From assembly GCA_950106755.1 (NCBI GenBank), contig OX467087.1:13644047-13708046 (forward strand): DNA of 64,000 bases, written 5' to 3'. Both the position numbers and the translations under genes were made by a program. Origin of the DNA: Climacium dendroides (Eukaryota; Streptophyta; Bryopsida; Hypnales; Climaciaceae). Below are positions 1 to 64,000 of this stretch, in pieces. The notes beneath the pieces were generated by a model. The model searched no databases and had not been told where the DNA came from. It worked only from the letters and a program-made list of their open reading frames with translations. Positions within the stretch are counted from its first letter, which is position 1. The number at the start of each line of letters is the position of its first letter.

Positions 1-2660
1 TTCCTTCCGTGCCTGCAGCTCTACCTACCCATGTGTGGGGCATGGTTGGGGGACGGAAAATGCGTGATTCAGCAGCAGCGAGGGTCGCTGCTTCCCATAG
101 CGCCTACGTACGCGCGCGTAAGCGTGGCGAGAGTGGTGAAATTTGAAGTTCAATGTGCGCGCGTTCAGTGTGTGTGATCATGTGTGTTGTTTCCTCGTCA
201 TTTCGTTGTGTTTCAGTGTCCGTGTGGTGTTGTGCACTGCACTGTGTGCGAATCCGTTGATTTCATCCAAGTGCCATGGCTTGGACGACCTCCAGCTCTG
301 TCCACAGATCGACTGACTGGGTGGTCAGGATGGAGGCGGCCGAGCCCTTCTACGGGAATGGGTGGGATTGGGATTCGTGGAGTGTCTAAGTAAATAGCTG
401 TACGTCAATACGCAGGCTTATGGGAGTTCATTGATGTCGAGGGTAGTCCTGGCTAGCTGAACGTGTGGAGAGTGGCAGGGATTATTCATCGAAAATTGGC
501 TAATAAGCCTGGGCAGTGGCCTACATGTACGACTGACGTGAGTCGTCTCGGCCAGACGGATGACCACCCTTTCAGTTGCTTTTGTGTGAATAAACTGGCC
601 CCTTTTATGGTTCGTCTCTGTCAATTGGAGGTCGAGTGGAAGTGTGTTCTTGTTATGTACATCGATGGCCTCTGACGATATTGACTGACAGAAGATGTAA
701 TTTATTGCATTTCTGAATTGCTACCTTGTGGTCAACGTGAAAAATCACACTCGGGAGACAGGAGTTGGTCTCTGTTGGCGGAGGGAAATTTTCAGGATGG
801 TTGAAGCGGAGGTCACTACTACAACAATCGTGTTCGGCATGTAATTGAGAATTTCCAATTATTTCGTAAAAAATGATCATGCGAAACATCTCTATTGCTG
901 TGTGGTGAACTGTCCAAATCTCAGAGTCGAGAGCACGAATATGGACACATCGTTCAAGGTGCCTGTGTGTATAGCTCTCGATACGCATGGCAATCGTATG
1001 CTCACGCTCCACTGGGGGAACTCGAAACTAGGACATGGGGCCTCTGAGGGTCCTGGTTGTGAGCCTTCACCAAGGAGAAGCACATTGGAAAGCGTCCGGA
1101 CGAATTAGTGTGAAAACTGGAGCCAAAATCCATTCTGTGTAACCTGGTGAGTGCAGAACATGAGATCGATCATATAGTGAGTGAAAGGTTGCAATAATTT
1201 GTCAATGTCAGAGAGCAATCGTTTGAATCTGTGCAGCACTGATCTTGTACCATAGCACCATTGTCTTCGTGCCTTGATTCTGTGACTGAAGTGGAACGAA
1301 CAAGAGATTTTCTTTGGCATCTTTAACGAATGCCGGTGTTCCCGTCACTTATTTAACTACAGCAGATGCTCACGACAGATTAGAACCCAAGGAAATCGGT
1401 CTCGGGGAATTTGGATAAATTCAGCAGTGCTTGATGCACAGCTCTGCCATCGTGACTGCAATTCCACATTTCTAGCTCCTGCAACAACGCTCACATTGAT
1501 GAACAGAGTTTCCTCCGACATTGAGGATCCTGCCTCAAGTGAAGTACTCTCGAGATCAAGACTCAATGCTACAAGAAACACGGGTGTTGGGAACTTACAT
1601 CAGCCCTTGATGGAAACCTGCACCCCTGCTCATATTTTGCTTGTTCAAATAGATGATTGGATCCCTGAGGGCCTCCGCAACTTCACCAGAATATATAGCA
1701 GTCTCGCATATTTTTCGTGCTCGCACTCCTCCTCATCATGAAACTTCCAATGTAACGGTCATCCGGTCGGAAGTTGATGTGCACGCCTCCTCGATCTATT
1801 ATTCCCAGGACTGGCACTGGAAATTAAGCTTTGTGGAAATCGAAGCTTGTGCTGAAGAACCGGAGCCTGCTGCCAAAGGAGGCTGCTCTCGCAGATTCCC
1901 ACAGATAATTAGACTCAGAAACTCTGGTCCGCTTGCTCTGAACACAATACTAAGTCGATCGGATATTTCGTCAAAATGGCAATATTCCACAAACTCGGCC
2001 ATGGGGTCTGAAATCTGTACCAGTACTCGTAGAAAATGAATGGAAAAAGACGGAAGAATATCGCGGTCTTAACGCAATATCCGTTGTCGGCTGGTCAATC
2101 TCACTTTCAATTGTGGATGGATTGCTATTGAATTGGTGAAACGATTGCTTACACAGCGTGCTCAAATGGAGTCACGCACTCAAAAAATCAATTGGAAGTT
2201 TGGTTGAATGTTTGTCTTCAACTTAAACTAGTGTGCCCTGTGCCGTTGCCAGAGTGAAAACAAAACTAAAAGTAATTTTCTAATTTTTTAGTTCGTAAAG
2301 ACCTCAAAATTCAATAAATTTCTCATTGTAGGCTGAAACACCACAAGACAAAGACCGTGCACCCCTCCTTGCCGAGAGCTTTCCAATGGTACCAAGAATG
2401 CAAGCAAAGGACGTACGGTCCAAGAGATCTCAACATAACAAAACAAACAATCAAATTTAAAGTATGGATGTTTTCTGCATGGATTGCACACCATTTATTA
2501 TATTCTGAACTTCTGAATCATTTTAGTTGTTTAGATTATATGATCCTCAATGTTCTAGGACCATGTTTCATCAAACTCCACTTTAGATATGTAAGGATAA
2601 ACAATTTTTGTGAAGTTTGTCACTTCATTGAGCAATGTCTCATAGGAAAATCCATTCTAA
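1..2660. other. Moderately GC-rich region without a recognised gene
   Basis: This stretch is less AT-rich than the spacer that follows and shows no match to the repeats elsewhere in the window. Open frames on both strands stay below about 130 codons, overlap one another and show no domain I recognise. The first 200 bases (CG-rich, many GTGTG and GCGCG runs) could be the leader of a plant gene. No coding call is justified beyond the short frame at 276-389. Confidence 0.4.
276..389 (+). CDS. Possible short ORF, 37 codons
   Basis: The frame starts in a strong plant initiation context (GCCATGGC) and runs 37 codons to TAA. The product is Trp/Ser-rich with no recognised domain. It could be an upstream ORF, a first exon (a GTAAAT donor-like sequence overlaps the stop) or chance. 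The initiation context is the only support. Confidence 0.15.
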   Translation: MAWTTSSSVHRSTDWVVRMEAAEPFYGNGWDWDSWSV

Positions 2661-4401
2661 ATTGAAATTTTGCTTTATAGTTCCAAATGTTGTTTTCACA
2701 TTTGAAGGCATTTTCCCATAGTCTTAATTTTTGTCATGGTAGAGGGCGAGAGAAAGATAGAACTTCAATAAGTTCAAAATCTCAACCCCTTCAATAGTAT
2801 GGCCTCTTTTTTTATATCAAAAAACACTCATACTTCCTATTTCTATAATTCTATTGCATTTTCTGAAGAAAAATAAATAAATAAATTTGAATATTGAATT
2901 ATAGGATCTTGTAGTCATTTTATATGAAAACATGAAGAAATGTTTTGGAAAGTTTGAGCACATAAATTGGAAGACATTAACTTTTGTTTGGTGACATTGC
3001 CTTATTTGATTACAAGATTTTTAATCCTAAAAGCTTGTAGGAAGAGAATGTTACATGGAAAGGAATTTGTAAAGCTTTGACTATGTAAATTTCAAGATAA
3101 TATCATTTAAATTGAAAAAAAAAAATTCACCTTCCCATTTTAGAGTAAATGGCTTTGAAGTTTGAATCCTCTGAACTTGTTATTTTGCTCTACACTATTT
3201 TGAAATAATGTTTATGGAAGAGAATAATTGAGTCTAGAATTTAGGAAAAAAATTCCAAAATTGAAACCAAATTTGCATTCTTTAAAAAATTATTCTATAG
3301 AAGGTACACGTTGAAAAGAAAATATTAATTTTTGATAACCAAAGACAAAATCAAGGCATGGCAATTTTATTAAGGACATTATTCCAATGAAGAATTTGAA
3401 CTACTTAGAATTAATTTTTTTATTAGAAAATATTTTTTTAAATAAGTAAAAAGAAAAATATACAAATTATTTTTAATTAGTTGCTCAAATTGCCCAAAAA
3501 TCAAGGTTCATGATAATTTTCACATCAATAATCCAAATAAAATAAATCAAAGAATTTTTGGCAGACAAAATCATTTTTTGAAAGGAATTCTAAAAAAGAG
3601 ATTGAATTCAAAAACATTCCAAAAAATATATATATTTAGAAAACATTTAAAAATAATATATTTTTAACTAATGGGATCCAAAAACATTTATTCCAAAAAT
3701 ATGTACCAAAAAAATAAATGATAATTTTTTTCTTCTGATTAAATTTCTAGAAATTAATGGAAACTTTTTTAAAAATACAAAATTATTTTATTATTAACAA
3801 CTTGAAACCTTTATTAAAAAATATATAGAAGTGTGCCTTGGGAGGTTTAGAAATGTACTCACAACCAAGTCTTTTTTGTATCAATGTGGAAGACAATAAA
3901 TTTAATTTTTTAGAATTCCTTTGGCAACTTTTTCTAACTTCATAGTGGAACATAAGGAATATAGTGTCAAAACCTTGAAGTAGATATCACCATTTGGACT
4001 CATGACAATACCAAAAACATTTATTCAATACCTAAAGTGAGAAATATTTTTAAAATTAGATAATTAATAATAAATTTTTCTTAGAAGATACACAAAAATA
4101 TTTGAGTGATTTGGGCAATATATTGTTCACCTTTGGTAATAATTTTGAATACACCAAGAAAAATCCCGAGAAAAATCCCTAAAAGTTATGGTCCATTTTG
4201 TATTTAATACACAACATGTACACATGATAGTACCTAAGTTTCATGCTTTCATCCATTTTTTGCTTTCAATCATCATTTGAAATAAAATCACATTTTTATA
4301 AAACTAATATGTGCTCAAAACTATCCTAAGAAAATGTCTTAAAGAATCATGGATTGCCAAAACATAATACCTCATATACTTGCCCAAACTTTCAAATGTC
4401 T

Positions 4402-4598
4402 CTTAACCCCTAAGGGACCATTTGTCCCCTTAAGGAACAATTTGGATCTAGGTAGGTTCTTATTGTCTCAATTTGTAGTGAATGTTTTTGAGATTTTTAG
4501 AGATTGTAGAGTTTGTTGAGAGCTTTGTGAATATATAACTATTGTTTTAATTGGTGCCCGGGAGAAAAAGTTATGGCATAATAAGCCCAAAAGATATG
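4402..4598 (+). repeat. Dispersed repeat, inverted partner at 42848-43040
   Basis: Read on the plus strand this segment matches the reverse complement of 42848-43040 over nearly 200 bases at roughly 80% by eye. Shared landmarks are a block rich in CCCCTTAAGG, then TTGTCTCAATTTGT, then AGAGCTTTGTGAATATATAA. The two copies are 38 kb apart in opposite orientation. Confidence 0.7.
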
Positions 4599-6515
4599 GC
4601 ATAATAAGCTTGGCGGCAGCAGCAGGGCAGGCGGGGTAGGCTCGACGGCAATAGACTCGGCACAACAGCAGGCTCGGCACAACGATAGGCTTGGCACAAC
4701 GGTGGCAAGCACAACGGGTTGCCGAACGTGGCACGTGCATTCCCAACCCTCATTTGGCAGGCTCAGGAGGATTCAGGCTCAGTTAGCAAGCTCGGCAGGA
4801 TTGAGGGGCAGGCTCAAGAAGTTTCTTGCTCGGTCAACAAGCTCGGCAGGGTTTAGGCTTAGTAAGTTAAACGCTTCAAGGTAATTTCCAAAACCGTGTT
4901 CATTTAAGAAGCATTTAAATATGTTTTAGAAGTGTATTATGTAGGCAATGTTTATGCAGTTTTTCTAAACCCACACTTTTGGACTATTGGTTGTTCAATA
5001 TTCAAAAGAAATCTTAGAAATTCACTCACATTTCAAGTCTAAAATTTGTTTCTTTTGGAAATGTTCTCATGGAAAAACAAAAAGCACTACCAAGTCCATT
5101 GAAAGATTTAATATTCATGTCTAAGAGTTTTCTAAAATCTTTAACAAATTGAAATCAAAGTATTGTGTAGGGTTCAAGCAATCATAAGGGATTTTTTGAA
5201 CTTAGGATTAACTTTTGTAGAAAAGTTTTAATTTATTCAATTCAAATTCTTTCGCTATTTGTTTTATAGGAGTCTACAAATTTTTTTCAAGGCTATAAAT
5301 AATTTGTAAGTGGGAATAGGAAAAAAATCTTTTACATTGAAAATAGATGAAGTTCTTACGATTTTTTTGGACCTAAATAAATGCAATTCCTACGAATAAG
5401 AAGATTTTGTAGAATAAATCTCATGGTAAATTTATATTTTGCTAGAATTCAAAATATTTCCTCAAAATATGCAAATTTATTTCAAAAAATTATAATTTCG
5501 CTATCTACTATTATATATGCTTTGTATATTATTATTATAGGCCACAAGCAATAATTGTGTGTGATTTAGCAAAAGAGGTTTTATAATTATACAATATCAA
5601 AGAATACTCTAAAATTATTCATATCCAAATTAATTTCAAATTTTTTCATTACAATAAAAAATTAAAAATCATTCCTATCTAAATATATGATCTTGTATAA
5701 ATATAAATTTGTGATGAATTTTATTATACAAATTTTGGCTACATAGATTGCAAGATATAATTGATGATTACTTAATAAATATTTTCTAGGCACCTTCCGT
5801 TGTCATACTAGCTTAATCAACCTTGAATTCTCTTAATTTGAAATTCCTACATTATTTGTAGAAGAAGATTTTATTGCTTTCCATGATACTAGTGATACAA
5901 GATTGAAGCTTTGAGGACCTTGTTTCCAAGTTGGGAGACCTCGTCAATTGTGAAATTGTTCTAGTAAGTTGTCTAGAAATTTTTTATACAAATGTTGTGA
6001 TTACTATCTAAATTGCTATAGTATGCATAAGCTTCAATTGAAGGATTGTATGTTCAAATTAATTTGTAGTATGTTCCATACATTGCAATGATATTATTAG
6101 ACATTCTAAGCTCTTAACAAATTGGTTCCATTCTCTAATTAAAAATAATAATGAAGATGAATGAATAGCTCTAATTTTCTAACATTGTTTTCTCTTTTAA
6201 CATACTTTGTTTTTTTCCATTTCAAAAATTTTTAAAAATGAAATCCTTGCAAAGGACTCTCAACCCATTGTATTTTGGGGAGGGGGTATAAGTAAAATAC
6301 TTGAAATAAACTTTTCTAAAATACATATGAAATGTTTAAAAAATATTGTTGCATGTGAATTTTTAAAGTCCCTACAATTTAGTTTCAAGTTTTTATAGTT
6401 TTGTTGCCAAACAAAATTTCACTATGTTTTAATGCATCTAATTTATTAGATTAATGTTGGAGACTCTTTTTAAGACCATCTTCAATAATTTAAGAAAATT
6501 TTGCACCCCACACTA

Positions 6516-6618
6516 TTTTGAGATTTACAGCATTAAACTAATATAGCACTTTATTTTGAAATTTATAGCATTAAATTAATATAGCACTCTATTTTGAGAT
6601 TTATAGCATTAAACTAAG
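6516..6618 (+). repeat. 38-bp tandem repeat, about 2.7 copies
   Basis: The period is 38 bp (starts at 6516, 6554 and 6592). Each unit contains TTTTGAGATTTATAGCATTA with one or two substitutions. It is an ordinary short tandem duplication in AT-rich spacer. Confidence 0.85.
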
Positions 6619-7485
6619 AAGGCCTGTTGTTGTACTTACTAAATGGCGTGAGACAAAGCTATACATGATTGTGGAAGATATTGATTTGCAGCTACAACCA
6701 ACTGCTGCACCAACTTGGACATAACCCAGACTTCAAGACATTGACACTCCTACATGGAAAATTTAACTACCTGACTTGTCCTTAACTACAAACTAAAACT
6801 TTCCAAATTGGACTTCAACTGCTACTATACTCCCACTTGGCTTCCAACTGGAACTAATCCAGCAACTTATTCTGACTTGGACTTAATTGCCAAAAATCAT
6901 TACCAATTCGGAATTCTCACCATTCCAGCCAACCACTACCGATTTGGAAATTTCCACACCACTTCAGCACATATCACCATTCAATTAGGATCTACATCAC
7001 ACTCCTATACGTTCATAATTCCAATTTGGCAACGAGCCAACCCGCTAACAAGACCACTCAAAATCCCATTTGGATTATAGACTCAAAAATTACTTTAAAA
7101 ATCACACTCCAATTTGATAAAAATATGTTCAAAAATACTGAATTGGTCAACATAACATAACAAACACATTCAAAAACCTCAAAAAGATACACAAAAAAGT
7201 TAAAAATTTAAGGCAATCAGATTATCAACACCTCTACATTCCCATCTTGAGGTGGTGACACCTACAAGCCTACAATTGCGGTTTTTATTAAAAATAAATA
7301 TGGTTTTGGAACTTGAAACCTCTTCCTAGAAATCATCTTAGGGTTCTCACCTAGGTTCCCTTGGACCAATTGGGCTATAGTTTGTCACGTATAGGATAGG
7401 TTTGGCTATTTTGGCCATTTTCACTAACTATTTATAATTTATCCTATTTCCCAGGTTCTAACCTATTTTCAACCAGGTTTGGGTT

Positions 7486-7656
7486 CTATTTGGATAAAAA
7501 CACTTAATTTATGACCAAATATTATAGTGGTATGTAACATACCTATTTTAGTTTTACACTCTTTGGGGGGCTATTTGGATAAAAAACACTTAATTTATGA
7601 CCAAATATTATAGTGGTATGTAACATACCTATTTTAGTTTTACACTCTTTGGGGGG
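7486..7656 (+). repeat. 85-bp tandem duplication
   Basis: Two adjacent, almost identical copies (7486-7570 and 7571-7656) start CTATTTGGATAAAAA and end CTTTGGGGGG. The near identity suggests a recent event. Confidence 0.95.
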
Positions 7657-8580
7657 TTTTTTGTATCTAAAATTGTACTCAAAATAATAAAACAAAAAAA
7701 ACAATGAATTCCAAGTGACAAAATGGGAGCTCATAGTAGTGTTATGAGGTTGTGATAGATTTGTGATTTGGTGATTTAGAAAGGATGGAAATTTAGGTCT
7801 ATAGTAGATGGACTTTGAGTTTACTTTGGTGTCAAACTACTTTTTGATTCATTCTTCTATAACATTTGGATGTATGGTGTCATTCATGTAAATGTTACAA
7901 ATAATCTATGTTGCCCTCTATAATTGCTGACGTGGTAACACCACATAAGTGTTACATGTTCCCTTGCTCTTAAGTTTTAACAAATATTAGGAGATGAACT
8001 AACTAGACTTGGCTAAGCAATTACATATAATTATATTACTGTGTGCAATCCAACAATTGATGGCGTCAGACGTGGAAGCCATCATGGGGATTCAAAACTT
8101 GGCACAACCCCAAGGGCTCTCATTTAGAGTTCCATGATAAGACGCTAAATCCATCCCCCAAAGTAAGACTAAGAGGATTAATTTTGTGTTCTTTGGAGTA
8201 AAAGGACAAAAATATTCCCCTATTTTGTACCGTGTTTAAGAAATGTTCTTGACCATAAAAAGCTAAATTGGGGTTCTCCTATTGCAAATGTGAATTCAAG
8301 ATTTGCAAATTTTATCATGAGTGACAAATTAAAAATTACTGCGTTTCCCCGGGGTAAATCCACCGCGCTGCTCTCACTTCAAAGGGACGGGTTTAGCGTT
8401 CCATCACCGACCGTGTTCGTGGAGCTTCCACTGTTCACTTCTCATTGTGGCCCTTCTGCTTCCGTCCTGACCGCCGGACAGGAGACATTCTCCAGAAGAA
8501 CGAAGGCACTGACCGATGGTCGCCGGAGGTTCCAGAGCCTACGTAGAAGGTTGGAGAACACTGACCAACAGTCGCAGGAG

Positions 8581-8648
8581 TTCCAGAGCCTTCCCATTCT
8601 CGACGCTTCCAGAAAACCGGCTGCATGCTGTTCATCCGATATATAAAG
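8581..8648 (+). promoter_or_regulatory. Heat-shock promoter of sHSP1: HSEs plus TATA box
   Basis: Two clusters of alternating TTC/GAA half-sites at five-base spacing are visible: TTC-GAG-TTC at 8581-8593 and TTC-GAC-TTC-GAA at 8597-8614 (one mismatch). A TATATAAAG box follows at 8640-8648, about 26 bp after the last HSE. This is the classical layout for heat-shock-factor control, and the leader then runs about 170 bp to the start codon. The same arrangement recurs intact at sHSP4. Confidence 0.85.
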
Positions 8649-8821
8649 AATGACATGCGCTCCAATTCCATCGCTAGACAATCGCAGAGTTCTCATTACT
8701 TGGAAGCAACCTTTGTGATCTTCACAGTGACAAGATTCCTCTTGCATAAAATCTTTCGAACGACCTTTGTAGTGTCCACTGAGCTGAATTTGGTGCTTTC
8801 TATCCGTTTCAGTAAGTGAGA

Positions 8822-9325
8822 ATGGCTCTATCATCGGTTTTCGGACGCCGGAACAACTTCTGGGACGCCCCTGACCCGCTTGATTTGGTGGTGTCCGTGT
8901 TCGAAAACACGCCGGCCAGCTCGTTTGCTCGCGACACGCACGCGGTGGCGAACACGAATGTGGACTGGAAGGAGACTCCCACAGAGCATGTGTTCAAGGC
9001 TGACCTGCCAGGGCTGAAGAAGGAGGAAGTGCAAGTGCAGGTGGAGGGCGAAAGGACGCTGAGCATCAGCGGGCAACGCAAGAAGGAGGAGGTGCAGCAG
9101 ACGGATACATGGCATCGCGTGGAACGGAGCAGCGGCCAATTCATGCGCAAGTTCCGTCTCCCTGAGAATGCGAATGTGGATCGCATCACAGCGAAGGTGG
9201 AGAACGGATTGCTGACGGTGGTGGTGCCGAAAGAGGAGAAGAAGGCCATGAAGGCGCGCAGCATTGAGATCGGTGGCCACGATGGCCAGCAGGGGACCAT
9301 TGAGAACAAACCCACCTCGCAGTGA
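8822..9325 (+). CDS. Class I cytosolic small heat-shock protein, sHSP1 (167 aa)
   Basis: An HSP20-family chaperone that holds unfolding proteins during heat stress; class I members are cytosolic/nuclear oligomers. The ATG at 8822 is chosen because the product then begins MALSS as in the paralogues; the frame upstream offers only GTG. Residues 1-46 are the N-terminal arm. The alpha-crystallin domain runs from about Val47 to Pro136 and contains ADLPGL (60-65), [11 protein letters not shown] (97-107) and Pro114-X14-GLL (129-131), the class I consensus. The C-terminal IEI motif (148-150) docks neighbouring dimers. It is single-exon and normal in length, with HSEs and a TATA box upstream and AATAATAAA about 280 bp downstream. 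It differs from sHSP4 in only a few residues. Confidence 0.95.
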
Positions 9326-9615
9326 GGTGTCCGAGTGATCGTTGAAGTCCTGGAGTGCGTTACGTAGATCTGTTGTCTGGGTTTGCGGGCTTTCAGAGCT
9401 TGCAAATGGAAATCTGTTGTCAGATTTCTGTCTCCGCGGGCACTCTTGCCGTCGAAGTTTCTCTTGTTATTTCAGGCTATCCCTAATCTTGGCAGGCAGA
9501 AATCTTTACTAAGTTCTGTAGCTTTGGATGTAGCGCGTCGCAGTCGAGGAGGATCCTGCTGATTCTGCTTGTACTGTACATGAGTGTATTTTTGCGTGTG
9601 AGAATAATAAACAAC

Positions 9616-12160
9616 AGATTCTCTAGCTTCCGGTTCAATTGGTCATGAACTGTAGATGTTCCATGCCTCTGTCAAGTTTGCGGGGACTTTGAGTGCGGAC
9701 ATGGAGGGCGATTCCAATGCCTTGGTACCAAAATCCTCACTCTAGAGACTTTTGTGACATAACCCAGCAGAGAAATGAACGAAGGATTCAAATCTGATGA
9801 GTGATTGAGCTAAAATATCCTACAACCTGTATTGTCGTACCCTCGTACATGGCTATTACGATCGGCAGAATATTTGATAGAAGTTTGTAAAACAAATCTG
9901 GCAGGTGCTAAGAATAGGAATGTTTCCTCCAATTTCGGGTTTTCAAACAGATTTTAGGACGTACTGTAAAAGAACATTCATTTTAAGTGGGGATTCTGAG
10001 TGCATATCAATGGCTGGCGGACTCTCCATTTAACATGTCTCGTTCATGACAATGCAGTAAGGCTTTTCGATTTTCAAGTCCCGATGTACTGCGCCAATCA
10101 AAGAGAATTCCGTTCAACGCACTAAATTTTGACAAACCAATTCTGTTCAAACACAAGTCACAGGATTTTGATGATTTCAAGTGATACGTTCACAATCAGC
10201 AGTGCAAGTTTTTCAACAGGCTCCCGCCTTATCAAAAAATTACGGTGAAAGATTTATGCAACATTTTGACGTACACACCAGCTGAAGAAAAATGACTCTA
10301 ATCTAAGGATCAGCTTGAAGGAACGGTTGCTCGGGCGGTTCTACTATGTCATGCGGACACAAACTAGAGACTACTTTTATAAGGTAGTGTGTACAATACC
10401 GATTGACAGTCCATCCAGGGTGAGGTGGGAAGCTGAAATAAGGTTTTATCATGGCCAGGAGTGAAGGACAGAGTGACGCTCTTAGAAGGGGTGTTAGGTC
10501 TTGCAATTCTTCTTCAGTGATTTGTAAATTTGTTAGCAAAGTCAGCACAACACAATTCTTCTTTCCTCAATGCAGTAACCATGTTGCAAGGTTTCGGATT
10601 GCAACTTCGAAATCTCCTTATATCACTGGCCAATTGTGACACCCCTACCGTAGTTAGTGAAAGAGCATCAAATAGCATCAGCAGCGTGGGAAACCTTTTG
10701 GACCGCTATAAGATAATGTTCTTCGTCAAGTGCGACAATGACCTCTGTTGTGTTGGTTCGGATCCGAAACGCGGACCCGAAACATTGTCATTGGATTCTG
10801 CATAACCGTCGATAATTATAAGATCCATCAAACAACAACTAATACAAATGACAGAAGAAAAGGATCAATCATTGATCCTGAGATCATTGTGAATAAGAGC
10901 ATGTGAGCAGTAGTTCTAACATAACCTCTCGCAATGGACGTAGGTAACAAGTGGTGCCCTTAGCATAATGTATTTCTCAACTTATGGGGCTCATTTCCGA
11001 TGAGTCAAAAAATATCTCCACAACAATTCAAATACTTAAGTTGTGAAGGACGACAGCAACTTCCAAGTTTCATCACATGCATACACGCTTCCATGAGATA
11101 CATTGTAGATGCAAAACTCATGGTTCAAATGTAATCTAGGCCCATGAATGGGACCCCTACTACTTCAACTGCTGACAATTAATGCAAAACTCATGGTCCA
11201 AATGTAATCTAGGCCTATGATTGGGACCCCTACTACTTCAACTGCTGACAATTAATTCATAACAAAACTGGAGCGAAGACACCGACACCCCAAATGGAAT
11301 CCTTTTCAACTAATGGAAGTCATTCAAAATTATTAGCAGCTACAAGCCATGCGAGTGGTAAAATTTCAACTAGAATTTGCAAACACAAGAGCTACTTTCA
11401 TCACAACTTGAAACCAGAATTTTTAAACAGAAAGCTGAGTTTGAGAATTTGTTAAGCAAGGGCAGTACCATTGGATCGTGGTGAAGACAAATCATTTGAG
11501 CTCGATGGACCAACGGTGTGATGAGGCCGCATACTGTTCCACAAGCACTTGCTCAAGAATTAGGTGATTTACAAGTCACACTCACAGAGCATACACTTCA
11601 GACGCTCCTTTAGAAACACTAACAATGTATCAAGAACTGTCACAATATTCTTTACATCACCACTGCAACAATTCCAGAATCCAAATCCAAATCTGTTTAG
11701 CGAAGGTTTGTATGTCGGTTTGGCATAGGAAAGTGTTCATGGAAGTAGTATATATATGGTTGAATATCCTCGAGTTCAGAAAGCCAGTCAAAGTTGGACC
11801 AGGCATATCAGATTGTGATTTCGGTTCCAAATTCTCAAAGTAATGGGATCGGGCTTACTTACACGGGCTAAAGAATGTTATGGTTGATGAGTTGCAATGC
11901 CAATACAATTCCTCACCTGTTGCGTACTGGCTTTGTCCATATGGAGCTTCCCAGAGGCACACAGTGCTTGTCAACGATCACTGTCCCAGTGATTCCTGGA
12001 AGCCCCACACGCGCGCATCGTATGATTTTGCAGGCTGGTATTTGCGTCAGAGTGGGTTGCACCGGGGAATGAAGCCTTCCAATTAAATCAGTCAAGCTTC
12101 GCCTGCCTATCGACAATCACCAGATTGCAGTTTAATTGCAAATAGACAATTTAACTAGAC
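9616..12160. other. sHSP1 downstream flank and unrecognised sequence
   Basis: Homology to the 3' flanks of the other sHSP genes continues to about 9940. From 9950 to 12160 the sequence is different, moderately GC-rich and without a convincing reading frame. Apart from the tandem duplication at 11109-11254 I see no feature. It ends at the left tip of the candidate giant element. Confidence 0.5.
11109..11254 (+). repeat. 73-bp tandem duplication
   Basis: Two adjacent copies (11109-11181 and 11182-11254) start ATGCAAAACTCATGG and end CTGCTGACAATTA, with three or so substitutions. Confidence 0.9.
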
Positions 12161-12193
12161 ATGGGCAATTTCGTTAAAATGGCGAAATTCCAT
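12161..12193 (+). repeat. Left terminal inverted repeat of the giant element
   Basis: The first 24 bases are the exact reverse complement of 36267-36290. Positions 12187-12193 (ATTCCAT) also match after two mismatches. It is preceded by AGAC. The adjoining 12194-12215 contains a degenerate second copy of the AAATGGCG motif. Confidence 0.7.
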
Positions 12194-13504
12194 TGAAATG
12201 GCGGTTTTCCGGTAGCCGAGAAGACTGGAAACTTGTTGAGATGCGGCTTGCAGGGTTCTTGAAGTGCATACTCTATTGTTTTTTTAGCGCTCATGGGATG
12301 GAATGGGGCCCCTCCTCGACTGGGAAGCTCAGATTGAGGTCATGATGGAGGATCATACAATAGAAGACTCAAGCATTTTCGACTATTGGAAAATAGGAAA
12401 GCCAAAGAGACAGTGCAATGCGGGATTTTTTTTGGGCAATTCATTAGTCTGAGGTCTTAACTAGACTCCAGTCACTCCACGGTCTTAGAGGAAGATGGCA
12501 TTGAGGGTCGGTTTAAGGTAGGGGGCTCATGAAGCGACCCTTTACGGGATGGTCGGCCTTTTTAATGGTCTTTAGATGCCTGAAATTAGTTTACTTTATT
12601 TTTCACTTGAAGCAAATCTGATTTGGAATTTAACCCAAGTGGTTTCATATTTTTCAGAGCATTTATGAATTACTTATGAATTTTCAAAGAATTCTGCCGT
12701 AGGTACCTATTTATGATCCCTAGGCCTTGCAAAACCTACACACGTGCGGTCTGAAAACAAGCACTGTAGCATGCAAAAATATAGTAGACAAGGTTCCTAA
12801 ATGTGATGTGTACTAAACCATACTCCTAAAGTGCCAAGGCGTATTTCTGGTCCAAAAACACTCAAAACTGCCATTTTTGCTCAATTCATCCAAGGCACCA
12901 GAAAAAAAAGTTTAAAGAAAATCGAGCCATAGGATCTTGTACTTTACTTATATGAGATCACGTGGTAACAATTTCATGAAGTTTGACCATATGGATTAAA
13001 AGATATTAACATTCAAAGTTTGAGTGCATTTTTTTTCGGAATGCACACACATGTTTTTAGAAATGGACCCACATTGGCTCTAATTATGTCCCCTATCAAA
13101 GTATGAACAAATAATTGATAAATGATAAACCTCTTTTTCATCATCAAAGGAACATTGATTACCTAGTTACCAACCTCTTAAGGTCCATTTTAAAGCCAGC
13201 TAGGGGACGGTCTGAAGAAGAGGGTTGGAATTCCATCCACCTACCTTAGTGGACATCATCGTTCACGGAACTTGCTGCAATTTCCTCCATCGCCACTAAG
13301 AAGTTTGCGTAGCCAAATGTACATGGGAGCAAAGTCCTTGGAAGAATTAGATTTTCGAAAAGATTGCAATAGACCACAGAATTTGATTGCCAGCTTGCTA
13401 CTTCCTTCACATAGAAACTAGCATGTACGCGGTCACTTGCCTATCACAATTTCCCCAATGGAGGGATCCCCTACAACTTGTCTAATCCTTTGTTTCAATT
13501 TCAT
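12185..13504. other. Left arm of giant element, no gene seen
   Basis: No coding frame or motif is convincing. About 12760-13060 is a relic of the dispersed AT-rich repeat also found in the sHSP spacers (shared landmark near ATAGGATCTTGTACTTTACT). The rest is unassigned. Confidence 0.4.
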
Positions 13505-13614
13505 CACTACAAGAGAAAGTATCCAAATTGACAGAAACTGGCCTGAATCAACTAGTCCTAATTGACAAAAAATTGACAAAAAATTGGACAATTCGGACAC
13601 TTTCTCCTGTAGTG
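13505..13614. mobile_element. Miniature CACTA-type element, 110 bp
   Basis: It starts CACTACAAGAGAAAG and ends CTCCTGTAGTG, with a CAT target duplication on both sides (13502-13504 and 13615-13617), the 3-bp size typical of CACTA elements. Internally it repeats AATTGACA and GGACA words. It is related in opposite orientation to the 140-bp element at 59857-59996. Confidence 0.85.
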
Positions 13615-14282
13615 CATCGAATACCACTCCAACGGATGGCCTTCTTGATTTGATATGCACTGAATAACGCGATATGTTTTATTCAATACTTGAACATTTG
13701 AGTCAGTCGTGGAGGTGCATTGTGGGAACAAACAATCAATGAATAAAACAGCAGGGAACAAAAAAGCTCATTAAAATCAACGTGCGTGCATGCCAACAAA
13801 AACACGGTTTTGGTTTGAAGAACAAATACTTTATTCAATTTGAATATGGATTTCTTGGAGGGATCCACCATTGTTTACATCATTCCTAGCTTCCCTCAAA
13901 ATACATGGTGCACCGACTTTCTTTCCCAGAAAGGAAAGAAGGGAGGGACGAGGAAGGAGAGGTGCCCTCCTGAAAAGGAGGTCTGACCATCCCTACCTTA
14001 TTTGGCCAAAGCTTGCACGGTGACCCATAGCTTTCCAATGCCCAGTAGCTTGCCATATGATAACCAACAGGGTCGACAAATTTGCACTCGGCATTTTTTC
14101 GATTGCGCCTCTTGAATCGATCGTATCATCGCATGTGTGGGGAGTCTTCCGCTTGATCAACACCAGCAAGTATCTATTTGCCAAGCATGTTGTTGAGAAG
14201 ACTCTATAGGGCACTGTGAAGTCCACGATCAAATGCTAGTCAACAGCAACGCGAACCAATGTTGGCATTGCCTTTGTGCCCA
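13615..14282. other. Unassigned sequence
   Basis: A minus-strand open frame of 79 codons (13993-14232) shows no recognisable domain and no splice context. The region may be remnant coding sequence of an older insertion, but nothing proves it. Confidence 0.3.
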
Positions 14283-14864
14283 ATGAATCATTGTTAAATT
14301 TGTGGCTTGTGTGGTGAAGAAGTGGAAACAATGACAGGCCATCCACATTCCTATCAGGAATATTCATAGGGGAAGTTTGCTTCATCTTTTAAGATTCCGT
14401 GGTCGCGCATAACTACGGGTCCTCTAGATACGGATGGGTGCCGCATTGACAGAGTGGATGCAGAGTTGACAGAGCTCCTTTGCATGACGGAGGGTAGTCA
14501 AGGGCACGCCCGAACCGTATATTATTCAAGATGGGATGGCAGGAGCGACCGTCATCCATTTTCTATGCCACATCCCTTTGCGTCCGTCAGCTCGATTGGA
14601 CCTGATGTACTATTGGCGGTAATGGTAGGAGGATCGATCTATCTCAAAACTTGCTCACTGTGCACAAACGAGCTCCGTGAACACTACATCCACTCTGTCA
14701 ATGCCGCACCCATCCATATGTAGAGGGCTTGTAGTTATGCACGACCACGGAATCTTGAAAGAGAAAGCTAACTACCCCTATGAATATTCCCGATAGGAAT
14801 GTGGATGGCTTGTCATTGTTCTCGCTTCTTCAACACACAAGCCACAAATTTAACAATGATTCAT
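14283..14864. mobile_element. 582-bp foldback element
   Basis: The arms, about 180 bp each (14283-14461 and 14692-14864), are inverted copies at roughly 90% by eye. Landmarks on the left arm are ATGAATCATTGTTAAATTTG, CCACATTCCTATC and AAGATTCCGTGGTCG; their reverse complements occur in mirrored order on the right. The loop is about 230 bp. No clear target duplication was found. A long-TIR (foldback or Mutator-like) element, or a palindromic rearrangement, would explain it. Confidence 0.75.
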
Positions 14865-15342
14865 CCCGCACATAGACAGCGTCAGAATTGGTCAGCACCG
14901 CAATTGACGAGCGTGTGTTCGAGGTTCTCATAGTGCCCTGCATGGATCTCGCAACGACATGATTGACAATAGATGCCTGCTGGCATTGGAGAAATTAATG
15001 GTGATCCGTAGATGCTTCTTGTTATTTGCAAGAGCCCCGATGATGCAATTTGAGAGGGGGCCGATTTGCTACAATGATACCAATGACACTATGCTTTGGG
15101 AAAGAGTGCTATGCTATGTAGTGATGGGGAAGCCAAACTATTCATAACAACGTGGATATTCTTATTTCTATATTCAATGTGGGGGGTGCACTAGAGTGTA
15201 TTGTAGAGAAGAATGATCAAATGAAAATGATTTTAGAATCCAATATTCATCTACAGTTCTATAGCTCAACTACATTCTATATCCAAAGCGGAAGCTCCGC
15301 GCAACCTTCCATCTTGACCTCTGCAAACGAGTCGAGGATGTC
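14865..15342. other. Unassigned sequence
   Basis: No gene, repeat or site is evident. Confidence 0.3.
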
Positions 15343-15383
15343 AGCCCCAGTTTAGAGCGGGCGGTCTGAACCGCTTGTAGTGG
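15343..15383 (-). other. Palindromic motif joined to a CACTA-like terminus
   Basis: A variant of the palindromic motif (TTTAGAGCGGGCGGTCTGAA, 15345-15364) runs directly into CTTGTAGTG (15375-15383). The latter is the sequence with which a CACTA element would end on the plus strand. No partner CACTACAAGCGG terminus was found to the left, so this may be an orphan end or chance. Confidence 0.35.
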
Positions 15384-15586
15384 TATTCGAACCTCCACAT
15401 CGACTTGCTCATTCGTTGTGTGGGCTGCTTTGGGAGGAGGTCGGCTCTGCAAATGTGAATGGTGCACCCAGGATCCTGCACAACAAGCCAACCGTGAGGG
15501 TCCGTCGGACAAGAGTGGCCGTTCAATGACGGCATAAATAAGCCCATGACATGTTCAGAGTGGAAATGGAGCGCAGCAGAGTGTTC

Positions 15587-15657
15587 GATGGAGAAATAAT
15601 TTCTCCCCATCCTAGACTACGTCATAGGGTAGGGTGGGAAAAAATTATTTCTCCATC
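15587..15657. repeat. 71-bp hairpin
   Basis: Imperfect inverted arms of about 22-25 bp start GATGGAGAAATAATTT and end AAATTATTTCTCCATC, with a loop of about 20 bp. No target duplication was seen. It could be a tiny inverted-repeat element. Confidence 0.6.
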
Positions 15658-15957
15658 AAAGTCACCCGTCGGCCCTTACGTACCTGAATTCAGCCATCCC
15701 CATTAGCTATTGATGAGCCCACCTTACAATATGTACAGCCCGTCGCATCTCCATGCGGCTGCCGACCGCGTCCTCCATTTAAATTCGAGCGGACGTGATG
15801 TCCTGGCCCGCCTCGTCGGGGGTCATGCAACCATCGGAGGAGCCCACCCCTTCCGTCATCTGCATCCGTCGCCGCTTGCCGCGTCCGGTGCCCATTCGGG
15901 AATCGGCGGCAGCATGCCCGCCTAGAGCGTGAACGCGTCGGCGCCCCTACACACGCA

Positions 15958-17522
15958 TCAAGTTTTTGTGTGGGCATCAGATTTTTTTTTGGGCTTCCTC
16001 TTCCCTCTTTGTCGGGTGAAATAATCGTCCCCTTCTCTAGTGTATTTGCCGACAAAGTCCGGATATTCCAGTACGAGGTGCTTGTCCTGCCACGGGGCTA
16101 ACACGCGAACGCGCAGTCCCAGATATGTCTGTCTCAAGGGTATCGTGAGGTGTCCGAAAAGTGCGTTCTGAGACACGTATTGCGACACGCTAAGACCGGA
16201 TGCGAGCAGGCCTTCGAGATACGGGCGCACAGTCCCCAAGAGAGTGGAATCGTGTTCACTGCCCACATACGACAAGGGAAACACGACGTTGTGCATGGGG
16301 TTCAGGATGCTGCTTTCTGGAGAGGAATCGATGAGGAGGGTATTGGACGAATTGGCCTGGAAGTTCTTGGTGACGAACGTCTCGGTGTCCCACACAACCT
16401 TGTGCAACACCTTCAGCCGCAGCTGCCCCTCCGGATGGTCGGGGAACTGCACGTAGGTGTTCACGTCGATAGTAGGATCACATGAGATATGGGCGGGGTG
16501 CCCCGGGCAGGGTGGGTCGGGAAGGGACGGCAAGGGTGGGCACCTGCACTCCCACCACGGCCGCCTCTCGATAATCGAGGTGCAGTTCTCTAGCACGAGG
16601 ACCCGCATGTAAGTGCAGTCGAAGTCGCGAAAGAGGAAATCGACCATGGGTTTGGCAACGACGACGGGCAGCCGAGTCCAGACGGAGACGTAAAATCGAT
16701 TCGTCAAGCCCGTGAGGAAGCGGTGCAAGTCGGGACGGCAATGCATCGTGTATTTGCCGAAGACGTGGCACCGTCGAGGGTGGTAATCCTCCTTCGAGGG
16801 CTTCGCCTTCGTGGTCGAGGGAGTTGGCTGGACGCGTCCAACATCCTCAATTTGGGCGAGGACCCCTTCCAACTCCAGAAGGACGAAATAGCTATACACA
16901 GGCAAAGCGACAGGGGGTGCCGTTGCAGACACCGGCAGTGGAGCCTGCGTATGCGAAATCCTGGGCTCAAAGTCCTCTTCTTTATGAAGAAATGAAGTCC
17001 ACAAAAATGAACATGTGACTCCTCAAGCTTTGCCTTGCTAAGAGAGAGACGACAACCCCCTCTCTATGAAGATCCTAGTTCTAACCTGAATGAGATGTGC
17101 ACTTCCTACAAACTATTTAGGCAAGTGCTGGACAAAGACAAGGAGCAGAGGGTTGCAAGGACATGGAGTCTCACCTTTCTTACATCCGTGGGAGTGGTGG
17201 CCACGAGAAGAGGTGGTGCCGGTGGCGCCAGGACAGCGAGAGTGTCGACATCTGCGAGGGAGGGAGGCACCATCTTCATAGGTACCGGAGTGGCGACCTC
17301 ATCGACAGCGGGAGCATGGACGTCTACGAGGGAAGGAGGCACTAAGTTTTGAGGCACCGGAGTGGCGACTTCCAAGTTGATGAGAGGGACGACCTCGACA
17401 ACAACAACAGCAGGAGAGCCGACTTCCATGGGGATGGCAGGTAGGACTTCATCATTCCTCGGGGCCAAAACGGGAAGTGGGGACAACGGAGACTCGTTGT
17501 CACGTGCGAGAGCATCGACAAC
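15958..17522 (-). CDS. FCP1/NIF-type phosphatase-like protein lacking the catalytic Asp
   Basis: Two exons are read on the minus strand, 17522-17175 and 16974-15958, joined in phase 0 by a GTGAGA...AG intron. No initiator is seen because the first exon opens at a splice acceptor. Exon 1 is Pro/Val/Ala-rich with a repeated VATPVP motif. Exon 2 resembles the FCP1 homology (HAD) domain: a hydrophobic strand LLELEGVLAQ where active enzymes have DxDxT, CRPDLHRFLTGLTNRFYVSV, a long insertion, then VVWDTETF and NTLLIDSSPESSILNP, followed by PYLEGLL. The first Asp is replaced by Glu, so phosphatase activity is doubtful. The tail is basic (GKRKPKKKSD), compatible with nuclear import. It lies downstream of the methyltransferase-like gene in the same orientation. 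A related degenerate gene lies in the CACTA element at 47361-49243. Confidence 0.6.
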
Positions 17523-17880
17523 CTGAACCGAAAATGCAAAGGGCGTAACTACAACGTCCAGAAGTAGTCGGAGACAAATCCCACAGAGCATCTCAACAAA
17601 ACAAGAGTCATGTATAAAGAAAAGCACCCAATATATTACAAGTAGAATACAAAGTTTGTACAAACTGAACGGTGAATGCAGAGGTTCAGTGGTCATGTCC
17701 AAGTCTAGTAGTCTACACCTAACAGGACCACTACAATCCTAACCAAGACGAGAGTCCCCAAACTCCCGGTCTCGCGGCTGAACAGATTCAAGACAGACTC
17801 GTCGAGATGATCTTCAATCGTCCTGACGTAACACCCTAACATAGCGTCCACACCACTACGACTAACTACAAAGATGGGAG
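17523..17880 (-). other. Intron or gap between two minus-strand genes
   Basis: It lies between the stop codon of the methyltransferase-like gene and the splice acceptor of the FCP1-like first exon. No further exon could be recognised, so it is unclear whether the two genes share a transcript. Confidence 0.3.
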
Positions 17881-20800
17881 CTATGTGTAGGGGTTACCCA
17901 CCGCGGGAGCCTCGTCGTCCTTGGCCGGTGAGTCCACCGGGGCTTGATCATCTCGCATCACCGAGGGCTGCGGTGGAGCAACTGCTGCCTGCAGAGGAGC
18001 ATACTGTTGAGTCAAGTTAGTGAACGAGGCTTCCATATCCCCCAATTGAACGTCCAGGTCATAAGGATCATCGTCGACCACGCTGGGACGATGTATGGGT
18101 TCAGGGACATGAATAAACGGAAACTGACTGAGGGCCAAGTCATCGTAGTCTGGGTCGCGAGTGACACTCACCGAAATAGTTGCAGGCTCCACGGTCCCCA
18201 GCAATTGCAGGCCCGACGCCGCTGTGGCCGTCGCGGAAGCCGAGTTGGTGGTGGACACTCCAGAGAGGTTCTGGATTTCGCTAGCAGGATGGGCCGTGGG
18301 AGTGACGGGTGTGGGAGGTGCCTTGGGCATCGCCGAGGTGAACATCTCGAAGCGGTCGTTCATAATCTTTAGCAACTCCCGATCGCGCCTCTTGTCCTCC
18401 TCGTACTGCCTATCCTTCTCTGCCTGTTGCCTCCTCTGCTCCTCCAACTACCTCTCCTTCTCGGCAAGCTCGCGGTCCCTCTCCGCTTTCTTGGTCTTGC
18501 GCTTGGCCTTCTTTTCCTGCTCCAGCCGCTCCTTCTCCTCTCTCTCCCTTTGGAGGGCCTCGATGGTCTCGGCACACTTGTCGACCACCACGGAATGCTT
18601 CCTCCTTAATCGCTCGGACATCATCTCCACAAACGAGAGGTTGAGGCCCGCCTTCGTGTCCATGGTGTCAGGCTTCGTCTCCTTCCTCCCCATGTCCAAG
18701 CTCCCCGACGCCTGAGGTGCGTCCGTTCCACCTCCAGATGCGGTCTCCGCGTCTGACGGAGTGCAATCCCCCCTTTGGGTGGCCGCCTTGACCATTTGGC
18801 TGTACTCTTCCCTGTTCTCCTTCGCCGTGGAGAGCCGCATATTCAGATCCTCCTCATCCACGTCGTCGAGGTCAATCGGGTTCTCCTTGGCATTCTGGAG
18901 AGCCAAATTGAGCTTCTGCTTCATGGCTCGCACATGAGCCAAGAGAACGAGTTCCTCGGGGCCGGCGGGAGGCAGTTGCGACCGCAAGGTATCAACAGTG
19001 ACATGCACCGTGATGAGCTTGCTCACTCCATCGGCATCCAGTGGGGGTCCGGCAGACTTCAACTCCCGAAGAACGCCCTTGACTTTGGTAATTTTTTCTT
19101 CTATCGATCCCCGCGCAGGTTCGGTGGAGTAGTCTCCGATGTTGGATCGGACATTCTCCAGCTCCACCCGTTGCTCTTCAGAGAGTCTCGCCTTGAGATC
19201 GTCCAACTCCATCTGGAGATCCTCGATCTGCATCCTAGGAAGGGCGGGAGGAGAGCCCTCACGAGAAGTGCCCGCATTGAAAGAAGGGCCTGTGGAGGTA
19301 CGCGGAGTGGGAGTTTTGAAGATGGGACCGCTCACTTCAGACCGCACGGTCTGAACCTCTTGGAGGCGAGGATGACTACGACTCGATAGGGGTGAGGCAG
19401 GATCGGGCTGGGCCCTCTGTAGCTCCAGAACTCTTGCTGGAGGAGAATCGAAACATAGAGTTTGAAGTTGCGGATGGGAGGATGGAGAAGTGGGAGACAA
19501 AGAAGGGGCTGAATTAGACCGCCCGCTTTGAACTACTGCAGTGGGAGACGCGTGATCAGACCGCACAGTCTAATCGTTACGAGGAGCACCCGCCGATCTG
19601 ATGGCAGCCTCCTCAGATTGTACCGTTGCCTCGCTCTCCATATGATTTTGTGACGATTCCCCTATGATTTCAGGGCCGCTATCTTCTTCGTCACGGTCGA
19701 GCGTTCGATCATCCAATACGTCTTCGTCTAGATCGTCTTCCTCATCCTCGTCCTCTTCTTCATTCTCGTAATCATCATCATCTTCGAGCCCCTCCACTTC
19801 CTCCAATATTGCCCCCCTTTGATGAAGATCCTCTCCCCTTCGTTCGAGTAGATCTTCTTTATCCTCCCCTTCCTCTTCTTCTTTGTCCTCTTCTCCCCCC
19901 TTGTCCGCTTCTTCATCCTCGACGGGGTGTTCCGCGTCCACATGCCCGGCATCGACGATGTCCAACGCCTCGTCCGACATGGCTTCCTCTTCGGTTGGTG
20001 CGGGCTCCTCCTCTATGGTCGGTCGACACCTCTGCGTCGGGGACTGCCCGTCGTAGTCGTACTTGAGGGTGTACCCCGGCAGGAAGACATGAGGCCACAT
20101 TTCCGCACCAATCCATTGATGCACGGAATGGAGGAGAAGGACTTTCTCGGTGGAGATCATGAAGGAGACGAAACTGCGACACAACATCTGTAGGACACAG
20201 TGTTAGTGAAGGGACAAAACGTGAACGTGGAATATCTATTCTTCTGGACCATATAGCCCCTGCAAAGAAAAAAAACACGAGTGGTGAAATCATTACCGTG
20301 CATGCCGAGACTGCTTTCACTCCAGCGAAGACGAGCATGACCATCCCTTGATCCCTGCAGAACTTGTCGATGAAGCGCAAGTACACGTCGTACCGTAGCT
20401 CGCGCTTGGACAGGATCCGAGGGAAATCGTGGCGGCAGACCTCCCGAGTCTTATACATGGGATCCGTAGCTATGAGGTCGTTGTCCTCGTCCTTGGACAA
20501 TTTGGGCACCTTGCCCTTAGCGTCCACCAACTTGGAGTTCATGAAGGTCTTGGCACTCCGCTGCAAGTACATGACCTTGTCCCTGTTCCTCTCCTTGAAG
20601 GTTGGCTCTCCCTTGCAGATCACGTAGTCACATTCCCGCCTAAGTGAATAGGACGGAAGAGCTCCGTCGCCAATCTGTCCACCGCAGCCGCCCGCTTCGA
20701 GTTGAAGATGAACATCCACGTGTGCACGGTCTTGGACATAGTGGAGTTGGAGACCTTCCTCACTTCCTCCATGATTTTTGCGTGCCCGGAAGTGACCTCC

Positions 20801-23073
20801 ATGCCATCAACCTTCGGAAATAGTCGGAAGTCAATAATGCCGACCTCGTAGTACTCCGTCTTCGCGGCTCCAGTTTCCGATCGATACGGTGACCACGCCC
20901 CATTCTTATGCACGTACAACTGTGGGTCGAAGTGCTTCTCGCTTCGTATCCATCGGCAGACGGTGGCTCAGGAGCACTTCCTGACCTTCTCGCATCGGTC
21001 GGCATTTTGCACGACTTGATCCAACGCTGCCAGGAATGGCTTCTTGGGCTTCTCCATTGTCCTCCCTGACTGGCACTGGGACTTCACCCAATCCAAACCG
21101 AGGCTTATGAGATGCCACATGTGGAAGCCACTGATGCACAACGCGGTCTTCAGATTCCGCCAAGCCTTGACATTCATGTCTCCCGGCTCGGGGAATACGC
21201 CCTTGGCCTCCTCGATGCCAAAGGTGTCGGCCTTGTCGACAATCTCCTTCGCCAGTTGCATCTTGTGCTTCTTGTTTGTGCACCACATGAGGAAATGAAT
21301 GGCCGACGTCCAGACCGTGGGTCTCTTGTTGAGGTACACCTTGGGCGGCACGTCTCCTTTGTCCGCCTGCCTCGTGTTCTTCCGGAATTGGGTTGGTCTC
21401 CGCGCGTTGTCCCACAGATATCAGCAATGGCGGATCGTGGCAGGGAGCGACGACAGGTACGAGCCGGTGACATTCCCGTCATTGCACTTGCAAAAGAGCG
21501 CGTGCAGGTGGTCCTTGTTTTTGGACCAGACGATCTCACAAGTCCACTTTTGCACCCGCTTCTTGACCGCCTCATCGTCGACGGATGTTGTCCCTGAAAT
21601 GATTTCGGTCGCAGCCTTCCACGTGTGCTGGCCGTTGATAATTTTCAGTGGGAAGGCCTTGATGCAATCCGCCCAGCAGGTAGGCCTCTCTGGCGTGTCC
21701 GGCATGACAGTCAGGATTTGCTTGGTGAAGTTGACCTTCACCATGCGGTCGAGGACGGCTAGGACACCCTTCTTCTCCAATGGCTTGAAGATCATGCCCG
21801 ACGTCTCGTCGGCACTTGTCATGTCCTCGAGGTCCAGCTCAAAGAAGTTGCCCCGTCCGAAAATGTACATGTAGGTGGACAACTCCTTGAACTTCTTGTT
21901 CACCACTGCCTCGACCTTGAGGCGTTTCCGGGCTTCCTCTTCTTCGCTGCGCTTGGGCTCCTTCTTGATCTCTAGATCCACAAACAGCTTATCCGGAACA
22001 GCTTTCTCATCGAACGGCAAGGTTACCGGGTTGTGAACCCAGTGGCCATTCACCTTCTTGAATGCCACCTTCTGTGCCTCCTCTTCGGATAAGTCGGTGG
22101 ACTCCGGGAAGGCGCTCTGCGTGGATGCGCTTGGGGCACCTTCACCCTCTTCCACATCGTGCAAAGTCCGTCGTGTCTTGTGAAAGCGGGACGCCCCTTC
22201 ATCTTGTGAGGCCAAGTCGTCACCGGTGGCGACAGGTGCGGACTTCCTCTTCTGCGCCTTTTGTTTGTCCCGTGTCGTGGGCCTAGGACGCTCTGCTACT
22301 CCCGTGCTAGGTGGATTGGGTCGGGACGGAGGGGATCGGGATGGAGTCGTCTGTGGCGCCACCGTTGCGGGAGCAGACCGTGCAGGTTCAGCCGGCGTAT
22401 GAGTTGTCATGCCTGCGAACCCTGGCAGCGCTGACGCTGTTGGCGGCCGGGAACGGTTGGCAGGCACCGAGGCGGACGCGACTGCTTTTTTCTTCTGGGT
22501 CCGCCCTTGCGCATCCATGTCAACGTTCCCTACTCCCTGTGATGCGTTACCACTAGTCAGCAACGACACGCATAAGGTGTTTGCATTAGTGAGGTACGCG
22601 CTCGCGACCCGTGCGGTCTTCACGAAGTCCCCAGCGTGCGCTTCGCACCTAGCTTGTATGTCCAACATGAGGATTTGGAACACATGCAAAACCCGGTCAT
22701 AATTTTTGATGAAGCGCTCATGGCAGAATATCATCTCGTCCTCTACGCGGATGATGACTACTCCCAGAGCATTGTTGCACGAATTCACTACGTCGACGAG
22801 AACGGCCTCTCGCATCACAATAATGTTAATGACTACCAAGTTCTTAAAGGATTTCCATCTAGGCCCTCCGAATTTTGTGAACCCCAATTCTAAATTAAAT
22901 ATCAGGGAGCCGTGAAGGTAACTCATTTCCACGGTTCACAATGCTTTGGTTGCAATGAAGGTCAGCAGAATTTTCCCTTCAACGTGCGCCTTCCACGACT
23001 CCATTAGCCGCTCAGGCGGTATTTGTGTAATGTAGCCCGTGAGAGGTGGCTTGCTCTTGAGGAAGGACTTCAT
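17881..23073 (-). pseudogene. Decayed gene resembling a ParB-like / DNA methyltransferase fusion
   Basis: One long frame can be followed from ATG at 23073. It is interrupted by TGA just upstream of 22932, TGA at 21423-21421 and 20970-20968, a frameshift near 20640, an intron at about 20300-20190, and TAG at 19572-19570 and 18450-18448, before TAG at 17883-17881. Order of parts: a helical N-terminus; a Pro/Ser-rich linker; a segment with FPLKIINGQHTWKAATEI near residue 476, resembling the G-H-R/W core of ParB-like domains; a W/K-rich middle; TVHTWMFIFNSKRAAAVDRL and CDYVICKGEP, resembling the body of N4/N6 methyltransferases; LVFAGVKAVSAC, resembling motif I (FxGxG) near the end of that core; a long Asp/Glu tract; a Ser/Pro linker; and a coiled coil rich in Glu/Arg/Lys. 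No clear (D/N)PPY motif is seen. The fusion order resembles bacterial and phage ParB-methylase fusions. The assignment is by eye. Confidence 0.45.
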
Positions 23074-23089
23074 GTCATTGTCCACATGA

Positions 23090-24570
23090 ATCAAATCAGA
23101 CCGGCCGCTCAGAATCAGATAGGCCGCTTAAAATTGCAATCTTCTCAGCGGCCCTGTATTACTAGGGTTCTAGCCCTTCGATTAGTTCAGAGCGACCGCT
23201 CTGAACTAATCTGGATCCACGACCTATTCAGTGTAGATGTTCACAGTAGTCTGCTTATAGACAATTCTGTACTATTGACCGTGCGTGATATCTAGTGTTC
23301 GGGCTTGGGTTCCTGCTATTTAATTGGGTTTCAATTAAATTTCACAGCGGTTTCACTATACTAATCGATCGGATTCTCTGGATCCTATGGTACAACGTGA
23401 AATGATCATAACCTAGGATCTATGCTCCTCTATCCTCTATAGTCTTCCCAGATGAATCATTCAATTCATCAGTTAGAGATACTGGTCTCACCGTACCCGA
23501 TCTACGCGAAGATGTTATTTCATCAGATGCTCACTTTAGTGAGCCATCCGAATGAGTTTGGAGCGACTGCTCTAAACCTCCCTAATGTTGAAAGAGACGT
23601 TACAGGATCAGAGCTGCCGCTCTTCACTATAGGGAGCACATACATCTAGTAAGCTTCAGTCATGTCGATAAAGGTTTAGAGTGACCGCTCTGAACCTGCA
23701 GCTCTAATTCCAACCCTAAGGATGTTGTGAACGGTCTGACAGCGCTCATTGCCATCGTTGAGAATTAGAGCGACCGATGAGAACCTTGACCCTAACTACC
23801 AATTGGAAACTTCAGTGCGTTCCCTCTGGACCGCTTCCACTCTCATTGTGGAAGTGCCAGTTTGGAGTGACCACTATGAATCTGCTGCACTGGTTTTGGC
23901 GAGTGCTTCATTTCAGAGCGGTCGCTCTAAACCGTGATCACGCTCCATACGAACAGCTGCGCTCAATTCTACCATTCCCAGTACCGATATCTGCAGGTTT
24001 AGAGCAGCCTCTCTGAACCTCTGCTTCGTGATGAGCATGGTCACGGTTTAGAGCGACCGCTCTGAACCACCTTGTACACGATTTCAATGTTGCAGGTTTA
24101 GAGCGGTCGCTCTGAACCATGAGCGAGTTCATATTGGAGCAGGAGGTTCAGAGCGACTACTCTAAACCTCTCTCTGAACGAAATCACAACTCTGTCATTT
24201 CATTCACAGGGAGGTTTAGAGCGGTCACTCTGAACCTTCTACTCCAATATGAACTCGCTCATGGTTCAGAGCGACCGCTCTGAACCTCCTTGTGCTCAAT
24301 TCCAATGCTGTAGGTTCATAATGGAGTAGGAGGTTCAGAGCGACCGCTCTAAACCTCCCTGTGAACGAAATGACAGAGTTGTGATTTTGTTCAGAGAGAG
24401 GTTTAGAGCGGTCGCTCTGAACCTCCTGCTCCATTATGAACTCCCGCACGGTTCAAAGCGACCGCTCTAAACCAGTCTGGCCGACTTCACAAGTGCAAGT
24501 TCAGAGCGGTTGCTCTGAACCTCAACATCGCTCATTACGGAGCTGGAGGTTTAGAGCGACCGCTCTGAAC
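23090..24570. repeat. Array of about 16 palindromic 24-bp motifs
   Basis: The consensus is GGTTYAGAGCG-RY-CGCTCTRAACC: 11-bp arms with a two-base centre, spaced mostly 45-70 bp. Good copies lie near 23187, 24044, 24093, 24262, 24330, 24400 and 24548. The Y/R variation in the arms is C/T and G/A, as expected from cytosine deamination. The array starts within 20 bp of the methyltransferase-like start codon, on its upstream side. Larger inverted repeats are nested in it (24116-24260 and 24308-24440). Candidate roles are transposase binding sites, operators, or a substrate for small RNAs. Confidence 0.9.
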
Positions 24571-25567
24571 CCTACCAATAGCGTAATCATGTGCGCGGTT
24601 ATAGGGGGTCCTTGTTCTAACTAATTCTTCTGTGTTTGTATGGTTTCAAATTGTTCAGGAATGGTTGGCATTGCAATCAATTGGGATGTAGTGATTACCT
24701 GGGCTAGGAACTGGTTCAATACTCTGTTTCTTCAGCCTATAATAACAAGATTGCTTCATTTGTTAAGACTCCAGGAACTCGGAATCCTTCGCGGCTGCAG
24801 ATGAAGTGAACACAAACCGCTCCTCAATCCCGAATACTGAACACAAAAGTTCAAGTGACATAGAACTCAATGTAATCACAGTCACAGTGCTCTTATGATC
24901 TAAATCTATTTTCAAACAAACGTAGCAGAATGGATTGAACAGCAGTTGAAAATGAGAGACTTCAAGATTGAACCCCATCAACAAAGCGACAACAAATACT
25001 GCAAACACGGAAACCAATGAAACGAAATACTGACACTACATAGACAAATGCTTTCAGATAAACACAAAATCACAACAAACAGACATCAGCGTAGATAAAA
25101 GCAACCAAACTAAACTAAAGTGCAAGATGTGCATGGTCTTCGTGCAATTCTGGAAAACAACCGACTCGCAGAAGGATTCAAAACGCAGAGAAATGAAGAA
25201 CCTCGCAATGGGGACCTAAACCCTAAGTCCGCGGAGAACATACCTCCAAAATCTGCTCAAGGTTGTCCACCGCGCCGGGATTGAAGAAGAAAGTCCAAAT
25301 TTGAGCACCGGAAATGAAGAAGGTTGTCCAGACTCTGCTCCCACTGCTCCGCACAATGAGGGAAAACAATACTATTGACGAAAGTGCTAACTACAGAACT
25401 GCGCGGGGGAAAATCACAGTGACGAAATACCTACGCGGGGAGAGGCGCGATAGCGAGGACTAACGTGAGAAAACCCTGGGAACAGTGAAGAAGACCTACC
25501 GAACCTAAACCGAACCTAGATCCATCGAACCCAAGCCGAACCTAAGCCGAGTCTAAAGGAAGCATCA
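24571..25567 (-). other. Putative upstream region of the methyltransferase-like gene
   Basis: Moderately GC-rich, with no coding frame longer than 84 codons. The segment 25180-25500 has the look of a plant 5' leader or promoter read on the minus strand. CCGAACCTAA-type words repeat at 25498-25556. No TATA box could be assigned. Confidence 0.3.
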
Positions 25568-26414
25568 TCAAACTACTAAAATCATAAGTTCCTCTCTAAT
25601 GTCACAAATGCTATCATTAATAGTAGAGGCTTGTGCTTATTATGTTACGCATTCATTGTACCACATATTAGTGAAATTTTGATATATTTGAATAGAATGC
25701 ATGATAATGATTTCAATAAGTCTTCAATATAATTATTTTAAATATTTTGTGAAAATATTTTCAATCATGCATATATAGAAATCGTATTTTCACACAATGT
25801 GATATTACAAAAATAGTAGTTTGCAATCACTTATACAAAGGGTGATATTGTAGAAATAATTGAGTTGCTGCAATTAAGGTGATATTAAAGAGGATCCAGA
25901 GGATGATATTATAGAGGTACTAAATCCATTGCTTCTCTTGGCTTTACACTTCTTTGCACTTCTATAATTCTGTGCTTTCGTGAGCTTTGAGCTTTCATGA
26001 TTTCAATTTTCTATTGCTACTACCAAATGATTTTGAGAAATTCATTCAATTGAAGCAATTTGGGATTCCACAAAAATTAAGTTGCTCACAAAGGTTTTGA
26101 GATTTATAAGGGTTTTTTTTCAATTCTTCAATTTGGGTTGCCATTTTTTGTAACTATGGAATCAAATTTCTAATGCATTCTAATGTATGTGTATCTTTTT
26201 TAGTATTCATCATTGCATGTATTTCATTCAGCATTCATTAAATTTTCATTGTTTATTTCAGTATATGCTTTTTTATTAAAAAAATTATATGAAGATTTTA
26301 CTGATTTTTATCTGAAGATTTATTGAAATTCTTGCTTTGCATTCTATCTAATACATTAAAATTCTTATGAATTTCTAATGGTGAATGCATAGCATAGCAA
26401 GCGCCAACTGCTAG
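25568..26414 (+). mobile_element. Helitron-like non-autonomous element, copy A
   Basis: It begins TCAAACTACTAAAATC after A, and ends GCGCCAACTGCTAG before T. That fits the Helitron rule of 5' TC, 3' CTRR and insertion between A and T. It is AT-rich and non-coding. Inverted partners lie just inside the ends (GCTTGTGCTTATTATG near the left, AGCATAGCAAGCGC near the right), unlike canonical Helitrons and reminiscent of Helitron2/Helentron termini. Its 3' CTAG is joined directly to the 5' TCATACTA of copy B. Confidence 0.65.
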
Positions 26415-27270
26415 TCATACTATTAAAATTAGAACTCCCTCTGTAATAGCACAAATGCTACCATTCATACTTAGGGGTTCGTGCTTGCTATGCTACGCAT
26501 TCATTGTACCACATATTAGTAAATGTTTGATATATTTCAATAGAATGCATGATAATGATTTTGATAAGTCTTTAAATTAATTATTTTAAATAGTTTATAA
26601 AAATATTTTCAATCAGGCATACATAGAAATCATATTTTCACACAATGTCATATTACTGAAATTGAATAGCACTTCACAACCACCTCTAGTATCCCTTTTT
26701 ACCAAGGGTGATATTATAGAAATTATATAGTCGTTGCATTTGAGGGGATATTAAAGAGGATCCAGAGGATGATATTATAGAGGTAGCAAATGCGTTGCTT
26801 CACTTGGCTTGAAACTTCTTTGCACTTCTATGATTTTGGGCTTTCGTGAGCTTTGAGCTTTCATGATTTCAATTTTCTATCACGACTACCAAATGATTTT
26901 GAAAAATTGATTCAATTGAAGAAATTTGGGATTCAACAAAAATTTAATTGTTCACAAAGGTTTTGAGATTTATTAGTTTTTCTTTTCAATTCTTCAATTT
27001 GAATTGCAATTTTCTGTAACAATGGAGTCAAATTCCTAATCTATGTGTATCTTTTATAGTATTTACCATTGCATATGCTTCATTCCTCATTCAATAAATT
27101 TCTATGCTACTTTTCTATATATGCTTACTTAGAACAAAAATTATACAAAGATTTTAGGCATTTTTATTTGAAGATTTATTGAAATATTTGGTCTACATTC
27201 TATCTAATACATAAAAATTCTTATGAAATTTTTATGGTGAATGCATAGCATAGCAAGCGCCAACCGCTAG
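26415..27270 (+). mobile_element. Helitron-like non-autonomous element, copy B, head-to-tail with A
   Basis: It begins TCATACTATTAAAATT and ends GCGCCAACCGCTAG, followed by T. At 856 bp it is collinear with copy A along its length at roughly 85-90% by eye. No base separates the two copies. Confidence 0.65.
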
Positions 27271-28213
27271 TCCAGTACTGCAACGATTCTTTTCCAAGTT
27301 TGCATTTCTTATACATGTAATCATATTAGCAATAGTATCGTTACTCATGAAAACTCCTTTTTACTATTAATATAAATAAGATTTTTAATAAGTTAAAAGC
27401 TTCTAAGACATAAAAATAATTTTAATTTAAAAAAAAAAGAATTTGCTAATTTGCTAATCTGCGAACTTAATGTTTTTGCATAGTTCATTGCAACAATATA
27501 AATTTGTTGGGTCAACACTACAATAAAGCATCTAACGACCAAAAAGAACTATGGAGGACTTTGGAGATTTAGGGTTACCTCATGTGATTTGAATTTCGAA
27601 CATGATTTTATGAAATAGTTTGGAGATACTTCAACAAATGAGCTATCAAAGAATGTAATATTCATTTTAATAATTGTCCTAAAATATAAGTTATGCCACT
27701 ACAAGTCCCCCCAAAATGCAAGAAGTGATAGAAGAAGGTATTTTGAAGACAATGTAAGCATCTCTTGCACAAAAGTACATACTTGAACATCTCCTACAAT
27801 GTAAAACACAAGAGCATTAGAAAGATTCTGAATGCTTGGAAGAAGTTCCACATACCATACTAATCTCATCAACTGTTCACTTTTAATGAGCAACACACAG
27901 ATAATGTTGTACTTTAAATGTTTGATAAAAATTAGTTCTGCATGTAAAGTCTTTGGGGGGATCTACTAATGATTCAATTGAACATGTTGAATAGAAATGT
28001 CATGTTCTCCTGATGTGGCCTACAAAAAGATAAATCCCAAGGTAACAAAGTGACTCCAGTTTATCCAAAAAGTAAGAAAGCTACTTGTTAGAAAAACTTG
28101 TACAAAATAAAGAAACAAAACATAACGTCTTTTTCTAATGAAACTACTCCCGGTACTATGGTACTTAGCAAAAATTCATTATGTACATACAACAAGTAAG
28201 TAGAAGTCTTCCT
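27271..28213. other. AT-rich downstream flank of the small spliced gene
   Basis: No gene or repeat was recognised apart from short AT-rich runs. It includes the presumed 3' untranslated region of the gene ending at 28214. Confidence 0.3.
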
Positions 28214-29455
28214 TCAACGATAGTGGCGACGGGACGCTCGACGCTCAGGTGTGAAGTTATCCAAATTTGCTTGTGCTTGATTGAGCCGGGCACGAAATTC
28301 ATCAAAAATATCCGTTCTAAAGTGAATTGTTTGAGACTCCCTATGCAAATGTTCAGTCCCGTACTTGTCATCCTAAACAATGAAGTACCAATAAGACATA
28401 TTTCAATGAGAAATCTTTTATAAATCCTTCAAAATTCAAAAAATCACAACATTACCCAAGAAATTGACATCATCAAAAATTCAATATCATGAAAAAAAAA
28501 TCAAAGAATGAAGAGATATCGAAGGGCATCATTTTTTCCTTTGCTATTGGAAGGTCAAAAGCAATCTATATTACAAACCTCAATGAGTTGTAGAAGCAAG
28601 GAACCATTCTTGGATGCGGCGAGCTCATCCTCATCATCGAATTCCTCCATGAGAGCCCTACATGCCATGTGAATCAAGACATATTATCATATAAAAAATT
28701 AACATGTCCAAGTACGTACATACTGAAATCTCAAAAACCAAGCAAAACCTTTGCAAACCTAAACAATTATCAACAAATGAACTAAAACAGAAACAATGCT
28801 AACAAGAATTGAGCATCAAAATCAATCAAGAAATGTTAATATATAGTATAGCATGTTGTACTTGACAACCAAAAAAACTCACCGAAGGTTTGTGCAATCC
28901 TTGTTGTGACGCACATGGACATACTCCTCCATCATGGCCCACACATCTCGAATTGCAGCATCAAATTGTGCTCCCCAAGGAACTTCAAGTGTGCCCTGCA
29001 ATGCACACATAACATGACCTGCAACAAGAAACCAACAAAGATTGCACTAAGGAACAACCATGCATGTGATACCTACATATTATCCAAAACTTAGAGTTTT
29101 GCATATGCTTTTGAAGTACACAATTCTACAAATGGAAGAAGGAAAACATAACCCATGTAGTATTTACCCATCTCGGTGTCTTGGAACATCTCCTTAGACG
29201 TCTCGCAGTGAGAATAATGGGCAAAGCAATATAGCTTGTAGCCTTGCCAAAAATCGCAAGCCCTATTTCAAGCAATTTTGAATCAATTTCAATGAAGCAA
29301 TCATAAGTATGGTAGAAAATCATGCAACAGCTGCAAACGCAGAAAGCCCAAAAAACATGTGTAGAAAAAGAAGGAGTCACTTATCCAAAGTCCTCATTGT
29401 CCAAAAGAACTCTAAGCTGCTCGGAGCACTTACTGAAGTTTGCAGCGCCAGCCAT
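28214..29455 (-). CDS. Unrecognised five-exon gene, about 179 aa
   Basis: Exons on the minus strand are 29455-29385, 29262-29168, 29018-28883, 28657-28579 and 28372-28214 (stop TGA). Phases match at every junction. Introns 2 to 4 have GT-AG borders; intron 1 would need an AT donor (ATAAGT) with an AG acceptor. The ATG lies in a good context (TCAATGGC). The product starts MAGAANFSKCSEQL, includes ACDFWQGYKLYCFAHYSHC and HVMCALQGTLEVPWGAQFD, then an acidic stretch EEFDDEDELAA, and ends basic (TPERRASRRHYR). I do not recognise the family. It sits between the Helitron-like pair and the DUF7869-like gene, so it may be captured host sequence. Frame-consistent exons argue that it is a genuine gene. 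Confidence 0.65.
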
Positions 29456-31200
29456 TGAATCTGTTTAGAACCAAAAGTGCCCTACAATGAAACACATCAA
29501 CCCTACTAACAGGTAGAGAGTGAAGATGAGGCGATCCTTCCACCAAATCCTTCAGCCCTAGAATGAAGAGATGCAAAATTGTTATTCTATTACAATCAAC
29601 AATCCTTATCTTTCAATTTGCAACATCTTGCTAAAAATCACTGGTGCATGCATTTTCTTAGTTTCCACATCTTTGTTTCTTGCTAAAAAACATGATTTAG
29701 AAAGAATATAGACCATGAAGAACAATGAAAAAGACAGATGAGCCCTTACAAGGGCTCTTTTATAGCATACAATCTCACAAGAATGAAAAAGAAAAAGTCT
29801 TAAGAAAATATAAATCTCTTCTACATGTGCTAATAAATACAAAATGAGAACTTGAAGGCTACTGAGAAGTTGCAAATGAGAAGCATTCCCAATGGAATCT
29901 CAAAACCACTTCCAAGTGGGTTCATTGACATTGGAAATTGACTACATTGGAAACTTTTCCGCAAACCTTAAACAAAATCAAGAAACCTTTCTTTCTTCTC
30001 TACCACTTAGAATTCCAGTATTTCCATTCCCAAACTCGAAATGAAGAAATCTCAAGCTATTATAGAAGATGTAGCGAAGTGGTGATGGTGGCAAATGAAG
30101 CCACGATGAAAGCCAGAACAACTATTCTTTGGAGTTCAACCCCAAAAAAAATTGCTGAGGATTATGGAAATTCAAGAGTGGCGGTGAACAAACCTTCTTG
30201 AAGTACGTGCGATTGTAATCTCCACATGCAATGTCCTCTGCTCTCACCCTTTTGCTATAAAACTTGCTGGAGCGTTGTCGACTCCCTTCACCGGATGCAA
30301 ATGACTTTGGGAAAGCAGTTGGGATTGTGCAAAAATATCTTGTACCCTCCGGATGTAAAAACCATGCGATCGAGAACTGGTTCTGACAACACACTGAATA
30401 ACCTAGCGTAGTGACTGGCGTAGAAAGTACGCGTGACAGAGATGTCCGAATTTTTCAATTTTATTTATTTTTTTGTCGAAAACCAACGTGGCCCTACGCT
30501 GGCGACGTGGCAGCCGCCATATGCGGCTGCCGCATTGAAGTACAGCCTCAGAATACAAAACCGAAACCGGCTTCTGTCATTCTTCTTTCGTCATCTGCAA
30601 TTGTGTATGTCGATATTAGAGCGCGTACCGTTTTCTCCTCTTCTGTCGACGTTGTGCAACACGTTGTCGACCGTTGGAGGCCATCTTTGTTGCTGAGAAG
30701 CGCCAATGACGTCGTACGTCCTCATTTCAGATTCGATGAACTATTTATCCCTTGTTTCTCTTCTCTCGGTTCATAGGATTGTTTTTTGTCTCTAAGAACT
30801 CAATTTCAACGGATTTCAACAAATTTCATGTTTTGCTTCAATTTTTTCGCATCTGTAGTACTGCCTGAGCCACATTCCTAGAATCTCACACTAGCAACAG
30901 GCGAGTCGTGTCTTCGCGTTAGATAAAATGCTGCATTTGTTGAAATGCGAATTTTAGAACTGTGCTCATTGTAGTTTGTGTGAATTGTAAACTCGAAATG
31001 CTTTGTCATTCGGTTCCGAATAGTTATTCACATTCTCGTAGACAATCAATTATCCACAGTGCTGTGGTATTTCAGAGTCATGATTTATACAATGTTGATA
31101 TACCTTAGCATTATCATCTATTACATGAGACAAAGTTCAGATGGCATTCTGTCCAGATTAATTTATGATAATTAGTGTCACCCGAAATTAGTGTTACTCA
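29456..31200. other. Region between divergent genes
   Basis: It lies upstream of the minus-strand small gene and of the plus-strand DUF7869-like gene. The part at 30420-30780 is GC-richer and contains a 9-bp-arm palindrome (30509-30531, GGCAGCCGC...GCGGCTGCC). Several overlapping open frames of about 90-120 codons lack recognisable domains. Promoters probably lie here, but none can be placed. Confidence 0.35.
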
Positions 31201-31475
31201 GTTCAGGGCGGTCTCTCTGAACTGAACGTGGGGTGACGATTGGGAAGCAATATGACACTCCGTTCAGTTCAGAGCGGTCGCTCTAAACTGAACGTGAGGT
31301 GACGGAGACGAAAGCTATCCTCCGTTCGGTTCAGAGCGACCGCTCTGAACTGAACGTGAGGTGATGGAGACGAAAGCTATCCTCCGTTCAGTTTAGAGAG
31401 GTCGCTCTGAACTGCACGTCAAGTGACCGAGGCGAAGGCTATCCTCCGTTCAGTTCAGAGCGGCCGCTCTGAACT
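31201..31475 (+). repeat. 62-bp tandem array built on the palindromic motif
   Basis: Five units begin at 31201, 31267, 31329, 31391 and 31453. Each opens with a variant of GTTCAGAGCGGTCGCTCTGA, followed by ACTGAACGTGAGGTGACGGA and a spacer ending CCTCCGTT. The motif is the same as in the array at 23090-24570, which ties the two gene sets together. More single copies follow at about 31749 and 31936. Confidence 0.9.
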
Positions 31476-31652
31476 GAACAGAGGGTGACAAATCATGAGC
31501 GCTAGGAACGGAGGGTGACGGAGCTCTGTGATCCTCCCTACAGTTCAGAGAGGCCTCTTTGAGCTTCAGGGAGGATCACAAAGCTCCGTCACCCTCCGTT
31601 CCTAGCGCTCATGATTTGTCACCCTCTGTTCAGTTCAGAGTGGCCGTTCTGA
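31454..31652. repeat. Near-perfect 199-bp palindrome
   Basis: The two halves are inverted copies with only a handful of mismatches, centred on AGGCCT near 31551-31556. The arms include AGGGTGACAAATCATGAGCG and its mirror. Each outer end and the centre coincide with a copy of the 24-bp motif. Such a sequence can extrude as a cruciform or give a long hairpin RNA. Confidence 0.9.
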
Positions 31653-32415
31653 TCTATGTTTTGCATGCGCATTATTTAGATCCTAGTCCTCCGTTTTCCC
31701 AATTAGGCGCGATCACGTGGATAAATTACGCATGCATCCTGTTCCTCGCAGTTCAGAGCGGCTGTTCTAAACTGTTATTCAGTGGAGCTCTTTCTTGGAG
31801 ACTCTGGACTGATCAGCATTCATTGTAGGAACAAGTTCTTCTTTGTAATTCTTTACATTGTGTTGTCTATCCTTTGGCGCGCTTCCTCTATACTGGGTGT
31901 GGAACAATATCTGTGAGAAGTGTAACTCTTCCACGCAGTTCAGAGTGGCTCAGTGAACAGTCCTTGGGGGAATTTGTGCGTAGACTTCCAGTCTCCTCAG
32001 ACTTAGACTGTTCGGTCCATACTCATGTGCGGTTGATTGTCTTTCTTAGACATAGTGGCATTGCACTGCTGAATGGGGTCCACGGTAGTTGACGTTCTAT
32101 GGGAACTATTAGTTTCAGACTTCACTGCATTCTATACCAAACCTCACAGCAAGTGGGCGGGTTCGAGACAAATGCTACACTATTTCATACTGTATTTGAT
32201 TATGTAATGATGTCCTCATATTCCCCACTTTCGCCACTCGCCTAGTTGTCATTGCTTCTAATACTTTTTATTTTACTGCTGTCAGGCGTGTTAGCCCTTG
32301 TGGGCTGAACGAAGAGGATGTATATGCTACCAATTCTTTCAAGTGTCACTCTCATGCTTCCTACGAGGCCGCTATTTTCTATCATTAGAAAACACTTACG
32401 ATTTTAACGTCTCCT

Positions 32416-35400
32416 ATGTTTTCTTCGGACGACTCTGATGGTGATGAGGTATTGTATATAACTTTCTATTCTCGTCAGTTTTCACGTTTCTTATTGTACA
32501 TTGCGTTCCTTTGTCGTTGATGTCGTGTCAATTCTTCATCGTTCGGTGTGCAGGGGTTTGCAGAATGTCAGGAAGAGGACGTGGACTTGGAAGCATATGC
32601 CGAGGCAAACGTAGACAATAGTCCCATCCCAGATTGCGAGGGCATTGATCGAGACGGATGGTTTGGGAAGGCATTGCTCGCAAAACATGCGGACGGCTCC
32701 GACTTTGCGGAAGTCATCATCATCAATGCCAATCCCAACGCTTGCATTGATGGACAAAGCAGGCTGGGGATGGATGACGTTGGCATTGTTGTCTTGGACG
32801 TGTACAACAGGGACCCCAACGTCAGAGACATGTGCTTGCGCTGGCCTATGCGGCAGGTGTTTCACCACGGCGAAAATGGGTACGTCAGTGTTTACGATCA
32901 CGCTCGCAAGCGAGAAGCTCTGGATAAAGAAATGGAAGGGAGTAGAAAACATGGGGGCGTGCGACGGTATCGTTATGATAGGAGAGCTCGAGCTGTCGCT
33001 TTACTAGATAAGAAGACGAAGATGGTATCACATGAATCCATTGCAGAGGTCTTCACACAAATCTGCTGCGATAATGAATGCACTCGTAAGTTCCGTCCTT
33101 CCACCATCCGTGTGCTTCGCACGGAAATGCACCTACAGACATTTCAAGTGAAATCTAGCAAAAATTTGGATGTTCATAGGACAATGCACAAAGCGGTTCC
33201 GAGGGGGAGGCAAGTTGTCACCTTAGAAGGCATAGACGTCTATCCACGTGCTTGGAAGATTCTTCACAACATCCCCCTCCGCACATTCGAAAGATACAGG
33301 GCCAAGGCCAAGGCTGGCGTCAAAGGCGCTCCACACGGGAACTCCAATCGAAAAAAGACAAGGACTGCCACTGTTCAAGGCATCGAGACTTTGCGCTCAT
33401 TATTGGAGGCAATGGCCGACCACATGCCCCATTTGTCTCGCACCTTGCCCACTAGTGAAAAGGTTTGCCTCAAAGTTCTTCCGACCGGTACCGAATGGAG
33501 GCAATTACTAGCCACCGTGAACAAGGTACAGCTCGCAATGTCACCTATGGCATTCATATGAAAAGGACATGGTCGAATTGTCACATCGACCACAATAGCT
33601 CATAGAGTCCTCCAACATCCAATGAAGTGCTTGTTGAATACGCAGACTGAGTGCGCGTGTTTCTATTGTTTGTAGGCCAATGAAGAACTCGGGCTATCGA
33701 CACTCTCGCAATCATGTTTTAGTAAAATTCGAACAAAATATTTTGCTGAGTACGTCGTGAAGGGAAGGGGAGATTCCTTCGCAAGATGTAGCATTTGTGA
33801 CAATCTAAAGCAACTACGAGCTTCTTTTGCTCCTGGATCGGAGGACTATCAACGAATCCAAAGGCGCTTCGAGAAGCACTTGTTTCTACAAGAAACTTGT
33901 CGACATGCCTACTACCATAGTAGATGGTTATCCAAATTACGGCCTATGCAACTTTTATCTATCATGCACGACAAAATGGATCATTCAAAAACAGCATGTC
34001 CTGCATTGGCAAGGAAAACAAAAGCCCTAGATGGGTTCATGAAGTTGCCCGTGAAGGTATTAGGGATTTTTGCACATGGACACGGGAATGGCAAATATGC
34101 ACATTACAATTTGGACGTGTTTCCCAGCGACAGCAACTTTACAGTGGGATCCATCGCCAAATTGTTACGAGATTTAAAAGGGCCCCCCGCAATGTCTTCA
34201 TGGACGTTGTTCGAAGGAGCCGGAAGCACGGAACTATATCGAGCGTTGCTGCAAGGTAGCGAGATCTATGTTGATTCTTTGGGAGCTGTTCTTCCTCAAC
34301 CTATTGAGGTTCAACCATTGCCACCGGTGCTACACGTTCAGATGGACAACTCTTGGAGGGAAAACAAAAACAGGTATGTCTTCTGTTTTTGGTCCTTGTT
34401 GGTGGCAAGACGCATTGTGAAAGAAGTGGTGGTATCCTTCATGATAGTGGGTCACACCCATGATGACATGGATGCATCATTTGGGCGATGGAGCATGCAA
34501 CTCCGCAAGAAAGACCATCCCACCCTACCATCATTGATGCAATCCTACATGGAAATGGAACAAGGTCCGTTCATTCCACATCTAATTGAAGAAGTGCCCG
34601 ACTTCAAGGCCTATGTCAAACCTTATATTGGGATGCACAATAAACAATTGGTGGGCCACTCTCATGGGAGACAGTACAAATTCTTCATGGATGACAACGG
34701 ATGGCCTATCATGCAATACAAATTGGCGTGTACAGACATTCCATGGTTGCCTGAAGGGGGATTGAAGCTATGGAAGGAAGATATCGACCATAGACCTATA
34801 CTTCCTCAAGGTGATCCACCGCGCGTGACCCCCAAGAAGATGACAAACGAAGCTGAGATTTTGCGTGGACTTGATGGATACATCCAACATTGGAAAGACA
34901 TATCCGAAGAAGATGGGACGGTGGAGTACAAAACCCACATGTCAAATTTGGTCACGTATTGGACCCGCGTGAGAAATGCCATGCTGGATGGAGGCGAAGA
35001 AGACTCCCCCCAATCTAATGAATTGCAGCAAGGATTTTGGCCTCAGACTCGACAACCCGAAGATCTTATGACAGATTTCATGCAAGATGGAAGGACACGT
35101 CAAGAGTTGGAGGCCGAAGATCCTTACATTGGTACTCTAGAGGGAAGGCCCCCACCAGCATACAATGTAGTCACTGATGTTCGTGAGGGATTCTACCTCT
35201 TTGTGAGGCCAGGATTGGATTGTCTTGAGCCCGTATGGCTCGGAAGGGCAGTAGAAAATCCACAATTTGATCCCACGGCCATTCACTTTCGCGAAGTCTT
35301 AGTGCAATGGTACACCCCATGTGGAACATCCAAAGATGTGCAACGGTTGTATGCGGGGTGGGACACAAAGCCTAATTTTAGATGGAAGATTGACCGAACG

Positions 35401-35448
35401 GCCGACAAAGTTGACTATGTTTCCACAGATAGTATCATGGCATCATAG
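32416..35448 (+). CDS. DUF7869-like protein, candidate transposase (about 925 aa), three exons
   Basis: Exons are 32416-32448 (MFSSDDSDGDE), 32554-33525 and 33676-35448. Both introns are GT-AG in phase 0, and no stop or frameshift interrupts the joined frame. The N-terminal half has an acidic start and a Cys-containing segment, then PRAWKILHNIP and a basic HGNSNRKKTRTATVQ. The C-terminal half begins ANEELGLSTLSQSCFSKIRT, followed by ARCSICDNL (a CxxC pair), LSIMHDKMDHSKTA, AHGHGNGKYAHYN, HVQMDNSWRENKNRYVF and FMIVGHTHDDMDASFG. These Asp/His blocks resemble the conserved core of DUF7869-type proteins and could form an RNase H-like active site. The family name is from recall and the nuclease role is inference. 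Upstream lies the palindromic array. The gene is intact while its minus-strand neighbour is decayed. Confidence 0.8.
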
Positions 35449-36182
35449 AAACCAAAGAAGAACGATGGAAATAGTTTCATTGCTCTTCGTCAACAAGTGC
35501 AGTTTGCAGTGGATCATTTACGTCAAATTGTTGAAGAAGAACAAGGTTGGTGAATATGAAGTCCTGGGAGACGACTATTCCAACAGTCATATTTCATGCT
35601 TGCGATGCCCCTTTGTATTGTAGAAGGTGGACCTTCACATATTATGCAACAGGTAGTGATAGTTTTTCTCATCCGATGACATTGCAACGGATTGTACAAT
35701 TTTGAATAGACTGTAGGCATCATAGGTTGTCTGGTCCTCGATCTTTGTATGCAATCTCCATTTTGTTCAATCTGAAATACAAGTTTTTGCCCTTCTGTTT
35801 TGCATCCATTCCAACAAGACGTATTTTAGATACCAACTTCACTGACCACGCACTCATGAACGATGCAAACCTAAACAAGTACCCAAACTTGTGCCCATCA
35901 TGATGATGAACACAAATATCCCCCCCCCTTCAATGGGCAATGACCCCCATGTTAAGCACTAACAACTCCATGACAAGATTTCCACGTTCTACCTATTAGT
36001 CTACCAAGACTTTCACTAACAACATCTATAGTCATTGTCTTTCGCACAAGTCCTGTATAGAAATCCTAAGGATTTGCACTCGTATGCAAGGGGCCCATTT
36101 GCCACTCACTAGCGCTACGCCCAACGACTAGTACATAGCACAATACAAAGGCAACTTAATGGTCGCTCATGTCAACATGGGA
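35449..36182 (+). other. 3' flank of the DUF7869-like gene
   Basis: No further coding frame was seen. Short low-complexity C runs occur near 35921. It leads into the duplicated right terminus. Confidence 0.4.
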
Positions 36183-36290
36183 CATGGAATACCGCCATTT
36201 TAACGAAATTGCCGACAAAGCAAAATCACCTCAACGCTTCTCATGTCAAAATGGCACATGGAATACCGCCATTTTAACGAAATTGCCCAT
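36167..36290 (-). repeat. Right terminus of giant element with tandem duplication
   Basis: The terminal word CGCCATTTTAACGAAATTGC occurs twice in the same orientation, at 36193 and 36267, 74 bp apart. Each is preceded by CATGGAATAC. The outer copy reads on to GCCCAT and is followed by AGAC. The inner copy is a subterminal repeat or an older end. Confidence 0.75.
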
Positions 36291-38830
36291 AGACTGAGAA
36301 TTGAGAATCCTCGAGCGGCCTGATGTGAGCACAGACTTCACTTTCTACGGAGTAAATCCTCCTTACAGACTCATTCATGATGCGATGTGGATCGATCATG
36401 CAAGTAACCCCAGTTAAGCTTGACATTTTTCATGGCGCGCGCATCATTCTAGAATTCTCAGGCCAACTGAAGGATCCGTCCAGCTCCTATAACTGGCATG
36501 GGACCAAATGCAAGTTCGGGTGCTCGTAACCTCAATGGCCATCGCAAGTTCAATTGTGGACCATCTGTACTGGAGATTCTGATTCAGCCACAAGCTGTTT
36601 GTCTTCGTCATTGCTGTTTCAACAAGGCTTGTTCTTAACTGTTAAACGTCAAGGCGGATGTCTTGCGTCCAATGGATGAAAGAGGATCTCTCCATGCAAG
36701 ACAGAAGTGCAACTATTCATCCTCGAAATTTGGCAAGAAAAGGGAGGTCTTCTACTGTAGTTTGTCGTCCTTTTACAATTTTCTAAGCCAATGCTTCACA
36801 CAGTTATAAAAACTAATGATTTCCAAAGTTACCTTGTCATGTTTTATGGGTTAAAATCCACCCTTGATAAATGTTTCCCTAATAAGTGTTAAATTCACAT
36901 ATGTATTTAGGAAAATTGTACTTCCAATTTTTTTTTAAATTTAATTTTCATTCTTGAGAAAATAATTAAGTAGAAGTAGAGGTAGTAGGAAAATCTAAAT
37001 TATTAATATCTTGAAGATGGAATTGAAATGCACTAATCTGCAATGGTGAAATTGTTTTAGCAAGTCAAATAAACCATGTAGAATTCTTTAGATTGTAAAA
37101 ACTGTAATAGAAAATGAATTCTACAAGTTATTTTTCCTAGAAGATGCTTACATTTCGCCAAAAACAAGATTGTTCATAATTTTCACATCACCTATTCAAA
37201 TGAAATGAATCAAAGCTTTCCACATAGAATAAACCGGTCATTCATTGCATACATCTAAGAACCGTAAAACAACCATTGCTAATTACTACACACTACCCGT
37301 ACAATTCAACTACCAATTCAATTGTGATGGGAACAAAATTTTGTATCACTGCCCAATGACTGCACACTGTGCAATCAAGGGCCACAAGGAATTTTTGACT
37401 AGATTTCAAATGCATCACCTTGAAATTGCAAAAAACTTTGTAAGAAGAAATGTCTTTGCATTTTGTTTTTTGAAGGTGAATCTCAACATGACATTTAATA
37501 ATCATGCCAACTTTCAAAACATGCAAGTCTCTAATTTCATGTGGTGAAGGATTTGAATTTTGTTTGTATAGTCATTGACAAGTTTATTGTAGATAAATAT
37601 ATAATTTATGAGAAAATAAATTTATATTTAAAAACACAAATTTTTTATTTTTTTTTCTGCTTCCTATTCTCCCTTTTTTTGAGCTTATCTAGGCATAAAT
37701 CAACAATTTAACAAATTATGGAGTTATTCAGGACTTATGGACCAAAAAAACATTTTGAAGACATTGCCAGAAGCCTTGATTGAAACCTGAAGACATCAAT
37801 AGAAGTATCGGTGGGTAGCCAACATATAGGTACTATTATGTAATAAACAGGGTAGAAAAGTATAGATTTACAAGACGGTTATGTCGTAGTTGGTCAATAG
37901 TGAGTAGTGACCAACGAAAATTGATAACCACCTAAACCCTAAATTCCAAAATTCATATTTATGGAATCTAAAAATTCCAAAATTCAATAAATTTTCCATA
38001 TAACTTTTGTTCCCGAAAACCAATTGAAAAATAAATTTATTCCCACAAAGATTATCACTTTTTCAATCTTCATTAAAGTTGCAAAATCATCATAAAAATT
38101 GACCACATGTACCTACCTCAAATCCAATTTGTCACCTAAAGGGACAATGGTCCTTTAAAAATTCAACTTCAAGCTCTCTTGCATCAACCTCTTATATTCT
38201 AGTGTTGTGCCAATTTCAAGATTAAGGGATGTTATGATGTTGTGATAGATTTGTGATTTGACAATTTAAAAAGGTTAGAAGTTTAATAGGTCTACAATGG
38301 AGATGAGCTCCGAGTTTACTTTGATGTCAAATTACTTTTGATTGGTTCTTCTATTACGGCTAAGTGTATGATGACACTCATATTTTATGCAATTTCATCC
38401 TTTATTCATACAAGTGTCATTGTTGTTAGTTCCAAAGTCACATCAATATCATTCTTGTAAATCTTACAAATAATCTATGCTACACCCCATAATTATTAAA
38501 GTGTTAACACTATATAACTGTAATTGGTTTCGTTGCTCCCAAGTGTTAACAAATATTTGAAGGTAGACCTATTAAACATGGCTAGGCTAATACATATCAT
38601 TATATTGCTATGCACAATCTAGCAATTGATGGCATGAGAAGTAGAAGCCATCATGGGAATTCCACACTTGGCACAAACCCAAAGGCATTCATTTAGAGTT
38701 CCATACATGATGCTAAACTCATCCTCCGAAGTGGGACTATGAAGGTAAATAATTTGTCCTATAAGATAAAAGTAAAAAAAATTACCTCACTTTGAGCCGT
38801 GTTTAGGGTATGTTCACTTTCCAATTGAGG
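36291..38830. repeat. Unassigned flank, then AT-rich spacer of sHSP unit 2
   Basis: 36291-36780 is moderately GC-rich without a recognised feature. From about 36780 the sequence is AT-rich, and from 37680 it is collinear with 52601-53480, 59450-60500 and 63180-63430 (landmarks GAGCTTATC, ATAAATTTATTCCCACAAAG, GTGCCAATTT). The 100-codon frame at 37245-37547 has no recognisable domain. Confidence 0.6.
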
Positions 38831-38965
38831 CCAAGCTTCTCCAAGCTTCTACTTCCGTCATGACCGCAACATTCTCCAAAAGAACGAAGACACTGACCGA
38901 TGGTTGGAGAACCTTCTACTACCTACTTAGAAGGTTGGAGAACACTGACCAACAGTCGCCGGAGG

Positions 38966-39016
38966 TTCCAGAGCCTTCCCTTTCTCGACGCTTCTAGAAA
39001 CCGGTTGCATGCTGTT
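38966..39016 (+). promoter_or_regulatory. HSEs of sHSP2, cut off from the TATA region by a Copia insertion
   Basis: TTC-GAG-TTC (38966-38978) and TTC-GAC-TTC-GAA (38982-38999) are preserved. CTGTT at 39012-39016 is the left target duplication, after which the Copia element begins. The HSEs are now about 1.8 kb from the sHSP2 leader. Confidence 0.85.
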
Positions 39017-40795
39017 TGTTGAAGTAGTCACCAAGTCAAAAATAGAATAGTAGATTCTATTTCCAGGTGATAGTTGAATAGTAAGTATTATATATACAGA
39101 GCGATCTATTAGTTACTTTAAGCTCCCCACACATAATGTGGGGAGTATATATTCATCTTCTACATACCAGGGGAGAGACTTTATTCTCTTGTTCATTTTG
39201 TGTTATATATTATGCTTAGAGTTTGTGCCTTCACCTTAATACGTTATCAACATGACCTATGATATCTAAGGTCCCCTCTTTGGTTTAACAAAGTCCCAAG
39301 TCTTCAGTCCCCCGAAGGTATCGGAATAAGTGTTTGACACCGTACCAATGACGAGCTGCCGATCTCTGGCTATGACGAGCTAACACACTTGTAGCAAAAG
39401 AAATGTCAGGCCTAGTATATGTGGACAAGTAAAGGAGAGTTCCTACTACTGCAAGGTACCGGATTCTGTTAGGAAACTCCTCCTCCATGATGATCTTGTT
39501 CATGCTATAAGTCTACTAACCACTTAATTTGAAATGAAGTTGTTAGGTCAGACTTCTTTCTGTCTTGGCCTTGAGGTGACTCACTTACCAGATGGAAGTA
39601 TTTTTCTCCATCAAACTGGCTACATCCAAAGACTTCTCAAGAAGTTTCAGATGGACCAACATAGTCCTCTTTCCACTCCCATGATGGGACGAAGTCGAAC
39701 TATAGATGACCCCTACCGTCCTTGCGAGGGGGAGGAGTTTCTTGATAGAACCTAGTACCTCGCAGTAGTAGGAGCTCTCCTTTACTTGTCCACATATACT
39801 AGGCCTGACATTTCTTTTGCTACAAGTGTGTTAGCTTGTCATAGCCAGAGACCAGCAGCTCATCATTGGAACGGTGTCAAACAATTATTCCGATACCTCC
39901 GGGGGACTGAAGATTTGGGACTTTGTTATATCAAAGAGGGGACCTCAGATATCATAGGTTATCCTGATGTCGGATGTAAATCCAACGAGAGTACTGGGAA
40001 GTCACAAACTGGATACATATTCTTGAAGAATAACTCTCCTATTTCATGGAAATCCGTGAAGCAAACGGTTATTGCTACTTCCTCAAACCACTCTGAACTT
40101 ATTGCTTTCCATGAAGCAACCCGGGAAGTGGTATAGTTGAGGAACATGAACGAGATCATCATGGAGCAGTGCAAAATTACTCAAGACTTGAAGCCAACTA
40201 TCATCTTTGAGGACAACGCTGCATATGTAGCTCAAGTGGCATCTAGCTTCATCCAAACTGATTGCACCAAACACATTTGTCCACAGATATTTGGATTCAC
40301 CCAAGATCTCATTCAATCTGGGCAAATAGAAGTCAAGAAGATCGAATCAACACACAACATTGCAGACATGTTGACCAAATCTCTCCCGGCCTATATTCAT
40401 AGGAGATTGGTACAAGAGGCCGGCATGCGTTTGTTGCATGAGATAATTCCTCAATAGAGGTTACACTCTTTTCTGTTTGTGGGATTTTTCCTAATTTAGG
40501 TTTTTATCACAAATCATTTTTTAATGAGGTAACTATTGATCGAGGAGGAGTGTTGAAGTAGTCACCAAGTCAGAAATAGAATAGTAGATTTTATTTCTAG
40601 GTGATAGTAGAATAGTAAGTGCTATTTATACAAAGCGATCTACTAGTTACTTTAAGCTCCCCACACCTTTTACTTTAAATTCCACACCTAATGTGGGGAG
40701 TATATATTCATCTTCTACATACCAGGGGAAATACTTTTTCTCTTGTTCATTTTGTGTTATATATTATGCTTAGAGTTTGTGCCTTCACCTTAACA
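39017..40795 (+). mobile_element. Rearranged Copia element, copy 1
   Basis: LTRs are 39017-39241 and 40551-40795, starting TGTTGAAGTAGTCACC and ending CCTTAACA (left copy TTAATA). The target duplication is CTGTT (39012-39016 and 40796-40800). A purine tract (GAGGAGGAG) precedes the 3' LTR. Only end fragments of the pol gene remain. A reverse-transcriptase piece is present in both orientations, with arms 39253-39483 and 39731-39960, forming a foldback. The RNase H part follows. It is non-autonomous. Confidence 0.9.
39534..40457 (+). pseudogene. Copia reverse transcriptase C-terminus and RNase H remnant
   Basis: Reading plus-strand fragments in order gives CLGLEVTHLPDGSIFLHQTG (end of the Copia RT), YLSTYTRPDISFATSVLA, then the RNase H with SWKSVKQTVIATSSNHSE, IIFEDNAA and the tail HNIADMLTKSLP. 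Stops include TAG before YLAVVG and TAG where copy 2 has Trp (GTATAG against GTATGG, near 40135). Gag, protease and integrase are absent. The minus-strand frame at 39285-39503 is the inverted duplicate of the middle piece. Confidence 0.85.
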
Positions 40796-40800
40796 CTGTT

Positions 40801-40987
40801 CATCCGATAAAAAGCATGCCATGCACTCTGATTCCATCGCTAGACAATCGCAGAGTTCTCAATATTTGAAAGCACACTTCGTGATCTTCTCAGTGACAAG
40901 ATTCCTCTTGCATAAAATCGTTCGAACGACCTTTGTAGTGTCCACTGAGCTGAATTTGGTGCTTTCTGTCCGTTTCAGTAAGTGAGG
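40801..40987 (+). promoter_or_regulatory. TATA region and 5' leader of sHSP2, degraded
   Basis: Where sHSP1 and sHSP4 have TATATAAAG, this copy reads GATAAAAAG (40806-40814). The leader is otherwise collinear with the other sHSP units up to the ATG at 40988. The sHSP3 leader (56925-57111) has the same altered TATA. Confidence 0.75.
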
Positions 40988-41416
40988 ATGGCTCTCTCGT
41001 CGTTTCTCGGGCTCCGGAAGAACTTCTGGGCGGTGTCGAACACGAATGTGGACTGGAAGGAGACGCCCACAGAGCATGTGTTCAAGGCCGACCTGCCAGG
41101 CTTAAAGAAGGAGGAAGTGCAAGTGCAGGTGGAGGGCGAAAGGACGCTGAGCATCAGCGGGCAACGCAAGAAGGAGGAGGGGGTGCAGCAGGCGGTTACA
41201 TGGCATCGCGTGGAACGGAGCAGCGGCCAATTCATGCGCAAGTTCCGTCTCCCTGAGAATGCGAATCTGGATCGCATCACATCGAAGGTGGAGAACGGAT
41301 TGCTGACGGTGGTGGTGCCGAAGGAGGAGAAGAAGGCCATGAGGGCGCCCAGCATTGAGATCGGTGGCCACGATGGCCAGAAGGGCACCATTGAGAACAA
41401 ACCCACCTCGCAGTGA
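40988..41416 (+). CDS. Class I small heat-shock protein with deleted N-terminal arm, sHSP2 (142 aa)
   Basis: The alpha-crystallin domain and C-terminal IEI motif are complete and match the paralogues ([45 protein letters not shown]). An in-frame deletion of 26 codons joins Phe-Trp of the start directly to AVSNTN, removing most of the N-terminal arm that in this family contributes to oligomer assembly and client binding. An extra Gly sits in the loop (KEEGVQQ), shared with sHSP3. The frame is otherwise intact. The promoter is split by the Copia insertion, so heat induction is doubtful. It may be a decaying copy or a small-oligomer variant. Confidence 0.9.
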
Positions 41417-44400
41417 GCTGTCCGAGTGATCGTTGAAGTCCTGGAGTGCGTTACGTAGATCTGTTGTCTGGATTTGTGGGCTTTCAGAGTTTGCAATTTG
41501 AAAAACTAACCTCAAATTTCTGTCTGCGCGGGCACTCTTGCCGTCGAAGTTTCAGGCCTCTTGTTATTTCCGTCCATTCCTAATCTTAGCAGGCAGAAAT
41601 CATGCATTACTAAGTTCTGTAGCTTTGGATGTAGCGAATTGTAGTCGAGGAGGATCCTTCTGATTCTGCTTGTACATTCAGAGCGTTTTTTGTGTTGTCA
41701 GAATAATAAACAAGAGATTCTTTAATTTCGTGCGAACTCTAGACGTTCCATGCCTCTGTATGTGGGGCCTGTGAGTCTGGACTTTGAAGTCGATTGAGAT
41801 GCGTTTCGTTTGGCACCAAAACCCTCCCTCCAAAGACTTTTGTGACGAAGCGCAGCAGAAAAATAACAAATCTGATGAGAGGTGGAGCTAGAATATCCTA
41901 CTAACCTGTAATATCGTACCTGCCTATCGTAACATTCAGTTTTAGCGAGGACTGCCTTCCCTTAAACAGAATGATGTGGAATATTCCACACCGTTTCATC
42001 CCCAGATGATATAGTGTGGAATATTTCACACCCATCAGCTATGGAGACAATTGCCAGAAAATTGAAGCTCACTCAACTAGGTACTTGGGACAAAACTGCA
42101 GTTACCTGGGACAAAACTGCAGTTAAGTTTTTCTGTCAAAAACCACTTAGAACTACCACTTCTACTGGGTTCACTTGAGAAAACCAAAAAAATTTGTCTT
42201 TTCAAATTCCAGCCGTAGGATCTTGTACTTAACTTGTTTGAAAACATGTGGGAAATTTCATCAAAATTGATCGCATAGATTGCAAGATATTTGCATCCAA
42301 AGTGAAGAAAACAAGTTTTTTTGCAACTTGCTTGACTAGATTTTTTGGCTTTGAATCTTTTCTTAACTAAAATTTTTTGCAATGTGAATTTTGATTTTTG
42401 AAGTTTTTATGTTGAATAGTTGAGTTGAGAATCTAAGGGAAAAAATTCAACAAAAACACACTTCTTTTTCACTTATCAAAAAATTGTTAAGTAAAAGTAG
42501 GTTAAAGATTGAAGGAAAAAATAAATCATTAATATTTTTTAAGATGGAATTGACATACAATAATCCCAATGGTGAGATTGTTCTAAAAAGAACCTAACCT
42601 TGTCTAACATGTTTTTTGAAAAATTGTAAAAATTGCATTCACAAATGAATCCTACAAGTTATTTTTTTAAGAAGATTGTCCATAATTTTTTCATAGCTAA
42701 GATTGTCCATAATTTTTTCATAACTAGTCCAAATGGAATGAATCGAAGCTTCAAATGTAGACAAAAATATGATATTTTAGGAAAAAAATATTTAAAAAAA
42801 TATTTTGACTTTTTTTTATTCTTTTGTGTTGTCCATTGACTTTTGTTTATGGCTTGTTGTACCATAACTTTTCTCCTAGGTAGCGATTGAAACAAAAATT
42901 ATATATTCACAAAGCTCTCGGAAAACTCCACAACCCCAAAAATATCTCAAAAACATTCACAACAAATTGAGACAATAGGAACCTACCCAAACCCAAATTG
43001 TCCCCCAAGGGGACAAACGGTCCTGGAGGGGTTAATAACAAAATGGGTTAAAAGATAACAATGCATTCAACTAGGTTCGAAACAAAATCAATGTTCAAGA
43101 TTATAAATTTTATGAAATTAGCATTCTACTCATTGAAACTAATGCTACAATTTCCTCACTATGTTTTGAACACCTTCTATGATTTGTGATTTGGGAACAA
43201 AAAGACAAACCTTTATATACATATGGGGTGGTAGGCATGGTTGTCATATCTCAAGTACATTTGATGAATAGTAACTTGTCCAGTATGACAACCATGGTGG
43301 TAGGTGGTAAAGTCAACAATCTGGGATTAATAAATTAAAGTCAGTAGGAGCTCAATCGCTCATAGTTAAGTCAAATTAAAGCAAGAATTTCAAAACTCAT
43401 TTAGTTATAGTAAAATAATTTTTTCCAAAAACTTTGGACTAAAAAAAGTTGGAAAAGCTATTTGAATTTCATTTTTAAAAATTGTTTCATATTTCAAGCC
43501 TCCAATCAAAAGCTTTGGACAAAATTTAAAGAGGATGTTTCAAGATGTAAAAGAAAATGTCCCTTCCAACCCCTCTTTGAAATGTGTTCATAACTTTTAA
43601 TTGGAGGCTTGAAATATCAAATAAATTTGTCGAGATGAAATTCAAATAGATTTGAGACCTCAATTTGAAATTGAGGTCTCAAATTCTACATAAACATCAT
43701 TATGACATTTTGACAATAAGCAATTTAACACTCATTTTCAAATTACCCCAAATCCTTTGAGGATTCATGGTGAAAAATCAATTTCAATATAAAAATGACA
43801 TCTCCAACCTTCACTCCCTCAAATGTTTCGTACTCAAGTCCTTCATAAGGCTAGTAAAATTATTTTTTAGATGGTGGAGGATTCAATGACATTGGAATTT
43901 TGATTCAAAGGATTCTCATGGTGTTGGCAAATCATATTAATGTTTCTTTGAATATTTGTTTAACTGATCTGAGATTTAGGAGGAAAAAAAAAAAAAGTGT
44001 AAACCAGAAGTCTACTGCTACGGTCCTGGCACCCAATACTGGAGCTTAATTTAATTCCTCATGTGGATGATTTTCGTAGATGATGCCTCTAGGGAAGGAA
44101 AGACAGTCTCTATGAAAGCTACTAAATGTTATGATCAAGATTAGCATTCATGTTGAATATTCAATAAGACTTTGTAAAAGAAATTAGTAGATGTTAAATA
44201 AAAATAGGAATACTTCCTCAAATTTTGTGTTTTCTTCATAGAATTTTTTTTCCTTATGAGTACATAATATCCTTGACATTCCTATACAAAATATGTTGTC
44301 GGTGGCATTAATAGTACAATGTACTAATCATAGTATCTTCATACATAATCTATTCTACATCATGTATTGCACATTCTACACCATTCAAATAGTATTTGCC

Positions 44401-44967
44401 ATAAACTTTATTAAACTCTTTGGGATTTAACCCCTAAAGCCTTTCCTTTGCCAAAAAACATTAAAATTGCCATTTCTATAGCAAAGAATAACAAATTTCT
44501 AAATTATTTTTTTTGCAAATCTATTCTAGGATCTTACATCTAACTATATATATGAGATTGTATGAAATAAATTTCAGAAATTTTGATTGCACAGATTGCA
44601 AGAAATCTATGTTTAAAGTGAAGAAAACAAGTTTTTTTGTACATTGTGGGCCTAAATTACTTGACTTTGAACCTTCTTAACTTAAATTTTCTGTACTACA
44701 AATTTTTGAGTTCTAAATTCTCATCATGGGGGATCGAATTGACTGAGAGTGTATGGAAAAAAAATTCAAAAAATTTAATTTCCATTTTCAAAAAAATTAT
44801 TAAGTAGAAGTCGATATTAGATAGATTGAAAATCTAAGTTATTAATATCTCTAAGCATTAGATGAGACCCAACTTCTCTATAGGGCTACAAGTTCCCTTG
44901 AGTTCTTAGACTATGGGAACTCAATCTCAACAGTAGTTTCATGTGGCAGAGTGACTGCCACATTAGA

Positions 44968-44971
<4 letters not shown>
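41417..44971. repeat. sHSP2 downstream flank and AT-rich spacer
   Basis: AATAATAAA lies near 41701. The flank resembles those of the other sHSPs to about 41930. The AT-rich remainder holds the dispersed repeats described at 2660-8290, including 42848-43040 (inverted partner of 4402-4598) and a block from about 44150 shared with 58130-58900 and 61900-62700. A short direct duplication lies at about 42081-42126 (GGGACAAAACTGCAGTTA word). No gene was seen. Confidence 0.6.
41975..42031. repeat. Two short palindromes
   Basis: TGTGGAATATTCCACA (41975-41990) is a perfect 16-bp palindrome. A near copy GTGTGGAATATTTCACAC follows at about 42014-42031. They could be binding sites, but no gene nearby gives them a role. 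Confidence 0.7.

Positions 44972-45056
<85 letters not shown>
44972..45056. repeat. (AT)n microsatellite
   Basis: An uninterrupted TA dinucleotide run of about 85 bp. Confidence 0.98.
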
Positions 45057-45061
<5 letters not shown>

Positions 45062-45097
45062 ATTTCAATTTAATATTTTTAAAATCTTAAATGTCAA

Positions 45098-45940
45098 CTA
45101 GCAGTTGGCGCTTGCTATGCTACTCATTCACCATTAGAATTTCATTAGAATGTAGAGCAAGAATTTTAATAAATCTTCAAATAAAAACTACTAAAATCTT
45201 CATATAATTTTTTTTAATAAATAAGCATATACTGAAATAAACAATAGAAATTTAATGAAGGATGAATGAAATACATGCAATGATGAATACGGTAAAAGAT
45301 ACACATACATTTGAATGCATTAGAAATTTGACTCAATTGTTACAAACAATGGCAACCCAAATAGAAAAATTTAAAGGGAAATATTGTAAATCTCAAAAGC
45401 TTCGTTAACAATTTAATTGTTGTGAAATCCAAAATTAGTTCAATTTGATAAATTTCTCAAATCATTTGGTAGTAGCAATAGAAAATTGAATTTAGAAGCT
45501 CAAAGCTCACAAAAGCACAAAATCATAGAAACGCAAAAAAAATATAAAGCCAAGAAAAGCAATGGAATTGCTACCTTTATAATATCACCAGATTGATCCT
45601 CTTTAATATCACCTCAATTACAATGACTATATTATTTCTATAATATCACCCTTTGTAAGAAGGGATATTATAGAGGTGATTGTGAACTGCTACTCTATTT
45701 CAGTAATATCACATTGTGTGAAAATATGATTTCTATATATGCGTGATTGGAAATATTTTTATAAAATAATTGAAATAATTATTTTAAAGACTTATCAAAT
45801 TCATTACCGTGCATTCTATTCAAATATATCAAAATTTTACTAATATATGATACAATGAATGTGTAGCATAGCAAGCACGAGCCCCTAGTATTAATGGTAG
45901 CATTTGTGATATTATAGGACTTATGATTTTAGTAGTATGA
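45098..45940 (-). mobile_element. Helitron-like non-autonomous element, copy C
   Basis: Read on the minus strand it begins TCATACTACTAAAATC after A and ends GCGCCAACTGCTAG before T, with the same length (843 bp) and internal order as copies A and B. It lies in the sHSP spacer outside the giant element, so the family is dispersed. Confidence 0.65.
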
Positions 45941-46551
45941 TTATTTTTTATTCTTGCCAATAGTAGCTAGTACCTAATAAGGAAAACTGGCTTGAAATGG
46001 TCCTCCAATGTAGCTAAAAAACATTAAGGATGGAATCAAAATACACTAACCTCAATGAAGAGATTGTTCTAGCAAGAAAACTAAACCATGTAGAATATTT
46101 TGTAATTGTAAAAAATGCATTAAAAAATGAATCCTACAAGTTATTTTTTCAAGAAGATGCTCTAATTGCTAAAAAACATTATCTATGAGAAGAAAATTAA
46201 AAATAAAAAATAAATAAATTTTTTGAATTTTTTTGGCTCCCTACTCTCCCTTGTTTTGAGCTTATCCACTACAAGGAATTGGGGGTTATTGTGACTGCGA
46301 TAAATGACTGCAAAACTGTCATGTTGCAGTCGCAAAACGAGAATGTGACTTGAAAAATGAAAATGTGATTCCGGGGCCCTGCAGTCATTTCGGACAAGTC
46401 ATTTACAAGAATGACTACAAATTTATTATCACCCAACGAAGTGGGGACGGATGGAACTTTGGATGAGAAGAGGCTTAGTTGAAGGAGATAAAGAAAATGA
46501 GACTAAGGAAAGATGGCTTGGGTTGAGTTGGACAAGTACGGAACCCCTCTA

Positions 46552-46800
46552 AAATCTGACGTGGACATTTTTGCAGCAGTCACGTGTAAGTCATTCTGGA
46601 GTCGCGTCTGACCCCATCTAAATCTGACGTGGACAATTTGAACGTAGTCGCGCTGAAGTCATGTTAGAGTCATGTATGACCCCTTTTAAATCTGACGTGG
46701 ACAGATTGGGCGTAGTCACAAGGAAGTCATTCTGAAGTTGCGTCCAACCCCTTTTAAATCTAACGTGGACATTCCAAACAGAGTCATATTGCAGTCACGC
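46552..46800 (+). repeat. 68-bp subterminal tandem repeat of the CACTA element
   Basis: Units start at 46552, 46620, 46688 and 46756 (last partial). Each begins AAATCTGACGTGGACA and contains AAGTCATTCTGGAGTCGCGT-type words. CACTA elements use subterminal repeats as accessory-protein binding sites, and these are the natural candidates. Confidence 0.85.
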
Positions 46801-47360
46801 TGCAGACGCAATGAACATGATGTGGGCAACAATTTAGGGGCGGCATGGAGTCATTCAAAAGTCGTGCTGCAGTGTAGATGGAGTTGCGTCACAGTAGCAC
46901 GTGCACTATTCCGCTAGTAGTGCTGAAGTCACGGCAACTTCGAAGGGGTCATTCACCAGTCGGTTCATCTACACTACATTCAAGTAATACGTACTACCTA
47001 ATTACGTGCAAACGAGCAAGAACAACATTGCAAACGCAGAGCCGTGGCTGAGGAAACGGTAAGCCAACAAAAATTGACACAACAATGACAAATTCACAGG
47101 CACGGAGTTAGAAATTGAGTCCTCTATTGCAAAAGGAATGGAGGGGATAGAATAGCAGCCCAAATATACATGGCGTCCACAAGTGGGTTTAGGGTGCAGT
47201 AAGTCTCCAACAAAATTTACAAGCTAAGTCAAGTAGTTAGAAACAAAGTCCTACATTGTAAACGTGTGTAGTAGGATAAGACAACAACCCCAACATACAT
47301 GGTGTCCACAAGTTTGTGCGGTGGTCCACTAAGTCCCCAAATAAAAATTTACAGCATAAG

Positions 47361-49320
47361 TCAAGTACCATTCGCAAGCTTCATTGACTTCTCCAACCAT
47401 ATTGCGCAAGACCCCTTCACTTGTTCTATAAACTCCTGGTCCGCTGCGTAATTGGGAACCATGAGGCTCACCCTTGTTTGTAGAACCTCACGGACATCCA
47501 CCCTCACCCACAATGCTGGTATGCCCTTACCATGATACTTGTAAGACCCTAGAAGTCCGCTGACCGTTCCAAGGGCCACCTTCTGCCGTACAACGCGTGG
47601 GTTCATGAGGAAAACTTCATCGCCAATGATGAAACCCTATGGCATGCAAGACATATCACAAATCAGTTAACGGTTACATAATCAAAAAAGCGCAAGATGC
47701 GATTCAGTTGAGACATCACGCATTCTAGAATGGCCTACAAGGTTCACAGTAGCATTACTTAGTACAGTGCTGCGGAGCCTGTGAATATACCACTTTATTG
47801 TGGGACTGACTCACGATGGACACTTGAATGACCAATGACAATGCTGATAGGCGAGATGAACTCATATCCCACAACAACAATGCAAGAAAAAACTACAAAC
47901 AACAATTGGTAGTCGATCTTGGCAGTGGCGTCCATTTCTGTTCTCAAAGTAACACCCTACATTGCATACGCCATTGAGTCATTGTGAAGTCATGAAGCAG
48001 TCATGGACAGAATTCATGACTTTCTCGACACTACAGTTCGACTTGATGACCAGCCATGACTGGAACGTCACTTCTGGGCAACTTATACACGACAACAACG
48101 CAACTGAAGGGTGGACCGCTTGAACAAAAAGTGAAATGAGTGCTATGTAGTGCCTACCTTATCACGGCGCGCCCCCGTAGTAGAGGCTGACTTCGATCGC
48201 GTGTTCTGCTTCCCCGTCCTTGCCTGCAAAAACAAGGAGCAGAAGTTAAAAATAAAAAAAATATGAAGGTAAGGGTCGCAAGGTGTTCGAACCAGCCGGA
48301 CTACAAGTCCCTCACCTCCCACCATGTTCACAAAATTGTATTCAGTTCCACTTCTGCGCTTCAGGAGCCACTGAGATTTGGACTTGTTCACAACTTGCGA
48401 GTACTTTGCACGGAAGGTAGTCACGTCGGAGCATCTCCAGAAGGCTTCCAGCAAAGGCCACAGGTATAACTTCAAATATTCCTTGTCATCAGCCAAGGTG
48501 CGCAACCACTTCACATAGAAAGGATTTGTGATGAGCAGGTTGGATTGTGCATTTTCCATGACCCTACAAAGCTTACTATCTACAATGATTGTGTTCTCTA
48601 GATTGAACTTAGGGTACTGCTCGTACACTACAGATAAGTTTTTTTGCCCTGAGGTTCTCTTATCTTGCTCCCCTCCACTTTTGAAATCAGTTGCGCAAGA
48701 CTAACAGAAGAGTGGATCTCTATCATAGGCACGACTGTAAAACCCTGCCAACATTTGAGGGACCACATCCTCTATGTACGGAGCACTTCTACTACCCCAA
48801 AATGCAACTTTGAAGTGCCTGAAGCATCGGTCCAAAAAGTGCTTCAGCCATGGTCGGAAAACTACTCTATGGAACTGCGTATGTTTGCTAGCTCGGATAC
48901 TATAGTTCGGGTTTGGAGCAGCAAACAAACTGCAGTCCAATAGGGTTCCTTGTACATTGAAAATGACAAGCTTCCGAACATGTAAACTACTGCCGCCCAT
49001 CCGATTAGTCACGAGGTCCTGCAATGTAAGGAAAGGCGCTCTGGGAACGGACGCACATGGACTTGTGTGCTTGGAGATACAAACCTTAGGAGACTTGGGA
49101 GCTTTCTTAGCCTTCCTTGACGGCGCTACTGCAACATTGGCTGCAGTTAAGCGGTCAGTGGAGGCGTTCTCGAAACCTCCCTCACCTCCTTCATCGGAGT
49201 TGACCTCCACGTCGCCGCTTGGAAGGGCTGGCTCCTTAGAGGACTAGGCCGCATCAGCGTCTGCTGCAACGACTGCTGGAGCCGCTCCCGTATTTGTTGC
49301 AACAACAGCTGGGGTATTTT
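47361..49320 (-). pseudogene. Degenerate FCP1/NIF-like gene carried by the CACTA element
   Basis: The minus-strand frame runs from about 49320 (Ala-rich leader with an in-frame TAG near 49247) through KAKKAPKSPK and a short intron (about 49084-49023) into a HAD/FCP1-like domain. This shows RKLVIFNVQGTLLD (the catalytic Asp is Asn), FRPWLKHFLDRCFRHFKVAF, GSRSAPYIEDVVPQML, then a TAG, then NTIIVDSKLCRVMEN and LWPLLEAFWRCSDVTTF. After another intron comes a basic segment. A last exon, 47638-47361, contains GFIIGDEVFLMNPRVVRQKV and HGKGIPALWVRVDVREVL. It resembles a module found next to plant transposase genes (DUF8039-like, low confidence). The order matches the domain in the giant element. Confidence 0.6.
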
Positions 49321-50625
49321 CAGGGCGTCTTCTTGCTTGTCCCTGGACCGCGGAACACGATAATGAGCGCCACGAAGAACAAGAATGCAAGCGCCGTGAG
49401 CAGACGCTAGGGCAGATAGTCGCTAAGAATCAACTGCAAAAATGGTCACAAAGCCAAAAAATGATCCCCTCTGCACGGAGGTGACATTAGGGTTTGCCAG
49501 TGCGCTGCAGGACGCCTGCTCCCGCAAGCGTAGTGGATTCCACGTGGACCAGCAACTTCAAATGCAAATGAGACTCGACCAACTTCATAATGACTGCGAC
49601 ACGACTTCATTTTAATGATGACAGAGTCGTGACTTCGCAAAAGTGACGTCCTTGCGACTGTCGCACGACTTTGCAGCCCCCCAAAAAGCAAACGGCGCCG
49701 AAATTAATGACTGAACACCGGCAAACCCTAGGATGCCAAAATAGTTAAACCTCCCTATCAAATTATTCAAATTGTCATTGCAAAATTGGATCTTGCTACC
49801 AGGACCCAACGTCTACAACTGCGTACAGGATGACTATACTGTTTGGATAGCTGCATGCGACGGAGGCCTGTACAGACTGAAGTTTGTATGCAACACAGTT
49901 GATTGAGGGAAGCACTACATGCATGCAAGAAGCAAATCTGCGACAATTTGTAAGGCGTAGTTAAGTGGAACTCACAACTCTCTCCTAGCGCGGAGAACGG
50001 GTTCCAAGGCCTTCAGCATCTTGGCCTTCTTCTGGTCGCGCATGACCTCATAAGCTGTCTTCGGATGAGGCAGGCTCTCTGGCGGCGACTCCATGACACA
50101 ACGACTGTCGCATTAGATGCGAGCATGCACAGAATTCACAGTAGGCCGTTCCGGATGTTGATTGTCGACAAAATCGCAGAGACAAGCTGTTGCTCCAAGG
50201 CGCTAAATCGAAACAATTCAGGAGGCAGCGGAGCAGGGAGGAGGCTGTAACGCAAATGGCAGAGTCGCGGACTGCCTTGTAAGTGCCTGAAACCTTACTT
50301 TGAACTCTGATGGCGGGGCAAGGAGTGGTCATCATGGGGTCCCGGTAGTTGGCGGTAGAATACTGGATACTGTCTTATCGAGTTGCTATGTAGTGGCTAT
50401 TGTTTCATTTATGGAGTTGTGACTGAGTTGTGTACAAGTCGTATTGCAGTCATTGCAAATTTTAGTACTTCCATGCGACTTATAAATGACTTGATGAAGT
50501 AGCGCTGAAGTCGTGTTTTGAATGAACCCATTCAAAGTGAAGTGTCCTTATGTTGTGTACACTTTGAATGTCTTATAGTTTTCCTTGTATTGCCTCACGA
50601 ATGTCATTTGATGCTTATTGTGGAT

Positions 50626-51363
50626 TCCTACAAGAAGTGGACGGGGGAGTCACAACGGAATCCAACAACAGCACCCCTAGCAGAGTGGATTCAGTCTATG
50701 GCGCTGCATTCTGACCCTGACTGGAGCAATACTGAGGATGTGGATCGTTTCTTAATGAGCCAAAAACCTTCACAAAGAGCAACTTGATATACACGAATCG
50801 CAGCATTTGGAAACCACTTCCGTGTCGAAGATGAATCAACACTTCGACTTCTAAGCTACAATAGTGGTGTGGCATCGATGTTCGAAATGCAGGGCGGAAG
50901 TGGTAGTCAGTCCTCTATGCAGTACGTTGGCGTGCTCAAGGACATCTTGGAGCTAGATTATGGCGCATTGCATACGTGCATTATTCTCCTATGTTGTGAG
51001 TGGGTGAAACCAATTGACACGCGAGGGAACCCTACGTATGTGCGTGATGACGCAGGATTCCTTTTGGTGAACTTCCGCCATAAACTCCCTCGCATGGCCA
51101 AGTCATTCATCTTCCCGAGTCAAGCCACACAGGTATTTTTCTCCGATGCGGCAGACAGACCTGGCTAGAAAGTGGTCTTATGCCACGGAACCCGTTCGAA
51201 ACGAGAGGTACTTGATTGCACAGATGCCTTCATCACAACTAATGGCGAGGCCATGGGACTTACAACTCCACGAAGAGTGCCGGATAGAAGCTCCACCGCC
51301 AATCTAGTCGGAACCATCGAATTATCGGTGGAAGAGAACTTATTGGCGCAAGAGCAATATTAG
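50626..51363 (+). pseudogene. CACTA TNP2-type transposase C-terminal remnant (DUF4216-like)
   Basis: One frame with two stops (TGA 50785-50787, TAG 51166-51168) reads AAFGNHFRVEDESTLRLLSY, YVGVLKDILELDYG, CEWVKPIDTRG, FLLVNFRHKLPRM and FPSQATQVFFSDAADRPG, then KVVLCHGTRSKREVLD. This matches the pattern of the DUF4216 region at the end of plant TNP2 transposases. The catalytic core is absent. The second stop replaces the Trp expected in this position. Confidence 0.75.
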
Positions 51364-52601
51364 GTATAGTCCTGCTTAGGTTCGTAGTCGGAAGGTAATC
51401 ACGTCGTTTTTAGTGTCCCTCATTATGTCATGGGTCGCGGAGCATCACAGAAGCTAAGCGCGTCATGCAGCAATCAGGCAAGTAGACCACTTGCAAACAT
51501 TTCGATTGTGTTAGTAGTTATATCGGAGTCATTAATTAGACTCTCCAGTCGTACTTCAGTCATTCTGTAGTTGCATCACAGTCATGGTGAAGTCATACTA
51601 CAATCAGTTAGGCTTCACTTGCCACAAGGTGCCCCTTCCTCTCAATGTCACCCCATTTATTGGGTGATGACCTTGCCTTTGTCATTGTCCTTCATTCATA
51701 CTCAATACAATTTCCCACTTATGTAGGTACTGTATTAGCCACATTTCTATGAACCTTGGTGTCCAATACATGAATGCAAACTTTATCAACCAAGTGTGAA
51801 TGCCAAAACCGCAAATATGATGTGGGAGTAGTGTTCACCTCATCTTTAAGACATTGACATGCTAGTTGCTGCTTCAAACGCCTCCATGTTCAATGAGCTT
51901 CCACCCCGAGTAGTATTATATCTTCTTTGTACACTTCATGTTGTATGTGCTTCATTTGAATAATGACACTCCCACATCTCTCTCTTTGTACCTAAATGTT
52001 GTTTCATTTCAAGCTTCTTGCATCACATCTTATCGAAAGTTCCATCCATTTGCAGCATGGCCCCCTCTATCATATTCCCCTAAACACCTTATTGCATGCC
52101 CCTAGTTATATGTGCAAGAAGTCCTAGTGATTCTGCAATCATATTGAGGTCACATACCCGATACCGTAGTTGTCCGCTCCTGTCCTCTATGGACCGCTCT
52201 GGGGCTTTACTTCTTTTTCTTTATGTATAAGTAAAAGAAAACATCTTCTCCGTGACTTCTTTCAGTCCTGGAGTCATACTACAATCACTTGGCAGTCCCC
52301 TGCAATCGCAAAAATGAAGTCTGTATGACTCCTCCGCAACTCCGCTGTCTCCAGTTGCGTTTCTGGTAGCCATGTCACTTCCTCGTGGACCATGTGGACG
52401 GAACGTTGTGGATGAACCTCCAGCGCAGTTACTGTTCATCCCACAGTGAATTGCGCGACTGCAGAATGACTGAATCACGACTGCAGCGTTGTGAAGATCG
52501 GCCCGCTGGTGCAATTACGGAGGTGAAGTCACGATGCAGTCGCAAAATCCCTGCAGTCACGTTTCTGCAGTCACGATAACCCCCAAATCCTTGTAGTGAT
52601 C

Positions 52602-53499
52602 TGGGCATAACTTTTGTTCATGGAAACCTATTAAAAAATAAATTTATTTCCACAAACACAATCAATTTTTCAATCTTCAAAAGAGGTTTTAAAAAATAAT
52701 GGCAAAAATTGAAACTGCTTAGACCTCCCCCAAATCCAATTTGTCCCCTAAAGGAACAATGGTCCTTTTAATTAGAGCTTCAACTTCAAGCTCCTTTGCA
52801 TCAATCTCTTTATATTCTAGTATTGTGCCAATTTGAGGATTTACCAATGTTGTGATATTGTGATAGATTTGTGATTTGATGATTTAGAAAGGCTGGAAGT
52901 TTAGTTCTACAATGGACATGGGCTCTGAGTTTATTTTGGTATCAAACTTTGTTCTTCTATTATGTTTGGGTGTATCATGACATTTATATTTTACTTTCAT
53001 CCTTTCTTCATACAAGTGATGTTGTTGTTAATTCCAAAGTCATATTAGTGTCATTCCTGTAAATGTTACAAATAATCTATGTTATCTTCCATAATTCTAA
53101 AGTGTTATCACCATATAAGTGTTACATGTTTCTTTGCTCCCATTTTTTAATAGATCTTAGAGGATGAATTGACAAGACTTGGTTGAGCAATTACATATCT
53201 TTATATTATTGTGTGCAATCCAACAATTGATGGCGTTAGATATGGAAGTTGTCATGGAGATTCTACACTTGGAACAACCCCCAGGGCTCTCATCTAGAGT
53301 TCCATGACATGATGCTAAACCCATCCCATTAAATGAGACAAAGAGTGTGGATTTTGTATTCTTTGGAGTAAAAGTAAAAAAACAATTCTTCTATTTTGTG
53401 CTGTGATTAGGGAAGCTAAAATGGGGGTCTCCAATTGCAAATGTGAATTTGAAATTTGCAAATTTTTATCATGAGTGATAAATGATTTGTTACTCATGA
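52602..53499 (+). repeat. AT-rich spacer continuing after the CACTA insertion
   Basis: Collinear with 37690-38830 and 59450-60530. No gene was seen. Confidence 0.7.
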
Positions 53500-53746
53500 C
53501 TTCTAGGCCAGGCCCTTCTCCAAGCTTCTGCTTCCATCCTAACTGCCGGACAGGAGTCATTCTCCAGAAGAACAAAGACACGTCCTGACCACCGGATAGG
53601 AGTCATTCTCCAGAAGAACGAAGACACTGACCGATGGTCGGAGAAGGTTTTACAGCCTACGTAGAAGGTTGGAGAACACTGACCAACAGTCGCAGGAGGT
53701 TCTAGAGCCTTCCAAACCGGATGCATGCTGTTCATCCAATATAAAG

Positions 53747-54137
53747 TGTTGAAGTAGTCACCAAGTAACAAATAGAATAGTAGATTCTATTTCCAGGTGA
53801 TAGTAGAATAGTAAGTGCTATTTATACAGAGCAATCTACTAGTTACTTTAACCTCTCCACACCTTTTACTTTATACCCCACATCTACTAGTTACTTTAAC
53901 CTCTCCACACCTTTTACTTTATAACCCACACCTACTAGTTACTTTAAGCTCTCTACACCTTTTACTTTATAACCCACACCTTCTAGTTACTTTAAGCTCC
54001 CCACACCTTTTACTTTAAACCCCACACGTAATGTGGGGAGTATATATATTCATCTTCTACATACCAGGGGAGAACACTTTTCTCTTGTTCATTTTGTGTT
54101 ATATATTATGCTTAGAGTTTGTGCCTTCACCTTAACA
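53747..54137 (+). mobile_element. Solo LTR of the same Copia family, 391 bp
   Basis: It starts TGTTGAAGTAGTCACC and ends CCTTAACA, with target duplication TAAAG (53742-53746 and 54138-54142). The target lies in the TATA sequence of the remnant sHSP promoter (AATATAAAG). It is longer than the other LTRs (224-266 bp) because of the internal tandem repeat. Confidence 0.92.
53836..54027 (+). repeat. 48-bp tandem repeat, four copies, inside the solo LTR
   Basis: Units of exactly 48 bp start CTACTAGTTACTTTAA and contain CACACCTTTTACTTTA. Because 48 is a multiple of three, the array is open in one frame and mimics a repetitive Leu/His/Pro-rich ORF. Other LTRs of the family carry about one unit or a partial second. 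Confidence 0.95.
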
Positions 54138-54323
54138 TAAAGCACGACATGGGCTCCAATTCCATTGCAAGTCAATCGCAGAGTTATTAGTACTTGGAAG
54201 CACACATTGTGACCCTTCACAGTGACAAGATTCCTCTTGTACAAAATCGTTCGAACGACCTCTGTAGTTCGAGCACTGAGCCTAATTTGGTGCTTTCTAT
54301 AGTTCGACCACTGACCAACAGTC

Positions 54324-54382
54324 GCCGGAGGTTCCAGAGCCTTCCCTTTCTCGACGCTTCCAGAAACCAACTGTATGCTGTT
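54324..54382 (+). promoter_or_regulatory. HSEs of sHSP3, cut off by Copia copy 2
   Basis: TTC-GAG-TTC (about 54332-54344) and TTC-GAC-TTC-GAA (54348-54365) are present. CTGTT at 54378-54382 is the left target duplication, identical in position to that of sHSP2. The TATA region with altered GATAAAAAG (56930-56938) lies on the far side, about 2.6 kb away. Confidence 0.85.
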
Positions 54383-55395
54383 TGTTGAAGTAGTCACCAA
54401 GTTAGAAATAGAATAGTAGATTCTATTCCCAGGTGATAGTTGAATAGTAAGTACTATTTATACAGAGCGATCTACTAGTTACTTTAAGCTCCTCACACCT
54501 AGTGTGGGGAGTATATATTCATCTTCTACATACCAGGGGAGAGACTTTTTCTCTTGTTCATTTTGTGTTATATATTATGTTTAGAGTTTGTGCCTTCACC
54601 TTAACACGTTATCAACATGACCTATGATATCTAAGGTCCCCTCTTTGGTATAACAAAGTCCCAAGTCTTCAGTCCCCCGAAGGTATCGGAATAAGTGTTT
54701 GACAACGTTCCAATGACGAGCTGCCAGTCTCTGGCTATGACGAGCTAACACACTTGTAGCACAAGAAATGTCAGGCTTGGTATATATGGACAAGTAAAGG
54801 AGAGCTCCTACTGTTGCGAGGTACCGGATTCTGTCAGGAAACTCCTCCTCCATGATGACCTTGTTCATGCTATAAGTCTACTAACCGCTCAGTTTGAAAT
54901 GAAGTTGTTAGGTCAGACTTCTTTCTGTCCTGGCCTTGAGGTGACTCACTTACCAGATGGAAGTATTTTTCTCCATCAAATTGGCTACATCCAAAGACTT
55001 CTCAAGAAGTTTCAGATGGACCAAAATAGTCCTCTTTCCGCTCCTATGATGGGACGAAGTTGAACTATGGATGACCCCTACTGTCCTTGTGAAGAGGAGG
55101 AGTTTCTTGATAGAACCCGGTACCTCACAGTAGTAGGAGCTCTCATTTACTTGTCCACATATACTAGGCCTGACATTTCTTTTGCTACAGGTGTGTTAGC
55201 TCGTCATAGCCAAAGACCGGCAGCTCGTCATTGGAACGGTGTCAAACAATTATTCTAATACCTTCGGGGGACTGAAGACTTGGGACTTTGTTATACCAAA
55301 GAAGGGACCTCAGATATCATAGGTTATGCTGATGCTGGACTCAAATCCGATGAGAGTACTGGAAAGTCACAAACTGGATACATATTCTTGAAGAA

Positions 55396-56130
55396 GGGTG
55401 ATTGCAAGAAACACTTGTACTATTTTCTGTCACACGTTGCGGGCTGAGTTGTTTTTTGGCCATAACTTTTGTGTTTTAACTTCGAATGACTTAAGATTTA
55501 CAAGGAAGGTACTCATGACTATCCTACAACTTCCTTGATTTTTTGGTAATTTTCAAAAATAATTTATTATCCAAAAATAGGCCCAAAATAAATGTCACAC
55601 TTGCCAATTTGGAGGTTTTTAGTACTTTTGAGTACCTTTTTCATATACCCCACATCAAGAGAATTAAATGGAGTTCTTCCTTACATATAAATACAACTTT
55701 TCTCTGAAGGGTTTTTAAAAATAATTAATTTTGTATGGTGTGGAAGTCTATGAAGAGAGCTTTCTTCTGCTTGCATTTTGAAACATATAAAATATTATTT
55801 TTGTAAGTTTTTTGGTGAATGACCATCTTCATAAAGTTCTTAAAAATGGACACTTTTTATTTTTTGTATTTACTTGTTTTTACTATTTTTAACTAATTTT
55901 CACATCAAAAGTCCTATTTTCTTGAGATTTGGTACTTTTCAAGTTCTCCTAGTTAGAGAATTTTCCTACACATTTCCTTCCCTACAAACCTTCATTTTAG
56001 AAGTATATACATAATTCATATTTTTTTAATTTTAAAAATATTAGTTTTCTATTTTTAAAGTACTACAGAAGAAAAACCATGAGTACCGTGAAAATGCAAC
56101 AAAATCGACAGGTGTTTTTTGCAATCACCC
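55396..56130. mobile_element. 735-bp inverted-repeat element inside Copia copy 2
   Basis: Ends are GGGTGATTGCAAGAAACACT on the left and, reversed, GGGTGATTGCAAAAAACACC on the right. The target duplication is AGAA (55392-55395 and 56131-56134). Copy 1 provides the empty site (CTTGAAGAATAACTC at about 40022). The interior is AT-rich and non-coding. The superfamily is uncertain. Confidence 0.9.
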
Positions 56131-56134
56131 AGAA

Positions 56135-56561
56135 TAACTCTTCTATTTTATGGAAATCTGTGAAGCAAACGGTTATTGCTACTTCCTCAAACCACTCTGA
56201 ACTTATTGCTTTCCATGAAGCAACCCAGGAAGCGGTATGGTTGAGGAACATGAACGAGATCATCATGGAGCAGTGCAAAATTACTCAAGACTTCAAGCCA
56301 ACTATCATCTTTGAGGACAATGCTGCATGTGTAGCTCAAGTGGCATCTGGCTTCATCAAAACTGACCGCACCAATCACATTTGTCCACAGATATTTGGAT
56401 TCACCCAAGATCTCATTCAATCTAGGCAAATAGAAGTCAAGAAGATCGAATCAGCACACAACATTGTAGACATGTTGACCAAATCTCTCCCGGCCTATAT
56501 TCATAGGAGATTGGTACAAGAGGCCGGCATGCGTTTGTTGCATGAGATAATTCCTCAATAG
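56135..56561 (+). pseudogene. Copia RNase H remnant, copy 2
   Basis: Frame reads SILWKSVKQTVIATSSNHSE, VWLRNMNEIIMEQC, IIFEDNAACVAQVA, HNIVDMLTKSLP and ends at TAG 56559-56561. Trp is retained where copy 1 has a stop. Catalytic Glu (SSNHSE) and Asp (FEDN) are present but the rest of pol is missing. An apparent ATG at 56079 lies in the nested element and is not a native start. Confidence 0.85.
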
Positions 56562-57111
56562 AGGTTACACTCTTTTCTGTCTGTGGGATTTTTCCTAATT
56601 TAGGTTTTATCACAGATTAATTTGTAATGAGGTAACTATTGATCAAGGAGGAGTGTTGAAGTAGTCACCAAGTCAGAAATAGAATAGTAGATTTTATTTC
56701 CAGGTGATAGTAGAATAGTAAGTGCTATTTATACAAAGCGATCTACAAGTTACTTTAAGCTCCCCACACCTTTCACTTTAAATTCCACACCTTTTACTTT
56801 AAACCCGACACCTAATGTGGGGAGTATATATTCATCTTCTACATACCAGGGGAGATACTTTTTCTCTTGTTCATTTTGTGTTATATATTATGCTTAGAGT
56901 TTGTGCCTTCACCTTAACACTGTTCATCCGATAAAAAGCACGCCATGCACTCTGATTCCATCGCTAGACAATCGCAGAGTTCTCAATATTTGAAAGCACA
57001 CTTCGTGATCTTCACAGTGACAAGATTCCTCTTGCATAAAATCGTTCAAACGACCTTTGTAGTGTCGACTGAGCCTAATTTGGTGCTTTCTGTCCGTTTC
57101 AGTAAGTGAGG

Positions 57112-57618
57112 ATGGCTCTCTCGTCGTTTCTCGGACGCCGGAACAACTTCTGGGACGCCCCTGACCCGCTTGATTTGGTGGTGTTCGTGTTCGAAAACAC
57201 GCCGGCCAGCTCGTTTGCTCGCGACTCGCACGCGGTGGCGAACACGAACGTGGACTGGAGGGAGACGCCCACAGAGCACGTATTCAAGGTCGACCTGCCA
57301 GGCTTAAAGAAGGAGGAAGTGCAAGTGCAAGTGGAAGGCGAAAGGACGCTGAGCATCAGCGGGCAACGCAAGAAGGAGGAGGGGGTGCAGCAGACGGGTA
57401 CATGGCATCGCGTGGAACGGAGCAGCGGCCAATTCCTGCGCAAGTTCCATCTCCCTGAGAATGCGAATCTGGATCGCATCACAGCGAAGGTGGAGAACGG
57501 ATTGCTGACGGTGGTGGTGCCGAAGGAGGAGAAGAAGGCCATGAGGGCGCCCAGCATTGAGATCGGTGGCCACGATGGCCAGCAGGGGACCATTGAGAAC
57601 AAACCCACCTCGCAGTGA
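57112..57618 (+). CDS. Class I cytosolic small heat-shock protein, sHSP3 (168 aa)
   Basis: Full-length paralogue with a complete N-terminal arm ([20 protein letters not shown]), alpha-crystallin domain and IEI tail. Compared with sHSP1 it has the extra Gly in KEEGVQQ, and substitutions FKVDLPG, GQFLRKFHLP and NANLD. The Gly and the Leu of NANLD are shared with sHSP2, marking these two as the closest pair, as the shared Copia insertion also indicates. AATAATAAA follows at about 57894. The frame is intact, but its HSEs are separated from the leader by Copia copy 2 and the TATA box is altered. Confidence 0.95.
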   Translation: MALSSFLGRRNNFWDAPDPLDLVVFVFENTPASSFARDSHAVANTNVDWRETPTEHVFKVDLPGLKKEEVQVQVEGERTLSISGQRKKEEGVQQTGTWHRVERSSGQFLRKFHLPENANLDRITAKVENGLLTVVVPKEEKKAMRAPSIEIGGHDGQQGTIENKPTSQ

Positions 57619-60530
57619 GGTGTCCGAGTGATCGTTGAAGTCCTGGAGTGCGTTACGTAGATCTGTTGTCTGGATTTTCGGGCTTTCAGAGTTTGCAAAT
57701 GAAAATCTGTTGTCAGATTTCTGTCTCCGCGGGCACCCTTGAGGTCGATGTTTCTCTTGTTACTTCTAGGCCATCCCTAATCTTACCAGGAGGAAATCAC
57801 TAAGTTCTGTAGCTTTGGATGTATCGAGTTGTAGTCGAGGAGGATCCTACTGATTCTGCTTGTACTGTACATGAGTGTTTTTTCGCGTGTGTGAATAATA
57901 AACACAAATTTTCGTGCATGAACTCTAGATATTCCATGCCCCTGCCTGTCGAGGTTGCGGGGCCTTTCAGTGTGGACTTTGAAATGCCTTTAGTTTGGCA
58001 CCGAAACCCTCACCGTAGAGACTTTTGTGACGCAACCCAGCTGAGAAATAATCGCAGGTTGCAAATCTGATGAGAGATGGAGCTAGACTATCCTATTAAC
58101 CTGTAATATGTCGTACCTGGCTATCAAGATCAGCATTCATGCTGAATATTCAATAAGCCTTTGTAAAACAAATTGGCAGGTGGTAAATAAAAATAGGGAT
58201 ACTTCCTCAAATTTCATGTTTTCAATTTCATAGAATTTTTTTTCTTTATGAGGACATTATATCCTTGACATTCCTATACAAAAATATGTTGTCGTTGGCA
58301 TTAATAGTACAATGTATAGATAATAATATCTTCATACATACATCATCCATTCCACATCATGCATTGCACGTTCTACATCATGCAAACAATAATAGCCATA
58401 AACTCCGTCAAACTCTTGCAGATTTAACCCCTTAAGGATCACGGTCTTTTTTTTGCCAAAAGACATTTAAAATTGCCATTTCTACAGCAAAGAATAACAA
58501 ATTTCAAAATTATTATTTTTGCAAATCTATTGCAAGATCTTACATCTAAATAGTATATATATGAGATTGTATGAAATAAAGTTCAGAAATTTTGATTGCA
58601 TGGATTGCAAGAAATCTGCGTTTAAAGGGAAGAAAACAAGTTTTTTTTTGCACATTGTGAGACTAAATTATTTGACTTTGAACCTTCTTTAACTTAAATT
58701 TTTTTTACTACAAAGTTTTGAGTTTTAAATCTTCACCGAGTGGGGGGTTGAGTTGACTAGGGAATAAAATTCAAAAAACTAAATTTCCATTCATAAGAAA
58801 ATTATTAAGTAGAAGTAGATATTAGGTAGAATGAAAATCTAAATTATTAATATTTCTAAGCATTAGATGATACCCAACTTCTCTATAGCTAAGGGCTATG
58901 AGTTCCTCCAAGTTCCTAGATTGTGGGAACTCAACTACAATAGTTAGATGTAGCAAAAAAAATTTACTATAGTTTGATGTAGCAAAGCATTTGCCAAATA
59001 ATAATAATAATAATTTTAATATTTAATAATTTAACAAAAAAATTCATTCATTATTACTTTATATTCTCATTAATAGTGGTTGGTATCCAACATGGGGAAT
59101 TGACTTGAAATGGCCCTCTAATATAGCTAAAAAACACTAAGGATGGAACCAAAATGCACTAATCTCAATCATGAAATTGTTCTAGCAAAAAAACTAAACT
59201 ATGTAGAATATTTTTGGAATTGTAAAAATTGCATTCAAAAATGAATCCTACAAGTTATTTTTTCAAGAAGATGCTCCAATTGCTCAAAAAATAAGATTGT
59301 CCATAACTTTCACATCACTTATTCAAATGAAATGAATCAAATCTATCCATATAGAACAAATATAATCTATGAGAAAAAAAATTAAAAATTAAAAAAATCA
59401 AATTTTTGAATTTTTTTGGGCTCCCTAGTCTCCCTTATTTTGAGCTTATCTAGGCATAACTTTTGTTCATTGGAATTTATTGAAAAATAAATTTATTTTC
59501 ACAAAGACAATCAATTTTTCAATCTTCAAAAGAAGTTTTTAAAAAATCATGACAAAAATTGAAACTGCTTCGACCTCTTCAAAATCCAATTTTTCCTATA
59601 AAGGGACAATGGTCCTTTAAGGGGTCAACTTCAAGCTCCTTTGCATCAACCTCTTTATATTCTAGTATTGTGCCAATTTGAGGATTTAGCAATGTTATGA
59701 TATTGTGATAGATTTGTGATTTGATGATTTAGAAAGGCTGGAAGTTTAGGCCTACAGTGGAGATGGGCTCTATGTTTACTTTGGTGTCAAACTACTTTTG
59801 ATTCATTCTTCTATTGAGTATAAGTGTATAATGACATTCAAATTTTATTTATATCCCACTACAGGGGAGCAGTGTCAATTCGGACATTTGTTTGTCAATT
59901 TTTTTTCAATTTGGACATTTTTTTGACAAAATTCTGTCAATTCAAACATTTTGGTCAATTGGGACGTGTCAATTTGGACACTGTTTTCTTGTAGTGTCCT
60001 TTACTCATGCAAGTGTCATTGTTGTTAATTCCAAAGTCATATAAATGTCATTTATGTAAATGTTACAAATAATCGATGCTACCCCCCATAATTGCTAAAG
60101 TGTTAACACCACACAAGTGTTACATGTTTCCTTGCTCCCAAGTTTTTAGCAAATATTAGAGGATGAATTGACTAGACTTGGTTGAGCAATTACATATCTC
60201 TATATTATTGTGTGCAATCCAACAATTGATGGCGTCACATATGGAAGCTATCATGGGGATTCCACACTTGGAACAACCCCTAGGGCTCTCATCTAGAGTT
60301 CCATGACATGACGCTAAACCCATCCCATTAAATGATTGAGACTAAGAAGGTGGATTTTGTGTTCTTTGGAGTAAAAATAAAAAAACAATTCCCCTATTTT
60401 GTGCTGTGATTAGGGAAGCTAAAATGGGGGTCTCCAATTGCAAATGTGAATTCAAAATTTGCAAATTTTTATCATGAGTGATAAATTAAAAATTGCGTTT
60501 AATTTGTCACTCATGACTCCGAGGCCAGGC
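57619..60530 (+). repeat. sHSP3 downstream flank and AT-rich spacer of unit 4
   Basis: Collinear first with the sHSP4 3' flank and with 44150-44900, then with 46020-46266 plus 52601-53480. No gene was seen. A 140-bp CACTA-type element interrupts it at 59857. Confidence 0.7.
59857..59996. mobile_element. Miniature CACTA-type element, 140 bp
   Basis: It starts CACTACAGGGGAGCAGTGTC and ends TTTTCTTGTAGTG, with a TCC target duplication (59854-59856 and 59997-59999). The related spacer at 52990-53010 is uninterrupted (TTTCATCCTTTCTTC). The interior repeats CAATTTGGACA and GTCAATT words, shared in reverse orientation with 13505-13614. Confidence 0.85.
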
Positions 60531-60670
60531 CCTTCTCCAAGCTTCTGCTTCCGTCCTGACCGCCGGACAGGAGGCATTCTCCAAAAGAACGAAGACACTG
60601 ACCGATGGTCGCCGGAGGTTGCAGAGCCTACGTAGAAGGTTGGAGAACACTGACCAACAGTCGCCGGAGG

Positions 60671-60737
60671 TTCCAGAGCCTTCCCATTCTCGACGCTTCC
60701 AGAAACCGGCTGCATGCTGTTCATCCGATATATAAAG
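60671..60737 (+). promoter_or_regulatory. Heat-shock promoter of sHSP4: HSEs plus TATA box
   Basis: TTC-GAG-TTC (60671-60683), TTC-GAC-TTC-GAA (60687-60704) and TATATAAAG (60729-60737), in the same geometry as sHSP1. The CTGTTCATCC used as Copia target in units 2 and 3 is uninterrupted here (60717-60726). Confidence 0.85.
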
Positions 60738-60903
60738 AACGACATGCGCTCCAATTCCATCGCAACTCAATCGCAGAGTACTCAATATTTGCAAGCACAC
60801 TTCGTGATCTTCACAGTGACAAGATTCCTCTTGCATATAATCGTTCGATTGTAGCGTCGTCTGAGCTTAACTTGGTGCTTTCTGTCCGTTTCAGTAAGTG
60901 AGA

Positions 60904-61407
60904 ATGGCTCTGTCGTCGTTTCTCGGGCGCCGGAACAACTTCTGGGACGCCCCAGACCCGCTTGATTTGGTGGTGTCCATGTTCGAAAACACGCCGGCCA
61001 GCTCGTTTGCTCGCGACTCGCACGCGGTGGCGAACACGAATGTGGACTGGAAGGAGACGCCCACAGAGCATGTGTTCAAGGCCGACCTGCCAGGCTTAAA
61101 GAAGGAGGAAGTGCAAGTGCAGGTGGAGGGCGAAAGGACGCTGAGCATCAGCGGGCAACGCGAGAAGGAGGAGGTGCAGCAGACGGATACATGGCATCGC
61201 GTGGAACGGAGCAGCGGCCAATTCATGCGCAAGTTCCGGCTTCCGGAGAATGCGAATGTGGATCGCATCACAGCGAAGGTGAAGAACGGAGTGTTGACGG
61301 TGGTGGTGCCGAAGGAGGAGAAGAAGGCCAGCAAGGCGCGCAGCATTGAGATCGGTGGCCACGATGGCCAGCAGGGGACCATTGAGAACAAACCCACCTC
61401 GCAGTGA
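60904..61407 (+). CDS. Class I cytosolic small heat-shock protein, sHSP4 (167 aa)
   Basis: Full-length and without the extra Gly, like sHSP1. Motifs: [47 protein letters not shown] and RSIEIGG. It differs from sHSP1 by a few residues, including Glu for Lys in QREKEE, KVKNGVL for KVENGLL, and Ser in place of Met in KKASKA. The start at 60904 is chosen as for the paralogues. The HSE/TATA promoter is intact and AATAATAAA lies near 61685, so with sHSP1 it is the copy most likely to be heat-inducible. Confidence 0.95.
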   Translation: MALSSFLGRRNNFWDAPDPLDLVVSMFENTPASSFARDSHAVANTNVDWKETPTEHVFKADLPGLKKEEVQVQVEGERTLSISGQREKEEVQQTDTWHRVERSSGQFMRKFRLPENANVDRITAKVKNGVLTVVVPKEEKKASKARSIEIGGHDGQQGTIENKPTSQ

Positions 61408-62339
61408 GCTGTCCGAGTGATCGCTGAAGTCCTGGAGTGCGTTACGTAGATCTGTTGTCTGGGTTTGCGGGCTTTCAGAGTTTGCAATTTGAAAAACTAA
61501 CCTCAAATTTCTGTCTGCGCGGGCACTCTTGACGTCGATGTTTCTCTTGTTATTTCAGGCTATCCCTAATCTTGGCAGGCAGAAATCTTTACTAAGTTCT
61601 GTAGCTTTGGATGTATCGAGTTGTAGTCGAGGAGGATCCTACTGATTCTGCTTGTACTGTACATGAGTGTTTTTTTGCGTGTGAGAATAATAAACAACAA
61701 ATTCTCTAATTTCGTGCAATTGGCCATGAACTCTATATATTCCATGCGTCTGTCTGTCGAGGTTGCGGGACTTTGAGGGCGATTCCAATGCTTTTAGTTT
61801 GGCTCACTCTAGACTTCTGTGACATAACCCAACAGAAAAATAAACGAAGATTGGTAATCTGATGAGAGATTGAGCTAAAATATCCTACCAACCTGTAATA
61901 TACCGCACCTGGCTATCAAGATCGGCAGTTCATGGAGAATATTCGATACGAGTTTGTAAAGCAAATTGGTAGGTGCTAATTAGAAATAGAAATTCTTCCT
62001 CAAATTTCATGTTTTCTTCATAGAATCCTTTTTCCTTTGCAGGACATAATATCCTTATACAAAACATGCTGTCGTCGACATTAATAGTACAATGTACAGT
62101 TCATACTATCTTCATCCATCATCCATTCCACATCATCCATTGCACATTATACATGCAAATGATAATAGACATAAACTCCATCAAACTCTTTGAGATTTAA
62201 CCCCTAAAGGATCATGGTCTTTTTTTTTTCCAAAAATACTCAAAATTGCCATTTCTATAGCAAAAGATAAAATGGCAAGGGATAAAATAATTGAAAATTA
62301 TTTTTTTTGCAAATTGAATTGTAGGATCTTACACATGAC

Positions 62340-62403
<64 letters not shown>

Positions 62404-64000
62404 TTGTATGAAATAAATTTCAGAAATTTTGGTTGCAAGGATTGCAAGAAATCTGCATTTAAAGTGAAGAGAACAAGTTTTTTTTGCACATTGTGAGACT
62501 AAATTACAAAGTTTTGAGTTTTAAATCTTCATAGTAGGGGATTGAGTTGACTGAGAGTCTATAGGAAAAAAATTCAAAAAACTTAATTTCTTAAAAAAAT
62601 TATTAAAAAGAACTAGATACTAGGTAGAATGAAAATCTAAATTATTTATTTTTCTAAGCATTAGATGAGACCCAACTCTTGTGTAGGATTGTGAGTTCCC
62701 ATGAGTTTCCAATTTGTGGGAACTTAGCCACAACAATAGTTTGATGTAGTTTTTTAAAAACTATTTTAAAATTTTTAAAATTTTTGAACTTTTATTATTT
62801 TTTATTATTAGCAGTAGTGATTGGTATTAAATATGGAAAACTAGCCTGAAATGGCCCTCAAATGATGCTAAAAAACACTAATGATGGAATTAGAATGCAC
62901 TAATCCCAATGATGAGATTGTCCTAGTAAAAAAACTAAAACATGTGAATTTTTATAATTGTAAAAATTGCAGTAAAAAATGAATCTTATAAGTTATTTTT
63001 TCAAGAAGATACTTAGATTGCCTGAAAAACAAGACTGTCCATAACTTTCACATTGCTTATTCAAATGAAATGAATTAGAGCTTTCCATATATTTAGACAA
63101 AAATTTAATCTATGAGGAAAAAAATTGAAAATTGAAAAGTCAAAAATTTTAAATTTTTATTGTTCTCTAGTCTCCTTTGTTTTGAATTTATTTGGCATAA
63201 CTTTTGTTCCCTAGAACCAATTGAAGAATAAATTTATTCCCACAAAGACAATAAGTATTTCAATCTTCAAAAGAAGTTTTAAAAAATCATCGCAAAAATT
63301 GAAACCACATAGACCTCCCTGAAATCCAATTTGTCCCCTAAACGAATAATGGTCTTTTGAGGGTTCAACTTCAAGCTCCCTTACATTAACCTCTTTGTAT
63401 TCTAGTATTGTGCCAATTTGAGGATTTAGCAGTTGTGAATGTTTATTTATCCACCCTTGGTAAATAACTGTACACAACCAAGTTCTTGTTCAGTTTTAGT
63501 TTTTTATGCTGTTGGGTGCCTAAGCATCCATCCACTATGACTTCCAAGCAATAGATCTTTGTATAGTGCTTAGGTGTATTTAATATGTGCAAAACATCCT
63601 GAATTACAATTTAAATACAAATAAACGAGTGATTGGACAAATTTTTGTTAATTCACTATATTTAGCAATTCAAAATTCATTTTTTTTACTTTTAACCCTT
63701 GGATTTTTAAATCTATCACAGTTTTTGTTTTTGTTCTTTTTGGATGAGATTTCCTAAGTTTCATCCATTTCAAGTTCAAAACTTCATCTACTAATATCTT
63801 TCTCATTTTAAATTGATTTTCTACGTATTTTATCTTTTTGGAAACCTCTACTATCAAATTCTAAATTCAAATTGAACTTGACTATAATTTTTATTATTCT
63901 AACATATTTTTAGATTTCGGCCTTCATTACTTTTGTTAATTTAACATAAAAATATAATAAAATAGAAGGTTTAGGATTATACCTTCAGTTGGAGTATGGC
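61408..64000 (+). repeat. sHSP4 downstream flank and start of a further spacer
   Basis: Homologous to 57619 onward and 41417 onward to about 63430, implying that the tandem unit structure continues. From 63430 the sequence departs from the other spacers and has no recognised feature. The window ends before any next gene. Confidence 0.6.
62340..62400. repeat. (TG)n(TA)n microsatellite
   Basis: A short TG run followed by an uninterrupted TA run of about 50 bp, at a position in the spacer comparable to the (AT)n run of unit 3. Confidence 0.97.

Follow-up and report, generated by a model that had tools for sequence, protein, structure and literature searches.

Most cut-and-paste transposons of plants are far smaller than the element described here and carry one or two genes, and the giant elements Polinton/Maverick, Teratorn and Starship use other enzymes. 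Polinton/Maverick elements generate 6-bp target duplications and encode a protein-primed polymerase B together with a retroviral-type integrase. Among other DNA transposons piggyBac duplicates TTAA, Sola elements have DDE transposases with 4-bp duplications in Sola1 and Sola2, and the VANDALs are Mutator-like. Giant eukaryotic transposons include Polinton/Maverick, Teratorn and large Helitrons, with maize Helitrons reaching 39 kb through captured gene fragments (PMC6431247). Sola is a superfamily named in Repbase (PMC4455052). Ginger1 and Ginger2 have DDE enzymes resembling the integrase of Gypsy, mostly 4-bp duplications and TGTNR ends, and Ginger1 elements are 2.6-7 kb long (PMC2836005). The protein VANC21 binds the 9-base motif YAGTATTAY, and its targets form changing tandem arrays in non-coding regions of VANDAL elements (PMC5735166; PMC10398659).

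The locus analyzed here lies in a 64,000-nucleotide stretch of the Climacium dendroides genome (hereafter the window), where the segment 12161-36290 belongs to a high-copy family of DNA transposons about 25 kb long, with dozens of similar members in the genome. The original prediction of an inverted repeat of 24 perfect base pairs, or 33 bp with two mismatches, flanked on both sides by AGAC, proved exact to the base. The sequence ATGGGCAATTTCGTTAAAATGGCG begins at 12161 and is matched by an exact reverse complement closing at 36290, the 24-bp exact parts of the left (plus orientation) and right (minus orientation) terminal inverted repeats occupying 12161-12184 and 36267-36290, and the two AGAC copies, read directly from the sequence, occupy 12157-12160 and 36291-36294. 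When the 24-mer terminus was searched with up to three mismatches, three sites were found in the window, namely the two exact ends and a subterminal copy in minus orientation at 36193-36216 (two mismatches in 24); 0.00 occurrences were expected according to 100 shuffles. The subterminal copy is also present in genomic copies B, C and D-H and at loci L034-L045. A degenerate match to the element end (four mismatches in 26) at 1964-1989 of the window is possibly the trace of an older, related element.

The two ends were searched independently against the 412.6 Mb assembly, using for the left end a query of 86 bp that was matched mostly over its last 80 bp. The best 40 of 300 left-end candidates (98-100% identity) and the best 40 of 642 right-end candidates were scored, a selection that favors resemblance to the ends of the window copy. 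For 28 of the 40 scored left ends a right end was found within 60 kb by position and orientation, and 24 of these pairs span 24.1-25.3 kb. The other four span 28.3, 28.8, 36.9 and 40.8 kb and perhaps hold nested insertions. Twelve left ends had no listed partner; two of them, belonging to copies A and B, do have a right end when read. Nine further copies were fetched via the left end, of which eight were read at both ends and the ninth for 10 kb, its right end being known by position alone. The three copies read through to the right end measure 25,066, 27,133 and 25,037 bp, and five more, read for 20 kb and again over 2 kb at the right end, measure 25,032 to 25,212 bp. All nine copies read at both ends, the window copy included, share the 24-bp terminus and lie on six contigs, and each is flanked by a perfect 4-bp duplication of a different word (AGAC, ACAC, TAGA, ACTT, ATAT, ATAG, AGTA, CTAG, ACAG). 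The proposal of a single large mobile element with matching termini and 4-bp duplications is thus borne out by 9/9 full-size copies, whose alignment gave constant ends and changing flanks. Twelve copies fetched by the DUF7869 exon, three of which overlap the nine fetched via the left end, likewise stop at an identical base with twelve different flanks.

Copies C, D, E and F share 99.5-99.6% identity with one another across the initial 9.4 kb, and the family has therefore moved recently. In the same 9.4 kb the identity of the window copy to the other copies, apart from copy B, is 95.3-96.1%. Copy B shows 88% identity there and 94-97% in long local matches; the lower value is probably an artifact of aligning across some 2.75 kb of additional sequence in B. 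In a limited local test, in which nine joined flanks were compared with the sequence gathered in this analysis, no match spanning an empty site was found. A 279-bp element lies 0.5 kb beyond copy D (L029/L041; element position approximately 25534-25812). Both of its ends resemble the right end of the giant element, its flanks (GTAC and ATAC) agree at three of four bases, and it is apparently a non-autonomous short derivative.

The giant element is placed among the terminal-inverted-repeat (class II) transposons by inverted ends that stay constant at many sites while the flanks change and by a fixed 4-bp duplication in 9/9 copies, and it probably moves by cut-and-paste in the manner of DDE transposons. 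Like Ginger it is a DNA transposon with 4-bp duplications (in Ginger, mostly of this length), and its probable DDE enzyme would be a further likeness; it differs in its ATGGGC ends, its length of 25 kb and the lack of an integrase family match (Ginger: PMC2836005), and membership was rejected on the ATGGGC rather than TGTNR termini. PiggyBac membership was rejected on the absence of TTAA among the nine duplications, and Polinton/Maverick membership on duplications of 4 bp rather than 6 bp in 9/9 copies. The element may be likened to Sola in its probable DDE enzyme and in 4-bp duplications as in Sola1/Sola2. The element resembles VANDAL21 as a plant DNA transposon with several genes and short motifs arrayed near them, but has a 20-bp palindrome in place of the 9-base YAGTATTAY motif of VANC21. 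With Polinton/Maverick, Teratorn, Helitrons and the fungal Starships it shares a size above 20 kb and genes beyond the transposition enzyme, and in contrast to the captured gene fragments of maize Helitrons, its gene blocks are under selection. Among the titles listed for the open-licence literature searched on plant, moss and giant transposons, none describes this element.

The gene nearest to the right end encodes a DUF7869 protein and appears spliced, with a first long exon frame of 346 aa at 32521-33561 and a second exon, encoding a probable DDE transposase, at 33676-35448 (both plus strand; Pfam DUF7869 E-value for the second exon: 5.8e-46). In one copy the reading frame extends over approximately 960 codons across the two long exons, and in another copy the first-exon frame shares 31% identity with the N-terminal portion of a Physcomitrium protein of 939 aa. 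Exon 2 of the window copy is broken by a stop at codon 591, and 28 of the 48 full exon-2 copies are free of stops. The Pfam model for DUF7869 was matched by 42/42 members, and the ten other weak families reported at E 0.5 included no transposase. The modeled core of the protein appears RNase-H-like, with DDE transposases and integrases as leading neighbors of the predicted structure. Candidate acidic residues of exon 2 are found at codons 99/102, 224 and 264/266; D102, D224 and D266 are invariant in the alignment, stand in the order expected for DDE enzymes and are putative catalytic residues. A nearly identical right terminus is carried by a copy from another family whose DUF7869 gene is 75% identical, and because of this and the DDE-like modeled core the protein is likely the transposase of the element rather than the cargo it had been taken for. 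Identities of the DUF7869 exon to such diverged families lie at 73-82%. The contrast of dN/dS between frames was unclear for these exons (three copies). Exon 2 has 219 related proteins, and among the 120 of them listed seven are named, from Physcomitrium patens and Ceratodon purpureus, with 42-46% identity over 67-100% of the exon and no label other than DUF7869, predicted or hypothetical protein. No paper naming the domain was found in the open-licence literature searched. Inverted pairs of DUF7869 genes 5-8 kb apart (G000:C34:31568819-31580459 and G000:C35:23860399-23869688) suggest inverted or nested copies.

The remaining genes discussed here lie on the minus strand. An FCP1/NIF-like gene of the HAD phosphatase fold is located at 15961-17022 (PF03031, E-value: 1.8e-10). 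Its protein has ten relatives (39-60% identity), each carrying the NIF domain, and the NIF profile was matched by 12/12 aligned rows. FCP1/NIF phosphatases have the catalytic motif I DxDx(T/V), from which all rows reaching the site (7/12) depart, reading ELEG, EVEG or ELDG; the nucleophilic aspartate is replaced by glutamate in the window copy and in all five of the ten relatives that cover the site. The usual first aspartate is thus gone; the protein may bind rather than cut. The exon block at 17884-20202 encodes an acidic protein, coiled-coil-like on our reading of its sequence, which is open over 771 aa in another copy and interrupted by stops and indels in the window copy. Two further segments are taken as exons of one long gene. 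The first long exon (21424-22935) is open over 611 aa in some other copies and carries two stop codons within the aligned stretch of the window copy; the second is represented by its 3' part (20248-21354, start estimated from the alignment), approximately 640 bp of its 5' part being deleted at 21351-21355 and present in 8/8 other copies reaching there. The long protein has five relatives (45-57% identity), a poor structure model (pLDDT 45) and no recognizable family among Pfam models and PDB sequences. The original prediction had listed a DUF7869-like, a methyltransferase-like, an FCP1-like and a small spliced gene; the first and third were upheld by Pfam, and no counterpart of the last was identified. 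The methyltransferase label found no support for the long gene, as no Pfam methyltransferase matched any of six members at E 5 and a PDB sequence search at E 5 returned no match at all. A mostly invariant stretch, RDQGTVMLVFAGAKAxSAC, in six aligned rows of the long protein by itself proves nothing about a methyltransferase.

Selection was assessed by comparing five copies (the window copy, A, B, G and H) each with copy C, the dN/dS values being pooled and calculated for all frames. In frame the values were 0.30 for the first long exon, 0.20 for the second exon, 0.40 for the acidic block and 0.27 for the FCP1-like gene, vs. 0.83-1.62 in the other frames of the four blocks (0.84 and 1.04 for the acidic block). 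Values of 0.42-0.97 were obtained across the frames of two stretches regarded as non-coding, and a single value near 0.4 is therefore weak evidence, so that it is the contrast between frames that counts. A 210-aa frame at 17109-17738 was rejected as coding on a dN/dS of 0.72 in frame and 0.44 in another frame. Given the low in-frame values relative to the other frames, the four minus-strand blocks are probably under purifying selection as working parts of the element family, which fits conserved element parts instead of the captured cargo set that had been proposed. Many single copies, including that of the window, have stops or deletions in their genes.

Taken as a whole, the segment 12161-36290 is very probably a damaged copy of a terminal-inverted-repeat transposon of about 25 kb with a DUF7869 DDE transposase, selected accessory genes and arrays that would most likely control or protect expression. 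It could instead be a non-autonomous giant whose ends depend on a transposase from another locus, with the DUF7869 gene as one more passenger: the 279-bp element beside one copy has the same termini, which are thus mobilizable in trans; damage is seen in the window copy itself; and the DUF7869 protein has no sequence similarity to Pfam transposase families. We regard this as improbable in view of the position of the gene closest to the right end, its apparently RNase-H-like modeled core, whose leading structural neighbors are DDE enzymes, the 75% identical gene adjoining an almost identical terminus, and the exon-2 copies without a stop (28/48). The large size, the several genes and their arrangement in two diverging blocks would also suit an endogenous virus or a Polinton/Maverick-like element, a reading that we consider very improbable. 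Against it, no Pfam match to a polymerase (including protein-primed polymerase B), a capsid, a packaging ATPase, a protease or a retroviral-type integrase was obtained in the 19 frames scanned, some of which represent the same gene in two copies; the duplications are of 4 bp, whereas those of Polintons are of 6 bp; and alignments of DUF7869 and of the long minus-strand protein gave 99 and 44 pattern matches in IMG/VR with zero confirmed relatives of either. A repeat pair arisen by chance or made by the assembly around unrelated host DNA is refuted by the 9/9 copies on six contigs, which share ends and interior as far as fetched, and its probability is practically nil.

Control of expression by the element itself is suggested by a 20-bp palindrome, TTYAGAGCGRYCGCTCTRAA, which was revealed by a k-mer count. 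With up to two mismatches it occurs 22 times in the element of the window and not at all in the remaining 39.9 kb (shuffles: 0.00), an enrichment that is unsurprising because the motif was read from the same data, so that its arrangement is what matters. One of these occurrences is at 15351, and the other 21 fall within 23186-24569 and 31202-31771. Array 1 (23095-24569) lies upstream of the minus-strand genes and is spaced by 48-50 or 68-69 bp in its regular part, from 23998; array 2 (31202-31771) lies upstream of the DUF7869 gene, its first five palindromes being 62-66 bp apart (four of five intervals in this range). At up to three mismatches 34, 26, 25 and 24 palindromes were counted in copies A, B and C and the window copy, respectively, and the number in array 2 differs among copies. 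The VANC targets of Arabidopsis VANDAL elements are likewise changing tandem arrays of a short non-coding motif, a resemblance in layout alone. The arrays might instead be non-regulatory, either hairpin-forming tandem repeats that expanded passively or ordinary sites of host factors, and we rate this as a serious possibility, somewhat short of probable: palindrome number and spacing vary between copies as in passive tandem repeats, and no palindrome was found in 901 bp at the roughly matching place in one copy of the 75% identical family. What speaks against this alternative is that two arrays lying apart and differing in their spacers are built on one 20-bp palindrome with alternative bases, suggesting that it is the palindrome as such that is maintained.

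Under the preferred reading of a transposon with its own DDE-type transposase, the DUF7869 protein would bind the ATGGGCAATTTCG... ends, excise the element and insert it at a staggered 4-bp target. Accessory functions selected for the element's own spread, perhaps as help against silencing, would come from the long minus-strand gene, the acidic block and the FCP1-like protein, whose active site is altered. The palindrome arrays, one upstream of each diverging gene block, would most likely serve as binding sites for a protein of the element or of the host through which expression is controlled or protected, in a layout comparable to that of the arrayed VANC targets in Arabidopsis VANDALs. A more far-reaching proposal, which we put forward tentatively and with more doubt than belief, is that DUF7869 represents an undescribed DDE transposase superfamily and the element a giant, self-regulating form of it, in which the catalytically altered FCP1-like protein, the acidic protein and the long protein of unknown fold would act through the two promoter-side arrays against host silencing. 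Among DNA transposons of plants the element is of unusual size and complexity, and its 25 kb, conserved accessory blocks and 99.5% identical copies suggest that such a transposon can keep a small genome and still spread. A function is hereby proposed for DUF7869, a domain of 219 related proteins (120 listed), and the arrays offer a concrete, testable case of another sequence-specific self-regulation system in plant transposons.

Several other features were observed in and around the element. Two tandem units of about 850 bp are located at 25564-27271, and a relative at 45097-45944, outside the element, is approximately 81% identical to each of them; the 850-bp sequence is possibly another repeat that was captured and then doubled inside the element. 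The insertion is surrounded by DNA units repeated on either side (7478-9946 and approximately 38000-62000), in which lies a class I small heat-shock protein frame (8816-9322) with plant class I proteins as best match (PDB Hsp16.9B, E-value: 1.7e-40). Four arms of approximately 240 bp at 39239-39975 and 54611-55333, 90-92% complementary in the listed pairs, make two fold-back structures about 15 kb apart.
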